DNA of 64,000 nucleotides, taken from the NCBI GenBank assembly GCA_013289695.1, contig JABCZK010000008.1, positions 62,001 to 126,000 on the forward strand, given 5' to 3'. The position numbers were made by a program, and so were the translations under genes. The DNA comes from Acidobacteriota bacterium. Lineage in GTDB: Bacteria; Acidobacteriota; Terriglobia; Acidiferrales; UBA7541. This document shows, piece after piece, positions 1 through 64,000 of the stretch. Position 1 is the stretch's first letter. Each line of letters starts with the position of its first letter. The notes under the pieces are model-generated. The model saw nothing but the letters and a program-made list of their open reading frames with translations. It was not told where the DNA came from and did not search any database.

Positions 1-423
1 TCCGAGGCGGCCGCCGACTGAAGACACCTGAAAGATGTGACCGCTCTTCTGCTTACGCATCACCGGAATGGCGGCGCGGGTGGTGTACACAACGCCGTAG
101 AAGCAGGTGTCCACGACGGCCTGAAAGTCCTCGGCGCTCATTTGCTCGAACGGCGCAAACTGCCCGTATCCAGCGTTGTTGACGAGAGCGTCCAGACGCC
201 CGAAGCTGTCCACCGCCAACTGCACCGCTGCTTTTGCGGCGGCCTCGTCGCGCACTTCCAGCCTGACGGGCCTAACCCACTCGCCGTACTGCGCCACCAG
301 GGGCGCCAGTTCTTCGGTGCGGCGCGCTCCGGCCACTACGCAGTCGCCTGCGGCCAGCGCCGCCTTGGCGATGTCCCGCCCCAACCCGTTGCCGCTTCCC
401 GTAATCAACCAGACTTTCGCCAT
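1..423 (-). CDS. Short-chain dehydrogenase/reductase (SDR), C-terminus cut off by the window edge
   Basis: The first 141 residues of a classical SDR are visible. The N-terminal beta strand leads into the nucleotide-binding motif TGSGNGLG (residues 8-15), followed by the structural NNAGYG motif and a stretch ending in SSVGGRLG, which carries the first catalytic serine. The YxxxK motif would lie beyond base 1. The family catalyses NAD(P)-dependent oxidoreduction of alcohols or ketones; the substrate cannot be read from this part. The ATG follows a GAGGATATCTCA stretch that serves as a ribosome-binding site. A TetR gene lies 73 bp upstream on the same strand, so the two probably form a small regulated unit. 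Confidence 0.9.
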   Translation of the reverse strand, partial: MAKVWLITGSGNGLGRDIAKAALAAGDCVVAGARRTEELAPLVAQYGEWVRPVRLEVRDEAAAKAAVQLAVDSFGRLDALVNNAGYGQFAPFEQMSAEDFQAVVDTCFYGVVYTTRAAIPVMRKQKSGHIFQVSSVGGRLG

Positions 424-496
424 TGAGATATCCTCCGCGGCATTGGATGATTAGAATAAGTGACTGGATGCTCATTTATTTAGGCGTGCCGAGACG

Positions 497-1063
497 TTAG
501 CGCAACGCCCGCCAGAAGGCCTGGAAGCCTCGTGCCATGAGATGCTTGCGGCGGCGCGGTTCCCGGCCGACGAACTCCATCGCGGCTTCCTGCAGCGCCG
601 ACATGGTGGCAGAGGCGAAACCGGCCGGCAGGCCGCGCAGCGCGGCGCGGCGGTCGAGCTCGCTGAGCGTTTGGCGAACTGCACCGCCCGCCGCAGCGGT
701 TTTCTCGCGCGTGTCGTGCGTGATTACGTCCGAGACATTGAGTTGCACGGAAACTTTGCGTTTCTCTGGAAATTCGATGGCCCACTCGAGATAGCTCGAC
801 CAAATATGCCGCGCGCGGCGCTCGAGACTTCCCTTCCCCGGAAATTTAGCGTTGACCCGGGCGTACGCCTCGCCCTTCAGCTCGAGATACAGCTCGTTCA
901 GCAGCGCTTGCTTGTTCGGGAAGTAGGTGAAGAGCGTGCCCGCGGCAACGCCCGCACGAGCGGCGATCTTCGCAGTGGGCGCGCCGAGCCCGGAATTGGC
1001 AAGCTCGCGTACCGCCGCGCGGAGGATTGCGGCGCGTTTCTCTGGGCTCTTAACTCGTGCCAT
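497..1063 (-). CDS. TetR/AcrR-family transcriptional regulator
   Basis: This 188-residue protein has the TetR layout. An N-terminal helix-turn-helix of about 50 residues includes KRAAILRAAVRELA, the GAPTAKIAARAGVAAGTLFTYF recognition region and the following FPNKQALL helix. A divergent helical ligand-binding domain fills the rest. Such proteins repress a neighbouring gene until a small ligand binds. It lies directly upstream of the SDR gene on the same strand, so that enzyme and the regulator's own promoter are the natural targets. The efflux operon ends about 290 bp upstream and points toward this gene, which makes a link to the pump possible but less direct. Confidence 0.92.
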   Translation of the reverse strand: MARVKSPEKRAAILRAAVRELANSGLGAPTAKIAARAGVAAGTLFTYFPNKQALLNELYLELKGEAYARVNAKFPGKGSLERRARHIWSSYLEWAIEFPEKRKVSVQLNVSDVITHDTREKTAAAGGAVRQTLSELDRRAALRGLPAGFASATMSALQEAAMEFVGREPRRRKHLMARGFQAFWRALR

Positions 1064-1138
1064 GCCTATGGATGAGCGTACCGCGGTTCGGCCATGGGAG
1101 TCACAGCAATCATCTGTTCGCGGTCGCGCAACGGCTTG

Positions 1139-1354
1139 TCAATCACCACGGATGAACAGTTTGCGGAAAAACACCAAAGTTGTTATTCCGAGGGGGCACT
1201 TTGACCGAGGAATCTGCTGTTTCCTGAGCGCCTGCATGAAAAGCAGATCCCTCACCCGCTGCCGCGGGTTCGGGATGACACCCTGTGCACTTTTTTCGCG
1301 AAGTGTTAATACGCACCGCAGATGCGTGGTTCGCACGGATCAATCACCACGGAT
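1139..1354. repeat. Intergenic composite repeat bounded by 15-bp direct repeats
   Basis: TCAATCACCACGGAT occurs at 1139-1153 and again at 1340-1354, the second copy overlapping the tolC-like stop codon. Between them lie two halves in opposite orientation that carry AATCTGCT (about 1211-1218) and AAGCAGAT (1241-1248), then a GC-rich hairpin. I see no coding potential. It looks like a short interspersed palindromic element, of the kind scattered through acidobacterial intergenic regions; that comparison is from memory. Confidence 0.5.
1247..1276. repeat. GC-rich imperfect inverted repeat between the efflux operon and tetR
   Basis: The arms are ATCCC-tc-ACCCGC (1247-1259) and GCGGGT-tc-GGGAT (1264-1276), with a TGCC loop. 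Eleven of thirteen positions pair. It lies downstream of the tolC-like gene. It has no T-run in the right place, so a repeat is more likely than a classic terminator. Confidence 0.5.
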
Positions 1355-2697
1355 CAATGATTAAGGCCGATTTCAAAGTTCAGCGCGGATATTTCGGCGG
1401 CGTAATCGTATTTGGCGCTGGCTTGGGAAATTTGCGCTTGCGTGGCGTTCAGTTGCGCCTGGCTTAGTTCGATGATGGAACTCAGGCCCAGTTTGTAGCG
1501 CTGCTGGGCCAGGTCGAGGGCTTGATTCGCTTGGTCGAGCAATTGCTGCGTGAGCGCGAGGCGCTGGTAGCCGGAAAATGTGTTGAGCCATGCTTTGCGC
1601 ACATCGCGGACGACCGCGTCCTGCAGATCGCGCAGGAATTGCTGCCGCGCGTTAGACTCGGCTGTCGCTTCGGCATGCAGCGCGTTGAACTGGCGGCCGT
1701 TAAAAATGGGAATGTTCAAGTTGAATCCGGCGGCCGCGTAGCGCGACCCCAGTTCCTCCACGCGGTAGGGCGTGAGACCGGCGACGCCGACAGCGCTGAT
1801 GGTCGGAAGCCACAAGTCGCGCTCGGCGGTGGCGTAACTTTGTGCCGAACTTACGTCCAGCTGCTGGCTGATAATTTCAGGGCGGTCGCGCATGGCTTCG
1901 GCGATCAAGACGGAAAGATCGCTGGGTGGGGCCGACGGCACCGGCTGGTCCGCGAGCTGAAATGTTTTCTGGTCCGCGAGTCCCAGCGCGGCAGAAAGTT
2001 CCGCGTAGGAGGCCTGCAAATCATTCTGCGCCTGCACCAGCAGCAGCTGCGCTTGCGCCAGGTCCACGTTCGCGAAGCTCACGTCCAGTCCGGACTTGAG
2101 TTTATTTCTCTCCATCTCCGTCACCTGATCGGAAACGAGGCGGCGGTCTTTGACTGTTTCCTCAGCCACCTGCAGCACGGCTTGCGCTTTCAAGCAGTTG
2201 TAATAGGCGGCGTCCACTTGCAGCAGCACGTCCGCGCGCGAGGTGGTGATGTTTTCTTCCTGGGCCTTCGCGTGCAAATTCGAGCTTTTCACCAGTTCGT
2301 GCGTACGCCCAAAATCGGTGACCAACTGCTGCACGGTGACGCCGTCCGCAAAGCGACTGAAGATGATCGAATTGTTCAGCGCGCCGGCAGCGACGCGGCT
2401 GTTGGTTTCCGCTTTCACGCCGGTGGCGCTGCCGTAAGCGTGGGGAAAGTATTCCGAGCGGGCTTCGGTGACCTGCGCCTTCGCGGCTGCGGCCAAGTAC
2501 GTGGCCGCTTGAATCTGCGGATGATTTTGAATCGCAATTTTCTCTGCTTCTTGCAGCGTGAGGCTCTGGGAAGCAGCGGGCGGCGCTTGCGGGGGAGCTG
2601 GCGTCCCAACGGCCGCGTGCAATTGCGCCCAAGCGGGCGTGCCGGTAAGAGCCGCAGCGAGCAGAAGCAGAGATGTGGAAAGATTTCGGTGATGCAT
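1354..2697 (-). CDS. TolC-family outer membrane efflux protein
   Basis: This 447-residue protein begins with a signal peptide (MHHRNLSTSLLLLAAALTG...AWAQ) and has two repeats of the long coiled-coil hairpin typical of outer membrane factors. The segments SLTLQEAEKIAIQNHPQIQ (near residue 45) and ALDLAQQRYKLGLSSIIEL (near 400) are hallmarks of the two halves. It should trimerise in the outer membrane and form the exit duct of the RND pump encoded just upstream. Its ATG shares one base with the permease stop codon (TAATG), so translation is probably coupled. It is the last gene of the operon. Confidence 0.93.
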   Translation of the reverse strand: MHHRNLSTSLLLLAAALTGTPAWAQLHAAVGTPAPPQAPPAASQSLTLQEAEKIAIQNHPQIQAATYLAAAAKAQVTEARSEYFPHAYGSATGVKAETNSRVAAGALNNSIIFSRFADGVTVQQLVTDFGRTHELVKSSNLHAKAQEENITTSRADVLLQVDAAYYNCLKAQAVLQVAEETVKDRRLVSDQVTEMERNKLKSGLDVSFANVDLAQAQLLLVQAQNDLQASYAELSAALGLADQKTFQLADQPVPSAPPSDLSVLIAEAMRDRPEIISQQLDVSSAQSYATAERDLWLPTISAVGVAGLTPYRVEELGSRYAAAGFNLNIPIFNGRQFNALHAEATAESNARQQFLRDLQDAVVRDVRKAWLNTFSGYQRLALTQQLLDQANQALDLAQQRYKLGLSSIIELSQAQLNATQAQISQASAKYDYAAEISALNFEIGLNH

Positions 2698-5600
2698 TAG
2701 TGAGCCTCCTCGGTGACGAGCGACGCAGCAGCTTCAGCGCGGCGGCGATACATCAGCAGATACGCCGCGGGAACGACGAAAATCGTGAGCACGATGGAAG
2801 TGAGCAGGCCGCCGATGATCACGCGCGCGAGCGGCGCGTAGGCTTCGCTGCCGGTTTCCAATTTGAAGGCCATGGGCAGCAGCCCGACGACGGTGGCAAG
2901 TGACGTCATCAAGATCGGGCGCAGGCGGATGCGGCAAGAGTGCACCACCGCTTCGCGCAGGCCGTGGCCTTGGCTGCGCAGCACGTTGGCAAAGTCCACG
3001 ATCAAGATGCTGTTGGAGACCACCATGCCTTGAAGCATTACGACGCCCATGAGCGACTGGATGTTGAGCGTGGTGCCGGTGAGCGCCAGAGTGAGCACGA
3101 CGCCGATCAGCCCGGTGGGCACGGCCAGCACAATCAGGAACGGATCCACGAAGGAGGAAAACTGGGCAACCAGGATGAGATAGACGAGCAGGACGGCCAG
3201 GAACAAGCCAAGGCCGAAACTTTTGAATGAGGATTGCATGGTCAACACCAGGCCGCGGACGTCCACGCGCGTGTTGGGCGGCAGTTGGGTGTGCGAGATG
3301 ATTTTTGAAATTTCACGCTGCGGCCCACCGATATCTTCGCCGGTGGGCGCAACGTAAATATCAATGGAACGCTGAAGTTGATAGTGATCCACTTCCGTGG
3401 GAGTGAGAATCGGCACCACATCAGCGACCTGATTCAGGTAGGTCGGCATCTTCAGCTTGGGAGAATGCAAGGGCATGGCTTTCAGATCCTCGATGGATTT
3501 GACCTGATTTTCGGGGTACTGCACGGTTACGAAATAATTGTTGCCGTTTTTGGGGTCCACCCAGTAGCTCGGCGCGATCACGACGTCGGAAGTGAGCGCG
3601 GTGATGAGGTTGTCGAGCACTTCCTTGGGGCTGAGGCCCAGCTCCGCGGCACGATCGCGATTCACGTTTACTTCGAGCGCGGGATAATCCATGTCCTGCG
3701 GGATGTACACATCGGAAACGCCGCGCGAGGCCTTGATCTGCCGCGCCAAATCCTGTGCGATGCGGTCGTTCGTTTTCAGGTCCATGCCGCTCACTTGGAC
3801 ATCAATGGGCGCGGGCGCGCCCTGGTTCAGAACCGCGTCCACAAGGCCGCCGGATTGAAAATAGGTGCGCAACTGCGGCAGTTGCGCGGCAATGCGGCGG
3901 CGCACTTCGTTCATGTAAACGAAACTGCTCTCGTGATGATCTTCCTTGAGGCCCACTTGCACGAAAGCGGTGTGCATGCCGGAGTTCGACGTGAACAGGG
4001 CGGACAAATCGGCCATCACGCCGATATTCGATACCACGGTGTTCAGATCGTCCGGCTTTACGACCTGGCGCACGATCTCTTCGACTTGTTTTACGTAATC
4101 GTTGGTCACTTCAATGCGCGTGCCGGTGGGGGCTTTCACGTTGATCACGAATTGGCCGGCGTCCGAGCGCGGGAAAAACGAGACGCCAATAAACGGCACC
4201 AGCAGAAAGCTCACCAGGAACATGGCCACGAAGAGAATGAGGGCCTCGCGCGGACGGTCCAAAGTTTTCTGGACGTATTTTTCATAGACGTTCAGCATCC
4301 TTTCGAATTTGGCGTTGAAATTCGCGTGGAACCGGGCGCCCCACGATTTTTTCGCTGTCGCGCCGTCGGCGCTCTGGGGGCTGTGTTCATGGGCTGGTTT
4401 CAGGAAGTACGCGCAGAACAGGGGAACCACAGTGACGGCGTCGAAGTAAGAGGCAAAAAGGGCGAGAACCACCGCCAAGGCCAGCGCGGAGAACAAGTAT
4501 TTGCTGACGCCGAAGAGGAGGGTGACCGGGAAGAAAACGACTACAGCGACGAGCATGATGGCGAGCACGGCGAGCGCCACCTCATTCGCGCCCTTCACCG
4601 CTGCGACTTTGGGGTCCTCGCCCAGCTCAATGTGACGATAAATGTTTTCGATGACCACCACGGAGTCGTCAATCAGGCGTGAAAATGCCAGGGCCAGACC
4701 GCTGAGCACCATGCTGTTGATGGTCTTGTCGGCGGAATGCAGAACAAAAAACGTAATCATCACCGAGAGCGGAATGGAAAGAAAAACCGCCGCAGTGGCG
4801 CGCATGCTCCCCAGAAACAGCAGAATCATCACGGCGGTGAGAAATAATCCGATGCCGCCTTCGCGCAACACGGTGGAAATGGCCTGCTTCACGAAAAGCG
4901 ACTGGTCGAAAACCACGTGGGTGTGCAACTGCGCAGGAATATCGCGCAGCGTGGTAATGGCCTTCCTGATGCCGTTGACGACCGCGATGGTATTGGTGTC
5001 GCCGCCCTGCTTGAGGATCGGCGCGTAAACCGACTTTTGACCGTTGACGCGCACGATGTTGTACTGCAAGTAGGAACCGTCAACGGCGTTGCCCACGTCG
5101 GAAAGGAAGACGGACTTCTCCCCTTCGGTCTTCAGTGGAATCTGATTCAGAGCCTGGGCGTTGGGCACCTGCGCGTTGGTATAGATGTTGTAATCCAAGG
5201 CGCCTAAGCGCACATCGCCCGCCGGAAGAATTAGGTTGGACTCGTTGATGGAGCGAACGACATCCATGGGGCTCAGCTCGTGCGCCTGCAATTTCAACGG
5301 GTCCACGTACACCATCAGTTGGCGATACTTCCCGCCGTAGGGAGGTGGCACGGTGGCGCCGGGAACTCCGGCGATCTGATTGCGGATCTGATACTGCAGA
5401 TAATCGTGCAACTGCGTTTCGTTGAGTCCCTGGCCTTCGACGGTCAGCAAGCAAACAGGTAGGCTGGAAGCGTCCACTTTGATGACCACGGGAGGCAGCG
5501 TGCCTTCGGGCAAGCGGCGGAGATCGGCCATGGCGAGATTGGAAATACTGGTAACGTCGGCATTCGCATCCGTTCCCGGTTGGAAATAAATTTTGATCAG

Positions 5601-5861
5601 GCTGACGCCGGCCATGGAGCGCGATTCCATGTGGTCAATGCCGCTACCGAGAGTGAAAAAACGCTCAAAGGTGTCGGTGATATCGGCTTCGATTTGTTCC
5701 GGGGGCATGCCGTTGTAGAAAGTGGCGACGAGGACGACGGGAATGTTGATCGGCGGAAACATATCCACGGGCATTTGCGCCAAACTGGTAATGCCGAGGA
5801 CGCAAATGAAAAGGCAGACCACAATAATGAAATAAGGATGGCGTATCGCAAATGTTGGCAT
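2697..5861 (-). CDS. RND-type multidrug efflux permease (HAE1-like)
   Basis: At 1054 residues this is a full-length inner membrane RND pump. An N-terminal transmembrane helix (residues 11-31) is followed by a periplasmic porter domain that opens with MPVDMFPPINIPVV. Transmembrane helix 4 carries the proton-relay motif ALAFSRLIDDSVVVIENI, with both aspartates kept. A second porter domain and a C-terminal membrane bundle follow. The SRLIDD variant differs from the usual GLLVDDAIVVVEN of AcrB. It lies 7 bp after the adaptor gene and overlaps the tolC-like gene, which completes a tripartite proton-driven exporter. The substrate is not evident. Confidence 0.95.
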   Translation of the reverse strand: MPTFAIRHPYFIIVVCLFICVLGITSLAQMPVDMFPPINIPVVLVATFYNGMPPEQIEADITDTFERFFTLGSGIDHMESRSMAGVSLIKIYFQPGTDANADVTSISNLAMADLRRLPEGTLPPVVIKVDASSLPVCLLTVEGQGLNETQLHDYLQYQIRNQIAGVPGATVPPPYGGKYRQLMVYVDPLKLQAHELSPMDVVRSINESNLILPAGDVRLGALDYNIYTNAQVPNAQALNQIPLKTEGEKSVFLSDVGNAVDGSYLQYNIVRVNGQKSVYAPILKQGGDTNTIAVVNGIRKAITTLRDIPAQLHTHVVFDQSLFVKQAISTVLREGGIGLFLTAVMILLFLGSMRATAAVFLSIPLSVMITFFVLHSADKTINSMVLSGLALAFSRLIDDSVVVIENIYRHIELGEDPKVAAVKGANEVALAVLAIMLVAVVVFFPVTLLFGVSKYLFSALALAVVLALFASYFDAVTVVPLFCAYFLKPAHEHSPQSADGATAKKSWGARFHANFNAKFERMLNVYEKYVQKTLDRPREALILFVAMFLVSFLLVPFIGVSFFPRSDAGQFVINVKAPTGTRIEVTNDYVKQVEEIVRQVVKPDDLNTVVSNIGVMADLSALFTSNSGMHTAFVQVGLKEDHHESSFVYMNEVRRRIAAQLPQLRTYFQSGGLVDAVLNQGAPAPIDVQVSGMDLKTNDRIAQDLARQIKASRGVSDVYIPQDMDYPALEVNVNRDRAAELGLSPKEVLDNLITALTSDVVIAPSYWVDPKNGNNYFVTVQYPENQVKSIEDLKAMPLHSPKLKMPTYLNQVADVVPILTPTEVDHYQLQRSIDIYVAPTGEDIGGPQREISKIISHTQLPPNTRVDVRGLVLTMQSSFKSFGLGLFLAVLLVYLILVAQFSSFVDPFLIVLAVPTGLIGVVLTLALTGTTLNIQSLMGVVMLQGMVVSNSILIVDFANVLRSQGHGLREAVVHSCRIRLRPILMTSLATVVGLLPMAFKLETGSEAYAPLARVIIGGLLTSIVLTIFVVPAAYLLMYRRRAEAAASLVTEEAH

Positions 5862-5868
5862 CTTGGGT

Positions 5869-7083
5869 TTACTCCATTCCTGGGGCTGTGACGAGTTTGG
5901 GCGCGACCAGCTGGCCTTCTTTAAACTGGCTCTGCTCGCCGAATACGACGGATTCGTTTTCGCCGAGGCCGGAGAGTACTTCGGCGTCGGTGGGCGACTG
6001 CAAACCCAGCTTCACTTCGCGGCGTTCGAGATGGTTGGTGGAATTCACCAGCAGCACGGTGCCCTGGCCGGTTCCCGTGGATTGCACGGCTTGCAGCGGA
6101 ATGGTGAGAACGTTGGTGACCGTGTGCAACGGAATCTTGACGGACGCGTACATTCCCGGCACCAGCGCGTAATTCGCGTTGGGCACGGTGACTTCGGTGT
6201 GCATGGTGCGGGTGGTTAGATCGATCTGATCCGAAAACAGCGAAATTTTGCCGATGAAAGTCTTCTGCAACGCCGAGACGTTTACTTCCAGAGTCTGGCC
6301 GTTGCTGATTTCCGGAACTGCCCGTTCCGGCACGGGTATGACCAGGCGAAGTAAATTATTCTGCGAGAGGTGGCAGAGCGCGGAATCGCCCTTCGTCGCG
6401 GAAGTTCCCGCGGGAAGCAACGCCCCGGTATAGGCGTAAATTTGCGTTACGACTCCTTCGAAGGGAGCCGTCATGCGCGCGTAGGCGAACAGCGCCTTGT
6501 CTTTGTCGAGCGCGGCTTTGGCCGCGAGCAGAGCCTGTTCGGCTGCGGCCAAGGCATCCTTTGATGATGAGACACCGGCGCTGGCTTCGAGGTCCTTGCC
6601 CTGCGCCACGTCAATTTCCTGCTGGGCGACGAGTTCGGGCCGGGATTTTTGCACGTCGGCCAGCCGGGTGTAGGTGATGTGTGCGACGCTGTAGGCGGAT
6701 TCCGCGCGGGTTTGTTCCTCCCGTGCGCGGGATACTTCCTGATCGGCGCGGCGAACCGACGCTTCGTCTTGCAGCAGCTGCTGTTGCAGTTCGGGAATTT
6801 CCAGCACGGCCAGGAGCTGCCCCTGCTTCACGTGGGTGCCCCAATCCACGTACAGCTTCTGGATGTAACCGGAAACTTTCGCATACACATCAATTTCCTG
6901 GTAGGGCAGAAATTCCGAGGAGATCTCCAGGGTGCTGGAAAGGCTCTTGCGTTGCACTTTTACCACGGCTGCTGGCGGCACGTCGGCGGCATCGGCCTTG
7001 TGAGCGTCGCCGCAGCCATTGGCACACGCGGATAAAGCAATGACCACGAACATCCAACGATAAGCGGCGGCTATATGGATCAC
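5869..7083 (-). CDS. RND efflux periplasmic adaptor (membrane fusion protein)
   Basis: This 404-residue adaptor starts with a lipoprotein-like signal (VVIALSAC, Cys at about residue 20). A biotinyl-lipoyl-like half-motif follows (IDVYAKVSGYIQKLYVDWGTHVKQGQLLAVLE), then a long alpha-helical hairpin rich in Q, E and A, the second lipoyl half (AYARMTAPFEGVVTQIYAYTG), and beta-barrel and membrane-proximal domains. It bridges the permease and TolC. The GTG start overlaps the stop of the RraA-like gene (GTGA), so all four genes appear to be translated as a coupled chain. Confidence 0.93.
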   Translation of the reverse strand: MIHIAAAYRWMFVVIALSACANGCGDAHKADAADVPPAAVVKVQRKSLSSTLEISSEFLPYQEIDVYAKVSGYIQKLYVDWGTHVKQGQLLAVLEIPELQQQLLQDEASVRRADQEVSRAREEQTRAESAYSVAHITYTRLADVQKSRPELVAQQEIDVAQGKDLEASAGVSSSKDALAAAEQALLAAKAALDKDKALFAYARMTAPFEGVVTQIYAYTGALLPAGTSATKGDSALCHLSQNNLLRLVIPVPERAVPEISNGQTLEVNVSALQKTFIGKISLFSDQIDLTTRTMHTEVTVPNANYALVPGMYASVKIPLHTVTNVLTIPLQAVQSTGTGQGTVLLVNSTNHLERREVKLGLQSPTDAEVLSGLGENESVVFGEQSQFKEGQLVAPKLVTAPGME

Positions 7084-7778
7084 GATTCCAACTCCTTGAG
7101 TCGTTCTCTGAGCTTTGCGATCGAAAAAGAATCGGAACGGCAGAACTCGATCAACTGTTTTCTCTGTTGAACAATTTCCAGCGCTTTCGCGGGGACCCGG
7201 GGGGCGATCGCGCGCGGAATCGTTTGCACGCCGTGCTGGTCTCCCTGGATCAAATCTCCGGGTTGCACCGAGAGGCCTGCAATTTCAACGGTGCCGGCAA
7301 AATCGAAGACATGGGCGTAAGCGTGCGACACCGAGACATTTGCGGCGAACATTTGCAGACCGCTCTTGCGCACACCGGTAAGGTCGCGGACGGCGCCATT
7401 GGTGATTACCGCAACGCAGCCCAGTGCCAGCAAAATATTGGCGTGCACTTCTCCGATGAAGGCCCCCAGACCGGGATTGGAATCCACATCTTCGACGACT
7501 ACTACGCGCGGCTCAGGGACTTGCCGTAAAGAATCCCACCAGGCGCCACGTTCGTAGTAACTGTGCCCTTCCATGGGAGGATCGGAGCTGCGGATGCGGG
7601 CTGTCGCCGCGTAACCCACCGTGGTGGGCATCTCCGGGAAAAAGCAATGCAAGCGGGAATCGGTAAATCCTCTGTTCCGCAGGCGCACACCAAAAGTCTC
7701 GATGGCGCTGGCGACCACGCAAGTACTCAACGAGCGCAACTGCTCCAGTTGCAAGGGCATGAGCGGTTCTACGTTCAT
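7080..7778 (-). CDS. RraA-like / HMG-aldolase-fold family protein
   Basis: This 232-residue protein carries the RraA fold signature: GEVHANILLALG, the NGAVRD loop (the family usually has DGAVRD) and GDLIQGDQHGVQTIP. Members include 4-hydroxy-4-methyl-2-oxoglutarate aldolases and the RNase E inhibitor RraA; the Arg-Asp pair of the aldolase site is kept. The ATG at 7778 was chosen because GAGAGGAG lies 5 bases upstream; an in-frame start 12 codons earlier lacks such a site. Its stop overlaps the GTG of the efflux adaptor. An enzyme of this type heading an RND operon is unusual, and its substrate is unknown. The family call is firm; a specific function is not. Confidence 0.82.
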   Translation of the reverse strand: MNVEPLMPLQLEQLRSLSTCVVASAIETFGVRLRNRGFTDSRLHCFFPEMPTTVGYAATARIRSSDPPMEGHSYYERGAWWDSLRQVPEPRVVVVEDVDSNPGLGAFIGEVHANILLALGCVAVITNGAVRDLTGVRKSGLQMFAANVSVSHAYAHVFDFAGTVEIAGLSVQPGDLIQGDQHGVQTIPRAIAPRVPAKALEIVQQRKQLIEFCRSDSFSIAKLRERLKELES

Positions 7779-7872
7779 GAAAACTCCTCTCCCGGATCGT
7801 GTCCGTGACTGCACGGAAAAAGGGCCAGAGCGAACGCAATGATTGGAATATCAGATTTTGGCAGCGAATGAA

Positions 7873-8202
7873 CTAGGAAAGGGAAATCGGGGGAGAACGG
7901 TGCTGCAAGGAAACAGTCACGCTGATAGACTGCAGCGCCGGAATCTCTGCCCGCACCACTTGGGTGATTCGCGTTTCGGGTCGAGGCGGTATGAATCGGG
8001 CGACCGGCCGCAGTGGCGTCCAGTCAACGACCGCCGGCAAATCGCTCCGCGTCATTTTGCTGGCTATGTTGAGGTAGCGGGCTGGATTGGACTTGGAAAA
8101 ATACTGGCTGTTTTTCGCGAGCGTTGATAGCGCTGTGACCGCAAACAGCAGCAGCACGACTGCGGCAATTTGAAGGCTGGATTCAAGTAATCGGCGTTTC
8201 AT
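7873..8202 (-). CDS. Uncharacterised small membrane-anchored or exported protein
   Basis: The 109-residue product starts MKRRLLESS and then has one hydrophobic helix (about residues 9-29, IAAVVLLLFAVTALSTLA). The remainder is soluble, basic and proline-rich, with repeated Arg and Pro (RPVARFIPPRPETR). I recognise no family. The ATG at 8202 follows AGGAG by 10 bases; the TTG just before it is the less likely start. It ends about 95 bp before the efflux operon on the same strand and could be co-transcribed with it. A tail outside the membrane is inferred only from the single helix and positive N-terminus. Confidence 0.55.
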   Translation of the reverse strand: MKRRLLESSLQIAAVVLLLFAVTALSTLAKNSQYFSKSNPARYLNIASKMTRSDLPAVVDWTPLRPVARFIPPRPETRITQVVRAEIPALQSISVTVSLQHRSPPISLS

Positions 8203-8281
8203 CAACCGCGCGCTCCTGCTCTAAGTGCTCTTCAATTATCGCCATCTGGCGCGGCGAACGCAAGCATGGGGATTCGATGGC

Positions 8282-8998
8282 CTAGGTGAGAGTGATTTCG
8301 CCCATGTCAATGGCGACGAGCAGAGGCTCTTTCACTGGTCGGTAATCGCCTTCGTAGGCATATATACGACGTTTGGTGGGAACGACAATACCGTCAATAT
8401 TGCGGAAGTCGAACGCATAGTTGAGGCCGGTGGCGCCGCCGAGAATGTCCACGGTGTAATCGTGACGGCGCAACAGGCCATTGGAACCGAAGCAGGAGAT
8501 TTGTTCGCGGGTGTGGCTCTTCACGGTGTCGGGGAAGGTTATCTTCAGGCGCCGCCAGGTTTCGGTCTCCAGCTCGAGCGGTGCTATCTCTTCCGTCATG
8601 AATCCTTCGTGGGTATAAAGGAACGGAGTGTTGAGGTAGGTCCACAACGCTTCGCCCGCGAAGTAGGCCACTTGAATGTCGTCCCAGGGAGTTTCGCGTT
8701 GCTGCCCTTCGAAAGACTTTTCCGGATTATCGCGGGCTTCAATTAACGTTCCGTCTAGCTTTTCGATCACCACACGGTCGGGTTGAAAAATAGCGCGCTT
8801 GTTTTGACCCGGGAAGTCGAGGGTGACGCGTTCGTTGCGCGTTTCGGCGGTCACCACCACGTTCTTCAGCACATCTCCCTTCCCTTTCACGAACCAGATT
8901 GCGCCGGTGATGGATGCGGCGACCTTGATCGCGTTGAAATCGTTCCAACGTCCGAGACCGCCGTGCGCTTTGACCGCCAAGTCGAGTAGGTCGCCCAT
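8282..8998 (-). CDS. Conserved hypothetical protein, possibly lipoprotein-carrier-like fold
   Basis: This 238-residue protein begins MGDLLDLAVKAHGGLGRWN, a start seen in uncharacterised bacterial proteins. It continues with alternating beta-strand-like segments such as RVTLDFPGQNKRAIFQPDRVVIE and WRRLKITFPD. It has no signal peptide or transmembrane helix. The strand-rich pattern, with a beginning about a substrate and a later DYTVDILGG, recalls LolA/LppX-like half-barrels, but this is only an impression. The start at 8998 is supported by AAAGGGAG six bases upstream. An in-frame extension of 52 codons reads as non-protein-like sequence and was left out. Confidence 0.7.
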   Translation of the reverse strand: MGDLLDLAVKAHGGLGRWNDFNAIKVAASITGAIWFVKGKGDVLKNVVVTAETRNERVTLDFPGQNKRAIFQPDRVVIEKLDGTLIEARDNPEKSFEGQQRETPWDDIQVAYFAGEALWTYLNTPFLYTHEGFMTEEIAPLELETETWRRLKITFPDTVKSHTREQISCFGSNGLLRRHDYTVDILGGATGLNYAFDFRNIDGIVVPTKRRIYAYEGDYRPVKEPLLVAIDMGEITLT

Positions 8999-9364
8999 CG
9001 AGTACTCCCTTTGTGGTTGCGCTCTGCAAATAAACCGAAGCGGATCGGAAATGCGAGTCCTGTTGTCCTTGCCCCAATCGTGCGAGGCTGAGTCGCATCG
9101 GCTCATTCGCAGGACATTCATAATTATGCCTGAACGGTCAGAAAAGCCTCGCAAACAATCGCGGATTGCTTAGGGTAATTTTCGCATTCCCGGCGGAGCG
9201 TATCGGAAAGGGCAGTTGAGTGCAGCATGAGCACGTCGCCGAAAGTATTTTCAAATGAGGCCGCACCGTTCTTCTTACGAAACAACTCGCCCGCCGTAGT
9301 ACCAACGTACTAGCGCCAGCACGGTAACTATACGGTAAAAGTAAGCAGGAGTCTGGAGGGGACA
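8999..9364. other. Divergent intergenic region upstream of the TPR gene
   Basis: No gene is apparent in these 366 bases, which separate two divergently transcribed genes. Two small structures lie near the TPR gene: the inverted repeat AGTAC-caac-GTACT (9298-9311) and the direct repeat ACGGTA at 9321-9326 and 9332-9337. Either could be an operator, but no promoter hexamer pair with proper spacing is clear. Confidence 0.4.
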
Positions 9365-11806
9365 ATGAGCAGAATTTCCGCGTGTTTGCTTTTCCTGGTG
9401 CTCGGTTGTGCTTCCTTTGGTGTGGGCGCGCAAGAAACGCACGAGCCACTCAGACAAACTCGGCTGCTGGCGCTGGTGGCGGGCGCGGCGCTGCCTGAAA
9501 ATATCGTTGCGGCCATCCACGATCGCGGGGTGAGCTTCGCAAGCGATGCTGATTTCCGCGCGCAACTGGAAGCGGTCGGCGCGGATTCGCGTATTTTGGT
9601 GGCTCTGGATTCCGCAAAGGTATTCGCGCCGGAAGGAGCAAAGCAGGCTCCGAATAAAGAAGAGTTGGAACACATCGTCAACGCCGCGAAGCTGATCCAG
9701 ACCAAGAAATTCCCAGAGGGCACCGCCGAATTAACAGCGGTGCTGAGGGCCAGTTTTGAAAGTCCCGAAAGCGGATTTGTGATGGGCCAAATGCTGCGCC
9801 TACAGGAGCGCTGGCCGGAGGCGGTGGCCGTATACAAGGAAGTCCTGCGCCAAGATCCGAACTTTCCAGAAGCGCATACCAAGCTAAGTTTCATTTGGCA
9901 CCGACTGGACGAGCAAGAAGAGGCCCTGCGCGAAGCGAAGGCGGCGCTGGCGGCGACTCCTGACAACGCGGAGGCGCACAAGAACGCGGGGCTGGCGCTG
10001 GCGGCGATGCGCAAATTCGACGCGGCCAACGCGGAATACGAAGCGGCGTTGCGCCTGAAACCCGATTACGAGCCGGTGCGCGTGGACCTGGCATTAATGT
10101 ATTCGCTGGAAGGCGACGTGAACGGCGCGATCGCGCAATACAAGAAGGCCATCGCGCTGGACCCGAATGACGTCGACGCACATTACAACCTGGGTGTGGA
10201 ATTCGTAACCAAGGGCGACGTCGATTCCGGCATTCGGGAATATCGCGAAGTGAAGCGGCTGGATCCGAAGCGTTACGATGGGCGGCATAACCTTGCGGCG
10301 ACGCTGTTGAATCACAACTTCAACGCCGAGGCGGTGCTGGAATTTCGGGAACTCGAGAAGGATTTTCCGGACGTGATGATTTGCCATCACTGTTTGGGGA
10401 TAGCCTTGCACCGAACGTGGGACCTGGAGGGAGCGGAAAAGGAATTTCTGCTGGCGAGCAAGCTAGACCCCGCCGATCCGCTGCCGCACACAGGTCTGGG
10501 CGCGCTACGCGAAACGCAGAAAAAGTACGATGAAGCGCTCCAGGAATATCGGCTGGCGGCAAAGTTGGACCATAACTCCGTCGATGCGCACGTGGGAGCC
10601 GGGCGGGCGCTGATGGCCAAGAAGGACTACGCGCATGCGATCGACGAGCTGAAACAAGCCGAGGATCTGAGGCCGAGCGACGCGTTCGTGCACGAATACT
10701 ACGCGCAGGCCTTGCTGGCGGCGGGGGACAACGCCGCGGCAGCGAGCGAGTTCCAGCAGGCCATCGCGCTTTCACCGGGACAGGTTCCCGTGATGATTGA
10801 ATTGGCGGACGCTCTGGAGAAAAAAGGAGACTGGGCGGAGTCGCTGGAGGAATATCATAAAGCCGCGTTGCTGGATTCGAGCGCCGACTACCGCACGAAA
10901 ATAACGCGGATGGATGCCGCCGATCCTCAAGTGGAGTACAAGAAAGCGCAGGAGCGATTGCAGCTGCACATCGCCGCGTTGAAATCCTCGGGAAAATCTT
11001 CAGACGCCGCGGCACTAGAGGCACGCGCCCACAACCTGCAAGCGGCGCCGAGGCTATCGGAGAAGATTGATGCGGCCATGCAGGCGGGCGAACAAGCCAA
11101 TCGGGTGCGACATTTTGACGAGGCGCTGAAGCATTTCCAGGACGCGGTGGAGCTGGCCGAGAAGGTGCAGCCGCACGACCCGCGCCTGGTGACTGCGCTG
11201 GACCATGTGGGGAATGAATATCTGGGACAAGATCCAGCCGCGGCGGAAGCTGCTTATGAGCGCGAACTGAAAGTGAGCGAGGAAATATTTGGCGCGCATT
11301 CGGCAAACACAGCCATGCCCCTGCAGTCGCTGGGCCGCAATGCGCTGATGCAGCACGATTACGCCGCAGCGGAGAAATTCTATTTTCGCGAAGTAGATGT
11401 GAACGAGAAGGTTTATGGAGAGGGCAGCGATCGCGTGGCGGCCAGCCTGCTAGACGCAGCGAGCGTTTACATGGCGCAAAAAGATTATGCCAAGGCCGAA
11501 CCCTACATTCTGCGCTCGGTGCATATTGACGAATCCTTGTACGGTCACGATGGCATTAACATGTTGATGCCTTTGAGCAACGCCTGCAATCTTTACGACA
11601 AGTGGGGCAAGCCCGACAAACTGGAGCCATATACCCGGCAGCTGATAGCCGTGGCGGAAAAGCAGTTTGGACCGAACAGCCCGCAACTCGCGCCGGTCTT
11701 GAGCAGTGAAGCGCGTACGCTGCGAACTTTGGGACGCGCGAAAGAGGCGGCGGACATGGAGAATCGATTGGCGTCTATCCGCTCGGCCACGATGAGTACG
11801 CCCTGA
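9365..11806 (+). CDS. Secreted TPR-repeat protein
   Basis: This 813-residue protein has a signal peptide (MSRISACLLFLVLGCASFGVGAQ) and a short N-terminal region, then an almost continuous array of tetratricopeptide repeats from about residue 95. Typical units include WPEAVAVYKEVLRQDPNFPEAH and NGAIAQYKKAIALDPNDVDAHYNLG. The last third (from about residue 570) has longer helices of the kinesin-light-chain-type TPR (EIFGAHSANTAMPLQSLGRNAL). TPR superhelices bind partner proteins or peptides, here probably in the periplasm. The ATG follows GGAGGGGACA. It is monocistronic and convergent with the FUSC gene 14 bp away. No partner can be named. Confidence 0.9.
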   Translation: MSRISACLLFLVLGCASFGVGAQETHEPLRQTRLLALVAGAALPENIVAAIHDRGVSFASDADFRAQLEAVGADSRILVALDSAKVFAPEGAKQAPNKEELEHIVNAAKLIQTKKFPEGTAELTAVLRASFESPESGFVMGQMLRLQERWPEAVAVYKEVLRQDPNFPEAHTKLSFIWHRLDEQEEALREAKAALAATPDNAEAHKNAGLALAAMRKFDAANAEYEAALRLKPDYEPVRVDLALMYSLEGDVNGAIAQYKKAIALDPNDVDAHYNLGVEFVTKGDVDSGIREYREVKRLDPKRYDGRHNLAATLLNHNFNAEAVLEFRELEKDFPDVMICHHCLGIALHRTWDLEGAEKEFLLASKLDPADPLPHTGLGALRETQKKYDEALQEYRLAAKLDHNSVDAHVGAGRALMAKKDYAHAIDELKQAEDLRPSDAFVHEYYAQALLAAGDNAAAASEFQQAIALSPGQVPVMIELADALEKKGDWAESLEEYHKAALLDSSADYRTKITRMDAADPQVEYKKAQERLQLHIAALKSSGKSSDAAALEARAHNLQAAPRLSEKIDAAMQAGEQANRVRHFDEALKHFQDAVELAEKVQPHDPRLVTALDHVGNEYLGQDPAAAEAAYERELKVSEEIFGAHSANTAMPLQSLGRNALMQHDYAAAEKFYFREVDVNEKVYGEGSDRVAASLLDAASVYMAQKDYAKAEPYILRSVHIDESLYGHDGINMLMPLSNACNLYDKWGKPDKLEPYTRQLIAVAEKQFGPNSPQLAPVLSSEARTLRTLGRAKEAADMENRLASIRSATMSTP

Positions 11807-11820
11807 CCTATCCCAGTTCC

Positions 11821-12915
11821 CTATCTAGCGGCGGTGTGGGCGGTGCCGCTGGCGACCAGTTCTCGCGCGGTGATTTGCGCGGCGGCGAGTTCACGGGCGA
11901 GGGTTTGCAACGCGAAGTAGATCGTGTGCTGGCGCAGAACGCCTTCCAGTGTTGGCGTGCCCGGCGTGGCGTTAACAGTGGGCGCGCTGGATCCGACGGA
12001 GATGCGCGCTGCGTTTGCTCTCGCGTCCAGCGCCTGGATCGCGGCGGCGAAATCGTATTCGGGCGTCCAGAATTTTCCGGTCAAGATTCCTTCCGCGATT
12101 CGCTGCAGGGCTTCGGAAATTCCAGCGCATAGCTCGCTGAATTCCGGTTCCCACTGCAGGTCAATTCCTCCACAAAAAGCTCCGTCGCACGCGACGTCGA
12201 GAGTCTCCACCGCTTGAGACATGCGCTCTTCGTGCTGAAGCAATCTTACGAGAGTTATGCGGCCTGCGGACCAGCGCGCCGGTTCATAGCGGCCGTGCGC
12301 GTGGAAGTCCGTGTTTTGACGGGCCAGTGCTGCGAGGTTCGCGCGCAACCCTTCGACGTCTGCCACATTCTCGCCGCGAAACCGCAGCAGCAGCGCCGAG
12401 AGGAAGGTGTCGAGCTGCAAGAATTTTTCGGCGAGCGCATGCCGGAGACTTTCCAGTGCCGTGGAAGGCAAGACGAACTCGGCCACCGCCAGCGCGATGA
12501 GAATTCCGAAAGAAACTTCCAGGAAACGGTTGAGCGCGGGTACCCACGGCCGCCCGGTGTTCGGGACAAGCATGATGATCGCGATGGTGACGGCCGCGAG
12601 GCGTATTCCGTCCTCCAGGTGCAAAATCGTGCACAGAACGATTGTGACAAACACGGCGACGCCGAAGACCAAGAGTTTTTGTCCCGGGACTGCCATAAAC
12701 GGAATGGAGACGGCGGCGCCCACGGCCGTGGCGGCGAAGCGAATCCAGGATTGCTTTACGGCAGCGCCGAGATTTATCTGCATCACGATCATGGCGCTGA
12801 TCGCGGCCCAATAGGGCTGGGGCATGCGCAAGAGCGAGGCAAAATACATGCCGAGGCAGCCGGCGAGAGCCGTCTTGATCGCGAGGCGAAAATTTGCGGA
12901 CGAAGGATTTAGCAT
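11821..12915 (-). CDS. FUSC / aromatic-acid-exporter-family membrane protein
   Basis: This 364-residue protein has about six closely packed transmembrane helices in its first 150 residues. These include KTALAGCLGMYFASLLRMPQPYWAAISAMIVMQ, with the characteristic MPQPYWA(A/V)ISA motif, and an arginine-containing loop of the type IRFAATAVGA. A helical cytoplasmic domain follows. FUSC and AaeB relatives export fusaric acid or hydroxy-aromatic acids, often with a separate adaptor; none is adjacent. This one has a single membrane module, whereas AaeB has two, so it may act as a dimer. The start is the only in-frame ATG near the N-terminal amphipathic segment. Confidence 0.8.
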   Translation of the reverse strand: MLNPSSANFRLAIKTALAGCLGMYFASLLRMPQPYWAAISAMIVMQINLGAAVKQSWIRFAATAVGAAVSIPFMAVPGQKLLVFGVAVFVTIVLCTILHLEDGIRLAAVTIAIIMLVPNTGRPWVPALNRFLEVSFGILIALAVAEFVLPSTALESLRHALAEKFLQLDTFLSALLLRFRGENVADVEGLRANLAALARQNTDFHAHGRYEPARWSAGRITLVRLLQHEERMSQAVETLDVACDGAFCGGIDLQWEPEFSELCAGISEALQRIAEGILTGKFWTPEYDFAAAIQALDARANAARISVGSSAPTVNATPGTPTLEGVLRQHTIYFALQTLARELAAAQITARELVASGTAHTAAR

Positions 12916-13199
12916 ATTCGGCTTCCAGGCGCGCTGGGATTATGGCCCGAGATTGAGTTGCGGAGGTAGCGGTACGTGTTGAACTCCAGGATGGGGCAGA
13001 GGGCAGGATGCAACACCAAATGCGCCATACAGATAGGAGAAGGGCGGAGATGTGCAAAGTGTTGCATATTGAGAAAAATGGCCCGCAAATGAGTAGGCAG
13101 AGGTATTGAACGTAAAGGGTTTACTGTAGGCGAAAATCCGGGATAGTGGACTTAGACGTGCTAGTATATCCGCGGTTGTAAATTCGTGGAGGTGCGCGG

Positions 13200-13772
13200 G
13201 TGAAATTCATACGGGCTTTGGGATTGGTTTTGCTGATGTGCTGTGCTGCCGGAATCGCCAAGGCAGACGGCGACCCTGTGTTGACCACCAATAAGTTTCC
13301 CGATCCGAGTTGCTCGCCCGCACCTGTTGGCGATACGTGTTTTAGTACAAACACCCAAGCCGATCCGGTCTTTTTTGTCGGGGAGGCAAGCACAGTGACC
13401 CCCCCAGAGAATTTCCTCTGGGACGGCCCAGGGGATCTGACTTCTTTGTTCGTGGAATTCACGTTTATCCCTGGTGAGATTTACACCTGCGCGTCGAACA
13501 TATACGCAACGTGTGGGACCGTTGCCCCCTCTGTTAATCCGCTCACTGATTTAGAATTCGAGTTTACAGGCGGGGATATGAACCATGTGGGATTCATAGC
13601 ACCGTGCACTGTCACGGACGGGGTACAAGACTGCCAGGGCTTCACCGCATCGTTTGTTCCTGAGCCAGATTCTGGTCTCCTCCTATTCGCAGGGCTAATT
13701 TCTCTTGTTGCTCTCGGGAGGAAACGGCTTACGAAGCAGATTACCGGTGCACAGCGGGTGCTTTCCGCATAA
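13200..13772 (+). CDS. PEP-CTERM sorting-domain protein (exosortase substrate)
   Basis: This 190-residue protein has a signal peptide (MKFIRALGLVLLMCCAAGIAKA). The mature region holds six cysteines (38, 47, 97, 105, 136, 145) that could pair as disulfides. A C-terminal sorting tail follows: the VPEP motif (153-156), a hydrophobic helix (about 159-172) and the basic cluster RKR (174-176). Exosortase normally cuts at PEP and anchors or releases such proteins at the envelope, often with exopolysaccharide. The GTG start is preceded by GGAGGT. Fourteen more residues follow the basic cluster, longer than most PEP-CTERM tails. No exosortase gene is in the window. A strong terminator follows. Confidence 0.88.
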   Translation: MKFIRALGLVLLMCCAAGIAKADGDPVLTTNKFPDPSCSPAPVGDTCFSTNTQADPVFFVGEASTVTPPENFLWDGPGDLTSLFVEFTFIPGEIYTCASNIYATCGTVAPSVNPLTDLEFEFTGGDMNHVGFIAPCTVTDGVQDCQGFTASFVPEPDSGLLLFAGLISLVALGRKRLTKQITGAQRVLSA

Positions 13773-13812
13773 CGCCGGCCACCCATTCCAAGTGGATGCT
13801 AGGTTCGTTTCG

Positions 13813-13842
13813 AGGCGCTACGGCGATACGTAGCGCCTTTTT
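13813..13842 (+). terminator. Rho-independent terminator of the PEP-CTERM gene
   Basis: A perfect 10-bp stem, AGGCGCTACG (13813-13822) with CGTAGCGCCT (13829-13838), encloses the 6-base loop GCGATA and runs into five T residues. It lies 40 bp past the stop codon at 13772. Confidence 0.9.
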
Positions 13843-14031
13843 CATTGGAGCCTGTGAGGATAGCCAGTTCCTGGTATTACTCGGAGAACAGGCACTCCCG
13901 GAAAATGTCTCGAAGTCGAAACCGTCTCGCGCGGACCTGGCGACGCAGCAATTCCCTGATTGTCCTGCCGATAATCTAGCTCCCGGGCAGTCACTCCATA
14001 AATTCAGACGGTCTATCTCGCGCAGTGGTCT

Positions 14032-16788
14032 CTATGGCTTCTTCGCGGAATACTTCTTGATGATCGCGGAGAACTGAGGATCCTTCCGAAGGCTATCGAG
14101 TTCCGGATCCCCCTCAGCGAACGCCGCCGGGTAGTGCTTCTCCAGAGCCTCTTGCAGGGATTTCAGCGCTTCAGGCGTGAGGCCGGACAATGCCTTGATT
14201 TCCGTATCGTCGTAAATATAGTCAACATTGGTGGGATCCGCGGCGCGCGCTCGCTTAATGAACTCTTGCGCCTGAGCCGCGTTGCCCATCTTCGCATAGC
14301 AGAGCGCCACCTGCGCCATGATTGCTGCGTTATTGGGATTTGTTTGCAGTTCCTTAAATCCCAGGGAAATGGCCTGTTGGTAGGTGTTGCGTCCCTTTTC
14401 CTGCTGGCCCGCATAACGATACGCATCGCCGAGGTTCACCATCATTAGCGTGTCATTGGGGCTCAGCGCCACCGCTTTCTCGAACATTTCTACCGCGTTC
14501 GAATACTGTTTCAGAAAGAAGTACGCTGTACCAAGATTTGAATAGGTCGAAAAATACGGCTCGATCTGTAGAGCCTTCTGAAAATAAGGGACGCTCTCCT
14601 GATACTTCCCCTCTGTTGAATAAACGACGCCCATATTCTCGTAACCCGCATCAATGTCCGGCTCCAAAACTGTGACCTGTTTGAATGCTTCCAGAGCCTT
14701 CGGGTAATCTGCGGTTTGGAGGTAGGCGTCGCCCAGAAGGTTTTGATTTTGCCAAAAATAGGGATTCAGCTCGACAGCCTTCTGAAACGCCTCAATGCCT
14801 TGTTTAGCCTGCCCGCTGTCCATATAAACAGTCCCGAGTCTTCGGTACGCCTCGTCCGAACTCGGCGCAAGCGCGATGGCGCGTCTCAACTCCGCTGTCG
14901 CTTCGGAATACTTGCCTGTGGCGCGATAGACGCTCCCCAGTGTGGAGTGAACTTCGGGTAGATTGTCGTTGAGCTGTTGCGCCTGCTGCGCCGCGGAAAG
15001 TGCTTTCTGAGTCCAAAAGCTGTCCTTCTTAAGGTCGTACATCCTGAGACTCGCGTCCGCAATTCCGGTGTACGCCAACGCGAATCTCGGATCTTGCTTC
15101 AGGGCTTGATTGAAGTAGTCGAGCGCCGCTTCGACGTTCTTGCTTTCGTGAGCGCGGATGGAACTGCGGCCGCGCAAATAGAAATCGTAGGCGCCGACGT
15201 TATCCGTGGGCCGAGCCTCTGCTTTGGCGGTTTCTTCCGTCGTAGGCGTAACGTCCATCGCGGAAACTACTTGACCGTAGATCTGGTCTTCGAGCGTGAA
15301 CAGGTCCGCTGGAACGCCGTCGAATTGCTGGCTCCAAACGCGCTTGCTGTTCGCCACGTCTTCCAAATTCAGGATGATGCGTATTTTGTCCCCATTGCCC
15401 TGCACCATGCCCTGCACGAGCATGTTCGCGCCCAGACTGCGCGCGATTTTCTGCAGAGATTGCTTGGGATCGGCCTTGGCAGCGGCGTCGGAAGAGGTGA
15501 CGTGCACGCCTTTCAATTGAAAAAGTTTCGCAGCAAGGGCTTCCTGGATGCCTTGGGCCAGGTAGCCGAGTTGGGATTGGTCGCCGAGAACTTGCAGCGG
15601 CAGAATGGCGACGTAGCGACCGCTGGAAAGCGGCGGAATACCTGATGTCGCGGTACCGGGCTGTTCCACCTTAAATCCGGGGATCAGGTGGCGCACGGGG
15701 GGTATCGCGAGCGCGAGCAGAAGCAGCGCCATAACTCCGGCCACGATCCATACCCAACGATGGCTGGCGAACTCCGGAAACTGGATGATAACGCTTTGCG
15801 AGCCTGAGCCGATGCGCGACATGCCCACGCGCGAGATGCCGCTGCCGGATGCTCCGCCCTGCAGATCGGCCAGAATTTCGTAGGCATTCTGGTAACGATC
15901 GTTCGGATCCCGTTCCAGGCAGCGCATGATAATTTTCACGAGCCAGTTCGGAAGATCGGGCCGCAAGAGTTTTGGGCTCTTGGGCTTTTCCTGAATGCGC
16001 TGGTACATCACTTTCAGGGTGGATTCGCCTGTGAATGGAACGTCGCCGATCACCATTTCGTACAAGATCAGGCCGAAAGCGTACAGGTCCGCGCGACCGT
16101 CCGCGGGCTTGCCTTCCACCTGTTCTGGCGACATGTAACGCGGCGTGCCGAGAAAGGCGCCGGTGCGCGTCATGCCGATCGCGCCTTCTTCGAAGGATTT
16201 TGCCAGGCCGAAATCGCACACAAAAATCTGGTCGTTCTTATCGACCAGCAGGTTCTGCGGTTTCAGATCCCGATGGACGACGCCTTCGGCATGCGCCGCA
16301 GCCAGCGCCTCCGCGATCTGCTGAGCAAATTTTAGAATGCGTTCCAGCGGCATCTTGGGGTTGTCGCGGATGATGTGCTGCAGGTCCTGGCCTTCGACGA
16401 AGGCCATGGAAATGAAGCGCAGGCCGCCGACGTCGCCCATGTCGTGAATGCGCAGAATATTCTTGTGGGAAATCTTGCTGGCGAGGACGAGTTCCTGTTT
16501 GAAGCGTTTGAGGGCGTCGGATTCGCCGATGGCGCCTTCGCGCACCACTTTGATGGCTACGGTGCGGTCGAGGTCTTTGTCATAGGCCTTATAAACGCGG
16601 CCCATGCCGCCTTGCCCGAGAAGCGCCTCGATGCGGTAGCGCGGACCGAAATCGCTGCCCGGAGCGATGACGGTGGCGTCCACCATCTGGATCGTTTCGG
16701 ACTCGCCCAATGGCATGGGAGTCCCGCAACGTGAGCAGGATTCAGCGAAGTCCGGGTTCACCGTGCTGCAGTGCGGGCAATTAATCAC
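14032..16788 (-). CDS. Zinc-ribbon / Ser-Thr protein kinase / TPR membrane protein
   Basis: This 918-residue signalling protein has several modules. It opens with a zinc ribbon (Cys 4, 7, 18, 21). The PknB-type kinase domain spans about 51-310, with the glycine loop GQGGMG (58-63), Lys80, the HRDLKPQN loop (172-179) and DFG (192-194). One transmembrane helix (345-363) follows. Next comes a domain of about 110 residues starting GRYVAILPLQ that resembles TolB-like/FlgO-type domains, then 8-10 TPRs from about 535 to 880. It should phosphorylate Ser/Thr in the cytoplasm while the TPR part senses outside. All catalytic motifs are intact. Translation starts at GTG with a weak ribosome-binding site. 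No phosphatase is adjacent. Confidence 0.93.
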   Translation of the reverse strand: MINCPHCSTVNPDFAESCSRCGTPMPLGESETIQMVDATVIAPGSDFGPRYRIEALLGQGGMGRVYKAYDKDLDRTVAIKVVREGAIGESDALKRFKQELVLASKISHKNILRIHDMGDVGGLRFISMAFVEGQDLQHIIRDNPKMPLERILKFAQQIAEALAAAHAEGVVHRDLKPQNLLVDKNDQIFVCDFGLAKSFEEGAIGMTRTGAFLGTPRYMSPEQVEGKPADGRADLYAFGLILYEMVIGDVPFTGESTLKVMYQRIQEKPKSPKLLRPDLPNWLVKIIMRCLERDPNDRYQNAYEILADLQGGASGSGISRVGMSRIGSGSQSVIIQFPEFASHRWVWIVAGVMALLLLALAIPPVRHLIPGFKVEQPGTATSGIPPLSSGRYVAILPLQVLGDQSQLGYLAQGIQEALAAKLFQLKGVHVTSSDAAAKADPKQSLQKIARSLGANMLVQGMVQGNGDKIRIILNLEDVANSKRVWSQQFDGVPADLFTLEDQIYGQVVSAMDVTPTTEETAKAEARPTDNVGAYDFYLRGRSSIRAHESKNVEAALDYFNQALKQDPRFALAYTGIADASLRMYDLKKDSFWTQKALSAAQQAQQLNDNLPEVHSTLGSVYRATGKYSEATAELRRAIALAPSSDEAYRRLGTVYMDSGQAKQGIEAFQKAVELNPYFWQNQNLLGDAYLQTADYPKALEAFKQVTVLEPDIDAGYENMGVVYSTEGKYQESVPYFQKALQIEPYFSTYSNLGTAYFFLKQYSNAVEMFEKAVALSPNDTLMMVNLGDAYRYAGQQEKGRNTYQQAISLGFKELQTNPNNAAIMAQVALCYAKMGNAAQAQEFIKRARAADPTNVDYIYDDTEIKALSGLTPEALKSLQEALEKHYPAAFAEGDPELDSLRKDPQFSAIIKKYSAKKP

Positions 16789-16953
16789 GAAAAAGCCGCC
16801 AAGACGGCTCCAAACCGGGGACTACAATGGCGAATTATCGTGCATCCTTGCAAAGCCTGCAACTAGTATGTAACGCAAATGTGCGATATCGGTCTTCGTT
16901 CGCGGCCGCTGCCCGGTTAGACTGGTGGACCGGTTGCGAGCGCCAATAGCCCC

Positions 16954-17883
16954 ATGCTGGGAACGCCATTACACGTCTGGATAGTTTTCGCGGTCACAAC
17001 AGCCGCGGCCCTGGTGATCGATATGGGCGTGTTCCATCGTAAAAACCACACGATCGCCCTGCGGGAAGCATTGCTGGAGAGCGCGGCGTGGATTTCCGTG
17101 TCGCTGCTTTTCAACCTATGGCTCTATTATTCGCAGGGAACGCAGGTGGGCGTGGAATTTCTTACCGGTTATTTGGTTGAGAAATCCCTGAGCGTGGACA
17201 ATATTTTCGTGTTTCTGCTGATCTTTCAGTCGTTCCAGGTGCCGCGCGAATCGCAACACAAAGTTCTATTCCTGGGAGTGCTGGGGGCTCTCGTGATGCG
17301 CGCCGCTTTCGTACTGGCGGGAGTGGAATTGCTGCAATCGTTTCACGCGGTGTTGTACGTTTTTGGGGCGCTGCTGCTGCTGACGGGCTTGAAGATGTTG
17401 TTTCCAGGTAAGCGCGTGATGCGGCCGGAACGGAATCCGCTGGTGCTGATGGCGCGGCGCGTCATTCCGGTAACCGAGCAGTTCGAGGGCGAGCGCTTCT
17501 TCGTGAAGCAAGCCGGGAAATGGATCGCCACGCCGCTTTTTCTGGCGCTGGTGGCCGTCGAGGCCATGGACATTATATTCTCGGTGGACTCAGTTCCGGC
17601 GGTGCTGGCGATCACGCGCAACGCGTTCATTGTTTATTCTTCGAACGTGTTCGCGATTCTGGGTTTGCGCGCGCTGTATTTCGCACTGGCGGATCTGCTG
17701 CCGCGATTCCGCTTCTTGCATCAGGGGCTGGCGGGGATTCTGGTTTTCGTCGGTGCGAAGATAACGCTGAGCGAATGGCTGCCGGTTTCCGCGACGGTCT
17801 CTTTAGGGGTTATCGTGGGGGTCCTGGCGCTAACCGTGGCCGCGTCACTGCTGTTCCCTGCGGTGAGCGAAAAAACAAAATAA
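16954..17883 (+). CDS. TerC/Alx-family integral membrane protein
   Basis: This 309-residue protein has eight or nine transmembrane helices and the TerC signatures: ALVIDMGVFHRK near the N-terminus, EKSLSVDNIFVFLLIF (about 74-89), and AVEAMDIIFSVDSVPAVLAIT in the second half. The paired acidic residues inside membrane helices are thought to move metal ions; Alx/TerC relatives export Mn2+ or protect during exoenzyme metalation. The ATG is the only usable start, because an in-frame TAG lies 36 bases upstream; no strong ribosome-binding site precedes it. It converges on an aldehyde dehydrogenase gene 15 bp away. Confidence 0.93.
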   Translation: MLGTPLHVWIVFAVTTAAALVIDMGVFHRKNHTIALREALLESAAWISVSLLFNLWLYYSQGTQVGVEFLTGYLVEKSLSVDNIFVFLLIFQSFQVPRESQHKVLFLGVLGALVMRAAFVLAGVELLQSFHAVLYVFGALLLLTGLKMLFPGKRVMRPERNPLVLMARRVIPVTEQFEGERFFVKQAGKWIATPLFLALVAVEAMDIIFSVDSVPAVLAITRNAFIVYSSNVFAILGLRALYFALADLLPRFRFLHQGLAGILVFVGAKITLSEWLPVSATVSLGVIVGVLALTVAASLLFPAVSEKTK

Positions 17884-17898
17884 CGCGATCGGCGCGGG

Positions 17899-19344
17899 CT
17901 ATCCCAAGTTCAAGACGAGAATGCGCGGCTCGGTCATCTCCTCGATGGCGTAGCGCAAGCCTTCGCGGCCAATTCCGGAATCCTTCACGCCGCCGTAGGG
18001 CATGTGGTCAATCCGAAAAGCGGATATATCTCCCGCGATCACGCCTCCGACTTCCAGATTTTCAAACGCCGAAAACAGCAGCTTCGAATCGCGCGTAAAG
18101 ACTCCGGCCTGTAGTCCGAAGGGCGAATCGTTTACACGGCGGACGGCGTCGGCGAAATCGTCGTAGGGCTCAACAATCACTACCGGCGCAAAAACTTCCT
18201 GGCAGCTGACTTTCATGTCTGCGCGCACGTGCGTCAACACCGTGGGCTGCAATACCGCACCCTGGCGCGCGCCGCCCGCGTGCAGTTTCGCGCCTCCCGC
18301 AACAGCTTCATCAATCCAGGAAGCCGCGCGGCGTGCCGCGTCTTCGCTGATCATGGGCCCCACGTCGGTGGCTTCATCCAAGGGATCGCCCACGCGCAAT
18401 TTCTTGACGCCGGCGAGCAACCGCGCCAGGAATTGCTCCTGCACGCTGCGCTGCACGTAAATCCGCTGCACCGATATGCAGCTCTGCCCGGCATAGGAAA
18501 AACCGCCAACGACGCAACGATCCGCCGCGACGTCCACGTCCGCGTCGGCGTGGACGATCACTCCGGCATTGCCACCCAATTCCAGCGTCACTTTTTTCTT
18601 CCCGGACTTCCCTTTCAGCGCCCAACCTACCGGCACGCTTCCCGTAAAGGTGAGCATTTTCAGGCGGTCGTCGCCGACCAATTTCTCCGCTGCTTGATTT
18701 GCGAGCGGCAGCACGTTCAGAGCGCCGGCCGGCAGCCCGGCTTGCTCGACAACTTCGGCGAGCAGTAGCGACGTGAGCGGGGTTTGCGGCGCAGGTTTCA
18801 GCAAGGTGGTGCAACCGGCGGCAATTGCCGGGGCCACTTTGTGCACTACCAGATTCAGCGGAAAATTAAACGGCGTGATGGCCAGAATCGGGCCCAGTGC
18901 GAAACGGCGAACGATTCCGGCGCGACCTGCGGTGGAAGCCTGCCAATCCAGAGGCAGCCACTCGCCACCGATGCGCGTAGCCTCCTCGGCCGCGACTGCA
19001 AAAGTGAAGACCGCGCGGTCAACTTCGGCGCGCGCCGTGCGGATAGGTTTCCCTGCTTCGAGCGCGACGAGCAGCGCAAATTCTTCGCGCCGTTTGCTGA
19101 TTCCGCCGGAAATGGCACCGAGAATGGCTTGCCGCTCGTATCCTGCCATTTTGCGCGTGAGTTGAAATGCGCGTTGTGCGGCGCGCACGGCTTCTTCGGC
19201 ATGTGCGGCAGTGGCACGATACGATGCGCCGACTACGGCGCGGTCGTAAGGGGCTAAAACTTCAAAGCGCTCGCCTTCTCTGATCCATTTTCCGTCGAGA
19301 TAGAATCCCCAGGTCTTCGCTGGAGATTTTGTTGCGGTTCCCAT
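17899..19344 (-). CDS. NAD(P)-dependent aldehyde dehydrogenase (candidate succinate-semialdehyde dehydrogenase)
   Basis: This 481-residue aldehyde dehydrogenase has the cofactor motif FTGSVPVG (about 233-240), the general base Glu255 in TLELGGN and catalytic Cys289 in GQSCISVQR. It lacks a signal peptide. Sequence style (ITPFNFPLNLVVHKVAPA) places it with the succinate-semialdehyde/glyceraldehyde/lactaldehyde-type enzymes. It lies downstream of GABA aminotransferase on the same strand, though 330 bp away. The product of that enzyme is succinate semialdehyde, so oxidation to succinate is a sensible guess. An alternative is the oxidation of an aminoadipate semialdehyde from lysine. Family is certain, substrate is inferred. 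Confidence 0.9.
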   Translation of the reverse strand: MGTATKSPAKTWGFYLDGKWIREGERFEVLAPYDRAVVGASYRATAAHAEEAVRAAQRAFQLTRKMAGYERQAILGAISGGISKRREEFALLVALEAGKPIRTARAEVDRAVFTFAVAAEEATRIGGEWLPLDWQASTAGRAGIVRRFALGPILAITPFNFPLNLVVHKVAPAIAAGCTTLLKPAPQTPLTSLLLAEVVEQAGLPAGALNVLPLANQAAEKLVGDDRLKMLTFTGSVPVGWALKGKSGKKKVTLELGGNAGVIVHADADVDVAADRCVVGGFSYAGQSCISVQRIYVQRSVQEQFLARLLAGVKKLRVGDPLDEATDVGPMISEDAARRAASWIDEAVAGGAKLHAGGARQGAVLQPTVLTHVRADMKVSCQEVFAPVVIVEPYDDFADAVRRVNDSPFGLQAGVFTRDSKLLFSAFENLEVGGVIAGDISAFRIDHMPYGGVKDSGIGREGLRYAIEEMTEPRILVLNLG

Positions 19345-19674
19345 GGATGGTCCTCTGACTTTAGCTGCTGCGAACTGAGGAGTCGGTGTGACGACTGCAA
19401 AACACGTACTTCAGCGGCTAAGCAATTTGCAAAACAAAACGCGCGAGGCCTTTGCAGCGGCGGTCTTCAAACCGCCATCGTTGCTAGCCGCGCCACCGAT
19501 GGCGCACTGCAGTGTTCCGCGACCAGTGCCAAACCGATGCAACCGCAACGGAGGCCCGGTTCGATGAACCCGAACCGGCCGCTACAAATGCAACGGCACG
19601 GGCAGAGGCGCCCATCCCGCGTTTGCGCGATGGCCGCTACAAAGTCAAAACGTGAGCTCGCGCAAGCCGCGAAT
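19345..19674. repeat. Non-coding intergenic region with GC-rich palindromes and a 12-bp direct repeat
   Basis: No gene is visible in these 330 bases. The inverted repeat GGCGGT-cttcaa-ACCGCC lies at 19459-19476, and GGCCGCTACAAA is repeated at 19577-19588 and 19632-19643. The pattern resembles interspersed palindromic repeats at 26847-26920 and 54838-54866. This spacer may separate the last aldehyde dehydrogenase from the gabT transcription unit. Confidence 0.5.
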
Positions 19675-21039
19675 TTATGCGTGGCGCGGAGCGGTTTCCA
19701 CTTGCGTTTCGGCGACTATGGCCAGCGCGGATTCCAGAACGTTTAGGCCCTCGTCGAATTGCTCGGTGGTGACAACGAGCGGCACCAGAACGCGCAGCAC
19801 ATTGCCGTAACTTCCGGCGGAGAGCAGGATCAGGCCGCGTTCGCGGCAGTGGCGCAGCACCTGTTCGGTCTCTTCCTTCGCAGGCTCGCGCTGGTCCGCG
19901 GAGCGCACCAGTTCCAGTGCGCGCATAGCGCCCAGGCCGCGCACCTCGCCGATCAGCGGCCAGCGCTTCTGCCATTCCCTGGCACGCGATTCAAATCGAG
20001 CGCCGAGTTGTTCGGCACGAGCGGAAAGATTCTCGCGCTCCAGAGTTTCGATGGCAGCCAAAGCCGCAGCGCACGCCAGCGGATTGCCGCCGTATGTGCC
20101 GCCGAGGCCTCCTACTCCCGGAGCATCCATAATTTCCGCGCGACCGGTGACTGCTGCAAGCGGCATGCCCGCGGCAATGGATTTCGCGCTTACCAGAATA
20201 TCGGGAGTGATGCCGTAGCGTTCGGAGGCAAACATCGCGCCGGTGCGGCCAAATCCGGTTTGCACTTCGTCGGCGATGAAGAGAATTTCGTGGCGCTTGC
20301 AGATTTCCTGGAGCACGGTGAAGAATTCAGCGGGAGGCGCGACGAAGCCGCCCTCGCCGAGGACCGGCTCGACGACCACTGCCGCGACAGCTTCGGAGGC
20401 CACCATGCGTTTGAAAGTGTCTTCGAGATGGTGTGCGCAAAAAACATCGCAGCTCGGATATTTCAAGGAATACGAGCAGCGGTAGCAATAGGCGTAGGGA
20501 ATGCGGTAAATATCGGCGGCAAAAGGCTCAAAGCCCGCTTTATAGGGATGCGTCTTACTGGTGAGCGACATGGTCAGCATGGTGCGGCCGTGAAATGCGT
20601 CCTCGAAACAAATGATCGCCGGACGGTGCGTGTAAGCCCGCGCGATCTTGACCGCGTTTTCGATGGCCTCGGCGCCGCTATTCAGCAGAATTGTTTTCTT
20701 CGCGAAATTGCCGGGCACCAGCGAATTCAGCTTTTCCGCCAGCGCGATATATTTTTCGTACGGCGCGACGCTGAAACACGTGTGGATAAAAGCGTCGAGC
20801 TGCTCGCGAATCGCGGCAACGACACGCGGCGCGCGGTGGCCGGCATTCTGCACGCCGATGCCTCCGGCGAAATCGAGGAAACGATTGCCGTCCACGTCTT
20901 CCAGGATCGCGCCTTCGGCGCGCGCCGCAAAAATCGGCGTAGCGTGGCCGACGCCGCGCGGGACTGCAGCCTGACGGCGGCGCATCAGTTCTTGAGACCT
21001 GGGGCCCGGTATCGCAGTTCGCAGTTGGATCGTGGGCAT
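19675..21039 (-). CDS. gabT: 4-aminobutyrate (GABA) aminotransferase
   Basis: This 454-residue class III PLP aminotransferase closely follows GabT. It has GPRSQELMRRRQAAVPRG at the N-terminus, the LNSGAEAIENAVKIAR phosphate-binding region, ADEVQTGFGRTG and the PLP lysine Lys286 in SAKSIAAGMP. It transfers the amino group of GABA (or 5-aminovalerate) to 2-oxoglutarate, giving succinate semialdehyde. A cysteine cluster (185, 188, 197, 201; C-x2-C-x8-C-x3-C) lies in the middle and may bind metal. The gene begins one base after the stop of the preceding aldehyde dehydrogenase, so those two are coupled. This spacing links aminobutyraldehyde oxidation to GABA use. Confidence 0.92.
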   Translation of the reverse strand: MPTIQLRTAIPGPRSQELMRRRQAAVPRGVGHATPIFAARAEGAILEDVDGNRFLDFAGGIGVQNAGHRAPRVVAAIREQLDAFIHTCFSVAPYEKYIALAEKLNSLVPGNFAKKTILLNSGAEAIENAVKIARAYTHRPAIICFEDAFHGRTMLTMSLTSKTHPYKAGFEPFAADIYRIPYAYCYRCSYSLKYPSCDVFCAHHLEDTFKRMVASEAVAAVVVEPVLGEGGFVAPPAEFFTVLQEICKRHEILFIADEVQTGFGRTGAMFASERYGITPDILVSAKSIAAGMPLAAVTGRAEIMDAPGVGGLGGTYGGNPLACAAALAAIETLERENLSARAEQLGARFESRAREWQKRWPLIGEVRGLGAMRALELVRSADQREPAKEETEQVLRHCRERGLILLSAGSYGNVLRVLVPLVVTTEQFDEGLNVLESALAIVAETQVETAPRHA

Positions 21040-21040
21040 G

Positions 21041-22552
21041 TTAGTACCATCCGATGGGCTGTTCGTTCAAATTGATGTGCACTTGCTTGGTCTCGAGATA
21101 TTCTTCGATGCCCCAGGGTCCCAGCTCGCGACCGAAACCGGATTGCTTGTATCCCCCCCAGGGAGCTTCGACGTAGGTGGGTTGCATGTGATTCACCCAC
21201 ACAATCCCGGCGCGCAAAGCTTTCACCACGCGAAACGCCTTGAAGATATCGCGCGACCACACGGCGGCAGCCAGGCCGTACGGCGTATCGTTCGCAATCT
21301 TGATGGCGTCGGCTTCGTTCGTGAACGGAATCACCGTTGCCACCGGGCCGAAGATTTCCTCGCGCGCGATGCGTGCGGAATTATCCACGTCGTAGAAAAT
21401 CGTCGGCTCCACGTAGTAGCCGTGCTTCATGGATGACGGGCGCCCGCCTCCGGCTGCGAGCTTCGCTTCCTTCTTGCCGATTTCCTGGTAGGCGCTGACG
21501 CGATCGAATTGTTCCTTGCTGACCAGCGGTCCCATCTTTGTTTCGCGCTCGAGCGGCGGGCCCAGGCGAATCTTTTTGGCCTTGGCGCTCATCGCATCCA
21601 CGAATTTAGAATAGATGGGCTTTTCCACCAGGATGCGGCTTCCCGCCGAGCACACTTCGCCCTGATTGATAAAGACGCCGAACAGCGCGCCGTCAATCGC
21701 GGCCTCGAAATCGGCGTCTGCGAAAAATATGTTCGGCGATTTTCCGCCGAGTTCAAGTGTCACGCGCTTCAGGGTGTCTGCCGCCATTTTCACGATCGCT
21801 TTGCCGACCGCGCCGCTGCCCGTGAAGGCAACTTTGTTGACGTCCGGATGTTTGACCAGCGGCGCGCCTGCGCCTTCGCCGAAGCCAGTAATGATGTTCG
21901 CGACTCCTGGCGGCAAACCCGCCTCGGTGAGATACCCTGCGAATTCGAGCGCCGTGAGCGGAGTTTGTTCGGCAGGTTTCAAAATGCAGGTGCAACCTGC
22001 GGCGATCGCTGGAGCCAGTTTCCACGCTGCCATCAGCAGAGGATAATTCCAGGGAATGATTTGCGCGGCGATGCCAATCGGTTCGCGCAAGGAAAGGCTC
22101 AGCGCGTTGTCCGGCACGGGATTTACGTGGCCCAAAACTTTGGTGGCCATGCCGCCGTAATATTCAAAACAGGTGGCGGCGTCGGCGATGTCATACTCGG
22201 CTTCCACGATCGGCTTGCCGGAGTTGCGGCACTCGAGATCGGCCAGGTGCGCGGCTTCCTTGCGGATCCGCTCGGCCAGGCGAAACAGAATGCGCCCGCG
22301 GTCCTGCGCCGTGGTTTGGGGCCAAGCGCCGGAATTAAACGCCGCCTTCGCGGCAGCCACGGCGCGGTTCACATCGTTTTCATCCGCTTCGGGAACTTCC
22401 GCGATAACCTCTTCGGTGGATGGATTGATCACCGGGAAGACTTTGCCGCTTCGCGCTTCGACGAATTCACCATTGATGTACATCTTGTACTTGCGCGCGG
22501 CCGCTTTTGATTTCGCGCTCTTCGCTGCGATCGCCTTCGCCTTGCTTGCCAC
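21041..22552 (-). CDS. Aldehyde dehydrogenase (candidate 4-aminobutyraldehyde dehydrogenase)
   Basis: This 503-residue enzyme belongs to the betaine-aldehyde/aminobutyraldehyde/indoleacetaldehyde-type dehydrogenases. It has IIPWNYPLLMAAWKLAPA, FTGSGAVG, Glu267 in LELGGKSPNIFF, catalytic Cys301 in NQGEVCSAGSR, and the C-terminal PWGGYKQSGFGRELG motif typical of that clade. The GTG start at 22552 is preceded by AGGGAGG; an upstream in-frame region overlaps the permease gene and is non-protein-like. About 20 Lys/Ala-rich residues precede the conserved fold. With gabT one base downstream, oxidation of 4-aminobutyraldehyde to GABA is the best guess. Confidence 0.9.
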   Translation of the reverse strand: MASKAKAIAAKSAKSKAAARKYKMYINGEFVEARSGKVFPVINPSTEEVIAEVPEADENDVNRAVAAAKAAFNSGAWPQTTAQDRGRILFRLAERIRKEAAHLADLECRNSGKPIVEAEYDIADAATCFEYYGGMATKVLGHVNPVPDNALSLSLREPIGIAAQIIPWNYPLLMAAWKLAPAIAAGCTCILKPAEQTPLTALEFAGYLTEAGLPPGVANIITGFGEGAGAPLVKHPDVNKVAFTGSGAVGKAIVKMAADTLKRVTLELGGKSPNIFFADADFEAAIDGALFGVFINQGEVCSAGSRILVEKPIYSKFVDAMSAKAKKIRLGPPLERETKMGPLVSKEQFDRVSAYQEIGKKEAKLAAGGGRPSSMKHGYYVEPTIFYDVDNSARIAREEIFGPVATVIPFTNEADAIKIANDTPYGLAAAVWSRDIFKAFRVVKALRAGIVWVNHMQPTYVEAPWGGYKQSGFGRELGPWGIEEYLETKQVHINLNEQPIGWY

Positions 22553-22580
22553 GGAGCCTCCCTGCTGATAGCCGTTTAAA

Positions 22581-24011
22581 TTAGATGCTGGACGCCGCCG
22601 CTTGCGCCAGTTTGCGGCGGCCGTACACGTAAAAGAAAAATACGGCGAGGCCAATGAAGAACGCCGTGCCGCCGAACATCCACGTCTCATACGACAGCAG
22701 CGAGCGAATCTGCTGCGCCGGAAAAAACGCCAGCACGATGCCGAGCGTGGTCGTTACGAGGCCGCTGCCACCGGCCAGGAACAGCGTCGTCCTGCTATAC
22801 AGGCCCTTCCCCGAATCCGGATTCGCGGCAATTTTCAGCAACGCCCCGAACATATAAAGGAACGGGATAAGCTGCAACACCACCGCCAGCGACAACAATC
22901 GCTGAAAAGTTTCCTGCACGCCCGAACCGAACGAATTCACCAGCACCAGAATACTCGAGACGATACCTTGCACGATCAGCGCCGCATACGGTGTGGCAAA
23001 ACGCGGGTGCGTCTTTCCCAGCCAGCTGGGCATGTAAGAATCCAGGCCCGCGACAAACGGAATGCGTGCCGAACCCGCCAGCCACGCGGAGCCGATCCCT
23101 GCGATCGAAATGCTCAGCATCAGCGCGAATGGGGCGACGATCCAATCGGCGCCGACGCGGCTGGCCATGTGACTGACGGCCTGCACGATTCCCTGCAGCA
23201 CGTTGATGTCGCTTTTGCTGACGGCGATCAGCAATGTCAGCGTCGTCGCGATGTACATCACGCCAGAAAGTATTCCGCCCAACGCCACCGCGCCGGGCAA
23301 AGTTTTCCGCGGGTCTTTGATTTCGTCGCCCATCACCGACGCGAGTTCCAGTCCCACGAGCCCAAAACAAATCACGCCAAAAGAATTCAGCACAAATCGC
23401 GGATTCGCCGGAATCCGAAAATCCGCGGCCGTCACCGTTGTCCCAAAACGCGAAAACATGATCAACCCCAGCCCAATCAGCACTGCAGCCGCCACTCCCG
23501 TTCCGATTCCGCCTAGATTGTTGATCCATTTTCCGACGCCGAGTCCCACGATGTTCAGAATCACCAGCAGCGCCATGAGCAGCAGCGACGCGACCACCGT
23601 GAAAGCTCGATTATCCGCCAGCCCCTGATGACCGGGCCCCAGCACAAACACCGAGACGCCCACGAAATAAAGCATCACCGTCGGCACGTACATCATGTTG
23701 TTGGTCCAGTAGCACCAGCCGGAGAGGAAACCGTGGAAGTCGCCGAAAACTTCCTTGGCCCACAAATAAACGCCACCCTCGCCGGGATAACGATGCGCCA
23801 GCTCGATCACAGCAATTCCCTGCGGCCAGAAAAACAGCACCAGCGAAACCAGCCAGAGCCAGACTGTGATCCCGCCATTGGCGGCGATGCTCGGCACCAC
23901 GTTCAGGTTGAATACCGCTACGACGAACAGCGCGACGAGGTCCCAACGGCCGAGCGAACGCTTCAGATGGACCGTTTCAGTGGTCGCAGCAACCGGAACT
24001 GGGTCGGGCAA
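22581..24011 (-). CDS. APC-superfamily amino acid/amine permease
   Basis: This protein of about 476 residues has 12 predicted transmembrane helices and the APC pattern: LGRWDLVALFVVAVFNLNV, the first-helix segment, then RYPGEGGVYLWAKEVFGDFHGFLSGWCYW and ELASVMGDEIKDPRKTLPGAV. It imports or exchanges amino acids or amines across the inner membrane. A TTG start at 24011 is favoured because AAGGAG precedes it; the in-frame leader upstream reads unlike protein. It lies between a class III aminotransferase and the aldehyde dehydrogenase, so the substrate is likely GABA, a polyamine or lysine. The C-terminus is basic (YGRRKLAQ). Confidence 0.88.
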   Translation of the reverse strand: MPDPVPVAATTETVHLKRSLGRWDLVALFVVAVFNLNVVPSIAANGGITVWLWLVSLVLFFWPQGIAVIELAHRYPGEGGVYLWAKEVFGDFHGFLSGWCYWTNNMMYVPTVMLYFVGVSVFVLGPGHQGLADNRAFTVVASLLLMALLVILNIVGLGVGKWINNLGGIGTGVAAAVLIGLGLIMFSRFGTTVTAADFRIPANPRFVLNSFGVICFGLVGLELASVMGDEIKDPRKTLPGAVALGGILSGVMYIATTLTLLIAVSKSDINVLQGIVQAVSHMASRVGADWIVAPFALMLSISIAGIGSAWLAGSARIPFVAGLDSYMPSWLGKTHPRFATPYAALIVQGIVSSILVLVNSFGSGVQETFQRLLSLAVVLQLIPFLYMFGALLKIAANPDSGKGLYSRTTLFLAGGSGLVTTTLGIVLAFFPAQQIRSLLSYETWMFGGTAFFIGLAVFFFYVYGRRKLAQAAASSI

Positions 24012-24101
24012 AGGACTCCTTGTCAAATGGGCACACCGCACGGAAAGCTCGTGGGTCCCTCGCGAGCAAGCGAGAAACCCGCAAGCCGCCGGCGGCAAAA
24101 C

Positions 24102-25478
24102 TCAGTGGCCGGCGGTGGCCGCGACGTGCGGCTCTTTTTGCGCCTTCGCCAGTGCGGGCGCAATTTCCGCGAACGTCGCGATGTGGCGGTCAATGTCCGC
24201 TTCGGTGTGCGCCACGGAAACGGTCCATTGCTCGTCCCACCAATAAGGCTGGGCCATCACGCCGCGATTGACCATAGCGAACCAGTAGTGCCGCCACAAT
24301 TCGCTGTCGGCATCGAGCCAGTCGCGATAGTTGCGGATGGGCTTATCGAAGAACATCAGCGCGCCGTTCGATCCCGCACCGATGACGTAAGCGTTCAGGC
24401 CGGTCTTGCTGATTTGCTTGTTGTAGCCATCGAGCAATTTTTTGTTGAGCTTGGTCACGTGGGTGTAGGCGTCCTTGGTCAACACTTCGCGGAACGTGGC
24501 AAGCCCGGCCGCCATCGCGACCGGATTGGTGTTGTACGTGCCGCCGTGAAAAACCTTGTGATCGGAGATCTGTCCCATCACCTGGCGCGTGGAAGCAAAT
24601 GCCGCGAGCGAAAAGCCGCCGCCGATGGATTTCGCCAGGCAGACGATGTCCGGCTTGACGCCGAAATATTCGCACGCACCGCCATATGCGAGCTTCGCGC
24701 CGGTTTTCACTTCGTCGAAAATCAGCAGCGCGCCGTTTTTCCTGGTGATTTCACGCAGCGCCTGGTGATAGCCCTCTTGCGGCATCAGGATGCCCACGTT
24801 CATCATGATCGGCTCGACGATCACTGCCGCGATTTCGCCGGGATACTTGGCGAAGAGGCGCTCGACGCCGGAAATGTCATTGAACTGCGCGATCAGCGTG
24901 TTCTGCACCGTCGCTTTCGGAATGCCGGAGCCGCCCGGAACGGCAGTGGGAAAATTCGGATCGCCGATTTCGCTGGCCTTGGGCTTCAGCGAGACAAGCA
25001 CGGAATCATGCAGGCCGTGATAGCCGCCTTCCATTTTAATGATGCGGTCGCGCCCCGTGGCAGCGCGCGCGAGGCGCACCGCGTGCATGGTGCATTCGGT
25101 GCCGCTATTGCTGAAGCGCACCATCTCCACAGGAAAGCGCTGGCAGATTTCCTCCGCCAGCTCCCATTCCAGATCGTGCGGCATACCGAACATGGTGCCG
25201 GTGCCGAGCTTCGCTTGCACGGCCTTCATCACCGCGGGATGGCAATGCCCCGCCATCAGCGCTCCGAAGCAAAGATTGAAATCCAGATATTCGTTGCCAT
25301 CGATGTCGCGAATGTGTCCGCCTTTTCCATCGCGAACAAAAATCGGATAGGGATCGTAGGCGCGATAATTGCTCGCAACGCCCAGCGGCAAGCGGCCTTC
25401 CGCTCTGGTGTGCGCCGCTTTCGAACGCGGCGTGCGCTTTTCGTAAGTGTTTATTTCCTGCTGCAGCCCTTCGTGCAT
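24102..25478 (-). CDS. Class III aminotransferase, glutamate-1-semialdehyde-aminomutase-like
   Basis: This 458-residue PLP enzyme has FSNSGTECTMHAVRLARA, GGYHGLHD, IFDEVKTGAKLAYGGACEYFG and the PLP lysine Lys283 in LAKSIGGGFSLAAF. Overall it resembles HemL, but a true hemL is present at 39875-41221, and the active-site segments differ (DEVKTGAKLA against DEVITGFRMA). It is thus a paralogue with another job, probably an amine or amino acid transaminase in the amine island. The ATG at 25478 follows TTGGAGGC. It lies between a lysine-6-dehydrogenase-like gene (61 bp upstream) and the permease. Confidence 0.87.
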   Translation of the reverse strand: MHEGLQQEINTYEKRTPRSKAAHTRAEGRLPLGVASNYRAYDPYPIFVRDGKGGHIRDIDGNEYLDFNLCFGALMAGHCHPAVMKAVQAKLGTGTMFGMPHDLEWELAEEICQRFPVEMVRFSNSGTECTMHAVRLARAATGRDRIIKMEGGYHGLHDSVLVSLKPKASEIGDPNFPTAVPGGSGIPKATVQNTLIAQFNDISGVERLFAKYPGEIAAVIVEPIMMNVGILMPQEGYHQALREITRKNGALLIFDEVKTGAKLAYGGACEYFGVKPDIVCLAKSIGGGFSLAAFASTRQVMGQISDHKVFHGGTYNTNPVAMAAGLATFREVLTKDAYTHVTKLNKKLLDGYNKQISKTGLNAYVIGAGSNGALMFFDKPIRNYRDWLDADSELWRHYWFAMVNRGVMAQPYWWDEQWTVSVAHTEADIDRHIATFAEIAPALAKAQKEPHVAATAGH

Positions 25479-25539
25479 AACTGCCTCCAAATGCTGGTAC
25501 TGTGGCCGACGCACGGCCCTGAGATTTGCCACTACTGAG

Positions 25540-26697
25540 CTAAGATTTTACGTTCCATCGGCGGAATGTGAATCCGCGCTTCTTTAGTTCGCCGAAAAAT
25601 GAATGGGGCGGCACTACATTTTCGGGCGCCTGCACGCCAATGCCGGGAATTTCGCCGCGCCCTTGCATCACCGCGGCGATCGCGGCGGGAAAACCGGTGT
25701 CGCGCGCCACGGCTGAAAATTGCGGCCGCGCAGTGTGGTCCGCAAACATTTCCATGGCCGCGCCCACGCGATGCTTGTCAGCTCGGCCGGTAACGACTAC
25801 GCGCAGTGCTTCGACGTCAAGCGGCGTCTGCGCCGGCGTTTTTTTCTGCAGCAGCGCGAGCAGCACAGCGCGCGGCGCAACCTGCGTGCCATTCACGGCG
25901 AGCGGTTCGCGCTCGGTGAATCCCACGTCCACCAGGCTACGCACCAGGCCCACCAGCTTCGGGTCGTAATTGATCTTAAAGAATACCTCGCGCACGCCTT
26001 TCTTGCGAAAGCTCTCAGCGAGCGTGCCCAGCTCGGAGTGGATGGAATGCCGCAGCACGATTTTGCCGATGGGCGCGGGAAAGGTTTCCGTTTCCGGCTC
26101 GGAGAGCATTTCTTTTTCGACGTAGCGCCCGCCCACGAAATGGATCGGCGGCATGGTCAGCTCGTCCAGGATCGTCGCGATCGAAAACGAGTAGGCGACC
26201 GGGCTGTCGTAGCGCTGCTCGTCCGCGCCCGCGTTGTACACTTTGATTGCGTCCACGCGATCCAGCGGGTCGGCCAGCGCGCGCGCCATCACATTCGTAA
26301 TGCCAGGAGCGCCGCCCATGCCGGGAATGGCCAGCTTGCCGATGCGGCGAAAATCGCGGCCCAGGGCGAATTGCTTGCGCGTCATGTGGTACAGGCCGCC
26401 CAGGTCCATGTAATTCACACGAGCCGCGAGCGCCGCGCGCATCACGTCCAGATTCCAATTGTATTGCGTGCAATTCACCACCACGTCGCAACCGTGCAGC
26501 AGCTTCGCCAGCTGCGGCGTGGCGCGCACGTCCGCGAACGCGGCGCGAGTGACTCCTCGTCCAAATTTCCGCGCGACTTCCTGCGCCCGCGCGCGATCGA
26601 AGTCGGCAACGACGATGCTCTTCACCTCGCGTGCGCCGCTCAGGTCGTAAACCACCGCGCGACCCATCAATCCCGCGCCTAGGACGACAATCTTCAT
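25540..26697 (-). CDS. Saccharopine-dehydrogenase-family protein resembling L-lysine 6-dehydrogenase
   Basis: At 385 residues the protein matches L-lysine 6-dehydrogenase of Geobacillus in length and layout as I remember it. The N-terminal Rossmann motif is VVLGAGLMGRAVVYDL, then GCDVVVNCTQYNWNLDVMRAAL, DLGG, and APGITNVMARAL. The C-terminal run ends GRGEIPG...PENVVPPHSFFGELKKRGF, close to that enzyme's end. The reaction is NAD-dependent oxidative deamination of lysine to an aminoadipate semialdehyde/piperideine. Carboxynorspermidine synthases and other saccharopine dehydrogenase relatives are alternatives. It heads the catabolic arm; the start is supported mainly by fit to the Rossmann fold. 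Confidence 0.8.
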   Translation of the reverse strand: MKIVVLGAGLMGRAVVYDLSGAREVKSIVVADFDRARAQEVARKFGRGVTRAAFADVRATPQLAKLLHGCDVVVNCTQYNWNLDVMRAALAARVNYMDLGGLYHMTRKQFALGRDFRRIGKLAIPGMGGAPGITNVMARALADPLDRVDAIKVYNAGADEQRYDSPVAYSFSIATILDELTMPPIHFVGGRYVEKEMLSEPETETFPAPIGKIVLRHSIHSELGTLAESFRKKGVREVFFKINYDPKLVGLVRSLVDVGFTEREPLAVNGTQVAPRAVLLALLQKKTPAQTPLDVEALRVVVTGRADKHRVGAAMEMFADHTARPQFSAVARDTGFPAAIAAVMQGRGEIPGIGVQAPENVVPPHSFFGELKKRGFTFRRWNVKS

Positions 26698-27045
26698 CTC
26701 AGCTCGATTCCCCTTGTAACAGTCCTTATGCATCGGGCCGCGCGCACGCTCGCTGGCCTATCGTACTTACTATACTCCGCGCGCTGCCCAGTCGCGCGTT
26801 GCGGGACCGGCCCCTACAAATCCAAACCCACAATCAACAGCAAAGAGCCGGCGAGACGCCGGCGCTACGAACTCAACAGCGAAGTCAAAGGCGGGCGGGT
26901 CTGAGACCCGCCCCTACGCCCCCCTGGTACGATAGCGCGAACGATTCCGACGTTGCGTCGTCACCCCGCCGCAATTCGTCTCTACGCAACAAAGCGAGGG
27001 GTCCGCCAGGACGGACTCCCTCGCTCATGTTGCCCACCCTGACGA
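26698..27045. repeat. Non-coding region with two tandem palindromic repeat units
   Basis: No gene is seen in these 348 bases. The first palindrome is GCCGGCG-aga-CGCCGGC (26847-26863). The second is GGGCGGGTCT-g-AGACCCGCCC (26893-26913). Both are followed by the sequence CTACG. Seventeen bases of the second unit, AGACCCGCCCCTACGCC (26904-26920), recur exactly at 54853-54869, so they belong to an interspersed family. They sit between the converging ends or starts of same-strand genes and might end transcription from the receptor gene. Confidence 0.6.
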
Positions 27046-30000
27046 CTAGAACAGGAACTTCAATCCGAACTGCATCACGCGCGGGCTCTCGCGAACTTTC
27101 AGTACCTGGCCGAACGTCGAATCCGTGAAGTTTCCATCCGGATTGTTGAATTGCGTGTGATTCCACGCGTTGTAAAATTCGGCGCGGAACTCTGTGTTCC
27201 ATCGTTCGTTGATCGGCGTTTTCTTCGAGATCACCAAGTCAGTGTTATTAATGGGAGCGCCGCAGCACAACGCGTGCGGCACGTTGCCGAATGTTCCGGG
27301 ATTGGAATCCGAAAAGTTCCCGACGACGTACTGATGACTGGGGTTGTTGTTCGATGGCCCGTTCTTCGGACTCATGAACGTGATCGGACCGGTGACTTGC
27401 GGCGTGTTGGCGCCTTCGAAGAAAAGGCTGCTCTCGAGTTCAGAATCGTTCTGGTCCTGAACACGTATGGGGAATCCGCTCTGGTAAGTGATGATCGCTG
27501 ACGCGCCCCAGCCGTTCGCAACTTTCCCTTTCACACCTTCGTATTTCGGAATCGGCAAATCCCACACCGGGCTAAAGACGAAGCGGTTTTTCGCGTCCAG
27601 CAGGGAAAGGCCGCGGGTGGCATTGAAGTTGAGCGGGTTCAACTCATTTTCAAAGGAGGCGCCCTGGTCAATCGCCTTGCTGAACGTGTAGGAAGCCTGG
27701 AACAGGAGGCCGTGAGAGTAATTCTTCTCCACGGAGATTTGCAAACCGTTGTAATTGGAATTGGCGATGGTGTCTTCAGCGAAAATGTTACTGAAAACGG
27801 CCACACCGTCTGACGGACAACCGGTAAAGAGGGAACCACTCAGGGGCTGACAATTTGGCGACGAGTACTTGCGCAGACCGTCGAGCGTGACGCCATTGGG
27901 GCCGATCGTCGTTCCTGCCGGGATGCAAGTGCTTCCGCCTGGCGCTGCGTTGTAGGGCAATGTGAGACCACTGCACGTAGTGGGCGGAGTTCCGGGCGCC
28001 GCCGTGTACTGGGGGATCACCGTGCCGGGCTGAATGAAATACTCGGAATCGGATCCGAACGGCCCGCATGGTGGCGTGCCGGCCTGCGGCGGAGGCCCCC
28101 CTGGGAAAGACAGTACGCTTCCCGCCGGAAGATTGTTCAACCCAAGGCAGGTCTCCGCATGGCCGAAGTTCAGGTCGTAGGAGGCCAACAGATGGTGCGC
28201 CTGTGTTCCAACATAAGACACACGCAGCAGCATGTCCTTCGTCAACTGGCGCTCAATGGTCAAATTGTACTGCTCGGCATACTGCGACTTCAGATTGGGC
28301 TGAAATTCGCCGAAGTAAATCGAACTGCGGAAGTTTGACCAATCCACGCATCCCGGCGGGCCACCCGGCTCCACGGCGCACGGAGTCTGCGGAGTCTGGT
28401 TAATCACGCCACCAAACGGGTTGGGTACCGGCACGCCAGCTTGCGTAAGGTACGGCAGATTGAATTGTGGATCGGAGACAAAGGAACTGCCACCGAACGG
28501 TGGCTCGGCGCTGAACTGTTCGAGAACGAGTTGTTCGATTGGATTGTAGAAAAGTCCGAAACCCGCACGAACGCTGGTCTTGCCCGGCCCACCAGTCAGC
28601 TTGGCTAGCCATCCGTCAGTCGCATCTGGACTCCAGGCCAATCCGATACGCGGCGCAAAACCCTTGTAGTAGGTAGAAGTGAGGCCGCGTGGCACGCCCT
28701 TATCACCGGGGAATACCAAGCCCAGAGGAAACACGGCGTTGTTTCCGTTCGTGGTGTTCTGGCCGCAGTCACCTGGGGTCAAGCCCAGCGCGGCGGCATT
28801 AGCGGCCGAGAGAACGCATGGGTATTGCGTCGTGGCCTGTCCCGGACGAAAAGTTTGCAGCCGGTTCCCCGTATCGTAATAAGGAGTATTCAGTTCCCAG
28901 CGCAGGCCGTAATTCAGCGTCAAGTTAGACTTTAGCTTGTAACTATCTTGCGCGAAAAGATAAAGCGCGGTGTTGCGCAAGTCCTCGCGCTGGGCTGCGC
29001 CTTGCGTGTACGAGGTTGGCGCACCCAGAAAATAATTTGGATACGAAGGAAAGCCAGGGTCCGACTGAATCTCGTCCGCGGTAGCCTGGCTCGTGATGGT
29101 GTATTCACCGCTTACGTCGAAATACAGGAATTGATCGAAGCGCTGCCGGCGGACGTCCACACCGAACTTGGTAGTGTGCTTGCCGAAGATCTTGGTGTAA
29201 TTGTCCGTCCATTGGAAAGTGTTGCCGGTTTGCGGCAGCTCGCCTTCGAAGTTGTTGCCGAGCGCGAATCCACCGGATACGTTCACGTACGGAACGCCCA
29301 CGCGGCCCGGAAGATCCGTGGTGATGCCCGCGGAAACATTGGCCGGATCGCTAAAGCAATTCGCGGGCGCAACGGCCGCGCCGCAAGAATCCTGCACGCT
29401 CGCTAGCGTGTGCACCGGGTGGTTGTTGGTTTGTTGCCCTTCGCGGAAATAATTGAACCGGAACTCATTGACAGCCGTGGAACTCAGCGTCCAGGTGTGG
29501 CTGAGATTCCATTGCTGGACGCGCGTGCCAAAAAGCGCTCCGAAGCCGGGGATGTTGCCGCCGGCGCCTTGGAAGCTGGATATTGGTTGGGCGTTGGCAT
29601 CGTTCTCAAAATAATAGTAGGCGCTGAATTGCTGATTGCCGGTGATTTTGTGGTCGAATCGAACCGTAAACTGATTATTGTCGGCGGTCGAGGCCGGGAC
29701 AGCGGAAAACGATCCAGTCCCCAGCGGTGCGATGTTGTTGTTGTAGAGCGCGAGGGCAGTGGGATCGAAGCACTGCGTGGGAATGTGGTTGTTGGGAAAG
29801 AGGCTAGCGTACTGGGCACCCACCGCAATCGGACCCCCCACCGCTGCGGAGCAGCCTGGTCGGGAGTTCAGCAGGTCAGCAAACGCCTGATCGTTTACAG
29901 CGCCTTGAAATGTCGCCGCTGGTCCGTTCAGCGCGGTGACTTCGGAGAAATCACCGCCCGCCTCGGCGGTCGTGGGCAGCAGCACGGTGCCGGTTGAAAT

Positions 30001-30927
30001 GCCTTGTGTTAGCCGATTGCCCTCGTAAGAGCCAAATATGAATGTCTTGTCCTTCTTGATCGGACCGCCGAGTGTGGCGCCAAACTGATTTTGTTTGTAG
30101 GGAGCGATCGAACTGTCGAAATAGCCGCGGGTGTTCAACGCATCGTTGCGCAGGAAGTCATAAAAGTCGCCGTGAACGCTATTCGTTCCAGACTTGGTGA
30201 CGACGTTCACTACGGAACCAGAGTTACGGCCATACTCGGCGTCAAAAGTATTCGTGAGCACGCGAAACTCTTCGATGGCGTCCGGAGAAGGCTGAATCGC
30301 CGGCGCGTTGACGAAAATGTCGTTGCCGTCTCCCCCGTTGACCATGTAGTTGTTCGCGCGACCGCGACCGCCGTTCACCGACACGGCTCCGACGTTGTCG
30401 CTGCCCGCGAAGAGGTCCGCGCCGAGCTGCGATTGCACGCCGGGCTGGAGTTGCAGCAGCGCGTAGGCGCTTCTGGAGTTCAGGGGAAGTTCACGAATGG
30501 ATTGATCGGTCATCACCGCGCCTAGCTGTGTGCTGGTGGTCTCCACCTGCGTGGCGTTAGCCTCTACGGTGACGGTGTCGTTCGCTCTGCCGATCTGCAG
30601 GGTGACGGTGACGAAGTTGACGTGGCCGATGGATACCACAACACCCTTGACGATGAACTTCTTGAATCCCTGAGCATCCGCGCTCAGGTCATAGTTTCCG
30701 ACGGACAATTCGGGAATATCGAACGCGCCGTCCTTGTCGGAGGTGACCGACCGCTGCGAATCCGTGCCGGTGAGCGTTGCGGTGATCGTCGCTCCGGGTA
30801 CCACGGCGCCTGATGGATCGTTCACGATTCCGCGAATCGAGCCGTTAGTTTGCCCCCAGGCCGCGCCGCAACCGAACAGCCCAGCCAATGCCAATAGATA
30901 CACCCCCAACCGGCCTGTCGCTTTCAT
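27046..30927 (-). CDS. TonB-dependent outer membrane receptor, Oar-like, with carboxypeptidase-regulatory domain
   Basis: This 1293-residue protein has a signal peptide (MKATGRLGVYLLALAGLFGCGAAWGQ). An N-terminal CarboxypepD_reg beta-sandwich follows (GSIRGIVNDPSGAVVPGATI..., about 28-110), then a plug region (VNGGRGRANNYMVNGGDGNDIF and the YGRNSGSVVNVVTKSGTN strand). A very long beta-barrel ends in an aromatic residue (QFGLKFLF). Such Oar-type proteins are expanded in Acidobacteriota and take up large substrates with TonB energy. It lies in the amine island, opposite the MerR-XRE-cupin regulator. The ATG at 30927 follows GGAGCGGCG. The ligand cannot be read; peptides or glycans are as likely as amines. 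Confidence 0.92.
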   Translation of the reverse strand: MKATGRLGVYLLALAGLFGCGAAWGQTNGSIRGIVNDPSGAVVPGATITATLTGTDSQRSVTSDKDGAFDIPELSVGNYDLSADAQGFKKFIVKGVVVSIGHVNFVTVTLQIGRANDTVTVEANATQVETTSTQLGAVMTDQSIRELPLNSRSAYALLQLQPGVQSQLGADLFAGSDNVGAVSVNGGRGRANNYMVNGGDGNDIFVNAPAIQPSPDAIEEFRVLTNTFDAEYGRNSGSVVNVVTKSGTNSVHGDFYDFLRNDALNTRGYFDSSIAPYKQNQFGATLGGPIKKDKTFIFGSYEGNRLTQGISTGTVLLPTTAEAGGDFSEVTALNGPAATFQGAVNDQAFADLLNSRPGCSAAVGGPIAVGAQYASLFPNNHIPTQCFDPTALALYNNNIAPLGTGSFSAVPASTADNNQFTVRFDHKITGNQQFSAYYYFENDANAQPISSFQGAGGNIPGFGALFGTRVQQWNLSHTWTLSSTAVNEFRFNYFREGQQTNNHPVHTLASVQDSCGAAVAPANCFSDPANVSAGITTDLPGRVGVPYVNVSGGFALGNNFEGELPQTGNTFQWTDNYTKIFGKHTTKFGVDVRRQRFDQFLYFDVSGEYTITSQATADEIQSDPGFPSYPNYFLGAPTSYTQGAAQREDLRNTALYLFAQDSYKLKSNLTLNYGLRWELNTPYYDTGNRLQTFRPGQATTQYPCVLSAANAAALGLTPGDCGQNTTNGNNAVFPLGLVFPGDKGVPRGLTSTYYKGFAPRIGLAWSPDATDGWLAKLTGGPGKTSVRAGFGLFYNPIEQLVLEQFSAEPPFGGSSFVSDPQFNLPYLTQAGVPVPNPFGGVINQTPQTPCAVEPGGPPGCVDWSNFRSSIYFGEFQPNLKSQYAEQYNLTIERQLTKDMLLRVSYVGTQAHHLLASYDLNFGHAETCLGLNNLPAGSVLSFPGGPPPQAGTPPCGPFGSDSEYFIQPGTVIPQYTAAPGTPPTTCSGLTLPYNAAPGGSTCIPAGTTIGPNGVTLDGLRKYSSPNCQPLSGSLFTGCPSDGVAVFSNIFAEDTIANSNYNGLQISVEKNYSHGLLFQASYTFSKAIDQGASFENELNPLNFNATRGLSLLDAKNRFVFSPVWDLPIPKYEGVKGKVANGWGASAIITYQSGFPIRVQDQNDSELESSLFFEGANTPQVTGPITFMSPKNGPSNNNPSHQYVVGNFSDSNPGTFGNVPHALCCGAPINNTDLVISKKTPINERWNTEFRAEFYNAWNHTQFNNPDGNFTDSTFGQVLKVRESPRVMQFGLKFLF

Positions 30928-31070
30928 CGCCGCTCCTTTGAAAAAAGCTGGCGCCACCCCCACCCCCCAGGCGCCTAACTTTGAGTTTTTCGGTTGCAGC
31001 TTGCGAAACAACCTTACTATAATTCGGGAACGTTAGAAGAAGGTCGGCGGGTTGTCAAGGGGAAACTGTT
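30928..31070. promoter_or_regulatory. Divergent promoter region between the TonB receptor and the MerR-XRE-cupin regulator
   Basis: The 143-bp spacer serves two genes reading apart. On the plus strand a candidate promoter is TTGCAG (30994-30999), 18 bases, TATAAT (31018-31023). On the minus strand a candidate is TTGACA (31058-31053), 17 bases, TAACGT (31035-31030). The two overlap, so a bound regulator could control both. The regulator is expected to bind here, but no convincing operator palindrome was found. Confidence 0.4.
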
Positions 31071-31907
31071 TTGGCGAGCTCTCAGACTCGGACGCGCCCG
31101 GCGAAGACTGTGCGCGCCCAGGAATTCTTGCGCATCAGCGATGTGGCGCGCGCCGTCGGCGTGTCGCCGTCCATTTTGCGGACGTGGGAAAACCTCGGAC
31201 TGGTCACACCGCAGCGCACTCACAGCCATTATCGTCTCTATACGCAGGCGGACGTGCGCATTCTGAAACGAGCGCAATATCTGCGCCGCGTGCGCGGGCT
31301 GAACGCTCCAGCCATCGTGCATCTGCTGAAGCGCGAGGGCGTGCTGCCTCCCGCGGGTGTGCGGCTCAAGGCCGATCCGATCGGGCCACGCCTGCGGCGC
31401 ATGCGTCTGCGCAACGGGTATTCGCTTTCCAAAGTGGCGCGCGCCGCGGGTGTGTCGGTGGGATTCCTCAGCGCCTTGGAACGCGCGCAGATGACGGCTT
31501 CGGTGGCAACATTGCGACGCATTGCGCGTTTTTATCGCATGAATATTCTCGCGCTGTTTGATCCGTCCAACTCTAATCCCGGCCGCGTGCGGCCTGCGGA
31601 TCGTAAGGTGCTCGATGCCGGTCCCGGCGTACGCATGGAATTGCTCGCATGGGGCAATACGCTGATGGAGCCGCATCTGTTCCGCATCGCGCCGTCGTCC
31701 GGCAGCGGCGAATCATACGCACACGACGGCGAGGAATTTTTGTACATTCTGAAAGGCAGGCTGGAAATTTCCCTGGCGGATGGCGCGCGGCAACTGCTGC
31801 AGGAAGGCGATAGCTTTTATTTTGAAAGCAACAATGCGCATGGCTGGAAGAATCCCGGGAAAAAGGAAACGCTGGTTCTGTGGATTAATACGCCCCCTAC
31901 GTTTTGA
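31071..31907 (+). CDS. Three-domain transcriptional regulator: MerR HTH + XRE HTH + cupin
   Basis: This 278-residue protein contains two DNA-binding modules and a sensor. A MerR-type winged helix covers about 19-88 (FLRISDVARAVGVSPSILRTWENLGLVTPQR). An XRE/HTH_3 helix-turn-helix covers about 105-164 (GYSLSKVARAAGVSVGFLSALER). A C-terminal cupin covers about 200-275 (HDGEEFLYILKGRLEISLADG). The last two together equal the HTH-cupin layout of PuuR, the putrescine-operon repressor, so the ligand here may be an amine. It uses a TTG start after AAGGGGA. It stands just before potDABC and opposite the TonB receptor gene. The additional MerR domain is uncommon. Confidence 0.85.
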   Translation: MASSQTRTRPAKTVRAQEFLRISDVARAVGVSPSILRTWENLGLVTPQRTHSHYRLYTQADVRILKRAQYLRRVRGLNAPAIVHLLKREGVLPPAGVRLKADPIGPRLRRMRLRNGYSLSKVARAAGVSVGFLSALERAQMTASVATLRRIARFYRMNILALFDPSNSNPGRVRPADRKVLDAGPGVRMELLAWGNTLMEPHLFRIAPSSGSGESYAHDGEEFLYILKGRLEISLADGARQLLQEGDSFYFESNNAHGWKNPGKKETLVLWINTPPTF

Positions 31908-32016
31908 TCTGCGTTCGCGGCGATGGATGCAATAAACGGTGGCAACTCATTTGAACGTTGAATCTTCACGGCGTCGCAGTTCCCTGCAATTCGAGCGCGC
32001 CAGCGGGAGCAGACCA

Positions 32017-33095
32017 GTGAGCGACAGAAAACGCACACCCGGAATTGTTTGGCTCGGCGTGCTTGCGGCGATTGTTGTTCTGACGGCTGGCGGTTGCGCG
32101 AAGAAGACGCCTGCGCTGAGCCTGCTCGTCTGGGAGGGTTACGCCGATCCCTCCTACGTGCGCGCGTTTGAAGAATCGCATCACTGCAAGATCAGCGCTT
32201 CGTATATGGGCTCGAGCGACGAGCTCGTCGCCAAACTGCGCGGTGGCAGCGCCAGCAATTACGACGTGATATCGCCTTCGAGCGACGTCGCGACGATGAT
32301 TGCTGCCGCAGGACTGGCCGCTCCGCTCGATCTTTCGAAGTTGCCAGCCTACCCGCGGCTATCGGAACGCCTTCGCACCATGCCGCTCGTCCGCGTGAAT
32401 GGCAACGTGTACGGCGTGCCGTTCACGTGGGGGCCGAATCCCCTGCTCTACGACACCACTTATTTCGCGAAGCCGCCCGACAGCTGGGCCGTGCTGTGGG
32501 ACCCGAAGCTCAAAGGGAAAATCTCCGCGTGGGACGAGCTTTCGACGATGTACATGGCCGCGCAGGTGCTCGGATATGACAAGCCGGACCCCAACCACAT
32601 CTACAATCTGAGCGACGGCGAACTGGACAACGTGCGCAAGAAGTTGATCGAGCTGAAACCGAACATCCGCAAGTTCTGGTCCACGGGCGGCGAGCTGACG
32701 AATCTATTTGAAAATCACGAAATCGTGGCGGCCATGGGCTGGCCGCTCACCACCAACCAGCTGCGCGCGGCCGGCTTTCCGATTGGCGAGACCATCCCGA
32801 AGGAAAACACTACCGGATGGATCGACCATCTGATGATCACCACCGCGAGCGAGCACAAAGACCTCGCCACAGAATTTCTGGAATACATGATCGAAGCGAA
32901 GACACAAAAAATGGTGACCGACGTTACCGGATACGATCCCGCCAATTCGCACGCGGCGGAGTTCATGACCGACGAGCAGAGAAAAACGCTGCATCTGGAC
33001 AACGTGGACGAATATATGACACGCATTTATTTCTGGCAGAACGTTCCGCGCCGCGACAAGTACAACGAAATCTGGAACGAAATAAAGGCGGCGCA

Positions 33096-33099
<4 letters not shown>
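32017..33099 (+). CDS. potD: Spermidine/putrescine ABC transporter substrate-binding lipoprotein
   Basis: This protein of about 360 residues begins at a GTG after GGGAG and has a lipoprotein signal ending VVLTAGGC (Cys27). It then shows the PotD/PotF fold: LLVWEGYADPSYVRAFEESHHCKI, VISPSSDVATMIAAAGLAAPLDLSKLP and YGVPFTWGPNPLLYDT, a polyamine-binding segment. Its partners follow immediately. It delivers spermidine or putrescine to PotB/PotC. An upstream GTG at 31939 would give 26 more residues and spoil the compact signal peptide. The stop overlaps the potA start. Exact polyamine preference is not predictable. Confidence 0.92.
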
Positions 33100-34211
<1,112 letters not shown>

Positions 34212-34213
34212 CC

Positions 34214-35062
34214 ATGTACTCGCGCGCGTACAAAGCCGGCGTGACGATTCCTCCACTCCTGTGGGTCTCAGTGTTTCTCCTGGTGCCCTACGCGATTCTG
34301 TTTTGCTATAGCTTCTGGTCCGTCTCTCCCGCGCAAGTGATCGTGCACAATTGGAATTTGCAGAATTATCTTCAGCTCGCGCGCAATCCGATTTATCTGC
34401 AAGTTCTCTTTCGCTCGATGCGCATCGCGGCTTCCGTCACCGTCTTCGCGTTGCTGCTCGGCTATCCGCTGGCGTACTACCTGTCGTTCCACGCGGCCAA
34501 GCGCAAGGATCTGCTCTACCAGCTTGTGATCATCCCGCTGTGGGCGAGCTACCTGGTTCGCGGGTACGCCTGGAAGACGATCCTGGGCAGCGATGGCGTC
34601 CTGAACGGATTCCTGCAATATCTGCACATCACGCATAAACCGGTGGAGTTTTTTCTGTACAGCCCCTTCGCGGTGATCATTACTCTGACGCACATCTACA
34701 CGCCGTTCACGCTGCTGCCGATCTACGCCTCGCTCGAACATATTCCGCGCAATCTCGTAGAGGCTTCGCACGATTTGGGATCTTCGCCCTGGTCCACGTT
34801 TCGCCGCGTGATTCTGCCGCTCTCGCTTCCGGGGGCTCTGGCCGGCGCCACGTTCGCTTTCGTGCTGACGCTGGGAGATTTCCTGGCGCCGTTGCTGGTC
34901 GGCGGTCCTAGCGGGGTCATGATTTCGAATGTGGTGGTAAGCTTGTTCGGCGCGGCTTACAACTGGCCGCTGGGCGCCGCGATTTCGTTCTGCATGATGC
35001 TGCTCGTTGTGACGCTGCTGTTCGTCACGGAGCGCCTGGAAAAAAGGCTGGCGGTTTCGTGA
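34214..35062 (+). CDS. potB: Spermidine/putrescine ABC transporter permease, subunit 1
   Basis: This 282-residue protein has six transmembrane helices and the cytoplasmic EAA loop EASHDLGSSPWSTFRRVILPLSLPG that docks to the ATPase. Its start lies two bases after the potA stop, and its stop overlaps the GTG of the next permease. With potC it forms the translocation channel. Size and order match PotB of E. coli. Confidence 0.93.
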   Translation: MYSRAYKAGVTIPPLLWVSVFLLVPYAILFCYSFWSVSPAQVIVHNWNLQNYLQLARNPIYLQVLFRSMRIAASVTVFALLLGYPLAYYLSFHAAKRKDLLYQLVIIPLWASYLVRGYAWKTILGSDGVLNGFLQYLHITHKPVEFFLYSPFAVIITLTHIYTPFTLLPIYASLEHIPRNLVEASHDLGSSPWSTFRRVILPLSLPGALAGATFAFVLTLGDFLAPLLVGGPSGVMISNVVVSLFGAAYNWPLGAAISFCMMLLVVTLLFVTERLEKRLAVS

Positions 35063-35904
35063 AGGGCGGATTCCAGTCCCGGCGCGCGCCTTTGCTCGGC
35101 GCCTATGCGTTTCTCGTGTATGCGTTCCTTTATTTTCCCATTATCGTTCTCGTGGTGTATTCGTTCAACGGCTTCGGAGTGGGCGGATTCCCTCCCGCGA
35201 ATTGGACTTTGGACTGGTATCGCCAGTTGTTTACGGACGGCGCGCTGTGGGATGCGGTACTGAACAGCGTGATCGTCGCCGCGGTGGCTGTCGCAATTGC
35301 GCTCGGCCTGGGTTTGCCGGCCGCGCTCGCGCTGGACCGCACGGATTTTCCCGGCAAGGCGCTCTTCCGCCGATTGGTGCTGCTCCCGCTGATTCTGCCA
35401 GGCATCATTACCGGACTTTCCTTGTTGATGTTGTTCGTCGCTGTCGGCATGAAACTCAGCCTGGTAACGATCACGCTGGGCCACGGCACCGCGTTGATTT
35501 CGGTAGCTACCACGGAAATCTTTGCGGGACTGCAGAAGCTCGAGCGCGCGCAGGAAGAAGCTTCGCTCGATCTGGGCGCGAATCACTGGAAGACGTTTTG
35601 GCGCGTCACCCTGCCCAACCTGCGCGTTTCGCTGATTGCCGCGGGCCTGTTGATTTTCACGCTCTCGCTCGATGAAATCGCCGTCAGTTTTTTCCTAATT
35701 GGCCGCGACAATACGCTGCCGCTGGAAATCTGGTCGCGCCTGCGCCGCGGCATCACTCCGGAAATCAACGCCATTTCCACGCTGATTTTGTTCTTTTCCA
35801 TTGGAATGATTTTGCTCTGGTACCGCCTGAGAACTCGTTTGCAGGGCGCTAAGGAATCCGCCGCGCCACTGGTTCCCGCCTCGATTGAAGGAGAAACCGC
35901 GTGA
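35059..35904 (+). CDS. potC: Spermidine/putrescine ABC transporter permease, subunit 2
   Basis: This 281-residue protein has six transmembrane helices and the EAA loop EEASLDLGANHWKTFWRVTLPNLR. The segment FNGFGVGGFPPANWTLDWYRQLF is typical of PotC-type subunits. A GTG start overlaps the potB stop (GTGA). Its own stop overlaps the next gene's GTG, an amine oxidase, which ties transport to oxidation in one transcript. Confidence 0.93.
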   Translation: MKGGFQSRRAPLLGAYAFLVYAFLYFPIIVLVVYSFNGFGVGGFPPANWTLDWYRQLFTDGALWDAVLNSVIVAAVAVAIALGLGLPAALALDRTDFPGKALFRRLVLLPLILPGIITGLSLLMLFVAVGMKLSLVTITLGHGTALISVATTEIFAGLQKLERAQEEASLDLGANHWKTFWRVTLPNLRVSLIAAGLLIFTLSLDEIAVSFFLIGRDNTLPLEIWSRLRRGITPEINAISTLILFFSIGMILLWYRLRTRLQGAKESAAPLVPASIEGETA

Positions 35905-37430
35905 CCGAAACGCGCAGGGATTTTTTGAAATTTGTCGTGGCCGGCTCGGTCGCCGCGGGATGTCCCGTAAATCTTTCGCTGCTCAATGTGGAAACCGGCC
36001 CGACGCCGCAACTCGACGGCGATCATTTTGCAATCTGCCATGAAGTGCGCGACGGCCAACCGTTCGATAAGCCGGCGGTATCCAGCCGGCACGATGTGGT
36101 GATCGTCGGCGGCGGCGTCAGCGGCCTGAGCGCCGCCTATTTTCTGCGCGGCCGCGATTTTTTGCTGCTCGAAAAAGAAACGCACTGGGGCGGGAACGCG
36201 TACCTGCAGGAATATCAAGGCCAAGCCTACGCCACCGGCTCCGCGTTTGATGAAAAGGACACGGCCAGCGAGCAACTCGCCCGCGAAATCGGCCTGGTCG
36301 AGTTGCCAATTAATTTTCCGGATCCCACCATCGTCGCAGGAAAATGGGTACCGGACACATGGCGCGGCGGATTGGATCAACTCCCCTACTCGGACTCCGT
36401 GCGCGAAAGCTTCAAGAAATTCCGCACGGAGTTTAAGGCGCTCGATCCCGATAAAAACGCGCAACAACTCGACAGCCTGCCGCTCTCGAACTATCTCAAG
36501 GGCTATGCACCCGAACTCAAGAAATGGTGGGACGCCTACGGCCTATCCAATTGGGGCGCGAATTCCGCTGACGCCTCCGCGCTCGTCGCCGTTGAAGATC
36601 TGCAATACATGTCCGCCGACGAGGACGTTCGCAGAACCTTGCCGGGCGGAAACGGCGCGCTCTCGCGCCAGCTGGCGACTACGCTAGAACCAAAATACGG
36701 CCAACAGATGATCGGCGACGCGACGATTGTTTCCCTGGACCCGCAAAAGGCCGAGGTGCACATCACCTACGTCCAAGCAGGCCAGCTGCGCACGGTCGCC
36801 GCGAAATACGTGATCATGGCCACGCCGAAATTCATCACCGCGCGCCTGATTTCAGGGCTTCCCGACGCGCAGCACGAAGCCATGATGTCGTTCCGTTACT
36901 GCCCCTATCCGGTGATCAACATGATTTTCGATAAGCCCATCTACAATCGCGCCTACGACACCTGGTGCCCCGGCAACTCCTTCACCGATTTTATCGTCGC
37001 GGATTGGGTGCTGCAGAAACAGCCGGGCTACGCGCAGAAAAATAATATTCTCACTTTCTACACGCCGATTTCGGAATTGCATCGCGACCGGCTGCTCACC
37101 GTGGATGGCTGCCAGAGAATCGCGGAAAAAGTACTCCAGGATTTTCAGAACCTCGCGCCCGAATTCAGCGCCGCCGAACCGATCGAGGTGCACATGTACC
37201 GCCGCGGGCATCCTATGTTTTTGCCCACGCCGGGGCTATTCACGAAAGTGATCCCCGTGGCGAACCAGCCATTTGGTCGGGTCGCTTTCGCCAATACCGA
37301 TTCGGTGGGGCCTGTTTCTGAAATTGGCGGAGCGGTGGAAGCGGCGCGTCACGCGGTAGAGTGGACGGAAAAGCAAATGGCTGCGCCGGCGCGTTCAACT
37401 GGAAAAGCCGCCGCAGGCGCACGAAAATAA
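35901..37430 (+). CDS. Tat-signal FAD-dependent amine oxidase, spermidine-dehydrogenase-like
   Basis: This 509-residue flavoprotein starts with a twin-arginine signal (TRRDFLKFVVAGSVAAG, Arg5-Arg6), so it is probably exported folded with FAD. A typical dinucleotide motif follows (VVIVGGGVSGLSAAYF, 66-81), then the FAD-covering stretch LLLEKETHWGGNAY and a C-terminal FAD segment (GRVAFANTDSVGPVSEIGGAVEAARHAV). The N-terminal layout (signal, short link with CHEVRDG, then the Rossmann motif) recalls spermidine dehydrogenase. Its GTG start overlaps potC, with GAAGGAG before it. A role in cleaving a polyamine is inferred from the operon; other amines are possible. Confidence 0.83.
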   Translation: MTETRRDFLKFVVAGSVAAGCPVNLSLLNVETGPTPQLDGDHFAICHEVRDGQPFDKPAVSSRHDVVIVGGGVSGLSAAYFLRGRDFLLLEKETHWGGNAYLQEYQGQAYATGSAFDEKDTASEQLAREIGLVELPINFPDPTIVAGKWVPDTWRGGLDQLPYSDSVRESFKKFRTEFKALDPDKNAQQLDSLPLSNYLKGYAPELKKWWDAYGLSNWGANSADASALVAVEDLQYMSADEDVRRTLPGGNGALSRQLATTLEPKYGQQMIGDATIVSLDPQKAEVHITYVQAGQLRTVAAKYVIMATPKFITARLISGLPDAQHEAMMSFRYCPYPVINMIFDKPIYNRAYDTWCPGNSFTDFIVADWVLQKQPGYAQKNNILTFYTPISELHRDRLLTVDGCQRIAEKVLQDFQNLAPEFSAAEPIEVHMYRRGHPMFLPTPGLFTKVIPVANQPFGRVAFANTDSVGPVSEIGGAVEAARHAVEWTEKQMAAPARSTGKAAAGARK

Positions 37431-37458
37431 TCTGATCCGCAAAATCCTCGCCACAACA

Positions 37459-37494
37459 AAAAAGGCATCCGGGGAGAGAGCCGGATGCCTTTTT
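37459..37494 (+). terminator. Rho-independent terminator of the pot-amine oxidase operon
   Basis: The stem AAAAGGCATCCGG (upstream) with CCGGATGCCTTTT (downstream) encloses the loop GGAGAGAG (37473-37480). The arms are 13-14 bp long and end in five T residues. It lies 28 bp past the amine oxidase stop and marks the end of the five-gene unit. Confidence 0.9.
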
Positions 37495-37551
37495 GAAATC
37501 TTCCCCGCCAGAGAAAGATTTAGTGGTCACGCGCTACGACAGCTGATCAAC

Positions 37552-38229
37552 CTACAGCTTGCCTGCCAGATGCAAATTGTGCACGCCGCAGAAAATCGAA
37601 AACCCGGCACTTGCGGTCTGCGGCATCCACCAGAAACGCCGGAACAGCGGGTACTCGCTGCGTTGCATTTGCCGCGCCATCAAATCGAACAGCAGCGGAG
37701 CCACCTGCGTGGCCGCGTAGATCGCCGGCGAACCGGCGAAGGGCCGCAGCATTGGATTATCTTCCACGGCGCCGTGTCCCACGGCCTGGCGCGTCGAATA
37801 CGCGTCGAAAGCCGCCGCGCCGTGTTGCAACAGCGCCAGAGCCAGCCATTGGCGGCGCGAAGGTTGCGAGAACGCTTCCCTGAATTTGTTTTCTTTGGTG
37901 GAAGGTTCAGGAATGCGCACGGTCGAGAACGACCGCGCATCGCTGGACGTCTCGAAGGCCGCCGTCTTCAGCGCGCCCGAAAACTGGTTCTTGGAATTCT
38001 CACTGCTCAGCCGAACCTCGTCGAGGTTCATATGAGTGGAGAATGATTCGGTAGTCGAGGCGATGTAAACTTCCTCAACCGCAGCGGACGGATCTGAGCT
38101 CGCAGGGGCGCTCTCCTTGAAAGAGTTGACAGAGGCTGCGTGAGTCACAGGCATCTGAGCGCCAACCGCTTGAGCCGGTGGTGCAGAGAATTGAAGCTGG
38201 AACAAAAGCGCTGCTACGGCCAAAACCAT
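37552..38229 (-). CDS. Uncharacterised exported or membrane protein with PFAxSPAIYAAT motif (paralogue at 55685)
   Basis: This 225-residue protein has a signal peptide or anchor (VLAVAALLFQLQFSAPPAQA), a Ser/Glu-rich low-complexity linker to about residue 115, then a helical C-terminal domain with two or three hydrophobic helices. That domain includes VEDNPMLRPFAGSPAIYAATQVAPLLFDLMARQMQRS and FWWMPQTASAGFSIF. A shorter copy of the same domain occurs at 55685-56194. I recognise no named family. The ATG follows AGGAG by nine bases. The helices with the conserved Asn-Pro and Arg-Pro could form an inner membrane domain; no function is proposed. Confidence 0.65.
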   Translation of the reverse strand: MVLAVAALLFQLQFSAPPAQAVGAQMPVTHAASVNSFKESAPASSDPSAAVEEVYIASTTESFSTHMNLDEVRLSSENSKNQFSGALKTAAFETSSDARSFSTVRIPEPSTKENKFREAFSQPSRRQWLALALLQHGAAAFDAYSTRQAVGHGAVEDNPMLRPFAGSPAIYAATQVAPLLFDLMARQMQRSEYPLFRRFWWMPQTASAGFSIFCGVHNLHLAGKL

Positions 38230-38539
38230 GGAAGGGGGCTCCTGTAATCGCCTAGCGCGATACCGAAGTGCACGGGTAGGACCAAGTTGGGGCCGCAACT
38301 TATCCCTTTTATTTACAGCATCTTACGTCTGATGTGACGCGGTTTGCCTATCGCTTTGCAGCCGTGGAAAGGAAATCGCTTTCCCTCTACCAGTACTGCC
38401 GTTACCCAGCTAACTCCCTGAATCGCCTGAATCTAGTGCCGCCCGGTTCGCGGGACTTTCGCATTTGTCGCGCCGCGTTGTGGCTGATTTCGATGTAGAA
38501 TCCGCCGACTGTTTCGTGGCTGCGCTGCGTGGAGGAATC
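38230..38539. other. Divergent intergenic region, no gene
   Basis: This 310-bp gap separates the minus-strand membrane protein from the amidohydrolase. It holds a weak stem GGAAAG-gaaatcg-CTTTCC near 38367-38385 and a possible -10 hexamer TAGAAT (38496-38501), but I find no matching -35 at the right distance. Nothing else stands out. Confidence 0.3.
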
Positions 38540-39832
38540 ATGAAACGATTCTCTTTTTTGACTCTGTGGCTGGGGCTATGCGCGTGCGCATGGGCGGCCG
38601 ATCCTCCCGTTACATATGTCCGCGCCGGAAAGCTGCTCGACGTGCGCTCCGGGAAAATGCTGACGGATCAAGTCATCGTGATTCGCGGCGAAAAAATTGA
38701 GCGCGTAGCCGGCTCTGCGCAGGTACAAATTCCCGCGGGAGCCAGTGCCCTAGATCTGTCGCGCGCGACGGTGCTTCCCGGGTTGATTGATGCGCATACG
38801 CATCTTTTTCTCACGGGCGAAGACAACGGCCGCTACGACGAACAACTCCTCAAGGAATCCTGGCAATATCGCACCATCGAAGCCGTCGTGAACGCCAAGC
38901 GCGACCTGGATGCCGGATTCACTACGATGCGCGACGTGGAAACCGAAGGCGCAATGTACAGCGATGTGGACGTGCGCAACGCGATCAACCGCGGATTGAT
39001 TCCTGGCCCGCGCCTGCAAGTGGCGACGCGCGCAATTTCCACGACTGGCGGCTATCCGCTCGAGGGTTATTCGCCGGAAGTCACCGTGCCATCCGGCGCA
39101 CAGATCGTGGATAGCCCGGAGGAAGCCCGCAAGGCCGTGCGCGAACAAGTGAAATACGGCGCCGACCTGATAAAGATTTACGGGACGCACAAGTTTCATT
39201 TCACGGCTGACGGGAAAATGATGAGCATGCCAACTTTCACCCTGGAGGAAGTCCTTGCGATCGTGAACGAAGCGCACAGCGAAGGCCGAAAAGTGGCGTG
39301 CCACGCTTACGGTGGCGCGGGCCTGAAGAATTGCCTCGACGGCGGAGTAGATTCCATCGAGCACGGCCTGGATCTAGATGATGCAGCCGTCGCGGAAATG
39401 GTCGCCAAGGGAATTTGGCTGGTGCCTACGTTATACGTTTATGAAGGTTCAACGCGCGCCGAGGACGATGCCGCGAGCGGTGGAAAAGTCAGCCGCGCAA
39501 GTCTGCATGAGCCGAGTTTTCGGAAAGCACTGGCAGCCGGAGTAAAAATTGCTTTCGGCACCGACGTCGGACCGTTTCCACACGGCACCCAGGCTGTGGA
39601 ATTCGAGTACATGACGAAATTCGGGATGTCACCGCTCGCTGCGATTCAGTGCGCTACGACGCGCGCCGCCGAATTGATGGGCTGGTCCGATCAGGTGGGC
39701 GCGATTGCCCCTGGAACCTTCGCGGACATTATTGCCGTGGAAGGAAATCCGCTGGAGGACATCAAGCAGCTGGAACAGGTGAAATTCGTGATGAAGGGCG
39801 GGCAGGTGGTGCGCAACGATCTCACAAAATAG
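38540..39832 (+). CDS. Exported amidohydrolase (imidazolonepropionase/prolidase-like)
   Basis: This 430-residue protein starts with a signal peptide (MKRFSFLTLWLGLCACAWA) and has a metal-dependent amidohydrolase barrel. The motifs are HTH in GLIDAHTHLF, a probable carboxylated lysine in DLIKIYGTHK, the histidines of CHAYGG and SIEHG, and the metal-binding Asp of AFGTDVGPF. The family includes exported Xaa-Pro dipeptidases and imidazolonepropionase-like hydrolases; the substrate is unknown. The start follows GGAGGAATC, which excludes a 25-codon leader upstream. It is a single-gene unit ending 42 bp before hemL on the other strand. Confidence 0.88.
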   Translation: MKRFSFLTLWLGLCACAWAADPPVTYVRAGKLLDVRSGKMLTDQVIVIRGEKIERVAGSAQVQIPAGASALDLSRATVLPGLIDAHTHLFLTGEDNGRYDEQLLKESWQYRTIEAVVNAKRDLDAGFTTMRDVETEGAMYSDVDVRNAINRGLIPGPRLQVATRAISTTGGYPLEGYSPEVTVPSGAQIVDSPEEARKAVREQVKYGADLIKIYGTHKFHFTADGKMMSMPTFTLEEVLAIVNEAHSEGRKVACHAYGGAGLKNCLDGGVDSIEHGLDLDDAAVAEMVAKGIWLVPTLYVYEGSTRAEDDAASGGKVSRASLHEPSFRKALAAGVKIAFGTDVGPFPHGTQAVEFEYMTKFGMSPLAAIQCATTRAAELMGWSDQVGAIAPGTFADIIAVEGNPLEDIKQLEQVKFVMKGGQVVRNDLTK

Positions 39833-39874
39833 GCGCACGCAGATTCGCGCTTTGCTCTGCTGTCGTTCGGCGAG

Positions 39875-41221
39875 CTAGAGCTCCGCCAAGCTCTCCCGCG
39901 CTGCGGAGATGGTACGGTCAATGTCCGCGTCGGTGTGCGCGGCAGAGACGAACAGGGCTTCGTATTGCGAAGGCGGCAGAAAAATTCCGCGTTCGAGCAT
40001 TTCCTGAAAAAACTTCCCGAAACGCACTGTGTCGGATTTCTTCGCGTCGTCGTAGTTACGCACCGGCCGCTCGCAGAAAAATAGCGTCAGCAGCGAGCCC
40101 GCGACATTCACTTGCCCAGGAACGCCTGCTTTCTTCAGCGCATTGCGCAAACCTTCGGCCAAGCGCTGTGTTCTGCGATTCACGGCGTCGTAAAATCCCG
40201 GCGCTTCGAGCTTGGGCAGAGTGGCGAGGCCGGCGCGCATCGCCAGCGGATTGCCTGAAAGCGTGCCAGCCTGATAGACCGGACCCAGCGGCGCGACGCG
40301 TTCCATGATGTGCCGCTTACCTCCGTAGGCCGCCACCGGCATTCCGCCGCCGATAATTTTCCCCATCACCGTAAGATCCGGATCAATTCCGTAAACGCTT
40401 TGCGCGCCGCCATACGCCATGCGAAAACCGGTAATCACTTCGTCGAAAATCAGCAGCGCGCCTTCCCTCTTCGACATTTCGCGCAAAGCTTCCAGAAATC
40501 CCAGCGCAGGCGCCACCACTCCCATATTCGCGGCCACCGGTTCCACGATGATCGCCGCGACTTTGCCGGCGTGCTGGCGAAACAGCTTCTCGACGCCGGC
40601 CAGATCGTTGTACGGCGCGTTCAGCGTCAGCCTGGCGAAAGCTTCGGGGACTCCCGGACACGCAGCGATGCCCAGCGTCGCAAGCCCCGAACCCGCTTCG
40701 GAAAGAAATCCGTCGGAATGTCCGTGGTAACAGCCCTCGAACTTGATCACCAGGTCGCGCTCCGTGAATGCGCGCGCCAGGCGCGCCGCGGACATCGCCG
40801 CTTCCGTTCCCGAGCTTACAAAGCGCACCATCTCGACCGACGGAACCGCGCGCGTTATTTTTTCGCCCAGCTCAATTTCCAGCGGCGAGGTCATTCCGTA
40901 GCTCGTGCCGCGCCCGGCCTGATCGGAAACCGCTGCTACCACGTCCGGATGCGCGTGCCCCAAAATCAGCGCGCCCCAGGAGCACACGTAATCGAGGTAT
41001 TCGCGACCATCCACGTCGAAAAGCCGCGTGCCCTGCGCGTAATCGATTACGAGCGGCGTACCACCCACGGCGCGAAATGCGCGCACCGGGCTATCCACAC
41101 CGCCGACTAGTGTTTTCTTCCCACGCTCGAAAAGCTCCGTGGAACGTGGGCGCGCGTTGGCCGTTGCTGAGGCGACGCCGCCGTTTTTTTCTTTCGCGCT
41201 TTTTACCGTCTCGCTCGCCAT
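39875..41221 (-). CDS. hemL: Glutamate-1-semialdehyde 2,1-aminomutase
   Basis: This 448-residue class III PLP enzyme carries the HemL features: RFVSSGTEAAMSAARLARA, FEGCYHGHSDGFLSEAGSG, FDEVITGFRMAYGGAQ and the PLP lysine Lys288 in VMGKIIGGGMPVAAYGG. It converts glutamate-1-semialdehyde to 5-aminolevulinate. A 25-residue Ala/Lys/Glu-rich extension precedes the conserved domain. The ATG at 41221 is favoured over a GTG five codons upstream. It is the last gene of the minus-strand heme operon, 33 bp after hemB. Confidence 0.95.
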   Translation of the reverse strand: MASETVKSAKEKNGGVASATANARPRSTELFERGKKTLVGGVDSPVRAFRAVGGTPLVIDYAQGTRLFDVDGREYLDYVCSWGALILGHAHPDVVAAVSDQAGRGTSYGMTSPLEIELGEKITRAVPSVEMVRFVSSGTEAAMSAARLARAFTERDLVIKFEGCYHGHSDGFLSEAGSGLATLGIAACPGVPEAFARLTLNAPYNDLAGVEKLFRQHAGKVAAIIVEPVAANMGVVAPALGFLEALREMSKREGALLIFDEVITGFRMAYGGAQSVYGIDPDLTVMGKIIGGGMPVAAYGGKRHIMERVAPLGPVYQAGTLSGNPLAMRAGLATLPKLEAPGFYDAVNRRTQRLAEGLRNALKKAGVPGQVNVAGSLLTLFFCERPVRNYDDAKKSDTVRFGKFFQEMLERGIFLPPSQYEALFVSAAHTDADIDRTISAARESLAEL

Positions 41222-41254
41222 GTTTCCCCGTGGCACTCTTAACGTACGTTCAAC

Positions 41255-42232
41255 TTAACAGTTCTTCAGCCAACGTGCTGCGTCTTTAGCGTGATACGTC
41301 AGAATAATATCGGCGCCGGCCCGCTGAATCGCAGTGAGAATCTCCAGCACCACGCGCTTTTCATCAATCCAGCCATTGCGCGCCGCCGCTTTCACCATCG
41401 AATATTCCCCGCTCACGTTGTATGCGCCGAGCGGCACATCGAATCGTTCGCGCACGCGTTGCACTACGTCCAGATAAGGCAGCGCCGGCTTCACCATAAT
41501 AATGTCCGCGCCTTCCTCCAGGTCCAGCGCCACTTCGCGCAACGCTTCGCGCGCATTCGCCGGATCCATCTGGTAGCTGCGGCGGTCTCCCGATTGCGGG
41601 CTTGACTGAGCCGCCTCGCGGAATGGCCCGTAAAAACTGGAACAATATTTCGCAGCGTAGGAAAGTATCGCCACATCCTCGAAATTATTTTCATCCAACC
41701 GCTGCCGGATCGCTGCCACGCGCCCATCCATCATGTCCGAAGGCGCCACCAGATCCGCTCCGGCGCGCGCGTGCGAGAGCGCCGCATCGGCCAGCAGCAC
41801 CAGGGTGGGGTCGTTTAGAACGTCGCCATCTTTCATCACGCCGCAATGGCCGTGGCTGGTGTATTCGCACAAGCAGACATCGGCAATCACCAACAAATTC
41901 AGCTTGGCTTTGCGGATCGCTTCAATCGCGCGCTGCACTGCGCCATGCGCGTCGGCGGCTTCGCTGCCCAATTCGTCCTTATGTTCCGGCAGACCAAACA
42001 AAATCACGGCGGGAATTCCCAGGCCAGCGACCTCGCGGCATTCTTCCACAATCTGATCCACGGATTGCTGGTAGATGCCCGGCATCGAACTGACTTCCTT
42101 GCGCACGTTCGTACCGGGGCAGGCGAACATCGGATACACCATGCCGCTCGCGCTCAAGCGCGTTTCGCGCACGAACCCGCGCAAAGCCTCGTTGCGCCGC
42201 AAACGCCGCGGCCGGTGGATGGGAAATGTCAC
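41255..42232 (-). CDS. hemB: Delta-aminolevulinate dehydratase (porphobilinogen synthase)
   Basis: The 325-residue enzyme has the zinc-binding cysteines of [15 protein letters not shown] (Cys120, 122, 130) and the Schiff-base lysine in [11 protein letters not shown]. It joins two 5-aminolevulinate molecules into porphobilinogen in the cytoplasm. It is the zinc-using type, not the magnesium type. It lies between hemD (14 bp) and hemL. Confidence 0.97.
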
Positions 42233-42246
42233 GCGTTCCTCACGAT

Positions 42247-43053
42247 TTATTTTTGCCGCTGGAAATACTTCGCGATCGCGTCGGCCAAGCCCGCAGAAGA
42301 CGAATCATTCGCTTCAATCGCTACGCGCGCGCCGGCTTCGCGCAATGCCCGCGTGGTGGTGGAACCGATCGTGGCGAATTGTACGCGTTCGGAAAGCCTG
42401 GCTAATTCCGCGGGCGGCACGAACGCCGCCAGATTGTGATATGCCGAAGGGCTGGCGAAAACAATCGCCGCAATTTCCGCCTTCCGCAAAGCGCCGAGAA
42501 TTTCCGCATCGAGCGATTCGGGCCGCAACGTGCGATATGCCACCACTTCCTTCACCTGCGCGCCGGCTTCGCGCAAAGCGTCAGGCAAACGATCGTCCAC
42601 GCGATCGCTGCGCGGCAATAGCACGCGCTTTCCGGCCAGCTGATCGCGCAACTCCGCGGCCAGCGATTCACCGGTCTGCGTTTGCGCCACATAATCCACG
42701 CGCACATCCAGATTCCGCGCCGCCTGCGCCGTCGCCACGCCCACAGCGGCGATCTTGGGCCGCGGCGGCTGCACCGGCTGCACGTGCGTCAATTCACAGG
42801 CGCGCAGAAAAACAAAGCGCACCGCGTTCTGGCTGGTGAAAAGAATCCAGTCGAGATCCTTTTTGTTGCGCAGCGCCGCATCTAGCTCGGTCGAATCTTC
42901 CGGCGGCGCAAAACTCACCGTGGGCATCAGCAGCACTTGCGCGCCCAGATTTTCCAGCGCGTCCACCAGTTCCTGCGATTGCTCCTCCGCGCGCGTCACC
43001 ACCACGCGCTTGCCCGCGAGAGGTTCGCCGGGATGTTTTTCTGGACGAAACAT
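42247..43053 (-). CDS. hemD: Uroporphyrinogen-III synthase
   Basis: The 268-residue protein shows the two-domain HemD layout. The opening is [31 protein letters not shown], then [22 protein letters not shown], and in the second half [24 protein letters not shown] and [11 protein letters not shown]. It cyclises hydroxymethylbilane to uroporphyrinogen III. The ATG begins four bases after the hemC stop; a TTG 18 bases upstream overlaps hemC and is an alternative. HemD sequences diverge greatly, but position and motifs agree. Confidence 0.92.
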
Positions 43054-43057
43054 TCTG

Positions 43058-43999
43058 TCAGGCTTGTCCAACGGACCTTCCCACCATTTGCAGCAGCCGG
43101 TCGGCGCCGGCCAGCAGCAGTTCCGCCGCTACTTCGCGTCCTAGATTCTCAGCATCGGCGGCAGAGTTGCAAACTTTTTCCGCGCGCCAGCGAATCGCTT
43201 GCGCGCCATCTTCGGAAAGCACGCAGGCATCCAGCACCATCGCACCACCTGCGACGCGAGCCCACGCGCCCAGCGGCAAACGGCAACCGCCCTGCACTTC
43301 GGCGAGCAGCGCGCGCTCCGCCTTTACCGCCCGCATCGTATCCTGATCCATCAAGATGTCCAAAACCTTGAACTCCTCGCGGCGCGGCTCGCAAAATTCC
43401 ACTCCTAGCGCGCCTTGCCCCACCGCAGGCAGCATCACCTCCGGCGAAAGCACTTCCGTGATCCGCGACGACAATCCCAGGCGATCAACGCCCGCCTTGG
43501 CCAGCACGATTGCATCGTATTCGCCCGCGGCAACCTTGCGCAGGCGCGTGTCGACGTTGCCGCGCAGCTCGGCTATCTGAAAATCCGGCCGGAACGCTCG
43601 CAGTTGCGACGCGCGCCGCAAACTGCTGGTGCCAATGCGCGCGCCGTGTGGCAATCGCGCGAGCGTCTCGCCACGAACCGAAACCAGCGCATCGCGCGGA
43701 TCTTCGCGCTTGAAAACCGTGGCGATCCGGCAAACGCCGGAAAACTCCGTCGGCACATCTTTCATGCTGTGCACGGCCAGGTCCGCGCGCCCATCCAGCA
43801 ACGAATCTTCCAGCTCCTTCGTGAAAATTCCGATCACGCCGATTTGTTGCGCCGGCACGGCCACATTCTGATCGCCAGACGTTTTGATCACCACAATCTG
43901 CGCGTCCAGGCCGCATGTCTTCTGCAGCGCGTCGCGAAAGTGATTGGCCTGCCACAACGCCAGCGCGCTGCCGCGCGTCCCAATGCGCAGCGGCTTCAC
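43058..43999 (-). CDS. hemC: Porphobilinogen deaminase (hydroxymethylbilane synthase)
   Basis: The 313-residue enzyme has RIGTRGSALALWQA at the start, DLAVHSMKDVPT, GTSSLRRASQL and the dipyrromethane-attaching Cys239 in VQGGCRLPLGAWA. It polymerises four porphobilinogens. Its GTG start overlaps the hemA stop codon (GTGA), and hemD starts right after it, so the three proteins are made together. Confidence 0.97.
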   Translation of the reverse strand: MKPLRIGTRGSALALWQANHFRDALQKTCGLDAQIVVIKTSGDQNVAVPAQQIGVIGIFTKELEDSLLDGRADLAVHSMKDVPTEFSGVCRIATVFKREDPRDALVSVRGETLARLPHGARIGTSSLRRASQLRAFRPDFQIAELRGNVDTRLRKVAAGEYDAIVLAKAGVDRLGLSSRITEVLSPEVMLPAVGQGALGVEFCEPRREEFKVLDILMDQDTMRAVKAERALLAEVQGGCRLPLGAWARVAGGAMVLDACVLSEDGAQAIRWRAEKVCNSAADAENLGREVAAELLLAGADRLLQMVGRSVGQA

Positions 44000-45315
44000 T
44001 TTTTCCCCGCGTCGAGCCCGAATAAGTGACGAATGGCCTCAAGCCCCGCCAGGCGCCCGCGCATTCCCCGCCCATGTTGCAATTTCTGCTGGGGCTCTTC
44101 CAGCAGCCGCTCGATCAATTCCTCGGTGATGCGTGCGATGCGGTCGCGCTCCTGCGGAGTCACGTCATCCATTTCCTTCAGCTTCTCACGTATCACCATT
44201 TCGCGGTGCAAATGAAACTGCTCGCGTAGGTCGTTGACGATGGACCCGGCTTCCAACGCCCCGCGCCACGCTTCGAATTTATCAATGTGCTCGGCGATGA
44301 TCGCTTCGGCGCGCGGTATTTCCGATTCACGCGCTTTCTTGTTCTGCTCGACGATTTCGCCCAGGTCATCAATATTGTAAAGATACAGATTGTAAAGTCC
44401 CGCGGCGGGTTCCGCCACATTGCGCGGCACTCCCAAATCAACCACAAAAACGGGCTTTCCCGATCGCGCCGCGATGGCTCGCTCCAAAAGTTCGCGCGTC
44501 AGGACCGGCCCCGTCGCGCTCACCGACGTCACGATAATATCCGGCACGCCCAACACCGCTTCCAGCGATTCCCACGCCACAGCCTCGCCGCCTACACGCT
44601 GAGCCAGCTCTGCCGCGCGGTCGAACGAGCGATTGATCACGCGCAAATTTCCGATCCCGCGATTGCGCATGTGCTCGACCACTTGTTCCGCAACCGCTCC
44701 CGCGCCTAGGATGAGCGCCGAATGACCTTTCAAATTGCCGAAAACTCTTTCGGCAAGTTTCACTCCTGCCAGCGCCACAGACATCGGCCGCGCGCCTACT
44801 TCCGTCTCGCTGCGCACGCGCTTGCCCACTTCCAGCGCGCCCTGAAAAATACGATTCAGGACCGGCCCGGTCGCGCCGTGATCGAGCGCCTGATTGTAGG
44901 CCGTCCGCAGCTGCCCCAGAATTTCCGCTTCGCCCAGCAGCATGGAATCCAGGCCCGCCGCGACGCGAAATAGATGGCGCACCGCATCCGGCCCGGCCCA
45001 GCGATAAAAACGGCCTTTCAATTCGTCCAGCGGAATTTTGTGGAACGAAGTGAAATATTCCTCCATCGCCTCTGCAGTGGAGGGCGCAAAATCTCCAGGC
45101 ACGCCATACAGTTCGCTGCGATTACAGGTGGAAACGACCACCGCCTCTTCCAGGATTCCGCGTTCCTTCAATTCGTCCGCGGCCTGCAAAGCCTGCTGCG
45201 AAGTGAACGCAATCCGCTCGCGCAACTCCACCGGCGCGGTGCGGTGATTGCAGCCAATCAGCGCGACTTGAATGCGGATTGCGCCGGCGCGGCTTGGGTT
45301 GGTGGCAGTGGGCAT
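43996..45315 (-). CDS. hemA: Glutamyl-tRNA reductase
   Basis: The 439-residue enzyme carries GCNHRTAPVELRERIAF near the N-terminus, catalytic Cys64 in VVSTCNRSELYG, the NADPH-binding motif ALILGAGAVAEQVVEHM and the C-terminal dimerisation helix. It reduces glutamyl-tRNA to glutamate-1-semialdehyde, the first step of C5-type heme synthesis. The ATG overlaps the stop of the ccsA/hemX-like gene (TGATG). A longer open frame upstream lies entirely inside that gene and is not used. Confidence 0.96.
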   Translation of the reverse strand: MPTATNPSRAGAIRIQVALIGCNHRTAPVELRERIAFTSQQALQAADELKERGILEEAVVVSTCNRSELYGVPGDFAPSTAEAMEEYFTSFHKIPLDELKGRFYRWAGPDAVRHLFRVAAGLDSMLLGEAEILGQLRTAYNQALDHGATGPVLNRIFQGALEVGKRVRSETEVGARPMSVALAGVKLAERVFGNLKGHSALILGAGAVAEQVVEHMRNRGIGNLRVINRSFDRAAELAQRVGGEAVAWESLEAVLGVPDIIVTSVSATGPVLTRELLERAIAARSGKPVFVVDLGVPRNVAEPAAGLYNLYLYNIDDLGEIVEQNKKARESEIPRAEAIIAEHIDKFEAWRGALEAGSIVNDLREQFHLHREMVIREKLKEMDDVTPQERDRIARITEELIERLLEEPQQKLQHGRGMRGRLAGLEAIRHLFGLDAGKK

Positions 45316-46157
45316 CAGAGGAACCGGTGAAACTTCGTGAGATACAAATTTACGAACGTGTAGCTGAAAAGCACGATCACGAAATTCAACGCGCAAAGCA
45401 ACGCCGCGCGCGCGCCGCGCCAGTTCGCGTTGCGCGAAAGCAACAGGTACGCCGCGTACACGCCCAGAATCGCCAGCGTAACAATCACCTTCGGATCTCC
45501 GAACGAATAACTGCCGCTCAGCCGGTGTTCCCAGGTCAATCCCATCGCCACGCCAAAAATCAGCGCGACCACACCCACGTACACGCTGCTGCGCGCCATG
45601 CGCTCCAGCACGTCCAGCGCCGGAAAACGCCAGAATGCGACGCTCAGCCGCCGCGAGCGCAGCACGCGGTCCTGCACCAGATAAATCACGCTCAGCACAA
45701 ATGAAAGCGCAAACGCCGCATAGGCCCAGGTATTCAGCGTCACATGAAATGCAAAGATTGCTCCGCGCGGAACAGAAGGCACGGGCAGCGAGCGCGGCGT
45801 GAGCAACCCCAGCAGCACAATCCAGCACACCAGCAGCAACGTGACGAATGCTCCCACCGAGCGCTGCCGGTGAAACAATTCCAGTCCTAAATAAGTGATA
45901 CCGAGCAGCCACGCAAACAGCGACATCGAACCATACAAATCATCGTAAGGCACCGTATGTAGCGCGAGTGACCGCTGGTACAGCGACAAATACTGCACGA
46001 AGATTCCGCCAGCGAGGAGCAACGACGCCAGCCGCCCCACCCCAATATTGGGCGCGGATAAATTTCGGGCGTAGCAGATAAAGCTCGCCACGTAGAGTGC
46101 CAGGCTCAGATAGCCCAGATGATTTGGCATGAAGCGCGAAAACTCCCCGAATTGCAT
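45315..46157 (-). CDS. Cytochrome c assembly (CcsA/HemX)-family membrane protein
   Basis: The 280-residue protein has eight predicted transmembrane helices and follows the CcsA/HemX pattern: LHTVPYDDLYGSMSLFAWLLGITYLGLE, a histidine in FAFHVTLNTWAYAAFALSF and a C-terminal GLTWEHRLSGSYSFGDPKVIV. In Bacillus HemX sits beside hemA and influences its level; CcsA-type relatives export heme. The promoter hexamer TATAAT lies on its strand at 46167-46162, so the first ATG would be almost leaderless; the Met at 46130 may be the true start. The stop overlaps hemA. Confidence 0.83.
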   Translation of the reverse strand: MQFGEFSRFMPNHLGYLSLALYVASFICYARNLSAPNIGVGRLASLLLAGGIFVQYLSLYQRSLALHTVPYDDLYGSMSLFAWLLGITYLGLELFHRQRSVGAFVTLLLVCWIVLLGLLTPRSLPVPSVPRGAIFAFHVTLNTWAYAAFALSFVLSVIYLVQDRVLRSRRLSVAFWRFPALDVLERMARSSVYVGVVALIFGVAMGLTWEHRLSGSYSFGDPKVIVTLAILGVYAAYLLLSRNANWRGARAALLCALNFVIVLFSYTFVNLYLTKFHRFL

Positions 46158-46246
46158 GTCAATTATAACGCCGAAAGCGCCCCGGCGTGGAACGCCCGCC
46201 CCAGCGTGCGGCCCCTAACTCCTTCTGCTATCATTACACGGAAGCT
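46158..46246. promoter_or_regulatory. Divergent promoter region between the two heme operons
   Basis: Only 89 bp separate the arms. TATAAT faces the ccsA/hemX-like gene (46167-46162), and TATCAT (46229-46234) faces hemE 12 bp before its ATG. I found no good -35 hexamer for either. If both -10 boxes are used, the transcripts have very short leaders. Confidence 0.4.
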
Positions 46247-47317
46247 ATGACTCCTGCAGAAAACCGTAAGCAACTCTTTTTGCGCGCGTGCCGCTTTGAG
46301 CCGGTGGAACGCGTTCCGGTCTGGATCATGCGTCAGGCCGGCCGCTATCTGCCTGAATATCAGGCCGTGCGCAAAAACCACACGTTTTTGCAGATTTGCA
46401 AGACGCCGGAAGTCGCCGCGCAAGTTTCGTTGCAGCCTTTCCGCATTCTCGGCGTGGACGCAGTCATCGTCTTCTCGGACATTTTGATCGTCGCCGAAGC
46501 CATGGGCCTGCCGCTGGAAGTGCCGGATTCCGGGCCGATCCTCTCGAATCCCGTGCGCGATTTGGCCGCGGTGCGCCGCCTGCGCGATTTTGATCCAGAG
46601 CGCGAAACGCGCTTTGTCGGCGACGCCATCCGCGCCATTTGCAAGGAGGCAGGGCCGGATGTGCCGGTGATCGGATTCGCCGCTGCTCCCTGGACGCTTG
46701 CTTGCTACATGATCGAAGGTCAAACGCGCGGCGACATATCGCGCGCGAAGGAAATGCTGCGCAGCGAACCACAGATGCTTCGCGCGCTGCTCGAACGCAT
46801 CGCGCGTGCGACGGCGCAATATCTGAAATCGCAGATTGCCGCGGGCGCCGCCGTGATTCAGCTTTTCGACACCTGGGCTGGAGAACTGAGCCGCGCCGAC
46901 TACGAAGGCTTCGAGCTTCCCGCGACGAAAATTGTCTACGATTTGCTCGGTCATCCGGAAGTGCCAAAGATCTTGTTCGCAAAAGGCTCAGCGCATTTGC
47001 TGGAAAGCCTGCCTGGATCCGGCGCGGACATAATTAGCGTGGATTGGCGCACCGATCTGGCAGAAGCGCGGGCGACTTTCGATCGAAAGGCGGGTCGCAA
47101 GTTGGCGCTGCAGGGGAACGTGGACCCGAACATTCTGCTGGGCTCCGAAAAATCCGTGCGCGAAGCCGCGCAAGCCGCCGTGGAAAAAACCGGCGGCGTC
47201 GGCCACATTCTGAATCTCGGCCACGGAATTCTGCCGACGACTCCAGTGGAAAACGCCAAGGCCTTCGTCGAGGCAGGACAATCAGCACGAGTTCCGGCAC
47301 GTGCCGGGATAGCTTAG
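46247..47317 (+). CDS. hemE: Uroporphyrinogen decarboxylase
   Basis: The 356-residue enzyme has the HemE signatures PVWIMRQAGRYLPEY and the C-terminal NLGHGILPTTPVENAKAFVE. It decarboxylates uroporphyrinogen III to coproporphyrinogen III. The ATG at 46247 was chosen over a start 20 codons earlier, since family members begin close to it. The C-terminus is slightly longer than most, with SARVPARAGIA covering a 14-bp DNA palindrome CCGGCACGTGCCGG (47294-47307). It is the first gene of the plus heme arm. Confidence 0.97.
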   Translation: MTPAENRKQLFLRACRFEPVERVPVWIMRQAGRYLPEYQAVRKNHTFLQICKTPEVAAQVSLQPFRILGVDAVIVFSDILIVAEAMGLPLEVPDSGPILSNPVRDLAAVRRLRDFDPERETRFVGDAIRAICKEAGPDVPVIGFAAAPWTLACYMIEGQTRGDISRAKEMLRSEPQMLRALLERIARATAQYLKSQIAAGAAVIQLFDTWAGELSRADYEGFELPATKIVYDLLGHPEVPKILFAKGSAHLLESLPGSGADIISVDWRTDLAEARATFDRKAGRKLALQGNVDPNILLGSEKSVREAAQAAVEKTGGVGHILNLGHGILPTTPVENAKAFVEAGQSARVPARAGIA

Positions 47318-47346
47318 CCGTCGGAAGCGCGACAAGAGACGTAATA

Positions 47347-48744
47347 ATGAAACCAGCCGACCAATTCGAGATCGCCCAAATCACCGACGCCACGCTTGAA
47401 AAATATAATCGGCCGGGGCCCCGCTACACCAGTTATCCCACCGCTCCAGTCTGGAAAGATGATTTCGGCCCCGACGATCTGGAAAGCTTCTACGCGCGCG
47501 CTGAAACAGCGGCGAGCCCGCTCTCGCTCTATATGCACATTCCCTTCTGCGAGAGCCTCTGCCTCTTCTGCGCCTGCAACGTTTCCATTCAGAAAGACAA
47601 AAAAGTCGCGATTCCCTACCTCGACGCTCTGAAACGCGAGATCGAACACGTCAGCCAGCGCGTTTCGAAGAACCGCCCCGTGATTCAATTCCACTGGGGC
47701 GGCGGCACGCCCACCTATCTAACTCCCGCGCAGATGGAGGATCTTTTCGGACACGCGCGCCAGCGTTTTTCGTTCACGCCGGACGCGGAGATCGGCATCG
47801 AAATTGATCCGCGCGTCACCAATCGCGCGCACCTGGAAACGTTGCGCCGGCTGGGATTCAATCGCCTGAGCATGGGCATTCAGGATTTTCAGCCCAAAGT
47901 GCAGGAAACGATTCATCGCGTTCAGCCTTACGAGCTGACGCGCGATTTGATCATCGCCGCGCGCGACCTAGGTTTCGAGAGCCTGAACGTGGACCTGATC
48001 TACGGCCTCCCCTATCAGACCGCGGCAAGCTTCAAGGACACGATTGATAAGACTCTGACGCTCGCGCCGGATCGCGTCGCCATGTTCAGTTACGCTCACG
48101 TGCCGTGGCTGAAAAAACAGCAAGGCTCGTTCGCCGAGCACCTGCCGGAAGGAATGGAAAAATTCCGCATCTTCCGCGCCGGACTCGAGCGGTTTCTCGG
48201 CGCCGGCTACCTCTATATTGGCATGGACCATTTCGCGCGCCCCGGCGATGAGCTGGCCGTCGCGCAAACAAATCGCACCCTGCACCGCAATTTTCAGGGC
48301 TACACCACCAAGGCCGGAGCGGATCTCTACGGCATGGGCGTCAGCGCGATCAGCTCCATCGGCGCGGCTTACGCGCAGAATCGCCGTGAAGTTCCGGCCT
48401 ACCAGGAAGCGATCGGCACGCGCGGGATCGCTACGATGCGCGGCTATCGCCTGTCGGCCGACGATCTTCTTCGCCGCGCGGTGATTGGCCGCTTGCTCTG
48501 CCACACCGTGATCCCAAAACACGAAATCCAGCGCGAATTTTCCATCAACTTCGATGAATATTTCGCGCCGGAACTTCAGCGCCTCGAGCAAGCCCGCGAT
48601 GAGGGTCTCGTCATCCTCGACTCCAAGGAAATCCGCGTCACCTCGCTCGGCCGCATTTTCATTCGCAACGTCGCCATGGCCTTCGACCGTTATCTGCACG
48701 AGCAGCAAATGGATCACCGGCCGCTTTTCTCGAAGACGCTCTGA
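47347..48744 (+). CDS. hemN: Oxygen-independent coproporphyrinogen III oxidase (radical SAM)
   Basis: The 465-residue protein has the radical-SAM cluster C-x3-C-x2-C (Cys68, 72, 75 in HIPFCESLCLFCACN), then the HWGGGTPTYL and GIQDFQPKVQETIHRVQ segments of genuine HemN. The length and the CACN tail separate it from the shorter HemW/YggW chaperones. It converts coproporphyrinogen III to protoporphyrinogen IX without oxygen. It lies 29 bp after hemE; the frame continues upstream inside hemE, so the ATG at 47347 is preferred. Confidence 0.95.
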   Translation: MKPADQFEIAQITDATLEKYNRPGPRYTSYPTAPVWKDDFGPDDLESFYARAETAASPLSLYMHIPFCESLCLFCACNVSIQKDKKVAIPYLDALKREIEHVSQRVSKNRPVIQFHWGGGTPTYLTPAQMEDLFGHARQRFSFTPDAEIGIEIDPRVTNRAHLETLRRLGFNRLSMGIQDFQPKVQETIHRVQPYELTRDLIIAARDLGFESLNVDLIYGLPYQTAASFKDTIDKTLTLAPDRVAMFSYAHVPWLKKQQGSFAEHLPEGMEKFRIFRAGLERFLGAGYLYIGMDHFARPGDELAVAQTNRTLHRNFQGYTTKAGADLYGMGVSAISSIGAAYAQNRREVPAYQEAIGTRGIATMRGYRLSADDLLRRAVIGRLLCHTVIPKHEIQREFSINFDEYFAPELQRLEQARDEGLVILDSKEIRVTSLGRIFIRNVAMAFDRYLHEQQMDHRPLFSKTL

Positions 48745-48756
48745 AGTGCCGCACTC

Positions 48757-50145
48757 ATGACAAATCCCGCAAAGGCAGCCGTCATCGGTGCTGGAATTTC
48801 CGGCTTGGCCTGCGCGTATCGCCTGCAACAGCTCGGAATGGACGTCACGGTTTTCGAATCGAACTCCGCCGCCGGCGGGATGATCGACTCCGTCGAAAAA
48901 GATGGCTTCCTTTTCGAAGCCGGCCCGCAAAGCTTCCAAGGCACGCCCGCGCTGTTCGGCCTGATCCGCGAACTCGGCCTCGAAGCACAGCTGCAAAAAG
49001 CCGACCCGCGCGCGCCGCGTTACGTCCTGCTGCACGGCCGCCTGCGAAAAATTCCCATGTCGCCGCAGGCGCTGCTGGCTTCAACTCTGCTCAACCCGGT
49101 CTCGCGCTGGAAAATCGCCTCCGAACCATTCAAGAAATCGCAGCCTCCAACCGAAGAGGAATCCGTCGCAGCTTTCGTCCGCCGCAAATTCGGTCACGAG
49201 ATTCTCGAATACCTCGTCGCGCCTTTTGTTTCCGGTGTCTATGCCGGAGATCCTGAAAAATTGAGCCTCAAGGCCGCCTTCCCCACCCTCGACGAGTGGG
49301 AACGCCAGTACGGCAGCGTGCTGCGCGGCGCCATGAAATCGCGGCCGCCCAAGGAGCGGCGCACGGGAGCGCCACCTCTCTGCTCGTTTACGCACGGAGC
49401 GGCAACTCTTCCGCGCGCCATGGCTGCAAAACTAGGCGAAGCGTTGCACTACGATGCGCGCGCGGTGTCGGTTGATTTCGCGGCTCACCGCTCCACCGCC
49501 GGTGCAGCGTGCGAAGTTCGCATCGTGCGCGATGGCCAAGAGCAGTCTGCCTCCGCCAGCGCGGTGGTAATCGCCACGCCCGCCTATGCGGCGGCGCACT
49601 TGCTTGAAACTTCCTCCCCGCAGCTCGCGCGCGCTCTCTCGGGAATCGCCTACGCTCCCGTCGCTGTCGTGGCTTCCACCTATTACCGGCAGCAAGTCGG
49701 CGATCCGCTCGAAGGCTTCGGTTTCCTGGTGCCACGCGGCGAAAAAGTCCGCACTCTGGGCACGGTGTGGAATTCGTCGCTCTTCCTCGGACGTGCGCGC
49801 GAAGGCAGCCTTACGATTACCAGTTTCATCGGCGGCGCCGCTGATCCAGACATCATTCAACTGCACGAAGAAAATATCGCTGCGATTGTCTCCGAGGAAA
49901 ATGCGCGCATTTTAGGAATCACCGGGCCACCGGTGGAAACCGCGGTGTGGAAATATCCGCGCGCTTTGCCGCAATACAATCTGGGGCATGGCCACGTCGT
50001 CGAAACTATTCGCGACGCGGAGCGCGCTTCACCGGGACTATATTTTGCGGGAAATTATTTGGAAGGACCAGCCGTAGGGAAATGCGTCGAGAATGGCTTT
50101 CAAACCGCGGAAACAGTGCGAAAGTATTTACAAACCGCGCGATAA
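48757..50145 (+). CDS. hemY: Protoporphyrinogen/coproporphyrinogen oxidase (HemY type)
   Basis: The 462-residue FAD enzyme has AAVIGAGISGLACAYRLQQLG at the start, FESNSAAGGMI, and the C-terminal GLYFAGNYLEGPAVGKCVENGFQTAE, which is typical of HemY/HemG oxygen-dependent oxidases. It has no transmembrane helix. With HemN upstream, the probable substrate is protoporphyrinogen IX; in Gram-positives the same family oxidises coproporphyrinogen. It lies 12 bp after hemN and ends the plus-strand operon, converging on the thioesterase gene. Confidence 0.93.
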   Translation: MTNPAKAAVIGAGISGLACAYRLQQLGMDVTVFESNSAAGGMIDSVEKDGFLFEAGPQSFQGTPALFGLIRELGLEAQLQKADPRAPRYVLLHGRLRKIPMSPQALLASTLLNPVSRWKIASEPFKKSQPPTEEESVAAFVRRKFGHEILEYLVAPFVSGVYAGDPEKLSLKAAFPTLDEWERQYGSVLRGAMKSRPPKERRTGAPPLCSFTHGAATLPRAMAAKLGEALHYDARAVSVDFAAHRSTAGAACEVRIVRDGQEQSASASAVVIATPAYAAAHLLETSSPQLARALSGIAYAPVAVVASTYYRQQVGDPLEGFGFLVPRGEKVRTLGTVWNSSLFLGRAREGSLTITSFIGGAADPDIIQLHEENIAAIVSEENARILGITGPPVETAVWKYPRALPQYNLGHGHVVETIRDAERASPGLYFAGNYLEGPAVGKCVENGFQTAETVRKYLQTAR

Positions 50146-50166
50146 TCCGCGCAGTGTCTTCCAGAG

Positions 50167-50757
50167 CTAGGCATCCGACGGCGGCATCTTGTGCCGCATC
50201 GCCAACCGCATCCGCCGCCGTTCCCCTGCTTCGCGATAGCGCCGGCGCTCGTCTTCTGTTTTCAGAATCAGCGGTGGCACGTTGCGCGGCTGCTGGTTGG
50301 TATCCAGCGCGACGAACGTCACATACGCCGTGCTGGTGTGCCGCCGTTCACCGGTGAGAATATTTTCGGCAAACACTTTCACGCCCACTTCCATGGACGT
50401 GTGGAACACACGGTTGACGCTGGATTTCAGCACGATCCATTCCCCCACCTTAATCGGAAACCGAAAATCCAGATAATCCACCGAAGCCGTCACCACGTGG
50501 CTGTTCGAATGCCGATTCGCCGCCAGCGCCCCGGCAATATCTATGAGGTGCATGACGCGCCCACCCAGCATGTTGCCTAGCAAATTCGCGTCATTCGGCA
50601 GCACGATTTCCACGATCTCCGAAGTGGATGCGCTGACGGGCTTACCCGGCGCGGGCGTGCCCGCCAAACCAGCCGTCACGACCGGCGCTTTGCGCGGCAA
50701 TTTCATCTGGCTCTTCGTGGCCTTGCTAATCCTGGTGGTCTTCCTGGTCTTGGCCAT
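50167..50757 (-). CDS. Acyl-CoA thioesterase, hotdog fold
   Basis: This 196-residue protein has a single hotdog domain of the YciA/ACOT type: LPNDANLLGNMLGGRVMHLIDIAGALAANRHSN (about 53-85) with the asparagine and aspartate of the active helix, then SVDYLDFRFPIKVGEWIVL. It hydrolyses acyl-CoA thioesters. About 45 basic, low-complexity residues precede the fold, and a basic Arg-rich tail follows. The ATG at 50757 is preferred for continuity; a Met 17 codons on is possible. It converges with hemY and is divergent from the mini-TPR gene. Confidence 0.85.
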   Translation of the reverse strand: MAKTRKTTRISKATKSQMKLPRKAPVVTAGLAGTPAPGKPVSASTSEIVEIVLPNDANLLGNMLGGRVMHLIDIAGALAANRHSNSHVVTASVDYLDFRFPIKVGEWIVLKSSVNRVFHTSMEVGVKVFAENILTGERRHTSTAYVTFVALDTNQQPRNVPPLILKTEDERRRYREAGERRRMRLAMRHKMPPSDA

Positions 50758-50825
50758 TCCTGTCGGTCAATCCGTTCGTTCAGCGAGATTTCGCCACAAA
50801 ATGCGCGCCCACAAAATCTGCGCCC

Positions 50826-50854
50826 TTGGCGTGCGCCCTCAAGCTCGCTATAAT
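50826..50854 (+). promoter_or_regulatory. Sigma-70-type promoter of the mini-TPR / Lon-N operon
   Basis: TTGGCG (50826-50831), a 17-base spacer and perfect TATAAT (50849-50854) form a near-consensus promoter. Transcription would start near 50861, about 9 bases before the ATG at 50870, so the leader would be very short. Confidence 0.6.
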
Positions 50855-50869
50855 ACGCGTTTTCAACCT

Positions 50870-51193
50870 ATGACCCAAACACAGAAGCCGCGCCGCGAAG
50901 TTCTCGAACAATTTGTCGCCGAAAAACCCACTGACGCTTTCGCGCGCTACGGCCTCGCGCTGGAGTGCGTGAAGCTCGGTGACAACGACGCCGCCACGAC
51001 CCACTTCCAGAAGCTGCTGGAAGCCAACCCGAAATACGTTGCGGGCTACTTCCATTTTGGCCAGCATCTTTCGCGCATCGGCCAGCTGGAACAAGCACGC
51101 AAGCTATTATCCGACGGCATTCTCGTCGCGCAGAATGCCGGCGACATGCACGCGCGAGACGAAATGCAGGCAGCGCTGGCGCTGCTGCGTTAG
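50870..51193 (+). CDS. Small TPR protein
   Basis: The 107-residue protein is essentially two tetratricopeptide repeats (DAFARYGLALECVKLGDNDAATTHFQKLL and KYVAGYFHFGQHLSRIGQLEQARKLL) with a short helical cap. It lacks a signal peptide. TPRs bind other proteins, so it may be an adaptor for a neighbour. It lies 46 bp before the Lon-N gene behind a strong promoter. The start at 50870 excludes a non-protein-like leader. Partner unknown. Confidence 0.78.
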   Translation: MTQTQKPRREVLEQFVAEKPTDAFARYGLALECVKLGDNDAATTHFQKLLEANPKYVAGYFHFGQHLSRIGQLEQARKLLSDGILVAQNAGDMHARDEMQAALALLR

Positions 51194-51239
51194 TCGCGGT
51201 TACGGTTTCAATTTTTGCCCAGGCGCGCACGAGAACATT

Positions 51240-51872
51240 ATGACAGACTCCCGCATACCGCTGTTCCCTCTCAACATCGTCCTCTACCCCGGCGCCACCC
51301 TCCCGCTGCACATTTTCGAGCCGCGCTACAGGCAGATGATCCAGCATTGCCTCCGCCACGATTGCGAATTCGGAGTGATTCTCGCCGGCGAAAAAGGCGT
51401 TGCCACGGTGGGCTGCACCGCTGTGATCACGCGAAAGCTGAAAGATTACGATGACGGGCGCATGGACATTCTCACGCAGGGCCGCGTAATTTTCCGCGCC
51501 CTCAACCTGCTCCATGAAAAGGAATATCACGAGGCGATGGTCGAGTTTCTGACAGATCTGCCCAAGGTCTCGCGCGAATCCGCCCGCCACCAGGAAGAGG
51601 GCGCGCTCCTCGGGCTATTTCAGGAGTGCCACACGCTCATCTACGGCCAGCTGTGGGTGACTTCCGGCATCGAATCGCCGTGGCCGCTTTCGTTTCAAAT
51701 GGCCGCACGCCTGCCGCTCGATCTCGAGGAAAAACAAGCGCTGCTGGAAATCCGCGCCGAGTCCGATCGCCGCAGCTTCCTGATTGAGCGCCTGAACGAC
51801 ATGCGGCCGCGCCTCGGCCAACTGCATCACGCGCGGCGCCACGCCGCCGGCAACGGCCACAGCCTGAATTAG
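51240..51872 (+). CDS. Lon N-terminal (substrate-binding) domain protein
   Basis: The 210-residue protein consists of the Lon-N (LON substrate-binding) domain alone: PLFPLNIVLYPGATLPLHIFEPRYRQMIQHCL, FGVILA, CTAVITRKLKDYDDGRMDILTQGRVIFR. It has neither ATPase nor protease domains. Stand-alone proteins like this are widespread and may deliver or sense substrates; the function is not established. A Met start is clear. It lies between the mini-TPR gene and the MoxR-type ATPase on the same strand. Confidence 0.9.
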   Translation: MTDSRIPLFPLNIVLYPGATLPLHIFEPRYRQMIQHCLRHDCEFGVILAGEKGVATVGCTAVITRKLKDYDDGRMDILTQGRVIFRALNLLHEKEYHEAMVEFLTDLPKVSRESARHQEEGALLGLFQECHTLIYGQLWVTSGIESPWPLSFQMAARLPLDLEEKQALLEIRAESDRRSFLIERLNDMRPRLGQLHHARRHAAGNGHSLN

Positions 51873-51975
51873 CCCGTCGAAACGAAAGTATCCCCGCGGC
51901 CCCGCTTCCTTTATAATGGTGTCGAGACGCTCATGCTGCCGGGCGCCGCGGCATCTCATACATAAGTGGGGCCTC

Positions 51976-53463
51976 ATGAATTCAATGCCGAAATCGCTGG
52001 GTGAGTTGCGCCGCAGTGAGTGGTCCGAAGAGAGAGTTGCCCAGCGCAGTGTGCGCCAGGAGCTGCGCGAAAATCTGCTGTGCAAACTGGAGAGGGGCGA
52101 CGAGCTTTTTCCGGGCGTCCACGGCTACGACGATACGGTGCTGCCGCAGATCGTCAACGCCATCCTCTCGCGCCATCATTTTATTCTGCTCGGTCTGCGT
52201 GGCCAGGCGAAATCACGCATCCTGCGCGGCCTGGTGGGGTTTATGGATGCGCAAATCCCGGTGGTCGAGGGCTGCGAAATTCACGACAATCCCTACACTC
52301 CGATTTGCCGCGCCTGCCGCGAACGCATTGCCGCCGAAGGCGCCGCCACTCCGATCGCCTGGCTCGCTCGCGAGCATCGCTACGTTGAAAAACTCGCGAC
52401 GCCCGACGTCACCATCGCAGACATGATCGGCGACGTGGACCCGATCAAGGCCGCGCGCAGCGGCCGCAATCTTTCCGACGAGCTGACGATTCATTACGGC
52501 CTGCTGCCGCGCGCCAATCGCGGCATTTTCGGCATCAACGAGCTGCCGGATTTGTCCGGCAAAATTCAAGTGGGCCTGTTCAACATCATGCAGGAGGGCG
52601 ACATTCAGATTAAAGGTTACCCGGTGCGCATGGCGCTGGACGTGCTGCTGGTCTTCACCGCCAACCCGGAAGATTACACCGCGCGCGGAAAAATCATCAC
52701 GCCACTGAAAGACCGTATTGGCTCCGAAATTCGCACGCATTATCCCGCCACGGTCGCCGAAGGCATGTCCATCACTTCGCAGGAATCCTGGACCAAGCGC
52801 GAGCAGAGAAAGCGCGTCGAGGTGCCGCAATACATTCGCGAAATTGTGGAAGAAGTGGCGTTTCAGGCGCGCGAGGACAAGCGCGTGGATCGCCGCTCCG
52901 GCGTCAGCCAGCGCTTGCCCATCAGCACGCTGGAAAACGTGCTCAGCAGCGCCGAACAGCGTGCTGTGCGCAGCCGCGATTCGGCCATCGTCGCGCGCGT
53001 CGCCGATGTGTACGCTGCGATTCCCTCCATGACCGGAAAATTCGAGCTGGAATATGAAGGCGAATTGCGGGGCGCCGAAAACATCGCGCGCGAGCTGATT
53101 CGCGCCGCCATCGGCAAGACCTACAGTCAGTATTTCACCGGTGCGAACATGCAGCCCGTGATTCAGTGGTTCGAATTGGGCGGCGAGCTGAAAGTTCCGG
53201 CGAATGCTTCCAGCTCCGAGGTTCTGGCGCAGCTGAAAAAAATCCAGGGCCTGTTCGATAACCTCAGCGTTCTGGAAGTCAGCCAGAAGGACGACGCAGC
53301 GATCGTCACCAGCGCGGCGGAATTCATCCTCGAGGGCCTGTGGGCGCACAAGCGCATCAATCGCAGCGAGGAACGAGGTTACTTCGCTGACGTGCGCAAA
53401 ACTCCCGAGCCGCGCGACCCGCGCGAGCCTTCCGGCCGCATGCCGCGCCGCCAGTTCAACTAG
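51976..53463 (+). CDS. MoxR/Mg-chelatase-like AAA+ ATPase
   Basis: The 495-residue ATPase has Walker A GLRGQAKS (73-80), a Walker B-like IFGINEL (184-190), sensor 1 FTANPEDY (227-234), and the long helical C-terminal region of the ChlI/BchI-type subfamily. A cysteine insert (Cys100, Cys111, Cys114 in CEIHDNPYTPICRAC) lies between Walker A and Walker B and could bind metal. Such ATPases work with VWA proteins in chelatase-like or protein-remodelling complexes; the VWA partner is the next gene. TATAAT at 51912-51917 may be its promoter. The start at 51976 follows GTGGGG. The exact client is unknown. Confidence 0.86.
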   Translation: MNSMPKSLGELRRSEWSEERVAQRSVRQELRENLLCKLERGDELFPGVHGYDDTVLPQIVNAILSRHHFILLGLRGQAKSRILRGLVGFMDAQIPVVEGCEIHDNPYTPICRACRERIAAEGAATPIAWLAREHRYVEKLATPDVTIADMIGDVDPIKAARSGRNLSDELTIHYGLLPRANRGIFGINELPDLSGKIQVGLFNIMQEGDIQIKGYPVRMALDVLLVFTANPEDYTARGKIITPLKDRIGSEIRTHYPATVAEGMSITSQESWTKREQRKRVEVPQYIREIVEEVAFQAREDKRVDRRSGVSQRLPISTLENVLSSAEQRAVRSRDSAIVARVADVYAAIPSMTGKFELEYEGELRGAENIARELIRAAIGKTYSQYFTGANMQPVIQWFELGGELKVPANASSSEVLAQLKKIQGLFDNLSVLEVSQKDDAAIVTSAAEFILEGLWAHKRINRSEERGYFADVRKTPEPRDPREPSGRMPRRQFN

Positions 53464-53510
53464 TCGGGATTGGCGGGGGCTTCGCAGGAATTCGGCTCCT
53501 TGTGAACTAG

Positions 53511-54785
53511 ATGAAATACACGAAATACTCAAAATACGCGCCCGACGCCGCTGAAGAGATTGACCTTCAGGAGCTGATGAGCCGCCTCTCCGATTTCTTC
53601 CTGCAGAGCGGCTACGAATCGCAATTCGGCATCTACGAAATGGATCCCGAGCGCTCGCGCGAAAAAATGATGGACGAGCTGCGCGAAGCCATCCTACGCG
53701 CCCTGCAGGAAGGCGAACTGCTCCCGCCCGAACTCATGGAGCAGATGCTCAACAATCCGAATCTCTCGGAAAATCCCCAGGTCAGCGATGTGATAGAGCA
53801 GATAATTCAGCGCATGGAAGAAGAAGGCTTCATCTCGCGCCCCAATCAACCCGCGCAGATCACGCCTCCTCCCTCGCAAACTCCGGGCGGCCAAGTGGGC
53901 GAAGCGCAACCGAATGTGGAAGCGCGCTTTGAGATCACCGATAAGGCGCTCGACTTCCTCGGATTCAAAACACTGAAGGACTTGCTGGCCTCGCTCGGTA
54001 AGAGCAGTTTCGGGCGCCATGATACGCGTGACCTCGCCACCGGCATCGAGTCCGGCGGCACTTCGAAATTGTACGAGTTCGGCGACACGCTGAACATGGA
54101 CATCAGCGGCACGCTCTTCAACGCCGTGCAGCGCAACGGCGCACAAATTCCCATCGAGCTTGATTATCCCGACCTGATGGTTCACCAGTGCGAATATCAA
54201 AGCTCCTGCGCCACCGTGCTCATGCTCGATTGCAGCCACAGCATGATTCTTTACGGCGAAGATCGCTTCACGCCCGCAAAGCGAGTGGCGCTGGCGCTCT
54301 CGCACCTGATTCGCACGCAATATCCGGGCGATTCGCTGCACTGCGTGCTCTTCCACGATAGCGCCGAGGAAATCCCGCTCGGCAAACTCGCTCGCGTGCA
54401 GGTGGGTCCTTACTACACGAATACGCGCGAGGGCCTGCGGCTGGCGCAGCGCATTCTGTCGCGCCAGAAGAAGGATATGCGCCAGATTGTGATGATCACA
54501 GACGGCAAGCCTTCGGCGCTGACGCTGGAAGACGGCCGTATTTACAAGAATGCCTTCGGCCTCGATCCGCTGGTCGTGACGCAAACGCTCGAAGAAGTCG
54601 CGAAGTGCAAGCGCGCCGGAATTTTGATCAATACATTCATGCTTTCCAGTGACTACAGCCTGGTCCACTTCGTGCAGAAAGTAACCGAGCTTTGCCGCGG
54701 CAAGGCCTACTTTACGACTCCGTACACCCTCGGCCAGTACCTGCTGATGGATTACGTCGGCAAGAAGACCCGCAATATTCACTAG
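53511..54785 (+). CDS. VWA-domain protein, partner of the MoxR-type ATPase
   Basis: The 424-residue protein has a helical, acidic N-terminal half (to about 135), a link region ([22 protein letters not shown]) and a VWA domain from about 225. The metal-ion-dependent adhesion site is MLDCSHSM (Asp240, Ser242, Ser244), with a further Asp in MITDGKPS. It lacks a signal peptide and is thus cytoplasmic. The MoxR-VWA pair resembles the I and D subunits of Mg-chelatase and the CbbQ/CbbO type activases. The gene is 47 bp after the ATPase gene, in the same direction. Confidence 0.87.
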
Positions 54786-54837
54786 CGCCGGTCCGCCGTC
54801 GTTGACAGCCTGCGCGACCGACTGTGCAACGGAATCT

Positions 54838-54866
54838 GTAGGGGCGGGCCTTAGACCCGCCCCTAC
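54838..54866. repeat. Intergenic hairpin repeat of the same family as 26893-26920
   Basis: GTAGGGGCGGG (54838-54848) pairs with CCCGCCCCTAC (54856-54866) over a 7-base loop. Bases 54853-54869 are identical to 26904-26920. The surrounding gap (54786-55071) has no gene. It may also terminate the MoxR-VWA transcript, though no T-run follows. Confidence 0.6.
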
Positions 54867-55071
54867 GCCTGCGCCTCGGCGGATTTTGACCGTCGACTTC
54901 GCCTCTGAATTTCCGGAGCTGTTGCGATCGGCCGGCCGCTCGCGGCACCGGTTCGTCGTTGTCGCATTCGCGCCTGAATCCGCGCCTGAGCGAAAGCATC
55001 AAATTGTTGCGCATTCGAGTTGGCAAGTGAGCCTGAAACAGCGCATTCATGAATTCCTGGGAGGAAGCAAG

Positions 55072-55566
55072 ATGGCTGCATTGCCTGCCGGCGCCAAAGC
55101 TCCGGCATTTACGCTGCAAGGCACGGAGGGAAAAAAATCCAGTCTCGCAGAGGCGCTGAGAAAAGGTCCCGTCGTCGCTGCGTTCTTCAAAGTGAGCTGC
55201 CCTACCTGCCAATTCACTGCCCCGTTTCTCGAGCGCCTGCATGAAGCTTATGGTGGCGAACAATTCACGCTCTGGGGTATTTCGCAGGACGACGCCGCGG
55301 ACACCCGTGAATTTTGCCGGGAATTTGAAATCGACTTCCCTGCGCTGATTGACGAAAAGGGCTACCCGATCTCCAATCAATACGGCATTACCAACGTCCC
55401 CACCGTGTTTCTGATCGCGCCGGACGGGAAAATCCAGGAAAGTAGCGTCGGCTTCTCGAAAAAGGATTTCGAACAAATTGCCGCCGCAGTCGCTCGCGCC
55501 ACCAGCACGCCGCCTACGGCATTCTTCAAGCCCGGTGAAGTGATTCCCGATCTCAAGCCCGGTTGA
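55072..55566 (+). CDS. Thioredoxin-fold protein, TlpA/peroxiredoxin-like
   Basis: The 164-residue protein has the redox motif C-P-T-C (Cys43-Cys46 in FFKVSCPTCQFTAPFLE), the cis-Pro in NVPTVFLIAPDGKI, and the AKAPAFTLQGTEGKKSSLAE opening of AhpC-TSA/TlpA-type proteins. There is no signal peptide, so it may act in the cytoplasm. The ATG follows GGGAGGAAG. Its usual role is thiol exchange or peroxide reduction. It stands alone after the VWA gene. Confidence 0.87.
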   Translation: MAALPAGAKAPAFTLQGTEGKKSSLAEALRKGPVVAAFFKVSCPTCQFTAPFLERLHEAYGGEQFTLWGISQDDAADTREFCREFEIDFPALIDEKGYPISNQYGITNVPTVFLIAPDGKIQESSVGFSKKDFEQIAAAVARATSTPPTAFFKPGEVIPDLKPG

Positions 55567-55684
55567 AGTTCTAAAAACTAGGTTCGGTCCGAACCTTTCA
55601 CGTTCACAATCAATCGCGTTAGGAAAATTTGAGCCGCCATTTTGCTGCGGTTGCATTCCACTCGCCGGCGCGAAATACGACGTA

Positions 55685-56194
55685 TCAATGCGGCGCGGGA
55701 TGCGCCCGCGTGTATCCGTATCCCGCGAGGTTTCCAGTCATGGAAGTTACCTGCCGAAGCCGCCAGATTTTGTAGCAGCGCTCCGACCGCGCCATCTTCC
55801 GTCCCAGAAAGTTGATTCCCGTGGCGAACATAGCCGCGGAAGCGTAATAAGCCGGCGCCGGCAGCCGCAAAAACGGCCGCCCGACGGGATCCTTCTCTTG
55901 AAAATGCGGCAACATGGATTCGGATTGCTGCATGTCCGGGCCGGCCGCGGTGTAAACTCCAGCGCTCCATACGAACAACGATTTCGGCAGTGCGGGCTTC
56001 ACCGCCCTGCGCAACTCGCTGTGAGGGAGCGGCGGCAACGCGATCCCGCTCGGAATCTTGGAGTCTCCCATCGTCTCCTGCACTAAACTCACCGTAACAA
56101 TTTGCGCGCGGGCCGCGGGCAGCGTCGCGACGAGCGACTTCAGCATCCCAAAAACTGCGATCCCACCTTGCCGGCCATATCTCGTGATTTTCAT
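55685..56194 (-). CDS. Uncharacterised exported or membrane protein, paralogue of the protein at 37552
   Basis: The 169-residue protein starts with a signal-like segment (MKITRYGRQGGIAVFGMLKSLVATLPAARA). Its C-terminal domain matches the 37552 protein: DPVGRPFLRLPAPAYYASAAMFATGINFLGRKMARSE against NPMLRPFAGSPAIYAATQVAPLLFDLMARQMQRSE. Both then continue with an Arg/Trp-rich segment and a Gly/Ala helix. No named family is recognised. A further 14 codons upstream are possible, but no ribosome-binding site favours them. A different overlapping minus-strand reading frame shows no protein character. Confidence 0.6.
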   Translation of the reverse strand: MKITRYGRQGGIAVFGMLKSLVATLPAARAQIVTVSLVQETMGDSKIPSGIALPPLPHSELRRAVKPALPKSLFVWSAGVYTAAGPDMQQSESMLPHFQEKDPVGRPFLRLPAPAYYASAAMFATGINFLGRKMARSERCYKIWRLRQVTSMTGNLAGYGYTRAHPAPH

Positions 56195-56378
56195 GCAGTG
56201 CGTATTGCACGCGCTGTGCCGGTTCGCGGGCCGCACGCAAATTTCTGTCGGAAGGCATTCCCACTGGCAGGACTGAATTTAGCGGAAATCACAGTCGCAA
56301 CCGGACGTCGGGAAGTCCCACAATGAATCGCTGCGGGCGCAGCGAGTCCCCAAATGGCGCGTGCCACTGCGCCTCAGT

Positions 56379-56537
56379 CTAAGTCAAATCTGGAGGCACC
56401 AATTTCTTCTTGTGCTTCGGCGCTTTCTGCCGCTTGTCGGGGATAGTTCGTTCCGTGGGGGGCATGCCCAATCCCAGTCGCGCGAGCCGTCGCGCTTCCT
56501 TGTGCACGCGCAGCCGGTCTTTCTTCTTCTTGGCCAT
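56379..56537 (-). CDS. Small highly basic protein, uncharacterised
   Basis: The 52-residue frame reads MAKKKKDRLRVHKEARRLARL, then GLGMPPTERTIPDKR and a KHKKKL tail. It has about 18 basic residues and no hydrophobic core. It could bind RNA or DNA or be a ribosome-associated protein. A longer frame upstream adds unlikely sequence. No ribosome-binding site is obvious. The amino acid pattern is too regular to be a shadow of anything else, but translation is unproven. Confidence 0.45.
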   Translation of the reverse strand: MAKKKKDRLRVHKEARRLARLGLGMPPTERTIPDKRQKAPKHKKKLVPPDLT

Positions 56538-56678
56538 GATCGGTTCGACAGAAGCTACCACAAATCGCCGCGGATCTCCGCCATCCGCGCCGAAAGCCGA
56601 ATCGCCGGCCCATCGCGCTCTCGCACCCGGTCGCGCTGGCCTTGCGTCCAAAGCCAAGGAATGTAACGCTTCCCAAGC

Positions 56679-58037
56679 ATGCCTTGCACATTCAAAAACA
56701 CCCTTCGCGCCGCGACGACTTCGCTTTGGCTAATCATGCTCGTCGCTCTCGCGCTTCGCCTCGGCTACATGTGGCAATTCCAACACATTCATCCGCGCCA
56801 AGGCGTCAGCGTCATTCCCTTCCTCTTTGAGTCCGGCAACATCGCGCACTCCCTCGCCACCGGCCACGGGTTCAGCTCGCCCTTTCGCGTGGACACCGGC
56901 CCCACCGCGTGGATGACGCCGCTATTTCCCCTGCTTCTCGCGGGAATTTTTCGCCTATTCGGCGCTTATACTTTTCACGCATGGGCCGCCACCGTTCTGC
57001 TGAACATCACCTGCTGCACGCTCGCCTGCATACCGATATATTTCGTAGGCAAGCGCATCGGTGGAATCGGCCTTGCAGCCGGCGCCGCGTGGCTTTGGGC
57101 AATTTTTCCGAACGCGATCCTGCTACCTGTCGAAAGCATGTGGGACGCGTCCATTTCCGCGCTGCTCGTCGCCACAATTCTCTGGGCTACGCTAGCGCTC
57201 CCCGAATCCCAGCGTCTGCGAAATTGGTGCGCCTACGGCCTGCTGTGGGGCGTTGCGCTCATTTTCAACGCGACGCTCGCTGGCCTGTTCCCGTTTCTCG
57301 CCGGCTGGCTGGTGTACCGCGCCCACCGGCAAAAACGCGCGTGGTTCAAAAACACGGCAGCCGCCGTCGCCATCATCATCCTCTGTTGCGCCCCGTGGAC
57401 CATCCGCAACTACGACGTGTTCCACCACTTCGTTCCGCTGCGCTCCGTGCTCGGATTGCAACTCTGGCTCGGCAACAACGACCAGACGCAGGACATCTTC
57501 CGCGGCGATTTGCACCCCATCTATAATTCCGCCGAGCGCGAAAAATATATCTCGATGGGCGAAATCGCTTACATGCAACAGAAACAACGCGAAGCCATCG
57601 CCTACATGCTATCGCATCCCGCCCGCGAAGCCCACTTGATCACCTATCGCGCGATTTCCATCTGGTCGGGAGGCACTCCATATCCGCTGGAGGATTTTCT
57701 CGGCACGCCCTCGCTGCGGTTTCGCGGCGTGCTGGCGTTCAATCTCGCAGCCGCGCTCGGCGCGCTATGCGGAATCATCATTCTCTTCCGCGAGTGCAGC
57801 CAGTTCGCCGTTCCGCTCGCCGCGTTTCCGCTGATCTATCCCTGGGCCTACTACCTTACACTGGCACTGCCGCGCTATCGCCTGCCTATTGATCCGATCG
57901 TGATCCTGCTCCTGGCGATCTCCATTCAGCATCTGGCGCACTTGCGCAAGCGCTCCACTGCTCCACCAATCGATGCGAAATCGCATTCCCCAGCCCGGCG
58001 CAAACGCAAGAAATCACATTCGCACGCGGTACGATAA
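56679..58037 (+). CDS. GT39-like multipass membrane glycosyltransferase
   Basis: The 452-residue protein has 9-11 transmembrane helices. It resembles the polyprenol-phosphate-dependent GT-C/PMT group: a first helix LIMLVALALRLGYMWQF, a short loop with GHGFSSPF and DTGPTAWMTPLFPLLLAGIFRLFG, and an inter-helix R/N-rich segment (APWTIRNYDVFHHFVPLRS). Such enzymes transfer a sugar from a lipid carrier outside the membrane. The usual paired acidic residues near the first loop are not obvious. The C-terminus is very basic (RRKRKKSHSHAVR). No sugar pathway genes are adjacent. Confidence 0.75.
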   Translation: MPCTFKNTLRAATTSLWLIMLVALALRLGYMWQFQHIHPRQGVSVIPFLFESGNIAHSLATGHGFSSPFRVDTGPTAWMTPLFPLLLAGIFRLFGAYTFHAWAATVLLNITCCTLACIPIYFVGKRIGGIGLAAGAAWLWAIFPNAILLPVESMWDASISALLVATILWATLALPESQRLRNWCAYGLLWGVALIFNATLAGLFPFLAGWLVYRAHRQKRAWFKNTAAAVAIIILCCAPWTIRNYDVFHHFVPLRSVLGLQLWLGNNDQTQDIFRGDLHPIYNSAEREKYISMGEIAYMQQKQREAIAYMLSHPAREAHLITYRAISIWSGGTPYPLEDFLGTPSLRFRGVLAFNLAAALGALCGIIILFRECSQFAVPLAAFPLIYPWAYYLTLALPRYRLPIDPIVILLLAISIQHLAHLRKRSTAPPIDAKSHSPARRKRKKSHSHAVR

Positions 58038-58068
58038 ACTGCATCCTGCGATTCTGCGTCCATATCCC

Positions 58069-58878
58069 TCACGGCTGGCCGCCGGCGATCGCAGCACCGC
58101 TTCCACTCAGCCTGGCAATGAACAATTTCAAAAAGCGCATGGAATCTATGCCCACGGCCACCTGCGCGTTCGCTTTCACCTCATCCACGCCCACGGTTCC
58201 CAGATGATCGCCCTTGTCCACCACGCGATCCACGCATCCCAGCCGGTCCGGCACCGTTTCTCCGCGCGCGATGCGTCCCTCCGTTTCCACATCAATGTGC
58301 ATGGCGCGCAATTTGCAGGGCGAAGGATCAATCGCCTTCCCACCGCCAGCGCGTCACGAATTGCTCCACCGCTAAATCCTGTGCCCTGATATAAGCCGAC
58401 CTGCAAGCGCGCCACCGCCGCGACAAATTTCGCCATCGCGCCGCCGCTCGGCTCGATCTCCGCGACTTGCGCGCTTCAGATCAGCGTAATTTCGGTGACG
58501 TCCAATCCCACCACCGTCACCGGCCAGCCGGCACGGAACACCAGGTCCGCGGCATCGGGATCGCAATACAAGTTGAATTCAGCTGCGCCATTCACATTGC
58601 CACCGGAAATCGAGCCCGCCATCAAAATCACGCGTTTCACCAGCGGCACGATCGTCGGATCTTTCAAAATCGCCAGCGCCAGGTTTGTCTCCGGCCCCAC
58701 GCCAATGGTGGTGATTTCCTGCGGATGTTTGTGCAGCAGGTCAATGATCACGTCAGGACCAACGCTTTTGGCCTCTGGGCGGGGAAACATTTCACGACAG
58801 CGCGGGTCCACCGCAACCGGCGCTGCCGGAGGTCGCTCGGCCGCCCACGGGCCGTTGACTCTTGGCAAGTATTGTTGA
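58069..58878 (-). pseudogene. Degraded nucleoside hydrolase (IU-NH family)
   Basis: On the minus strand three reading frames together make a nucleoside hydrolase. One frame holds the middle, HKHPQEITTIGVGPETNLALAIL and LMAGSISGGNVNGAAEFNLY, up to a stop at 58476. A second frame holds GLYQGTGFSGGAIRDALAVG (about 58335-58394). A third frame has MHIDVETEGRIARGETV (about 58254-58304) and the C-terminus. The N-terminal DxDxxxDD metal site is missing. At least two frameshifts and a stop therefore break the gene. It would have cleaved ribonucleosides to ribose and base. Sequencing error cannot be excluded, but the missing N-terminus argues for true decay. Confidence 0.8.
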
Positions 58879-59121
58879 GCAAACGACGTGCCAGCCGCGC
58901 CGGCTGCGCATTTATTCCCGCAATGGCAATGCACCGCTTCGGCAGTCATACGGGACACGCCAAGCGCACCCTAACGTTCGTCGCAATACCCATGACAGAC
59001 TTAAAATCGGCAATCGCCTCGCTCTTCTTGGGCGAATTCCGTCCCAGTCCGGCACGGTTTGCTGCGAGCGCCAAACAAACACGTCGACGGCTCGCCGGAC
59101 GCCGCGTTAAAACGCGATGAA

Positions 59122-59151
59122 TTCACTCCCGGCGGCGAATTGCTATATAAT
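59122..59151 (+). promoter_or_regulatory. Candidate promoter of the fumarylacetoacetase-family gene
   Basis: TTCACT (59122-59127), an 18-base spacer and TATAAT (59146-59151) lie 58 bp before the ATG at 59210. The -10 is perfect; the -35 matches four of six. The rest of 58879-59209 holds no gene. Confidence 0.45.
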
Positions 59152-59209
59152 CTCGCCCGATCAACCTTCCCGATTTGGAGAACGTTAACAAGTTCAAGGA
59201 GATCCTCTC

Positions 59210-60238
59210 ATGAACCAAAATCGCAGGAATTTCATCATGAACACCGGCGCGGTCTGCGCTTTGGCGATGACAGGCCGGCCGACGGGCGCACCGAGGACGA
59301 CCCCTGCGGAGGCCAAACCTCCTGCAACGAAGGAGCGCGGCATGGCGCACGGACTCACTGTGCTGAACATTCGCCGCGGCAGCGAATACCGCCTGGGCGT
59401 GAAAAACGAAAGAGGGGTCCTCGATGTCGTCGAAGCCGCGCAGATTCTGCATATGCACGCACCGGCTACCATCGACGAATTACTGCAAAATGAAGACGGC
59501 CCCAGCCTGAACGCGCTGGTGGACGCAGCCGCCAAATCGAAGGCGACGCAAAAAGCATTCCTCGCGGAAGACACTATCGAATTCGGCCCGGTGGTAACCC
59601 GCCCCGAAAAAATTGTCTGCGTGGGGCTTAACTACCGGCAGCACGCCATCGAGATTGGTGCGCCGATTCCGAAGCAGCCGGTACTATTCAACAAGTTCAA
59701 CACGACGCTCAATCACCATAACGGGACGATCAAACTACCCGTGGATTACGCCAAGAAATTCGATTACGAAGTCGAGATGGTCATGGCGATCGGGCGCGAG
59801 GCGAAAATGGTAAGCGAAGCCGACGCGCTTTCTTACGTGGCAGGCTATGCGACGGGCAACGACTTCACTGCTCGGGACCTGCAACTGGAAACCGGCGGGC
59901 AGTGGATGGTGGGCAAGACGCCAGACCAGTTCGCGCCCATCGGCCCGTACCTGGTGACGGCCGACCAGATCGACCCAGACAACCTCAAACTCGAGTGCCG
60001 CGTCAATGGCGAGACGCGCCAGTCCTCGAACACCAGCGACTTCATCTTCAATACGCGCACGATGATCAGCTACATTTCCCGCGTCATCACGCTAAGGCCC
60101 GGCGACATTATTTTTACCGGCACTCCGCAGGGAGTCATTCAGGGCAAGCCCAAAGACAAACAGGTGTGGCTCAAGCCGGGCGATAAGCTCGCGTGCAGCC
60201 TGGAAAAGTTGGGCGAATTAAAATTCGAGCTGGTGTAA
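59210..60238 (+). CDS. Fumarylacetoacetate hydrolase-family protein with Tat-like signal
   Basis: The 342-residue protein has a FAH domain from about 130: VCVGLNYRQHAIEIG, the metal ligands in FDYEVEMVMAIGREA, GNDFTARDLQLE and the C-terminal GDIIFTGTPQGVIQGKP. Members cleave C-C bonds of acylpyruvates and oxaloacetate-like substrates with Mg2+/Mn2+. The N-terminus NRRNFIMNTGAVCALAMTG looks like a twin-arginine signal, unusual in this normally cytoplasmic family. AGGAGAT precedes the ATG. A Met at about residue 45 would give a signal-less form. It converges on the dctA-type gene. Confidence 0.85.
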   Translation: MNQNRRNFIMNTGAVCALAMTGRPTGAPRTTPAEAKPPATKERGMAHGLTVLNIRRGSEYRLGVKNERGVLDVVEAAQILHMHAPATIDELLQNEDGPSLNALVDAAAKSKATQKAFLAEDTIEFGPVVTRPEKIVCVGLNYRQHAIEIGAPIPKQPVLFNKFNTTLNHHNGTIKLPVDYAKKFDYEVEMVMAIGREAKMVSEADALSYVAGYATGNDFTARDLQLETGGQWMVGKTPDQFAPIGPYLVTADQIDPDNLKLECRVNGETRQSSNTSDFIFNTRTMISYISRVITLRPGDIIFTGTPQGVIQGKPKDKQVWLKPGDKLACSLEKLGELKFELV

Positions 60239-60296
60239 CCGCGAACGAAGCTACTTGCGACGTCCGCCCTGCATCGGCGTCGCGTGTCGCCGCGCT

Positions 60297-61664
60297 CTAT
60301 TCGGGCGCGCCCGGAACTTCCGCCGCGATGACCACCTGCTTTCGCCACGCCTCGGGCGACGACAAGTTACGCCGCAACAGCGCAGGGTCCAGCTCGTGTT
60401 CCCAACGCGCCACCACGAGTGTGGCCACTCCGTTGCCCAGCATGTTCACCGTCGCGCGGAACATGCTCATGAAGCGATCGATTCCCAGAATCAAGGCCAT
60501 CCCCGCCACCGGGATCGTGGGTATCACTCGCAAAGTGGCCACCAGTGCAATGAATGCCGCGCCCTGCACGCCCGACGCGCCCTTCGAGGTCAGCACCGCC
60601 ACGCCGAAAAGCACCAACTGCTGCCCCAGCGTCAAATGAATGCCGGTAGCTTCGGCAACGAACAACGCCGCCAGCGTCATGTAAAGGCTGCTGCCGTCGG
60701 TATTGAACGTGTATCCCGTAGGCACCACCAATCCCACCAGAGCCTTGGAACATCCCAGCTGCTCCAATTTTTCCATGAGCGTTGGAAGCGCCGGTTCCGA
60801 AGAGCTGGTCGCCAATGTGAGAATGATCTCCTCCTTAATATAAAGAAGGAACTTGATGATATTGAAGCTCGCGGCCCAGGCAATGCCGCCCATCACGATC
60901 AGTACAAACAGAATGCATGTGATCCAGAACGTGGCGACGAGCTTCACCAGCGGCCCGAGCGAAGCAATTCCATAAGCGCCGATCGTAAAAGCCATCGCGC
61001 CAAAAGCGCCAATCGGCGCAAAGCGCATCACGATATTGATCACACCAAACACTGCGCGCGTGAGCGACTCGATCACCTCGAGCAGCGGCTTGCAGCGGCT
61101 GCCCATCGCCGACATGGCAAACCCGAACAAGATCGAGACCAGCACCACCTGCAAAATATCGCCCTTGGCGAATGCGTCCACCACCGTGGTAGGGATGATG
61201 TGCATGATGAAATCGGTCACGCTTGCCGATTTGGCCGCGTCGGCGTAACCCGCCACCGCCTTGCTGTCGAGTGTCGCGGGATTCACATTGAACGCAGCGC
61301 CGGTATGCATCACGTTGCCGACGACCAGGCCGATCAGCAATGCCAGTGTGGACACGACCTCAAAATACAGCAGCGCCTTGCCGCCCACGCGGCCGACTTT
61401 TTTCATGTCCTGCATGCTGGCGATGCCCGTAACCACCGTGCAAAAAATCACCAGCGTAATAATCATGCTGATCAGGCGGATGAACGCGTCGCCCAGCGGT
61501 TTCATGGCCACGGCGCTGTGCGGTTTCAGGTAGCCAAACACGACTGCGACGGCCACGGCCACCAATACCTGTCCCCACAAGCTGCGATAGAAGGGTTTTT
61601 TGCCCGACGGGCGCACCGCCTTGGCGGTTTCTGCGGATGGCGGGTTCGAACCGGAAGCTCCCAT
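60297..61664 (-). CDS. dctA: C4-dicarboxylate/amino acid:cation symporter (DAACS family)
   Basis: The 455-residue transporter carries the DctA/GltP signatures: [16 protein letters not shown], the helical hairpin [44 protein letters not shown] and [29 protein letters not shown]. It couples H+ or Na+ to import of succinate, fumarate, malate or of acidic amino acids. The ATG follows GAAGGAGG. It could feed or recover the succinate that the amine island would produce. It is a single-gene unit. Confidence 0.92.
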
Positions 61665-61920
61665 GCTCAATCCTCCTTCCACCGCGCGGGATGCATCGTC
61701 GCAGCTCAGTTCGCGGCGCCGCGTCAGTCCAACTGGCGGCGGAGTCTACCACATTCGCTATAGCAATCGTCTAGCGACAACTTGATCGTCTCTGCGTTCG
61801 AAAACGCTCGAGAGGTCGCAGCGTTCCCGCTACTGCCAAGCCCTCTCCTGTCAACACGCAGGCCGAATAAAACATTTTTCGATTCCCAAAATTGCTCGTT
61901 TGATATAGTGTCCCGCTGTC

Positions 61921-63240
61921 ATGCACGATTTCGCTGCGACCAAAACGAATTATCCTGGCAAGGTTTTGCCCGAACCCCTCACCCGCAATCAGATTCGCGG
62001 TTTCTGGGCCTCCTGGGGCGGATGGACGCTCGACGGCATGGACTCCTTCGTTTACGCGCTCGTGCTTGTTCCGTCGCTGCGCGAACTGTTGCCCCGTTCC
62101 GGTATTGCCGCCACCAAGGGTAATATCGGTTTGTACGGAGCCTCGCTGTTCGCGCTATTTCTGGTCGGCTGGGGATTGGCGTTTCTGTGGGGACCGATCG
62201 GCGACAAGTTCGGCCGCGTGCGCACGCTGATGCTCACCATCGTGTGGTATTCGCTTTTCACTTTTATGAGCGCATTCTCCACAAGCGTGTGGCAACTCGC
62301 CGCGCTGCGCCTGCTTGCCGGCGTGGGCATTGGCGGAGAGTGGGCGATGGGCGGCACGTTTGTAGCCGAGGCGTGGCCCGAGAGTCGCCGTCGCGTGGGC
62401 GCGGGTTTAATGCACACCGGATATTACGTCGGCATTTTTCTCGCCGCCCTGGCCAACTACGGCATCGGCAGCCGCTACGGCTGGCGCGCGATGTTCATCG
62501 TCGGCGGCCTGCCTGCGCTGCTGCTCGCTTGGGTTCGGCACGGAGTTGCCGAGCCTGCCGCGTGGACTAAGAAAGAAAATATCGTGCGCACGTGGACGGT
62601 TTGGCGTCCGCTCGCCACCCTGTTTTCGCCCGCCTTGCGCCGCCGCACGATCGTGAATGCCTGTCTGATGCTGGCTTCTATCTGTGGTCTGTGGGCCGGA
62701 ACTGTGTACGTTCCCGCCGCGATCACCGCGGTCGCCGAAGCCGGCGGACGCGTCGGCCCGCAAGCCGTGCAACTCGCTTCGTGGGGAATTATGCTGGTCT
62801 CCTTCGCCACGATTCTAGGCTGTCTCGCGATGCCTTGGCTCGCCGAACAAGTGGGACGACGCGGCGCGCTCGCCATTTACTTTTCTCTGATGATGGTGTT
62901 TATAGCGCTTACGTTCGGCAAAGTCTTCTATCTCGGCGCGAGCGCGCTTCCCTGGTTTTTTGTTTGCCTCTTTTTTCTGGGCTTGGGCGGCGCCAATTTC
63001 GCGGTCTATACTCTTTGGCTGCCCGAGCAATATCCCACGGAGTGCCGCGCCAGCGCCTTCGCTTTTTCCACATCGTTCGCGCGGTTTGGCGGCGCGGGAA
63101 TCACCTTCCTCGTCGGCGCGGGCATCCGCCATTTTGGCTCGCTGGGGATTCCGGTTGCGATGACTTCCATCGCCTTCGCTCTCGGCCTGCTGTTGATTCC
63201 ACTCGCCGCGGAAACACGTGGGAAAACTCTGCCCGCCTAG
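61921..63240 (+). CDS. Major facilitator superfamily transporter (acid:H+ symporter-like)
   Basis: The 439-residue protein has 12 predicted transmembrane helices. The first opens FWASWGGWTLDGMDSFVYALVLVP, with the membrane aspartate of AAHS-type carriers. GPIGDKFGRVRTLMLT is the conserved loop between helices 2 and 3, RLLAGVGIGGEWAMGGTFVAEAW the helix 4-5 region, and WLPEQYPTECRASAFAF the helix 10 signature. Such carriers import aromatic or other organic acids. TATAGT (61904-61909) lies 11 bp before the ATG, so the leader would be very short. The substrate is not readable. Confidence 0.9.
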   Translation: MHDFAATKTNYPGKVLPEPLTRNQIRGFWASWGGWTLDGMDSFVYALVLVPSLRELLPRSGIAATKGNIGLYGASLFALFLVGWGLAFLWGPIGDKFGRVRTLMLTIVWYSLFTFMSAFSTSVWQLAALRLLAGVGIGGEWAMGGTFVAEAWPESRRRVGAGLMHTGYYVGIFLAALANYGIGSRYGWRAMFIVGGLPALLLAWVRHGVAEPAAWTKKENIVRTWTVWRPLATLFSPALRRRTIVNACLMLASICGLWAGTVYVPAAITAVAEAGGRVGPQAVQLASWGIMLVSFATILGCLAMPWLAEQVGRRGALAIYFSLMMVFIALTFGKVFYLGASALPWFFVCLFFLGLGGANFAVYTLWLPEQYPTECRASAFAFSTSFARFGGAGITFLVGAGIRHFGSLGIPVAMTSIAFALGLLLIPLAAETRGKTLPA

Positions 63241-63572
63241 CTCGACCACGCCTCAAAACGGGATCGGGACCGATCGGCATCCGATCGCCCTTGAACATTC
63301 GCTTGCTTCAGCCGTGCGCCCGAGATCCGACCAACCGAGTATTCCAAGTCCGCGTACCACGCCTATTGACAGTCGGGCGCTGGGCGTACGACTAGACCTT
63401 CTATTGCTCGGGGCTCGGCAGGAAGTATTGAAAGCGTGCTGCTGTATATTGAAGAAAAAAAGTGACTTCCAAGCTAAAACAGCGCTTGCCGAGAGGGCCG
63501 CGCGCGCACACCCGCCCGCGCAGTGTGAGGACATCGCCTGCGCGCCATATATAATGTTACATCCGACCCGGT
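63241..63572. other. Non-coding region between two convergent transporter genes
   Basis: These 332 bases separate the ends of two convergent genes. I see no gene, no strong terminator and no repeat of the 26.9-kb type. A perfect TATAAT at 63550-63555 points rightward into the end of the antiporter gene and is not explained. Confidence 0.35.
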
Positions 63573-64000
63573 CTAGGCGACTCCCTGCGCCTTTACCGGC
63601 GCGGCGGTACTAGCAGCCGTAGCGCCCTGCTCTGATTCCTTTACAACGCGGGCCGCCAGAGGTTTCAACCACAGCAACGCCATAAACGCTGCGATCAGAT
63701 CGCACACAATCATCGCCCAGAACACCTTCGTCCAGGAGCCGGTCTTGGCAAACAGCCAAGCGGCGCCGGGCCCCGCAAACGCCGCCGCAACTCCCTTGGC
63801 TGTGTACACTACGCCGTAGTTGGTTGTCGCCCACGCCTTTCCGTACAGGTCGCCCGTAATCGAGGGGAACAACGAGAATATGTTGCCCCAAGCGAAGAAA
63901 CACAGACCCGACAACACCACGAACCACACCGGGTGATTGATCAATTGCAGCAGCGCGTACACCGCGATTGCCTCCAGAATGAACGCGATAAAAATGGCGT
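63573..64000 (-). CDS. Oxalate/formate-type MFS antiporter, N-terminal part outside the window
   Basis: About 141 C-terminal residues are visible, and the frame stays open to base 64000. They contain three or four transmembrane helices with GLCFFAWGNIFSLFPSITGDLYGKAWATTNYGVVYTAKGVAAAFAGP, a stretch typical of the OxlT/YhjX-type carriers. The C-terminus is a short Ala/Thr-rich tail. Oxalate/formate exchange is the family label; the true substrate is unknown. Confidence 0.85.
   Translation of the reverse strand, partial: AIFIAFILEAIAVYALLQLINHPVWFVVLSGLCFFAWGNIFSLFPSITGDLYGKAWATTNYGVVYTAKGVAAAFAGPGAAWLFAKTGSWTKVFWAMIVCDLIAAFMALLWLKPLAARVVKESEQGATAASTAAPVKAQGVA

Follow-up and report, generated by a model that had tools for sequence, protein, structure and literature searches.

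The 19.5-kb island at positions 17899-37430 of the analysed window (the whole stretch of DNA, 64,000 nucleotides) probably imports polyamines (putrescine, spermidine) and uses them for carbon and nitrogen. We lean towards reading it as a regulated acidobacterial module for the uptake and catabolism of diamines and polyamines by a direct, non-γ-glutamyl route, which in the window would lead from a diamine via an aminoaldehyde, an ω-amino acid and a semialdehyde to succinate. As judged from sequence, the conserved hub of the locus is AT3b, a HemL-like class III aminotransferase. The island is not a chance grouping of genes, as 80 loci in other genomes share its arrangement.

An amine-catabolism interpretation had been put forward in a first-pass annotation, and is partly supported here. 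Family profile searches bear out its gene list: every gene that it named in the island is present, and gabT and the aldehyde dehydrogenase ABALDH are separated by the single base 21040, as it had described. The inventory was nevertheless incomplete, as AT3b and the adjacent SDH-like gene had been overlooked. The island is laid out as follows.

17899..19344, minus strand: SSADH2, aldehyde dehydrogenase (Aldedh, 491 bits)
19675..21039, minus strand: GabT, GABA transaminase (TIGR00700, 577.7 bits, cut-off 506.65)
21041..22552, minus strand: ABALDH, predicted ω-aminoaldehyde dehydrogenase (start taken from the sequence as the GTG at 22552)
22581..24098, minus strand: APC-family permease (AA_permease_2, 180 bits; start codon uncertain)
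24102..25532, minus strand: AT3b, HemL-like class III aminotransferase (Aminotran_3, 235 bits)
25540..26733, minus strand: SDH-like, saccharopine/carboxyspermidine-dehydrogenase-like oxidoreductase (Sacchrp_dh_C, 79 bits)
27046..31011, minus strand: Oar-type outer-membrane β-barrel receptor (OMP_b-brl_4, 611 bits; CarboxypepD_reg, 66.9)
31010..31036, no strand assigned: operator between the divergent arms, imperfect palindrome AACCTT-ACTATAATTCGGG-AACGTTAG
31071..31907, plus strand: REG, MerR-XRE-cupin regulator (MerR_1 65.6, HTH_3 48.9, Cupin_2 64.2 bits)
31939..33099, plus strand: potD-like solute-binding lipoprotein (SBP_bac_8, 121 bits)
33096..34211, plus strand: potA-like ABC ATPase (PotA profiles, 384 and 344 bits, cut-offs 482 and 355.6)
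34214..35062, plus strand: potB-like permease (PotB scores highest among the profiles listed, 202 bits against a cut-off of 348)
35059..35904, plus strand: potC-like permease (PotC scores highest among the profiles listed, 179 bits against a cut-off of 326)
35901..37430, plus strand: FAO, flavin amine oxidase family protein (Amino_oxidase, 44.8 bits, above 19.8)

Four-base overlaps join potD to potA, potB to potC and potC to FAO. The orthologues of AT3b start at the position of the ATG at 25478, which is probably its own start too, and the Oar coordinates are those of the longest open reading frame, the ATG at 30927 being the likelier start. Searches with ABALDH were run with a longer end (22555 or 22690) instead of 22552, and those with potA used a longer frame from 32817, the start at 33096 having been read from the sequence.

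For comparison we used 80 loci with AT3b in other genomes, 79 of them under acidobacterial titles, and counts for each gene were restricted to loci with enough flank. We see the APC permease in 70 of 71 such loci, ABALDH in 64 of 65, gabT in 56 of 56, the Oar receptor in 59 of 62 and REG in 53 of 59, so that AT3b-APC-ABALDH-GabT, divergent from REG-Pot, forms a conserved block. This is the neighbourhood comparison in other Acidobacteriota that the first-pass annotation had proposed, and it identifies the locus as a recurrent module. In other acidobacterial families, ABALDH (65-72%) and AT3b (47-55%) lie on the same stretch in four of eight cases, joined through the APC gene in L185 and 3.7-6 kb apart in L188, L190 and L191. 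Seven annotated haloarchaeal regions also carry AT3b; three include ABC genes named PotD/PotF or spermidine/putrescine, and two an agmatinase family gene. A search of open-licence papers gave no account of such an Acidobacteriota locus, judging by title among the matches listed.

AT3b passes the broader NCBIfam subfamily profile NF000818 (422.7, above 398) and falls below the hemL equivalog cut-off (398.2 against 527.3), a profile with which the hemL at 39875-41236 of the same window scores 606. A tree likewise places AT3b apart from HemL. It also lies outside the PatA subfamily, with 145 bits against a cut-off of 612. In our scheme AT3b would nonetheless take the PatA/SpuC role, converting a diamine to an ω-aminoaldehyde by transamination of one primary amine group. 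Of 18 acidobacterial rows, 17 keep the equivalent of HemL Arg32 and 16 that of Glu406; all seven haloarchaeal rows also keep the Arg32 equivalent. We take both residues to have roles in HemL, where Arg32 presumably binds the substrate carboxylate, so their retention would suit a carboxylate-bearing substrate and weighs against a diamine role. We regard as less likely than not the more specific view that AT3b represents a HemL-derived diamine transaminase family of Acidobacteriota and haloarchaea, liable to be annotated as HemL, which would be the acidobacterial entry to a complete polyamine pathway, sometimes alongside a Tat-exported FAD-heme spermidine dehydrogenase oxidising polyamines extracytoplasmically. 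For such a family, the likely automatic name HemL would mask its role.

Amine import would fall to the APC permease together with the Pot-type ABC importer. Among NCBIfam profiles, the potD-like protein matches YdcS best (142 bits), with PotD at 89 bits, both below cut-off; indeed no Pot gene, and neither aldehyde dehydrogenase, reaches an equivalog cut-off. Among 47 PotD sequences, the equivalents of what we take to be the PotD ligand-pocket residues W34, Y37, S83, W229, W255, D257 and Y293 are invariant, and D168 is matched by Asp in 42 and Glu in 5, with E36, Y85 and E171 lost. For the APC permease, GadC-type GABA antiporters are the best NCBIfam profiles, with scores far below cut-off.

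The aldehyde formed by AT3b would then be oxidised by ABALDH to GABA or β-alanine, as its family and residue 441 suggest. The best NCBIfam profile for ABALDH is BADH (569 bits, cut-off 669), with the aminobutyraldehyde dehydrogenase profiles NF010000 at 509.8 (cut-off 615) and TIGR03374 at 385.6 (cut-off 909.3). Equivalents of Y160, W167, W456 and C291 are kept in all 65 orthologues, and that of W285 is replaced by Ile or Val. Position 441 is Ile in 60 orthologues, including that of the window, and Val in 5; Ile at this position marks plant enzymes unable to use betaine aldehyde, according to PMC4046141.

GabT would next yield a semialdehyde, which in the window we propose is oxidised by SSADH2. 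The closest solved relatives of SSADH2 are 5jry and ALDH21 5mz5, and it reaches the cut-off in none of the 25 NCBIfam matches listed (SSADH, 352 against 646). A gene of the same type occupies this slot in L076 and L108. In seven relatives the gene after gabT is GabD, assigned by profile in L083 (869.8, above 828) and by similarity in six more, and in 30 of 54 assessable relatives it is a CoA-acylating methylmalonate-semialdehyde dehydrogenase (MMSDH). A single slot thus holds three aldehyde dehydrogenase families that replace one another and that would each finish the pathway; none of the terminal genes sought was found after gabT in 13 of the 54 assessable loci. The MMSDH of the window's own genome lies away from the locus, with no AT62-type gene linked to it in the 20 kb inspected. 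The succinate endpoint of the first-pass annotation would hold for the window, where the slot is filled by SSADH2, and is too narrow as a sole end given the many relatives with MMSDH.

FAO carries a Tat-type leader (RRDFLKF) and has a MAO-type fold. A profile search (A4) matched it to MAO B at 4.7e-23 and to SpdH at 2.8e-19. In a fold comparison, Z was similar for MAO, putrescine oxidase, L-amino-acid oxidases, phytoene desaturase and protoporphyrinogen oxidase, so that no substrate is singled out; SpdH is absent among the 50 fold matches listed, an absence that carries no weight. Exactly two His residues, H47 and H437, are invariant in 15 sequences. We read FAO as an SpdH-like FAD enzyme that may cleave spermidine and perhaps also bears heme. 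Where present, it would split spermidine into C4 and C3 pieces that enter the same enzymes. FAO is an optional part of the locus. It adjoins potC in 10 of 10 genome-search matches and in 14 of 17 in-locus cases, and no match was found in 20 of the 28 searched draft genomes that carry the locus. The view that the flavin oxidase must always open the pathway is not supported, given these 20 genomes and the constant partners of the overlooked AT3b. An apparent mutual exclusion of FAO and an extra amidohydrolase (AH), seen with 10-kb flanks, disappeared in a wider search, which found both in the same loci and adjacent in L112. A plasmid search with FAO returned weak matches only.

The locus does have its own regulator, as had been claimed, and the gene is the plus-strand open reading frame REG, which combines the XRE helix-turn-helix and cupin make-up of PuuR-type regulators with a MerR domain. 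A minus-strand frame at 31017-31676 was rejected as a gene: it has no family match and is a shadow of the regulator. The operator motif occurs in 50 of 55 REG-Oar intergenic regions, 26 of which contain the exact dyad ACCTTG-N11-CAAGGT. The right half of the window's own operator is degenerate, and this operator is the single match at two or fewer mismatches in the window's genome (control, 0). Most likely, REG controls both arms through this one operator, as PuuR does for puu, though the direction of regulation is something we can only infer.

Several findings speak against our reading. It leaves the SDH-like gene without a role, MMSDH would also suit a β-alanine pathway without putrescine, and the fold of FAO is common to L-amino-acid oxidases. 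It is conceivable, but in our estimation rather improbable, that β-alanine and GABA, or their amide precursors, are the main substrates, with AT3b a β-alanine-type transaminase acting after ABALDH and Pot/APC importing amino acids. The retained arginine of AT3b and the GadC-type profiles of the APC permease agree with such a module, as does MMSDH, which fits malonate semialdehyde, commonly follows gabT and lies close to AT3b in one of the seven haloarchaeal regions. Yet ABALDH, near-universal in the loci, would have no job in a pathway that begins with amino acids; the binding protein pocket is partly of polyamine type, and AT3b is kept in loci with GabD in place of MMSDH.

The arginine could also be accounted for by a γ-glutamyl, puu-type pathway with its ligase encoded elsewhere and AT3b acting on carboxylate-bearing γ-glutamyl-amines. 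We judge this unlikely. A glutamine synthetase (GS) family gene is found in five of the seven haloarchaeal regions and a type 1 glutamine amidotransferase in three, and L186 has a GS-like frame (27%) close to AT3b and pot genes. However, one haloarchaeal GS-family query and one amidotransferase query had no match in the window or the 80 loci (1e-6), profile searches and the GS query revealed no PuuA-like γ-glutamylputrescine synthetase among the locus genes, and a GS-type ligase query gave a single match, 26-27% identical, in the window's genome (assembly 87% complete). Very little credence can be given to lysine catabolism, in which the SDH-like protein and an aldehyde dehydrogenase would act as in the saccharopine route: saccharopine dehydrogenase domains are present, and SDH-like genes lie close to gabT-like genes in L057, L067 and L068, but the gene occurs in only 3 of 80 loci, no gene of the locus matched a saccharopine-forming partner in profile searches, GabT passes as a GABA transaminase, and the solved relatives of the SDH-like protein (4ina, 1.1e-20; carboxyspermidine dehydrogenase 8deb, 1.2e-15) do not fix its label to saccharopine. 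Metabolism of betaine, choline or carnitine seems just as remote, despite BADH being the best profile for ABALDH, given the residues at position 441 and the W285 equivalent, the conservation of gabT and AT3b, and the lack of a choline dehydrogenase among locus genes in profile searches. Direct diamine catabolism agrees with the aminobutyraldehyde-type dehydrogenase and GABA transaminase acting without a γ-glutamyl step, as first annotated, a reading supported by residue 441, by GabD in relatives and by the GS queries.

Acidobacteriota are abundant in soil, but few are cultured and their diet is poorly known. An amine module that recurs among them, with a single operator, offers a testable prediction of that diet and a hint for cultivation. 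In E. coli ydcSTUV-ydcW (patD), ABC genes are linked with an aminobutyraldehyde dehydrogenase as at this locus, but that system is without transaminases, receptor and flavin enzyme. The Pseudomonas β-alanine locus bauABCD pairs an ω-transaminase with an MMSDH-type enzyme; a similar pair is seen in many relatives, merged there with diamine steps, and is absent from the window's own locus. PuuR has an HTH-cupin make-up, to which REG adds its MerR domain. The E. coli puu system likewise has a local regulator between divergent units (PMC9397018), and the contrast drawn with it by the first-pass annotation is correct, as no γ-glutamylation is seen at our locus. P. aeruginosa SpdH, which shares the FAD amine oxidase family with FAO, aligns by phmmer from residue 1 of both proteins, and its heme ligands His54 and His562 (PMC12564564) may correspond to the two invariant His; FAO differs in its low similarity (1.6e-8), its optional occurrence and its position at the end of the pot operon. 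The closest parallel in chemical order is the PatA/SpuC - PatD/PauC - GabT - GabD pathway, which in E. coli and Pseudomonas also proceeds from transaminase to aminoaldehyde dehydrogenase, GABA transaminase and semialdehyde dehydrogenase; direct aminotransferase and spermidine-dehydrogenase routes are known from these bacteria (PMC9397018). In short, this is a known type of pathway with chemistry mostly familiar from other bacteria, set apart here by a transaminase from a HemL-like branch, a terminal aldehyde dehydrogenase of three families, and steps gathered in a single divergent locus with Pot, APC, an Oar receptor and a regulator.

The genes that the first-pass annotation had assigned to a polyamine uptake and breakdown locus were all present at 17899-37430, in two divergent arms. 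The plus-strand arm runs from REG, a MerR-XRE-cupin protein (31071-31907) that we take as the locus regulator, through potD, potA, potB and potC to the flavin amine oxidase family protein FAO; the pairs potD/potA, potB/potC and potC/FAO each overlap by 4 bases. A minus-strand open reading frame at 31017-31676 was rejected as the regulator, having no family match. In transcription order, the minus-strand arm holds an Oar-type outer-membrane receptor, SDH-like, AT3b, an APC permease, the omega-aminoaldehyde dehydrogenase ABALDH, gabT and the terminal aldehyde dehydrogenase SSADH2. Two of these genes were missing from the original list: AT3b, a HemL-like class III aminotransferase, and the following.

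25540-26733, minus strand: SDH-like, a saccharopine/carboxyspermidine-dehydrogenase-like protein between the receptor and AT3b, whose solved relatives include a carboxyspermidine dehydrogenase

As judged from gene content, this layout best fits a predicted direct catabolism of diamines or polyamines. The gap between gabT and SSADH2 measures 330 bp (19345-19674); in L076, a near relative, it is 60 bp long, after which its TerC and kinase-TPR neighbours are the same as those in the window.

Four aligned AT3b proteins served as the query for a scan of named genomes, which gave 146 relatives; the best 80 of these were kept and their loci annotated by similarity to the window proteins. Because they were picked by similarity to AT3b, these loci are not a random sample, and AT3b, being the query, is constant by construction. 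ABALDH and GabT were not fixed in this way and are nearly constant beside it: at 45% identity or more, and counting loci with enough flank, we found APC in 70/71, ABALDH in 64/65, GabT in 56/56, Oar in 59/62 and REG in 53/59. PotD occurs in 40 of the 49 loci with at least 9 kb upstream. SDH-like lies between the receptor and AT3b in 3/80 loci (L074, L076 and L077), as in the window; L057, L067 and L068 also have similar genes close to gabT-like genes. Record titles are acidobacterial for 79/80 loci, and L132, an acidobacterial-type locus titled Betaproteobacteria, is perhaps from a mislabelled metagenome bin. Across 396 genomes sampled evenly from the phylum, the window's own among them, AT3b was found in 15 (E≤1e-130), REG in 15 (1e-30), FAO in 6 (1e-30) and SDH-like in 35 (1e-40). 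By these counts the module recurs within the phylum without being universal.

FAO is an optional part of the locus. It lies inside 17/80 AT3b loci and adjoins potC in 14 of these; an unmatched reading frame separates the two in L090 and L128, and in L112, where pot genes are absent, FAO adjoins an amidohydrolase. Thirty whole genomes, including two positive controls, were searched for FAO at 1e-30. It was present in 8 of the 28 non-control genomes and gave no match in the other 20, although many are draft assemblies, making single absences weak. All ten matches from this search adjoin potC and share sequence with the named locus. Six loci (L082, L083, L110, L117, L136 and L142) have a different reading frame beyond potC and no FAO match in their genomes. 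Many relatives also carry an Amidohydro_3 protein, absent from the window's locus, after REG and before potD where potD is present. The family match was checked in L054 and L056, other relatives being called by similarity; in L069, such a protein adjoins a distant FAO.

L054:11219-12952: Amidohydro_3 protein following REG
L056:8463-10223: Amidohydro_3 protein following REG
L087:3394-5148: Amidohydro_3 protein following REG

The window GabT passes the GABA-transaminase equivalog cut-off. SSADH2 reached no cut-off among the 25 NCBIfam families shown and is nearest to 5jry and to ALDH21, which we take to be a succinic semialdehyde dehydrogenase. Gene content in the slot after gabT varies: 64 loci have gabT, 10 were too short, and the 54 assessed held methylmalonate-semialdehyde dehydrogenase (MMSDH) in 30, GabD in 7, SSADH2 in 2, an omega-transaminase alone in 2 and none of these in 13. 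Two MMSDH examples (567.6 and 564.1) exceeded the NCBIfam cut-off of 448.5, and one GabD (869.8) exceeded that of 828; the remaining MMSDH and GabD calls rest on at least 45% similarity to these examples. The genomes of three GabD loci (L083, L101 and L107) contain AT3b, ABALDH, GabT and GabD with no FAO match; were AT3b to catalyse the first step, each would have the complete PatA-PatD-GabT-GabD set. Among the other four, L090 and L132 have FAO, and the L102 and L151 genomes lay outside the FAO search.

ABALDH most closely resembles plant betaine-aldehyde/aminoaldehyde dehydrogenases. Across 65 ABALDH sequences, the catalytic cysteine is invariant, as are the residues matching spinach Y160, W167 and W456, and the W285 equivalent is I (63) or V (2). 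Position 441 was located in the alignment by its distance from W456 and holds I in 60 sequences and V in 5; according to PMC4046141, plant enzymes with I441 are unable to oxidise betaine aldehyde, a statement that does not extend to V.

The proposed first step would depend on AT3b, which scores above the NCBIfam GSA-aminomutase subfamily cut-off and below that of the hemL equivalog, and so could be misnamed. A hemL lies close by, so the window has two HemL-like aminotransferases.

39875-41236, minus strand: hemL, passing the hemL equivalog, 2.4 kb beyond the locus

In a tree of 29 sequences, the AT3b lineage is separated with 100/100 support from HemL and two alphaproteobacterial proteins; L070 is a distant paralogue on a very long branch. 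The equivalent of HemL Arg32 is kept in 17/18 acidobacterial AT3b rows (not L070) and 7/7 haloarchaeal rows; that of Glu406 is kept in 16/18 acidobacterial rows, being replaced by D in L192 and missing from L070, and all seven haloarchaeal rows have Q there. Given the roles we presume for these residues in HemL, their retention suggests that the AT3b substrate carries a carboxylate, and of all the results it weighs most against AT3b being a simple diamine transaminase. Gene neighbourhoods count for the diamine role. Among eight stretches fetched from other acidobacterial families (L185-L192), four have ABALDH together with AT3b, joined through APC in L185 and 3.7-6 kb off in L188, L190 and L191; no ABALDH was found in the fetched stretches of L186, L187, L189 and L192. 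Seven annotated haloarchaeal AT3b regions (an eighth, without annotation, was not counted) hold the glutamine synthetase family in 5, PotD/PotF- or spermidine/putrescine-named ABC genes in 3, a class II histone-deacetylase-like protein in 3, the agmatinase family in 2 and MMSDH in 1. Two alphaproteobacterial regions, from a separate branch, showed no such link. The seven haloarchaeal regions lie on plasmids (L162-L165 and L196-L198) and are candidates for uncharacterised archaeal polyamine loci.

For the potD-like binding protein SBP, the nearest NCBIfam model is YdcS, scoring below cut-off. Taking a list of residues presumed to form the PotD ligand pocket, the equivalents of W34, Y37, S83, W229, W255, D257 and Y293 are invariant in 47 SBP sequences, D168 is D (42) or E (5, including the window), Q327 is Q in 43/47, and E36, Y85 and E171 are replaced.

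The motif AACCTTgCTATAATCccGcAAggTTAGAG occurs in 50/55 REG-Oar intergenic regions, the window's among them, and the exact dyad ACCTTG-N11-CAAGGT in 26/55. None of 100 mononucleotide shuffles placed any dyad in more than one sequence, a contrast that is overstated because the intergenic sequences are related by descent. Allowing up to two mismatches, the motif occurs once in the window's genome, at 31010-31036, where it overlaps a TATAAT box, making repression of the locus at a shared candidate operator likely. REG homologues in other families (45-49%; L059, L060 and L061) sit beside SSF or APC transporters, with gabT-like genes nearby in L059 and L061 and a carbon-nitrogen hydrolase in L061. 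Regulators of the REG family may thus control a number of amine or amino acid loci.

We found no publication on such a locus in Acidobacteriota in the open-licence literature. Aminotransferase and spermidine-dehydrogenase routes with the same chemistry as proposed here are reviewed in PMC9397018. The chemistry is already known; what is new is the locus itself, its HemL-like transaminase and its regulator.
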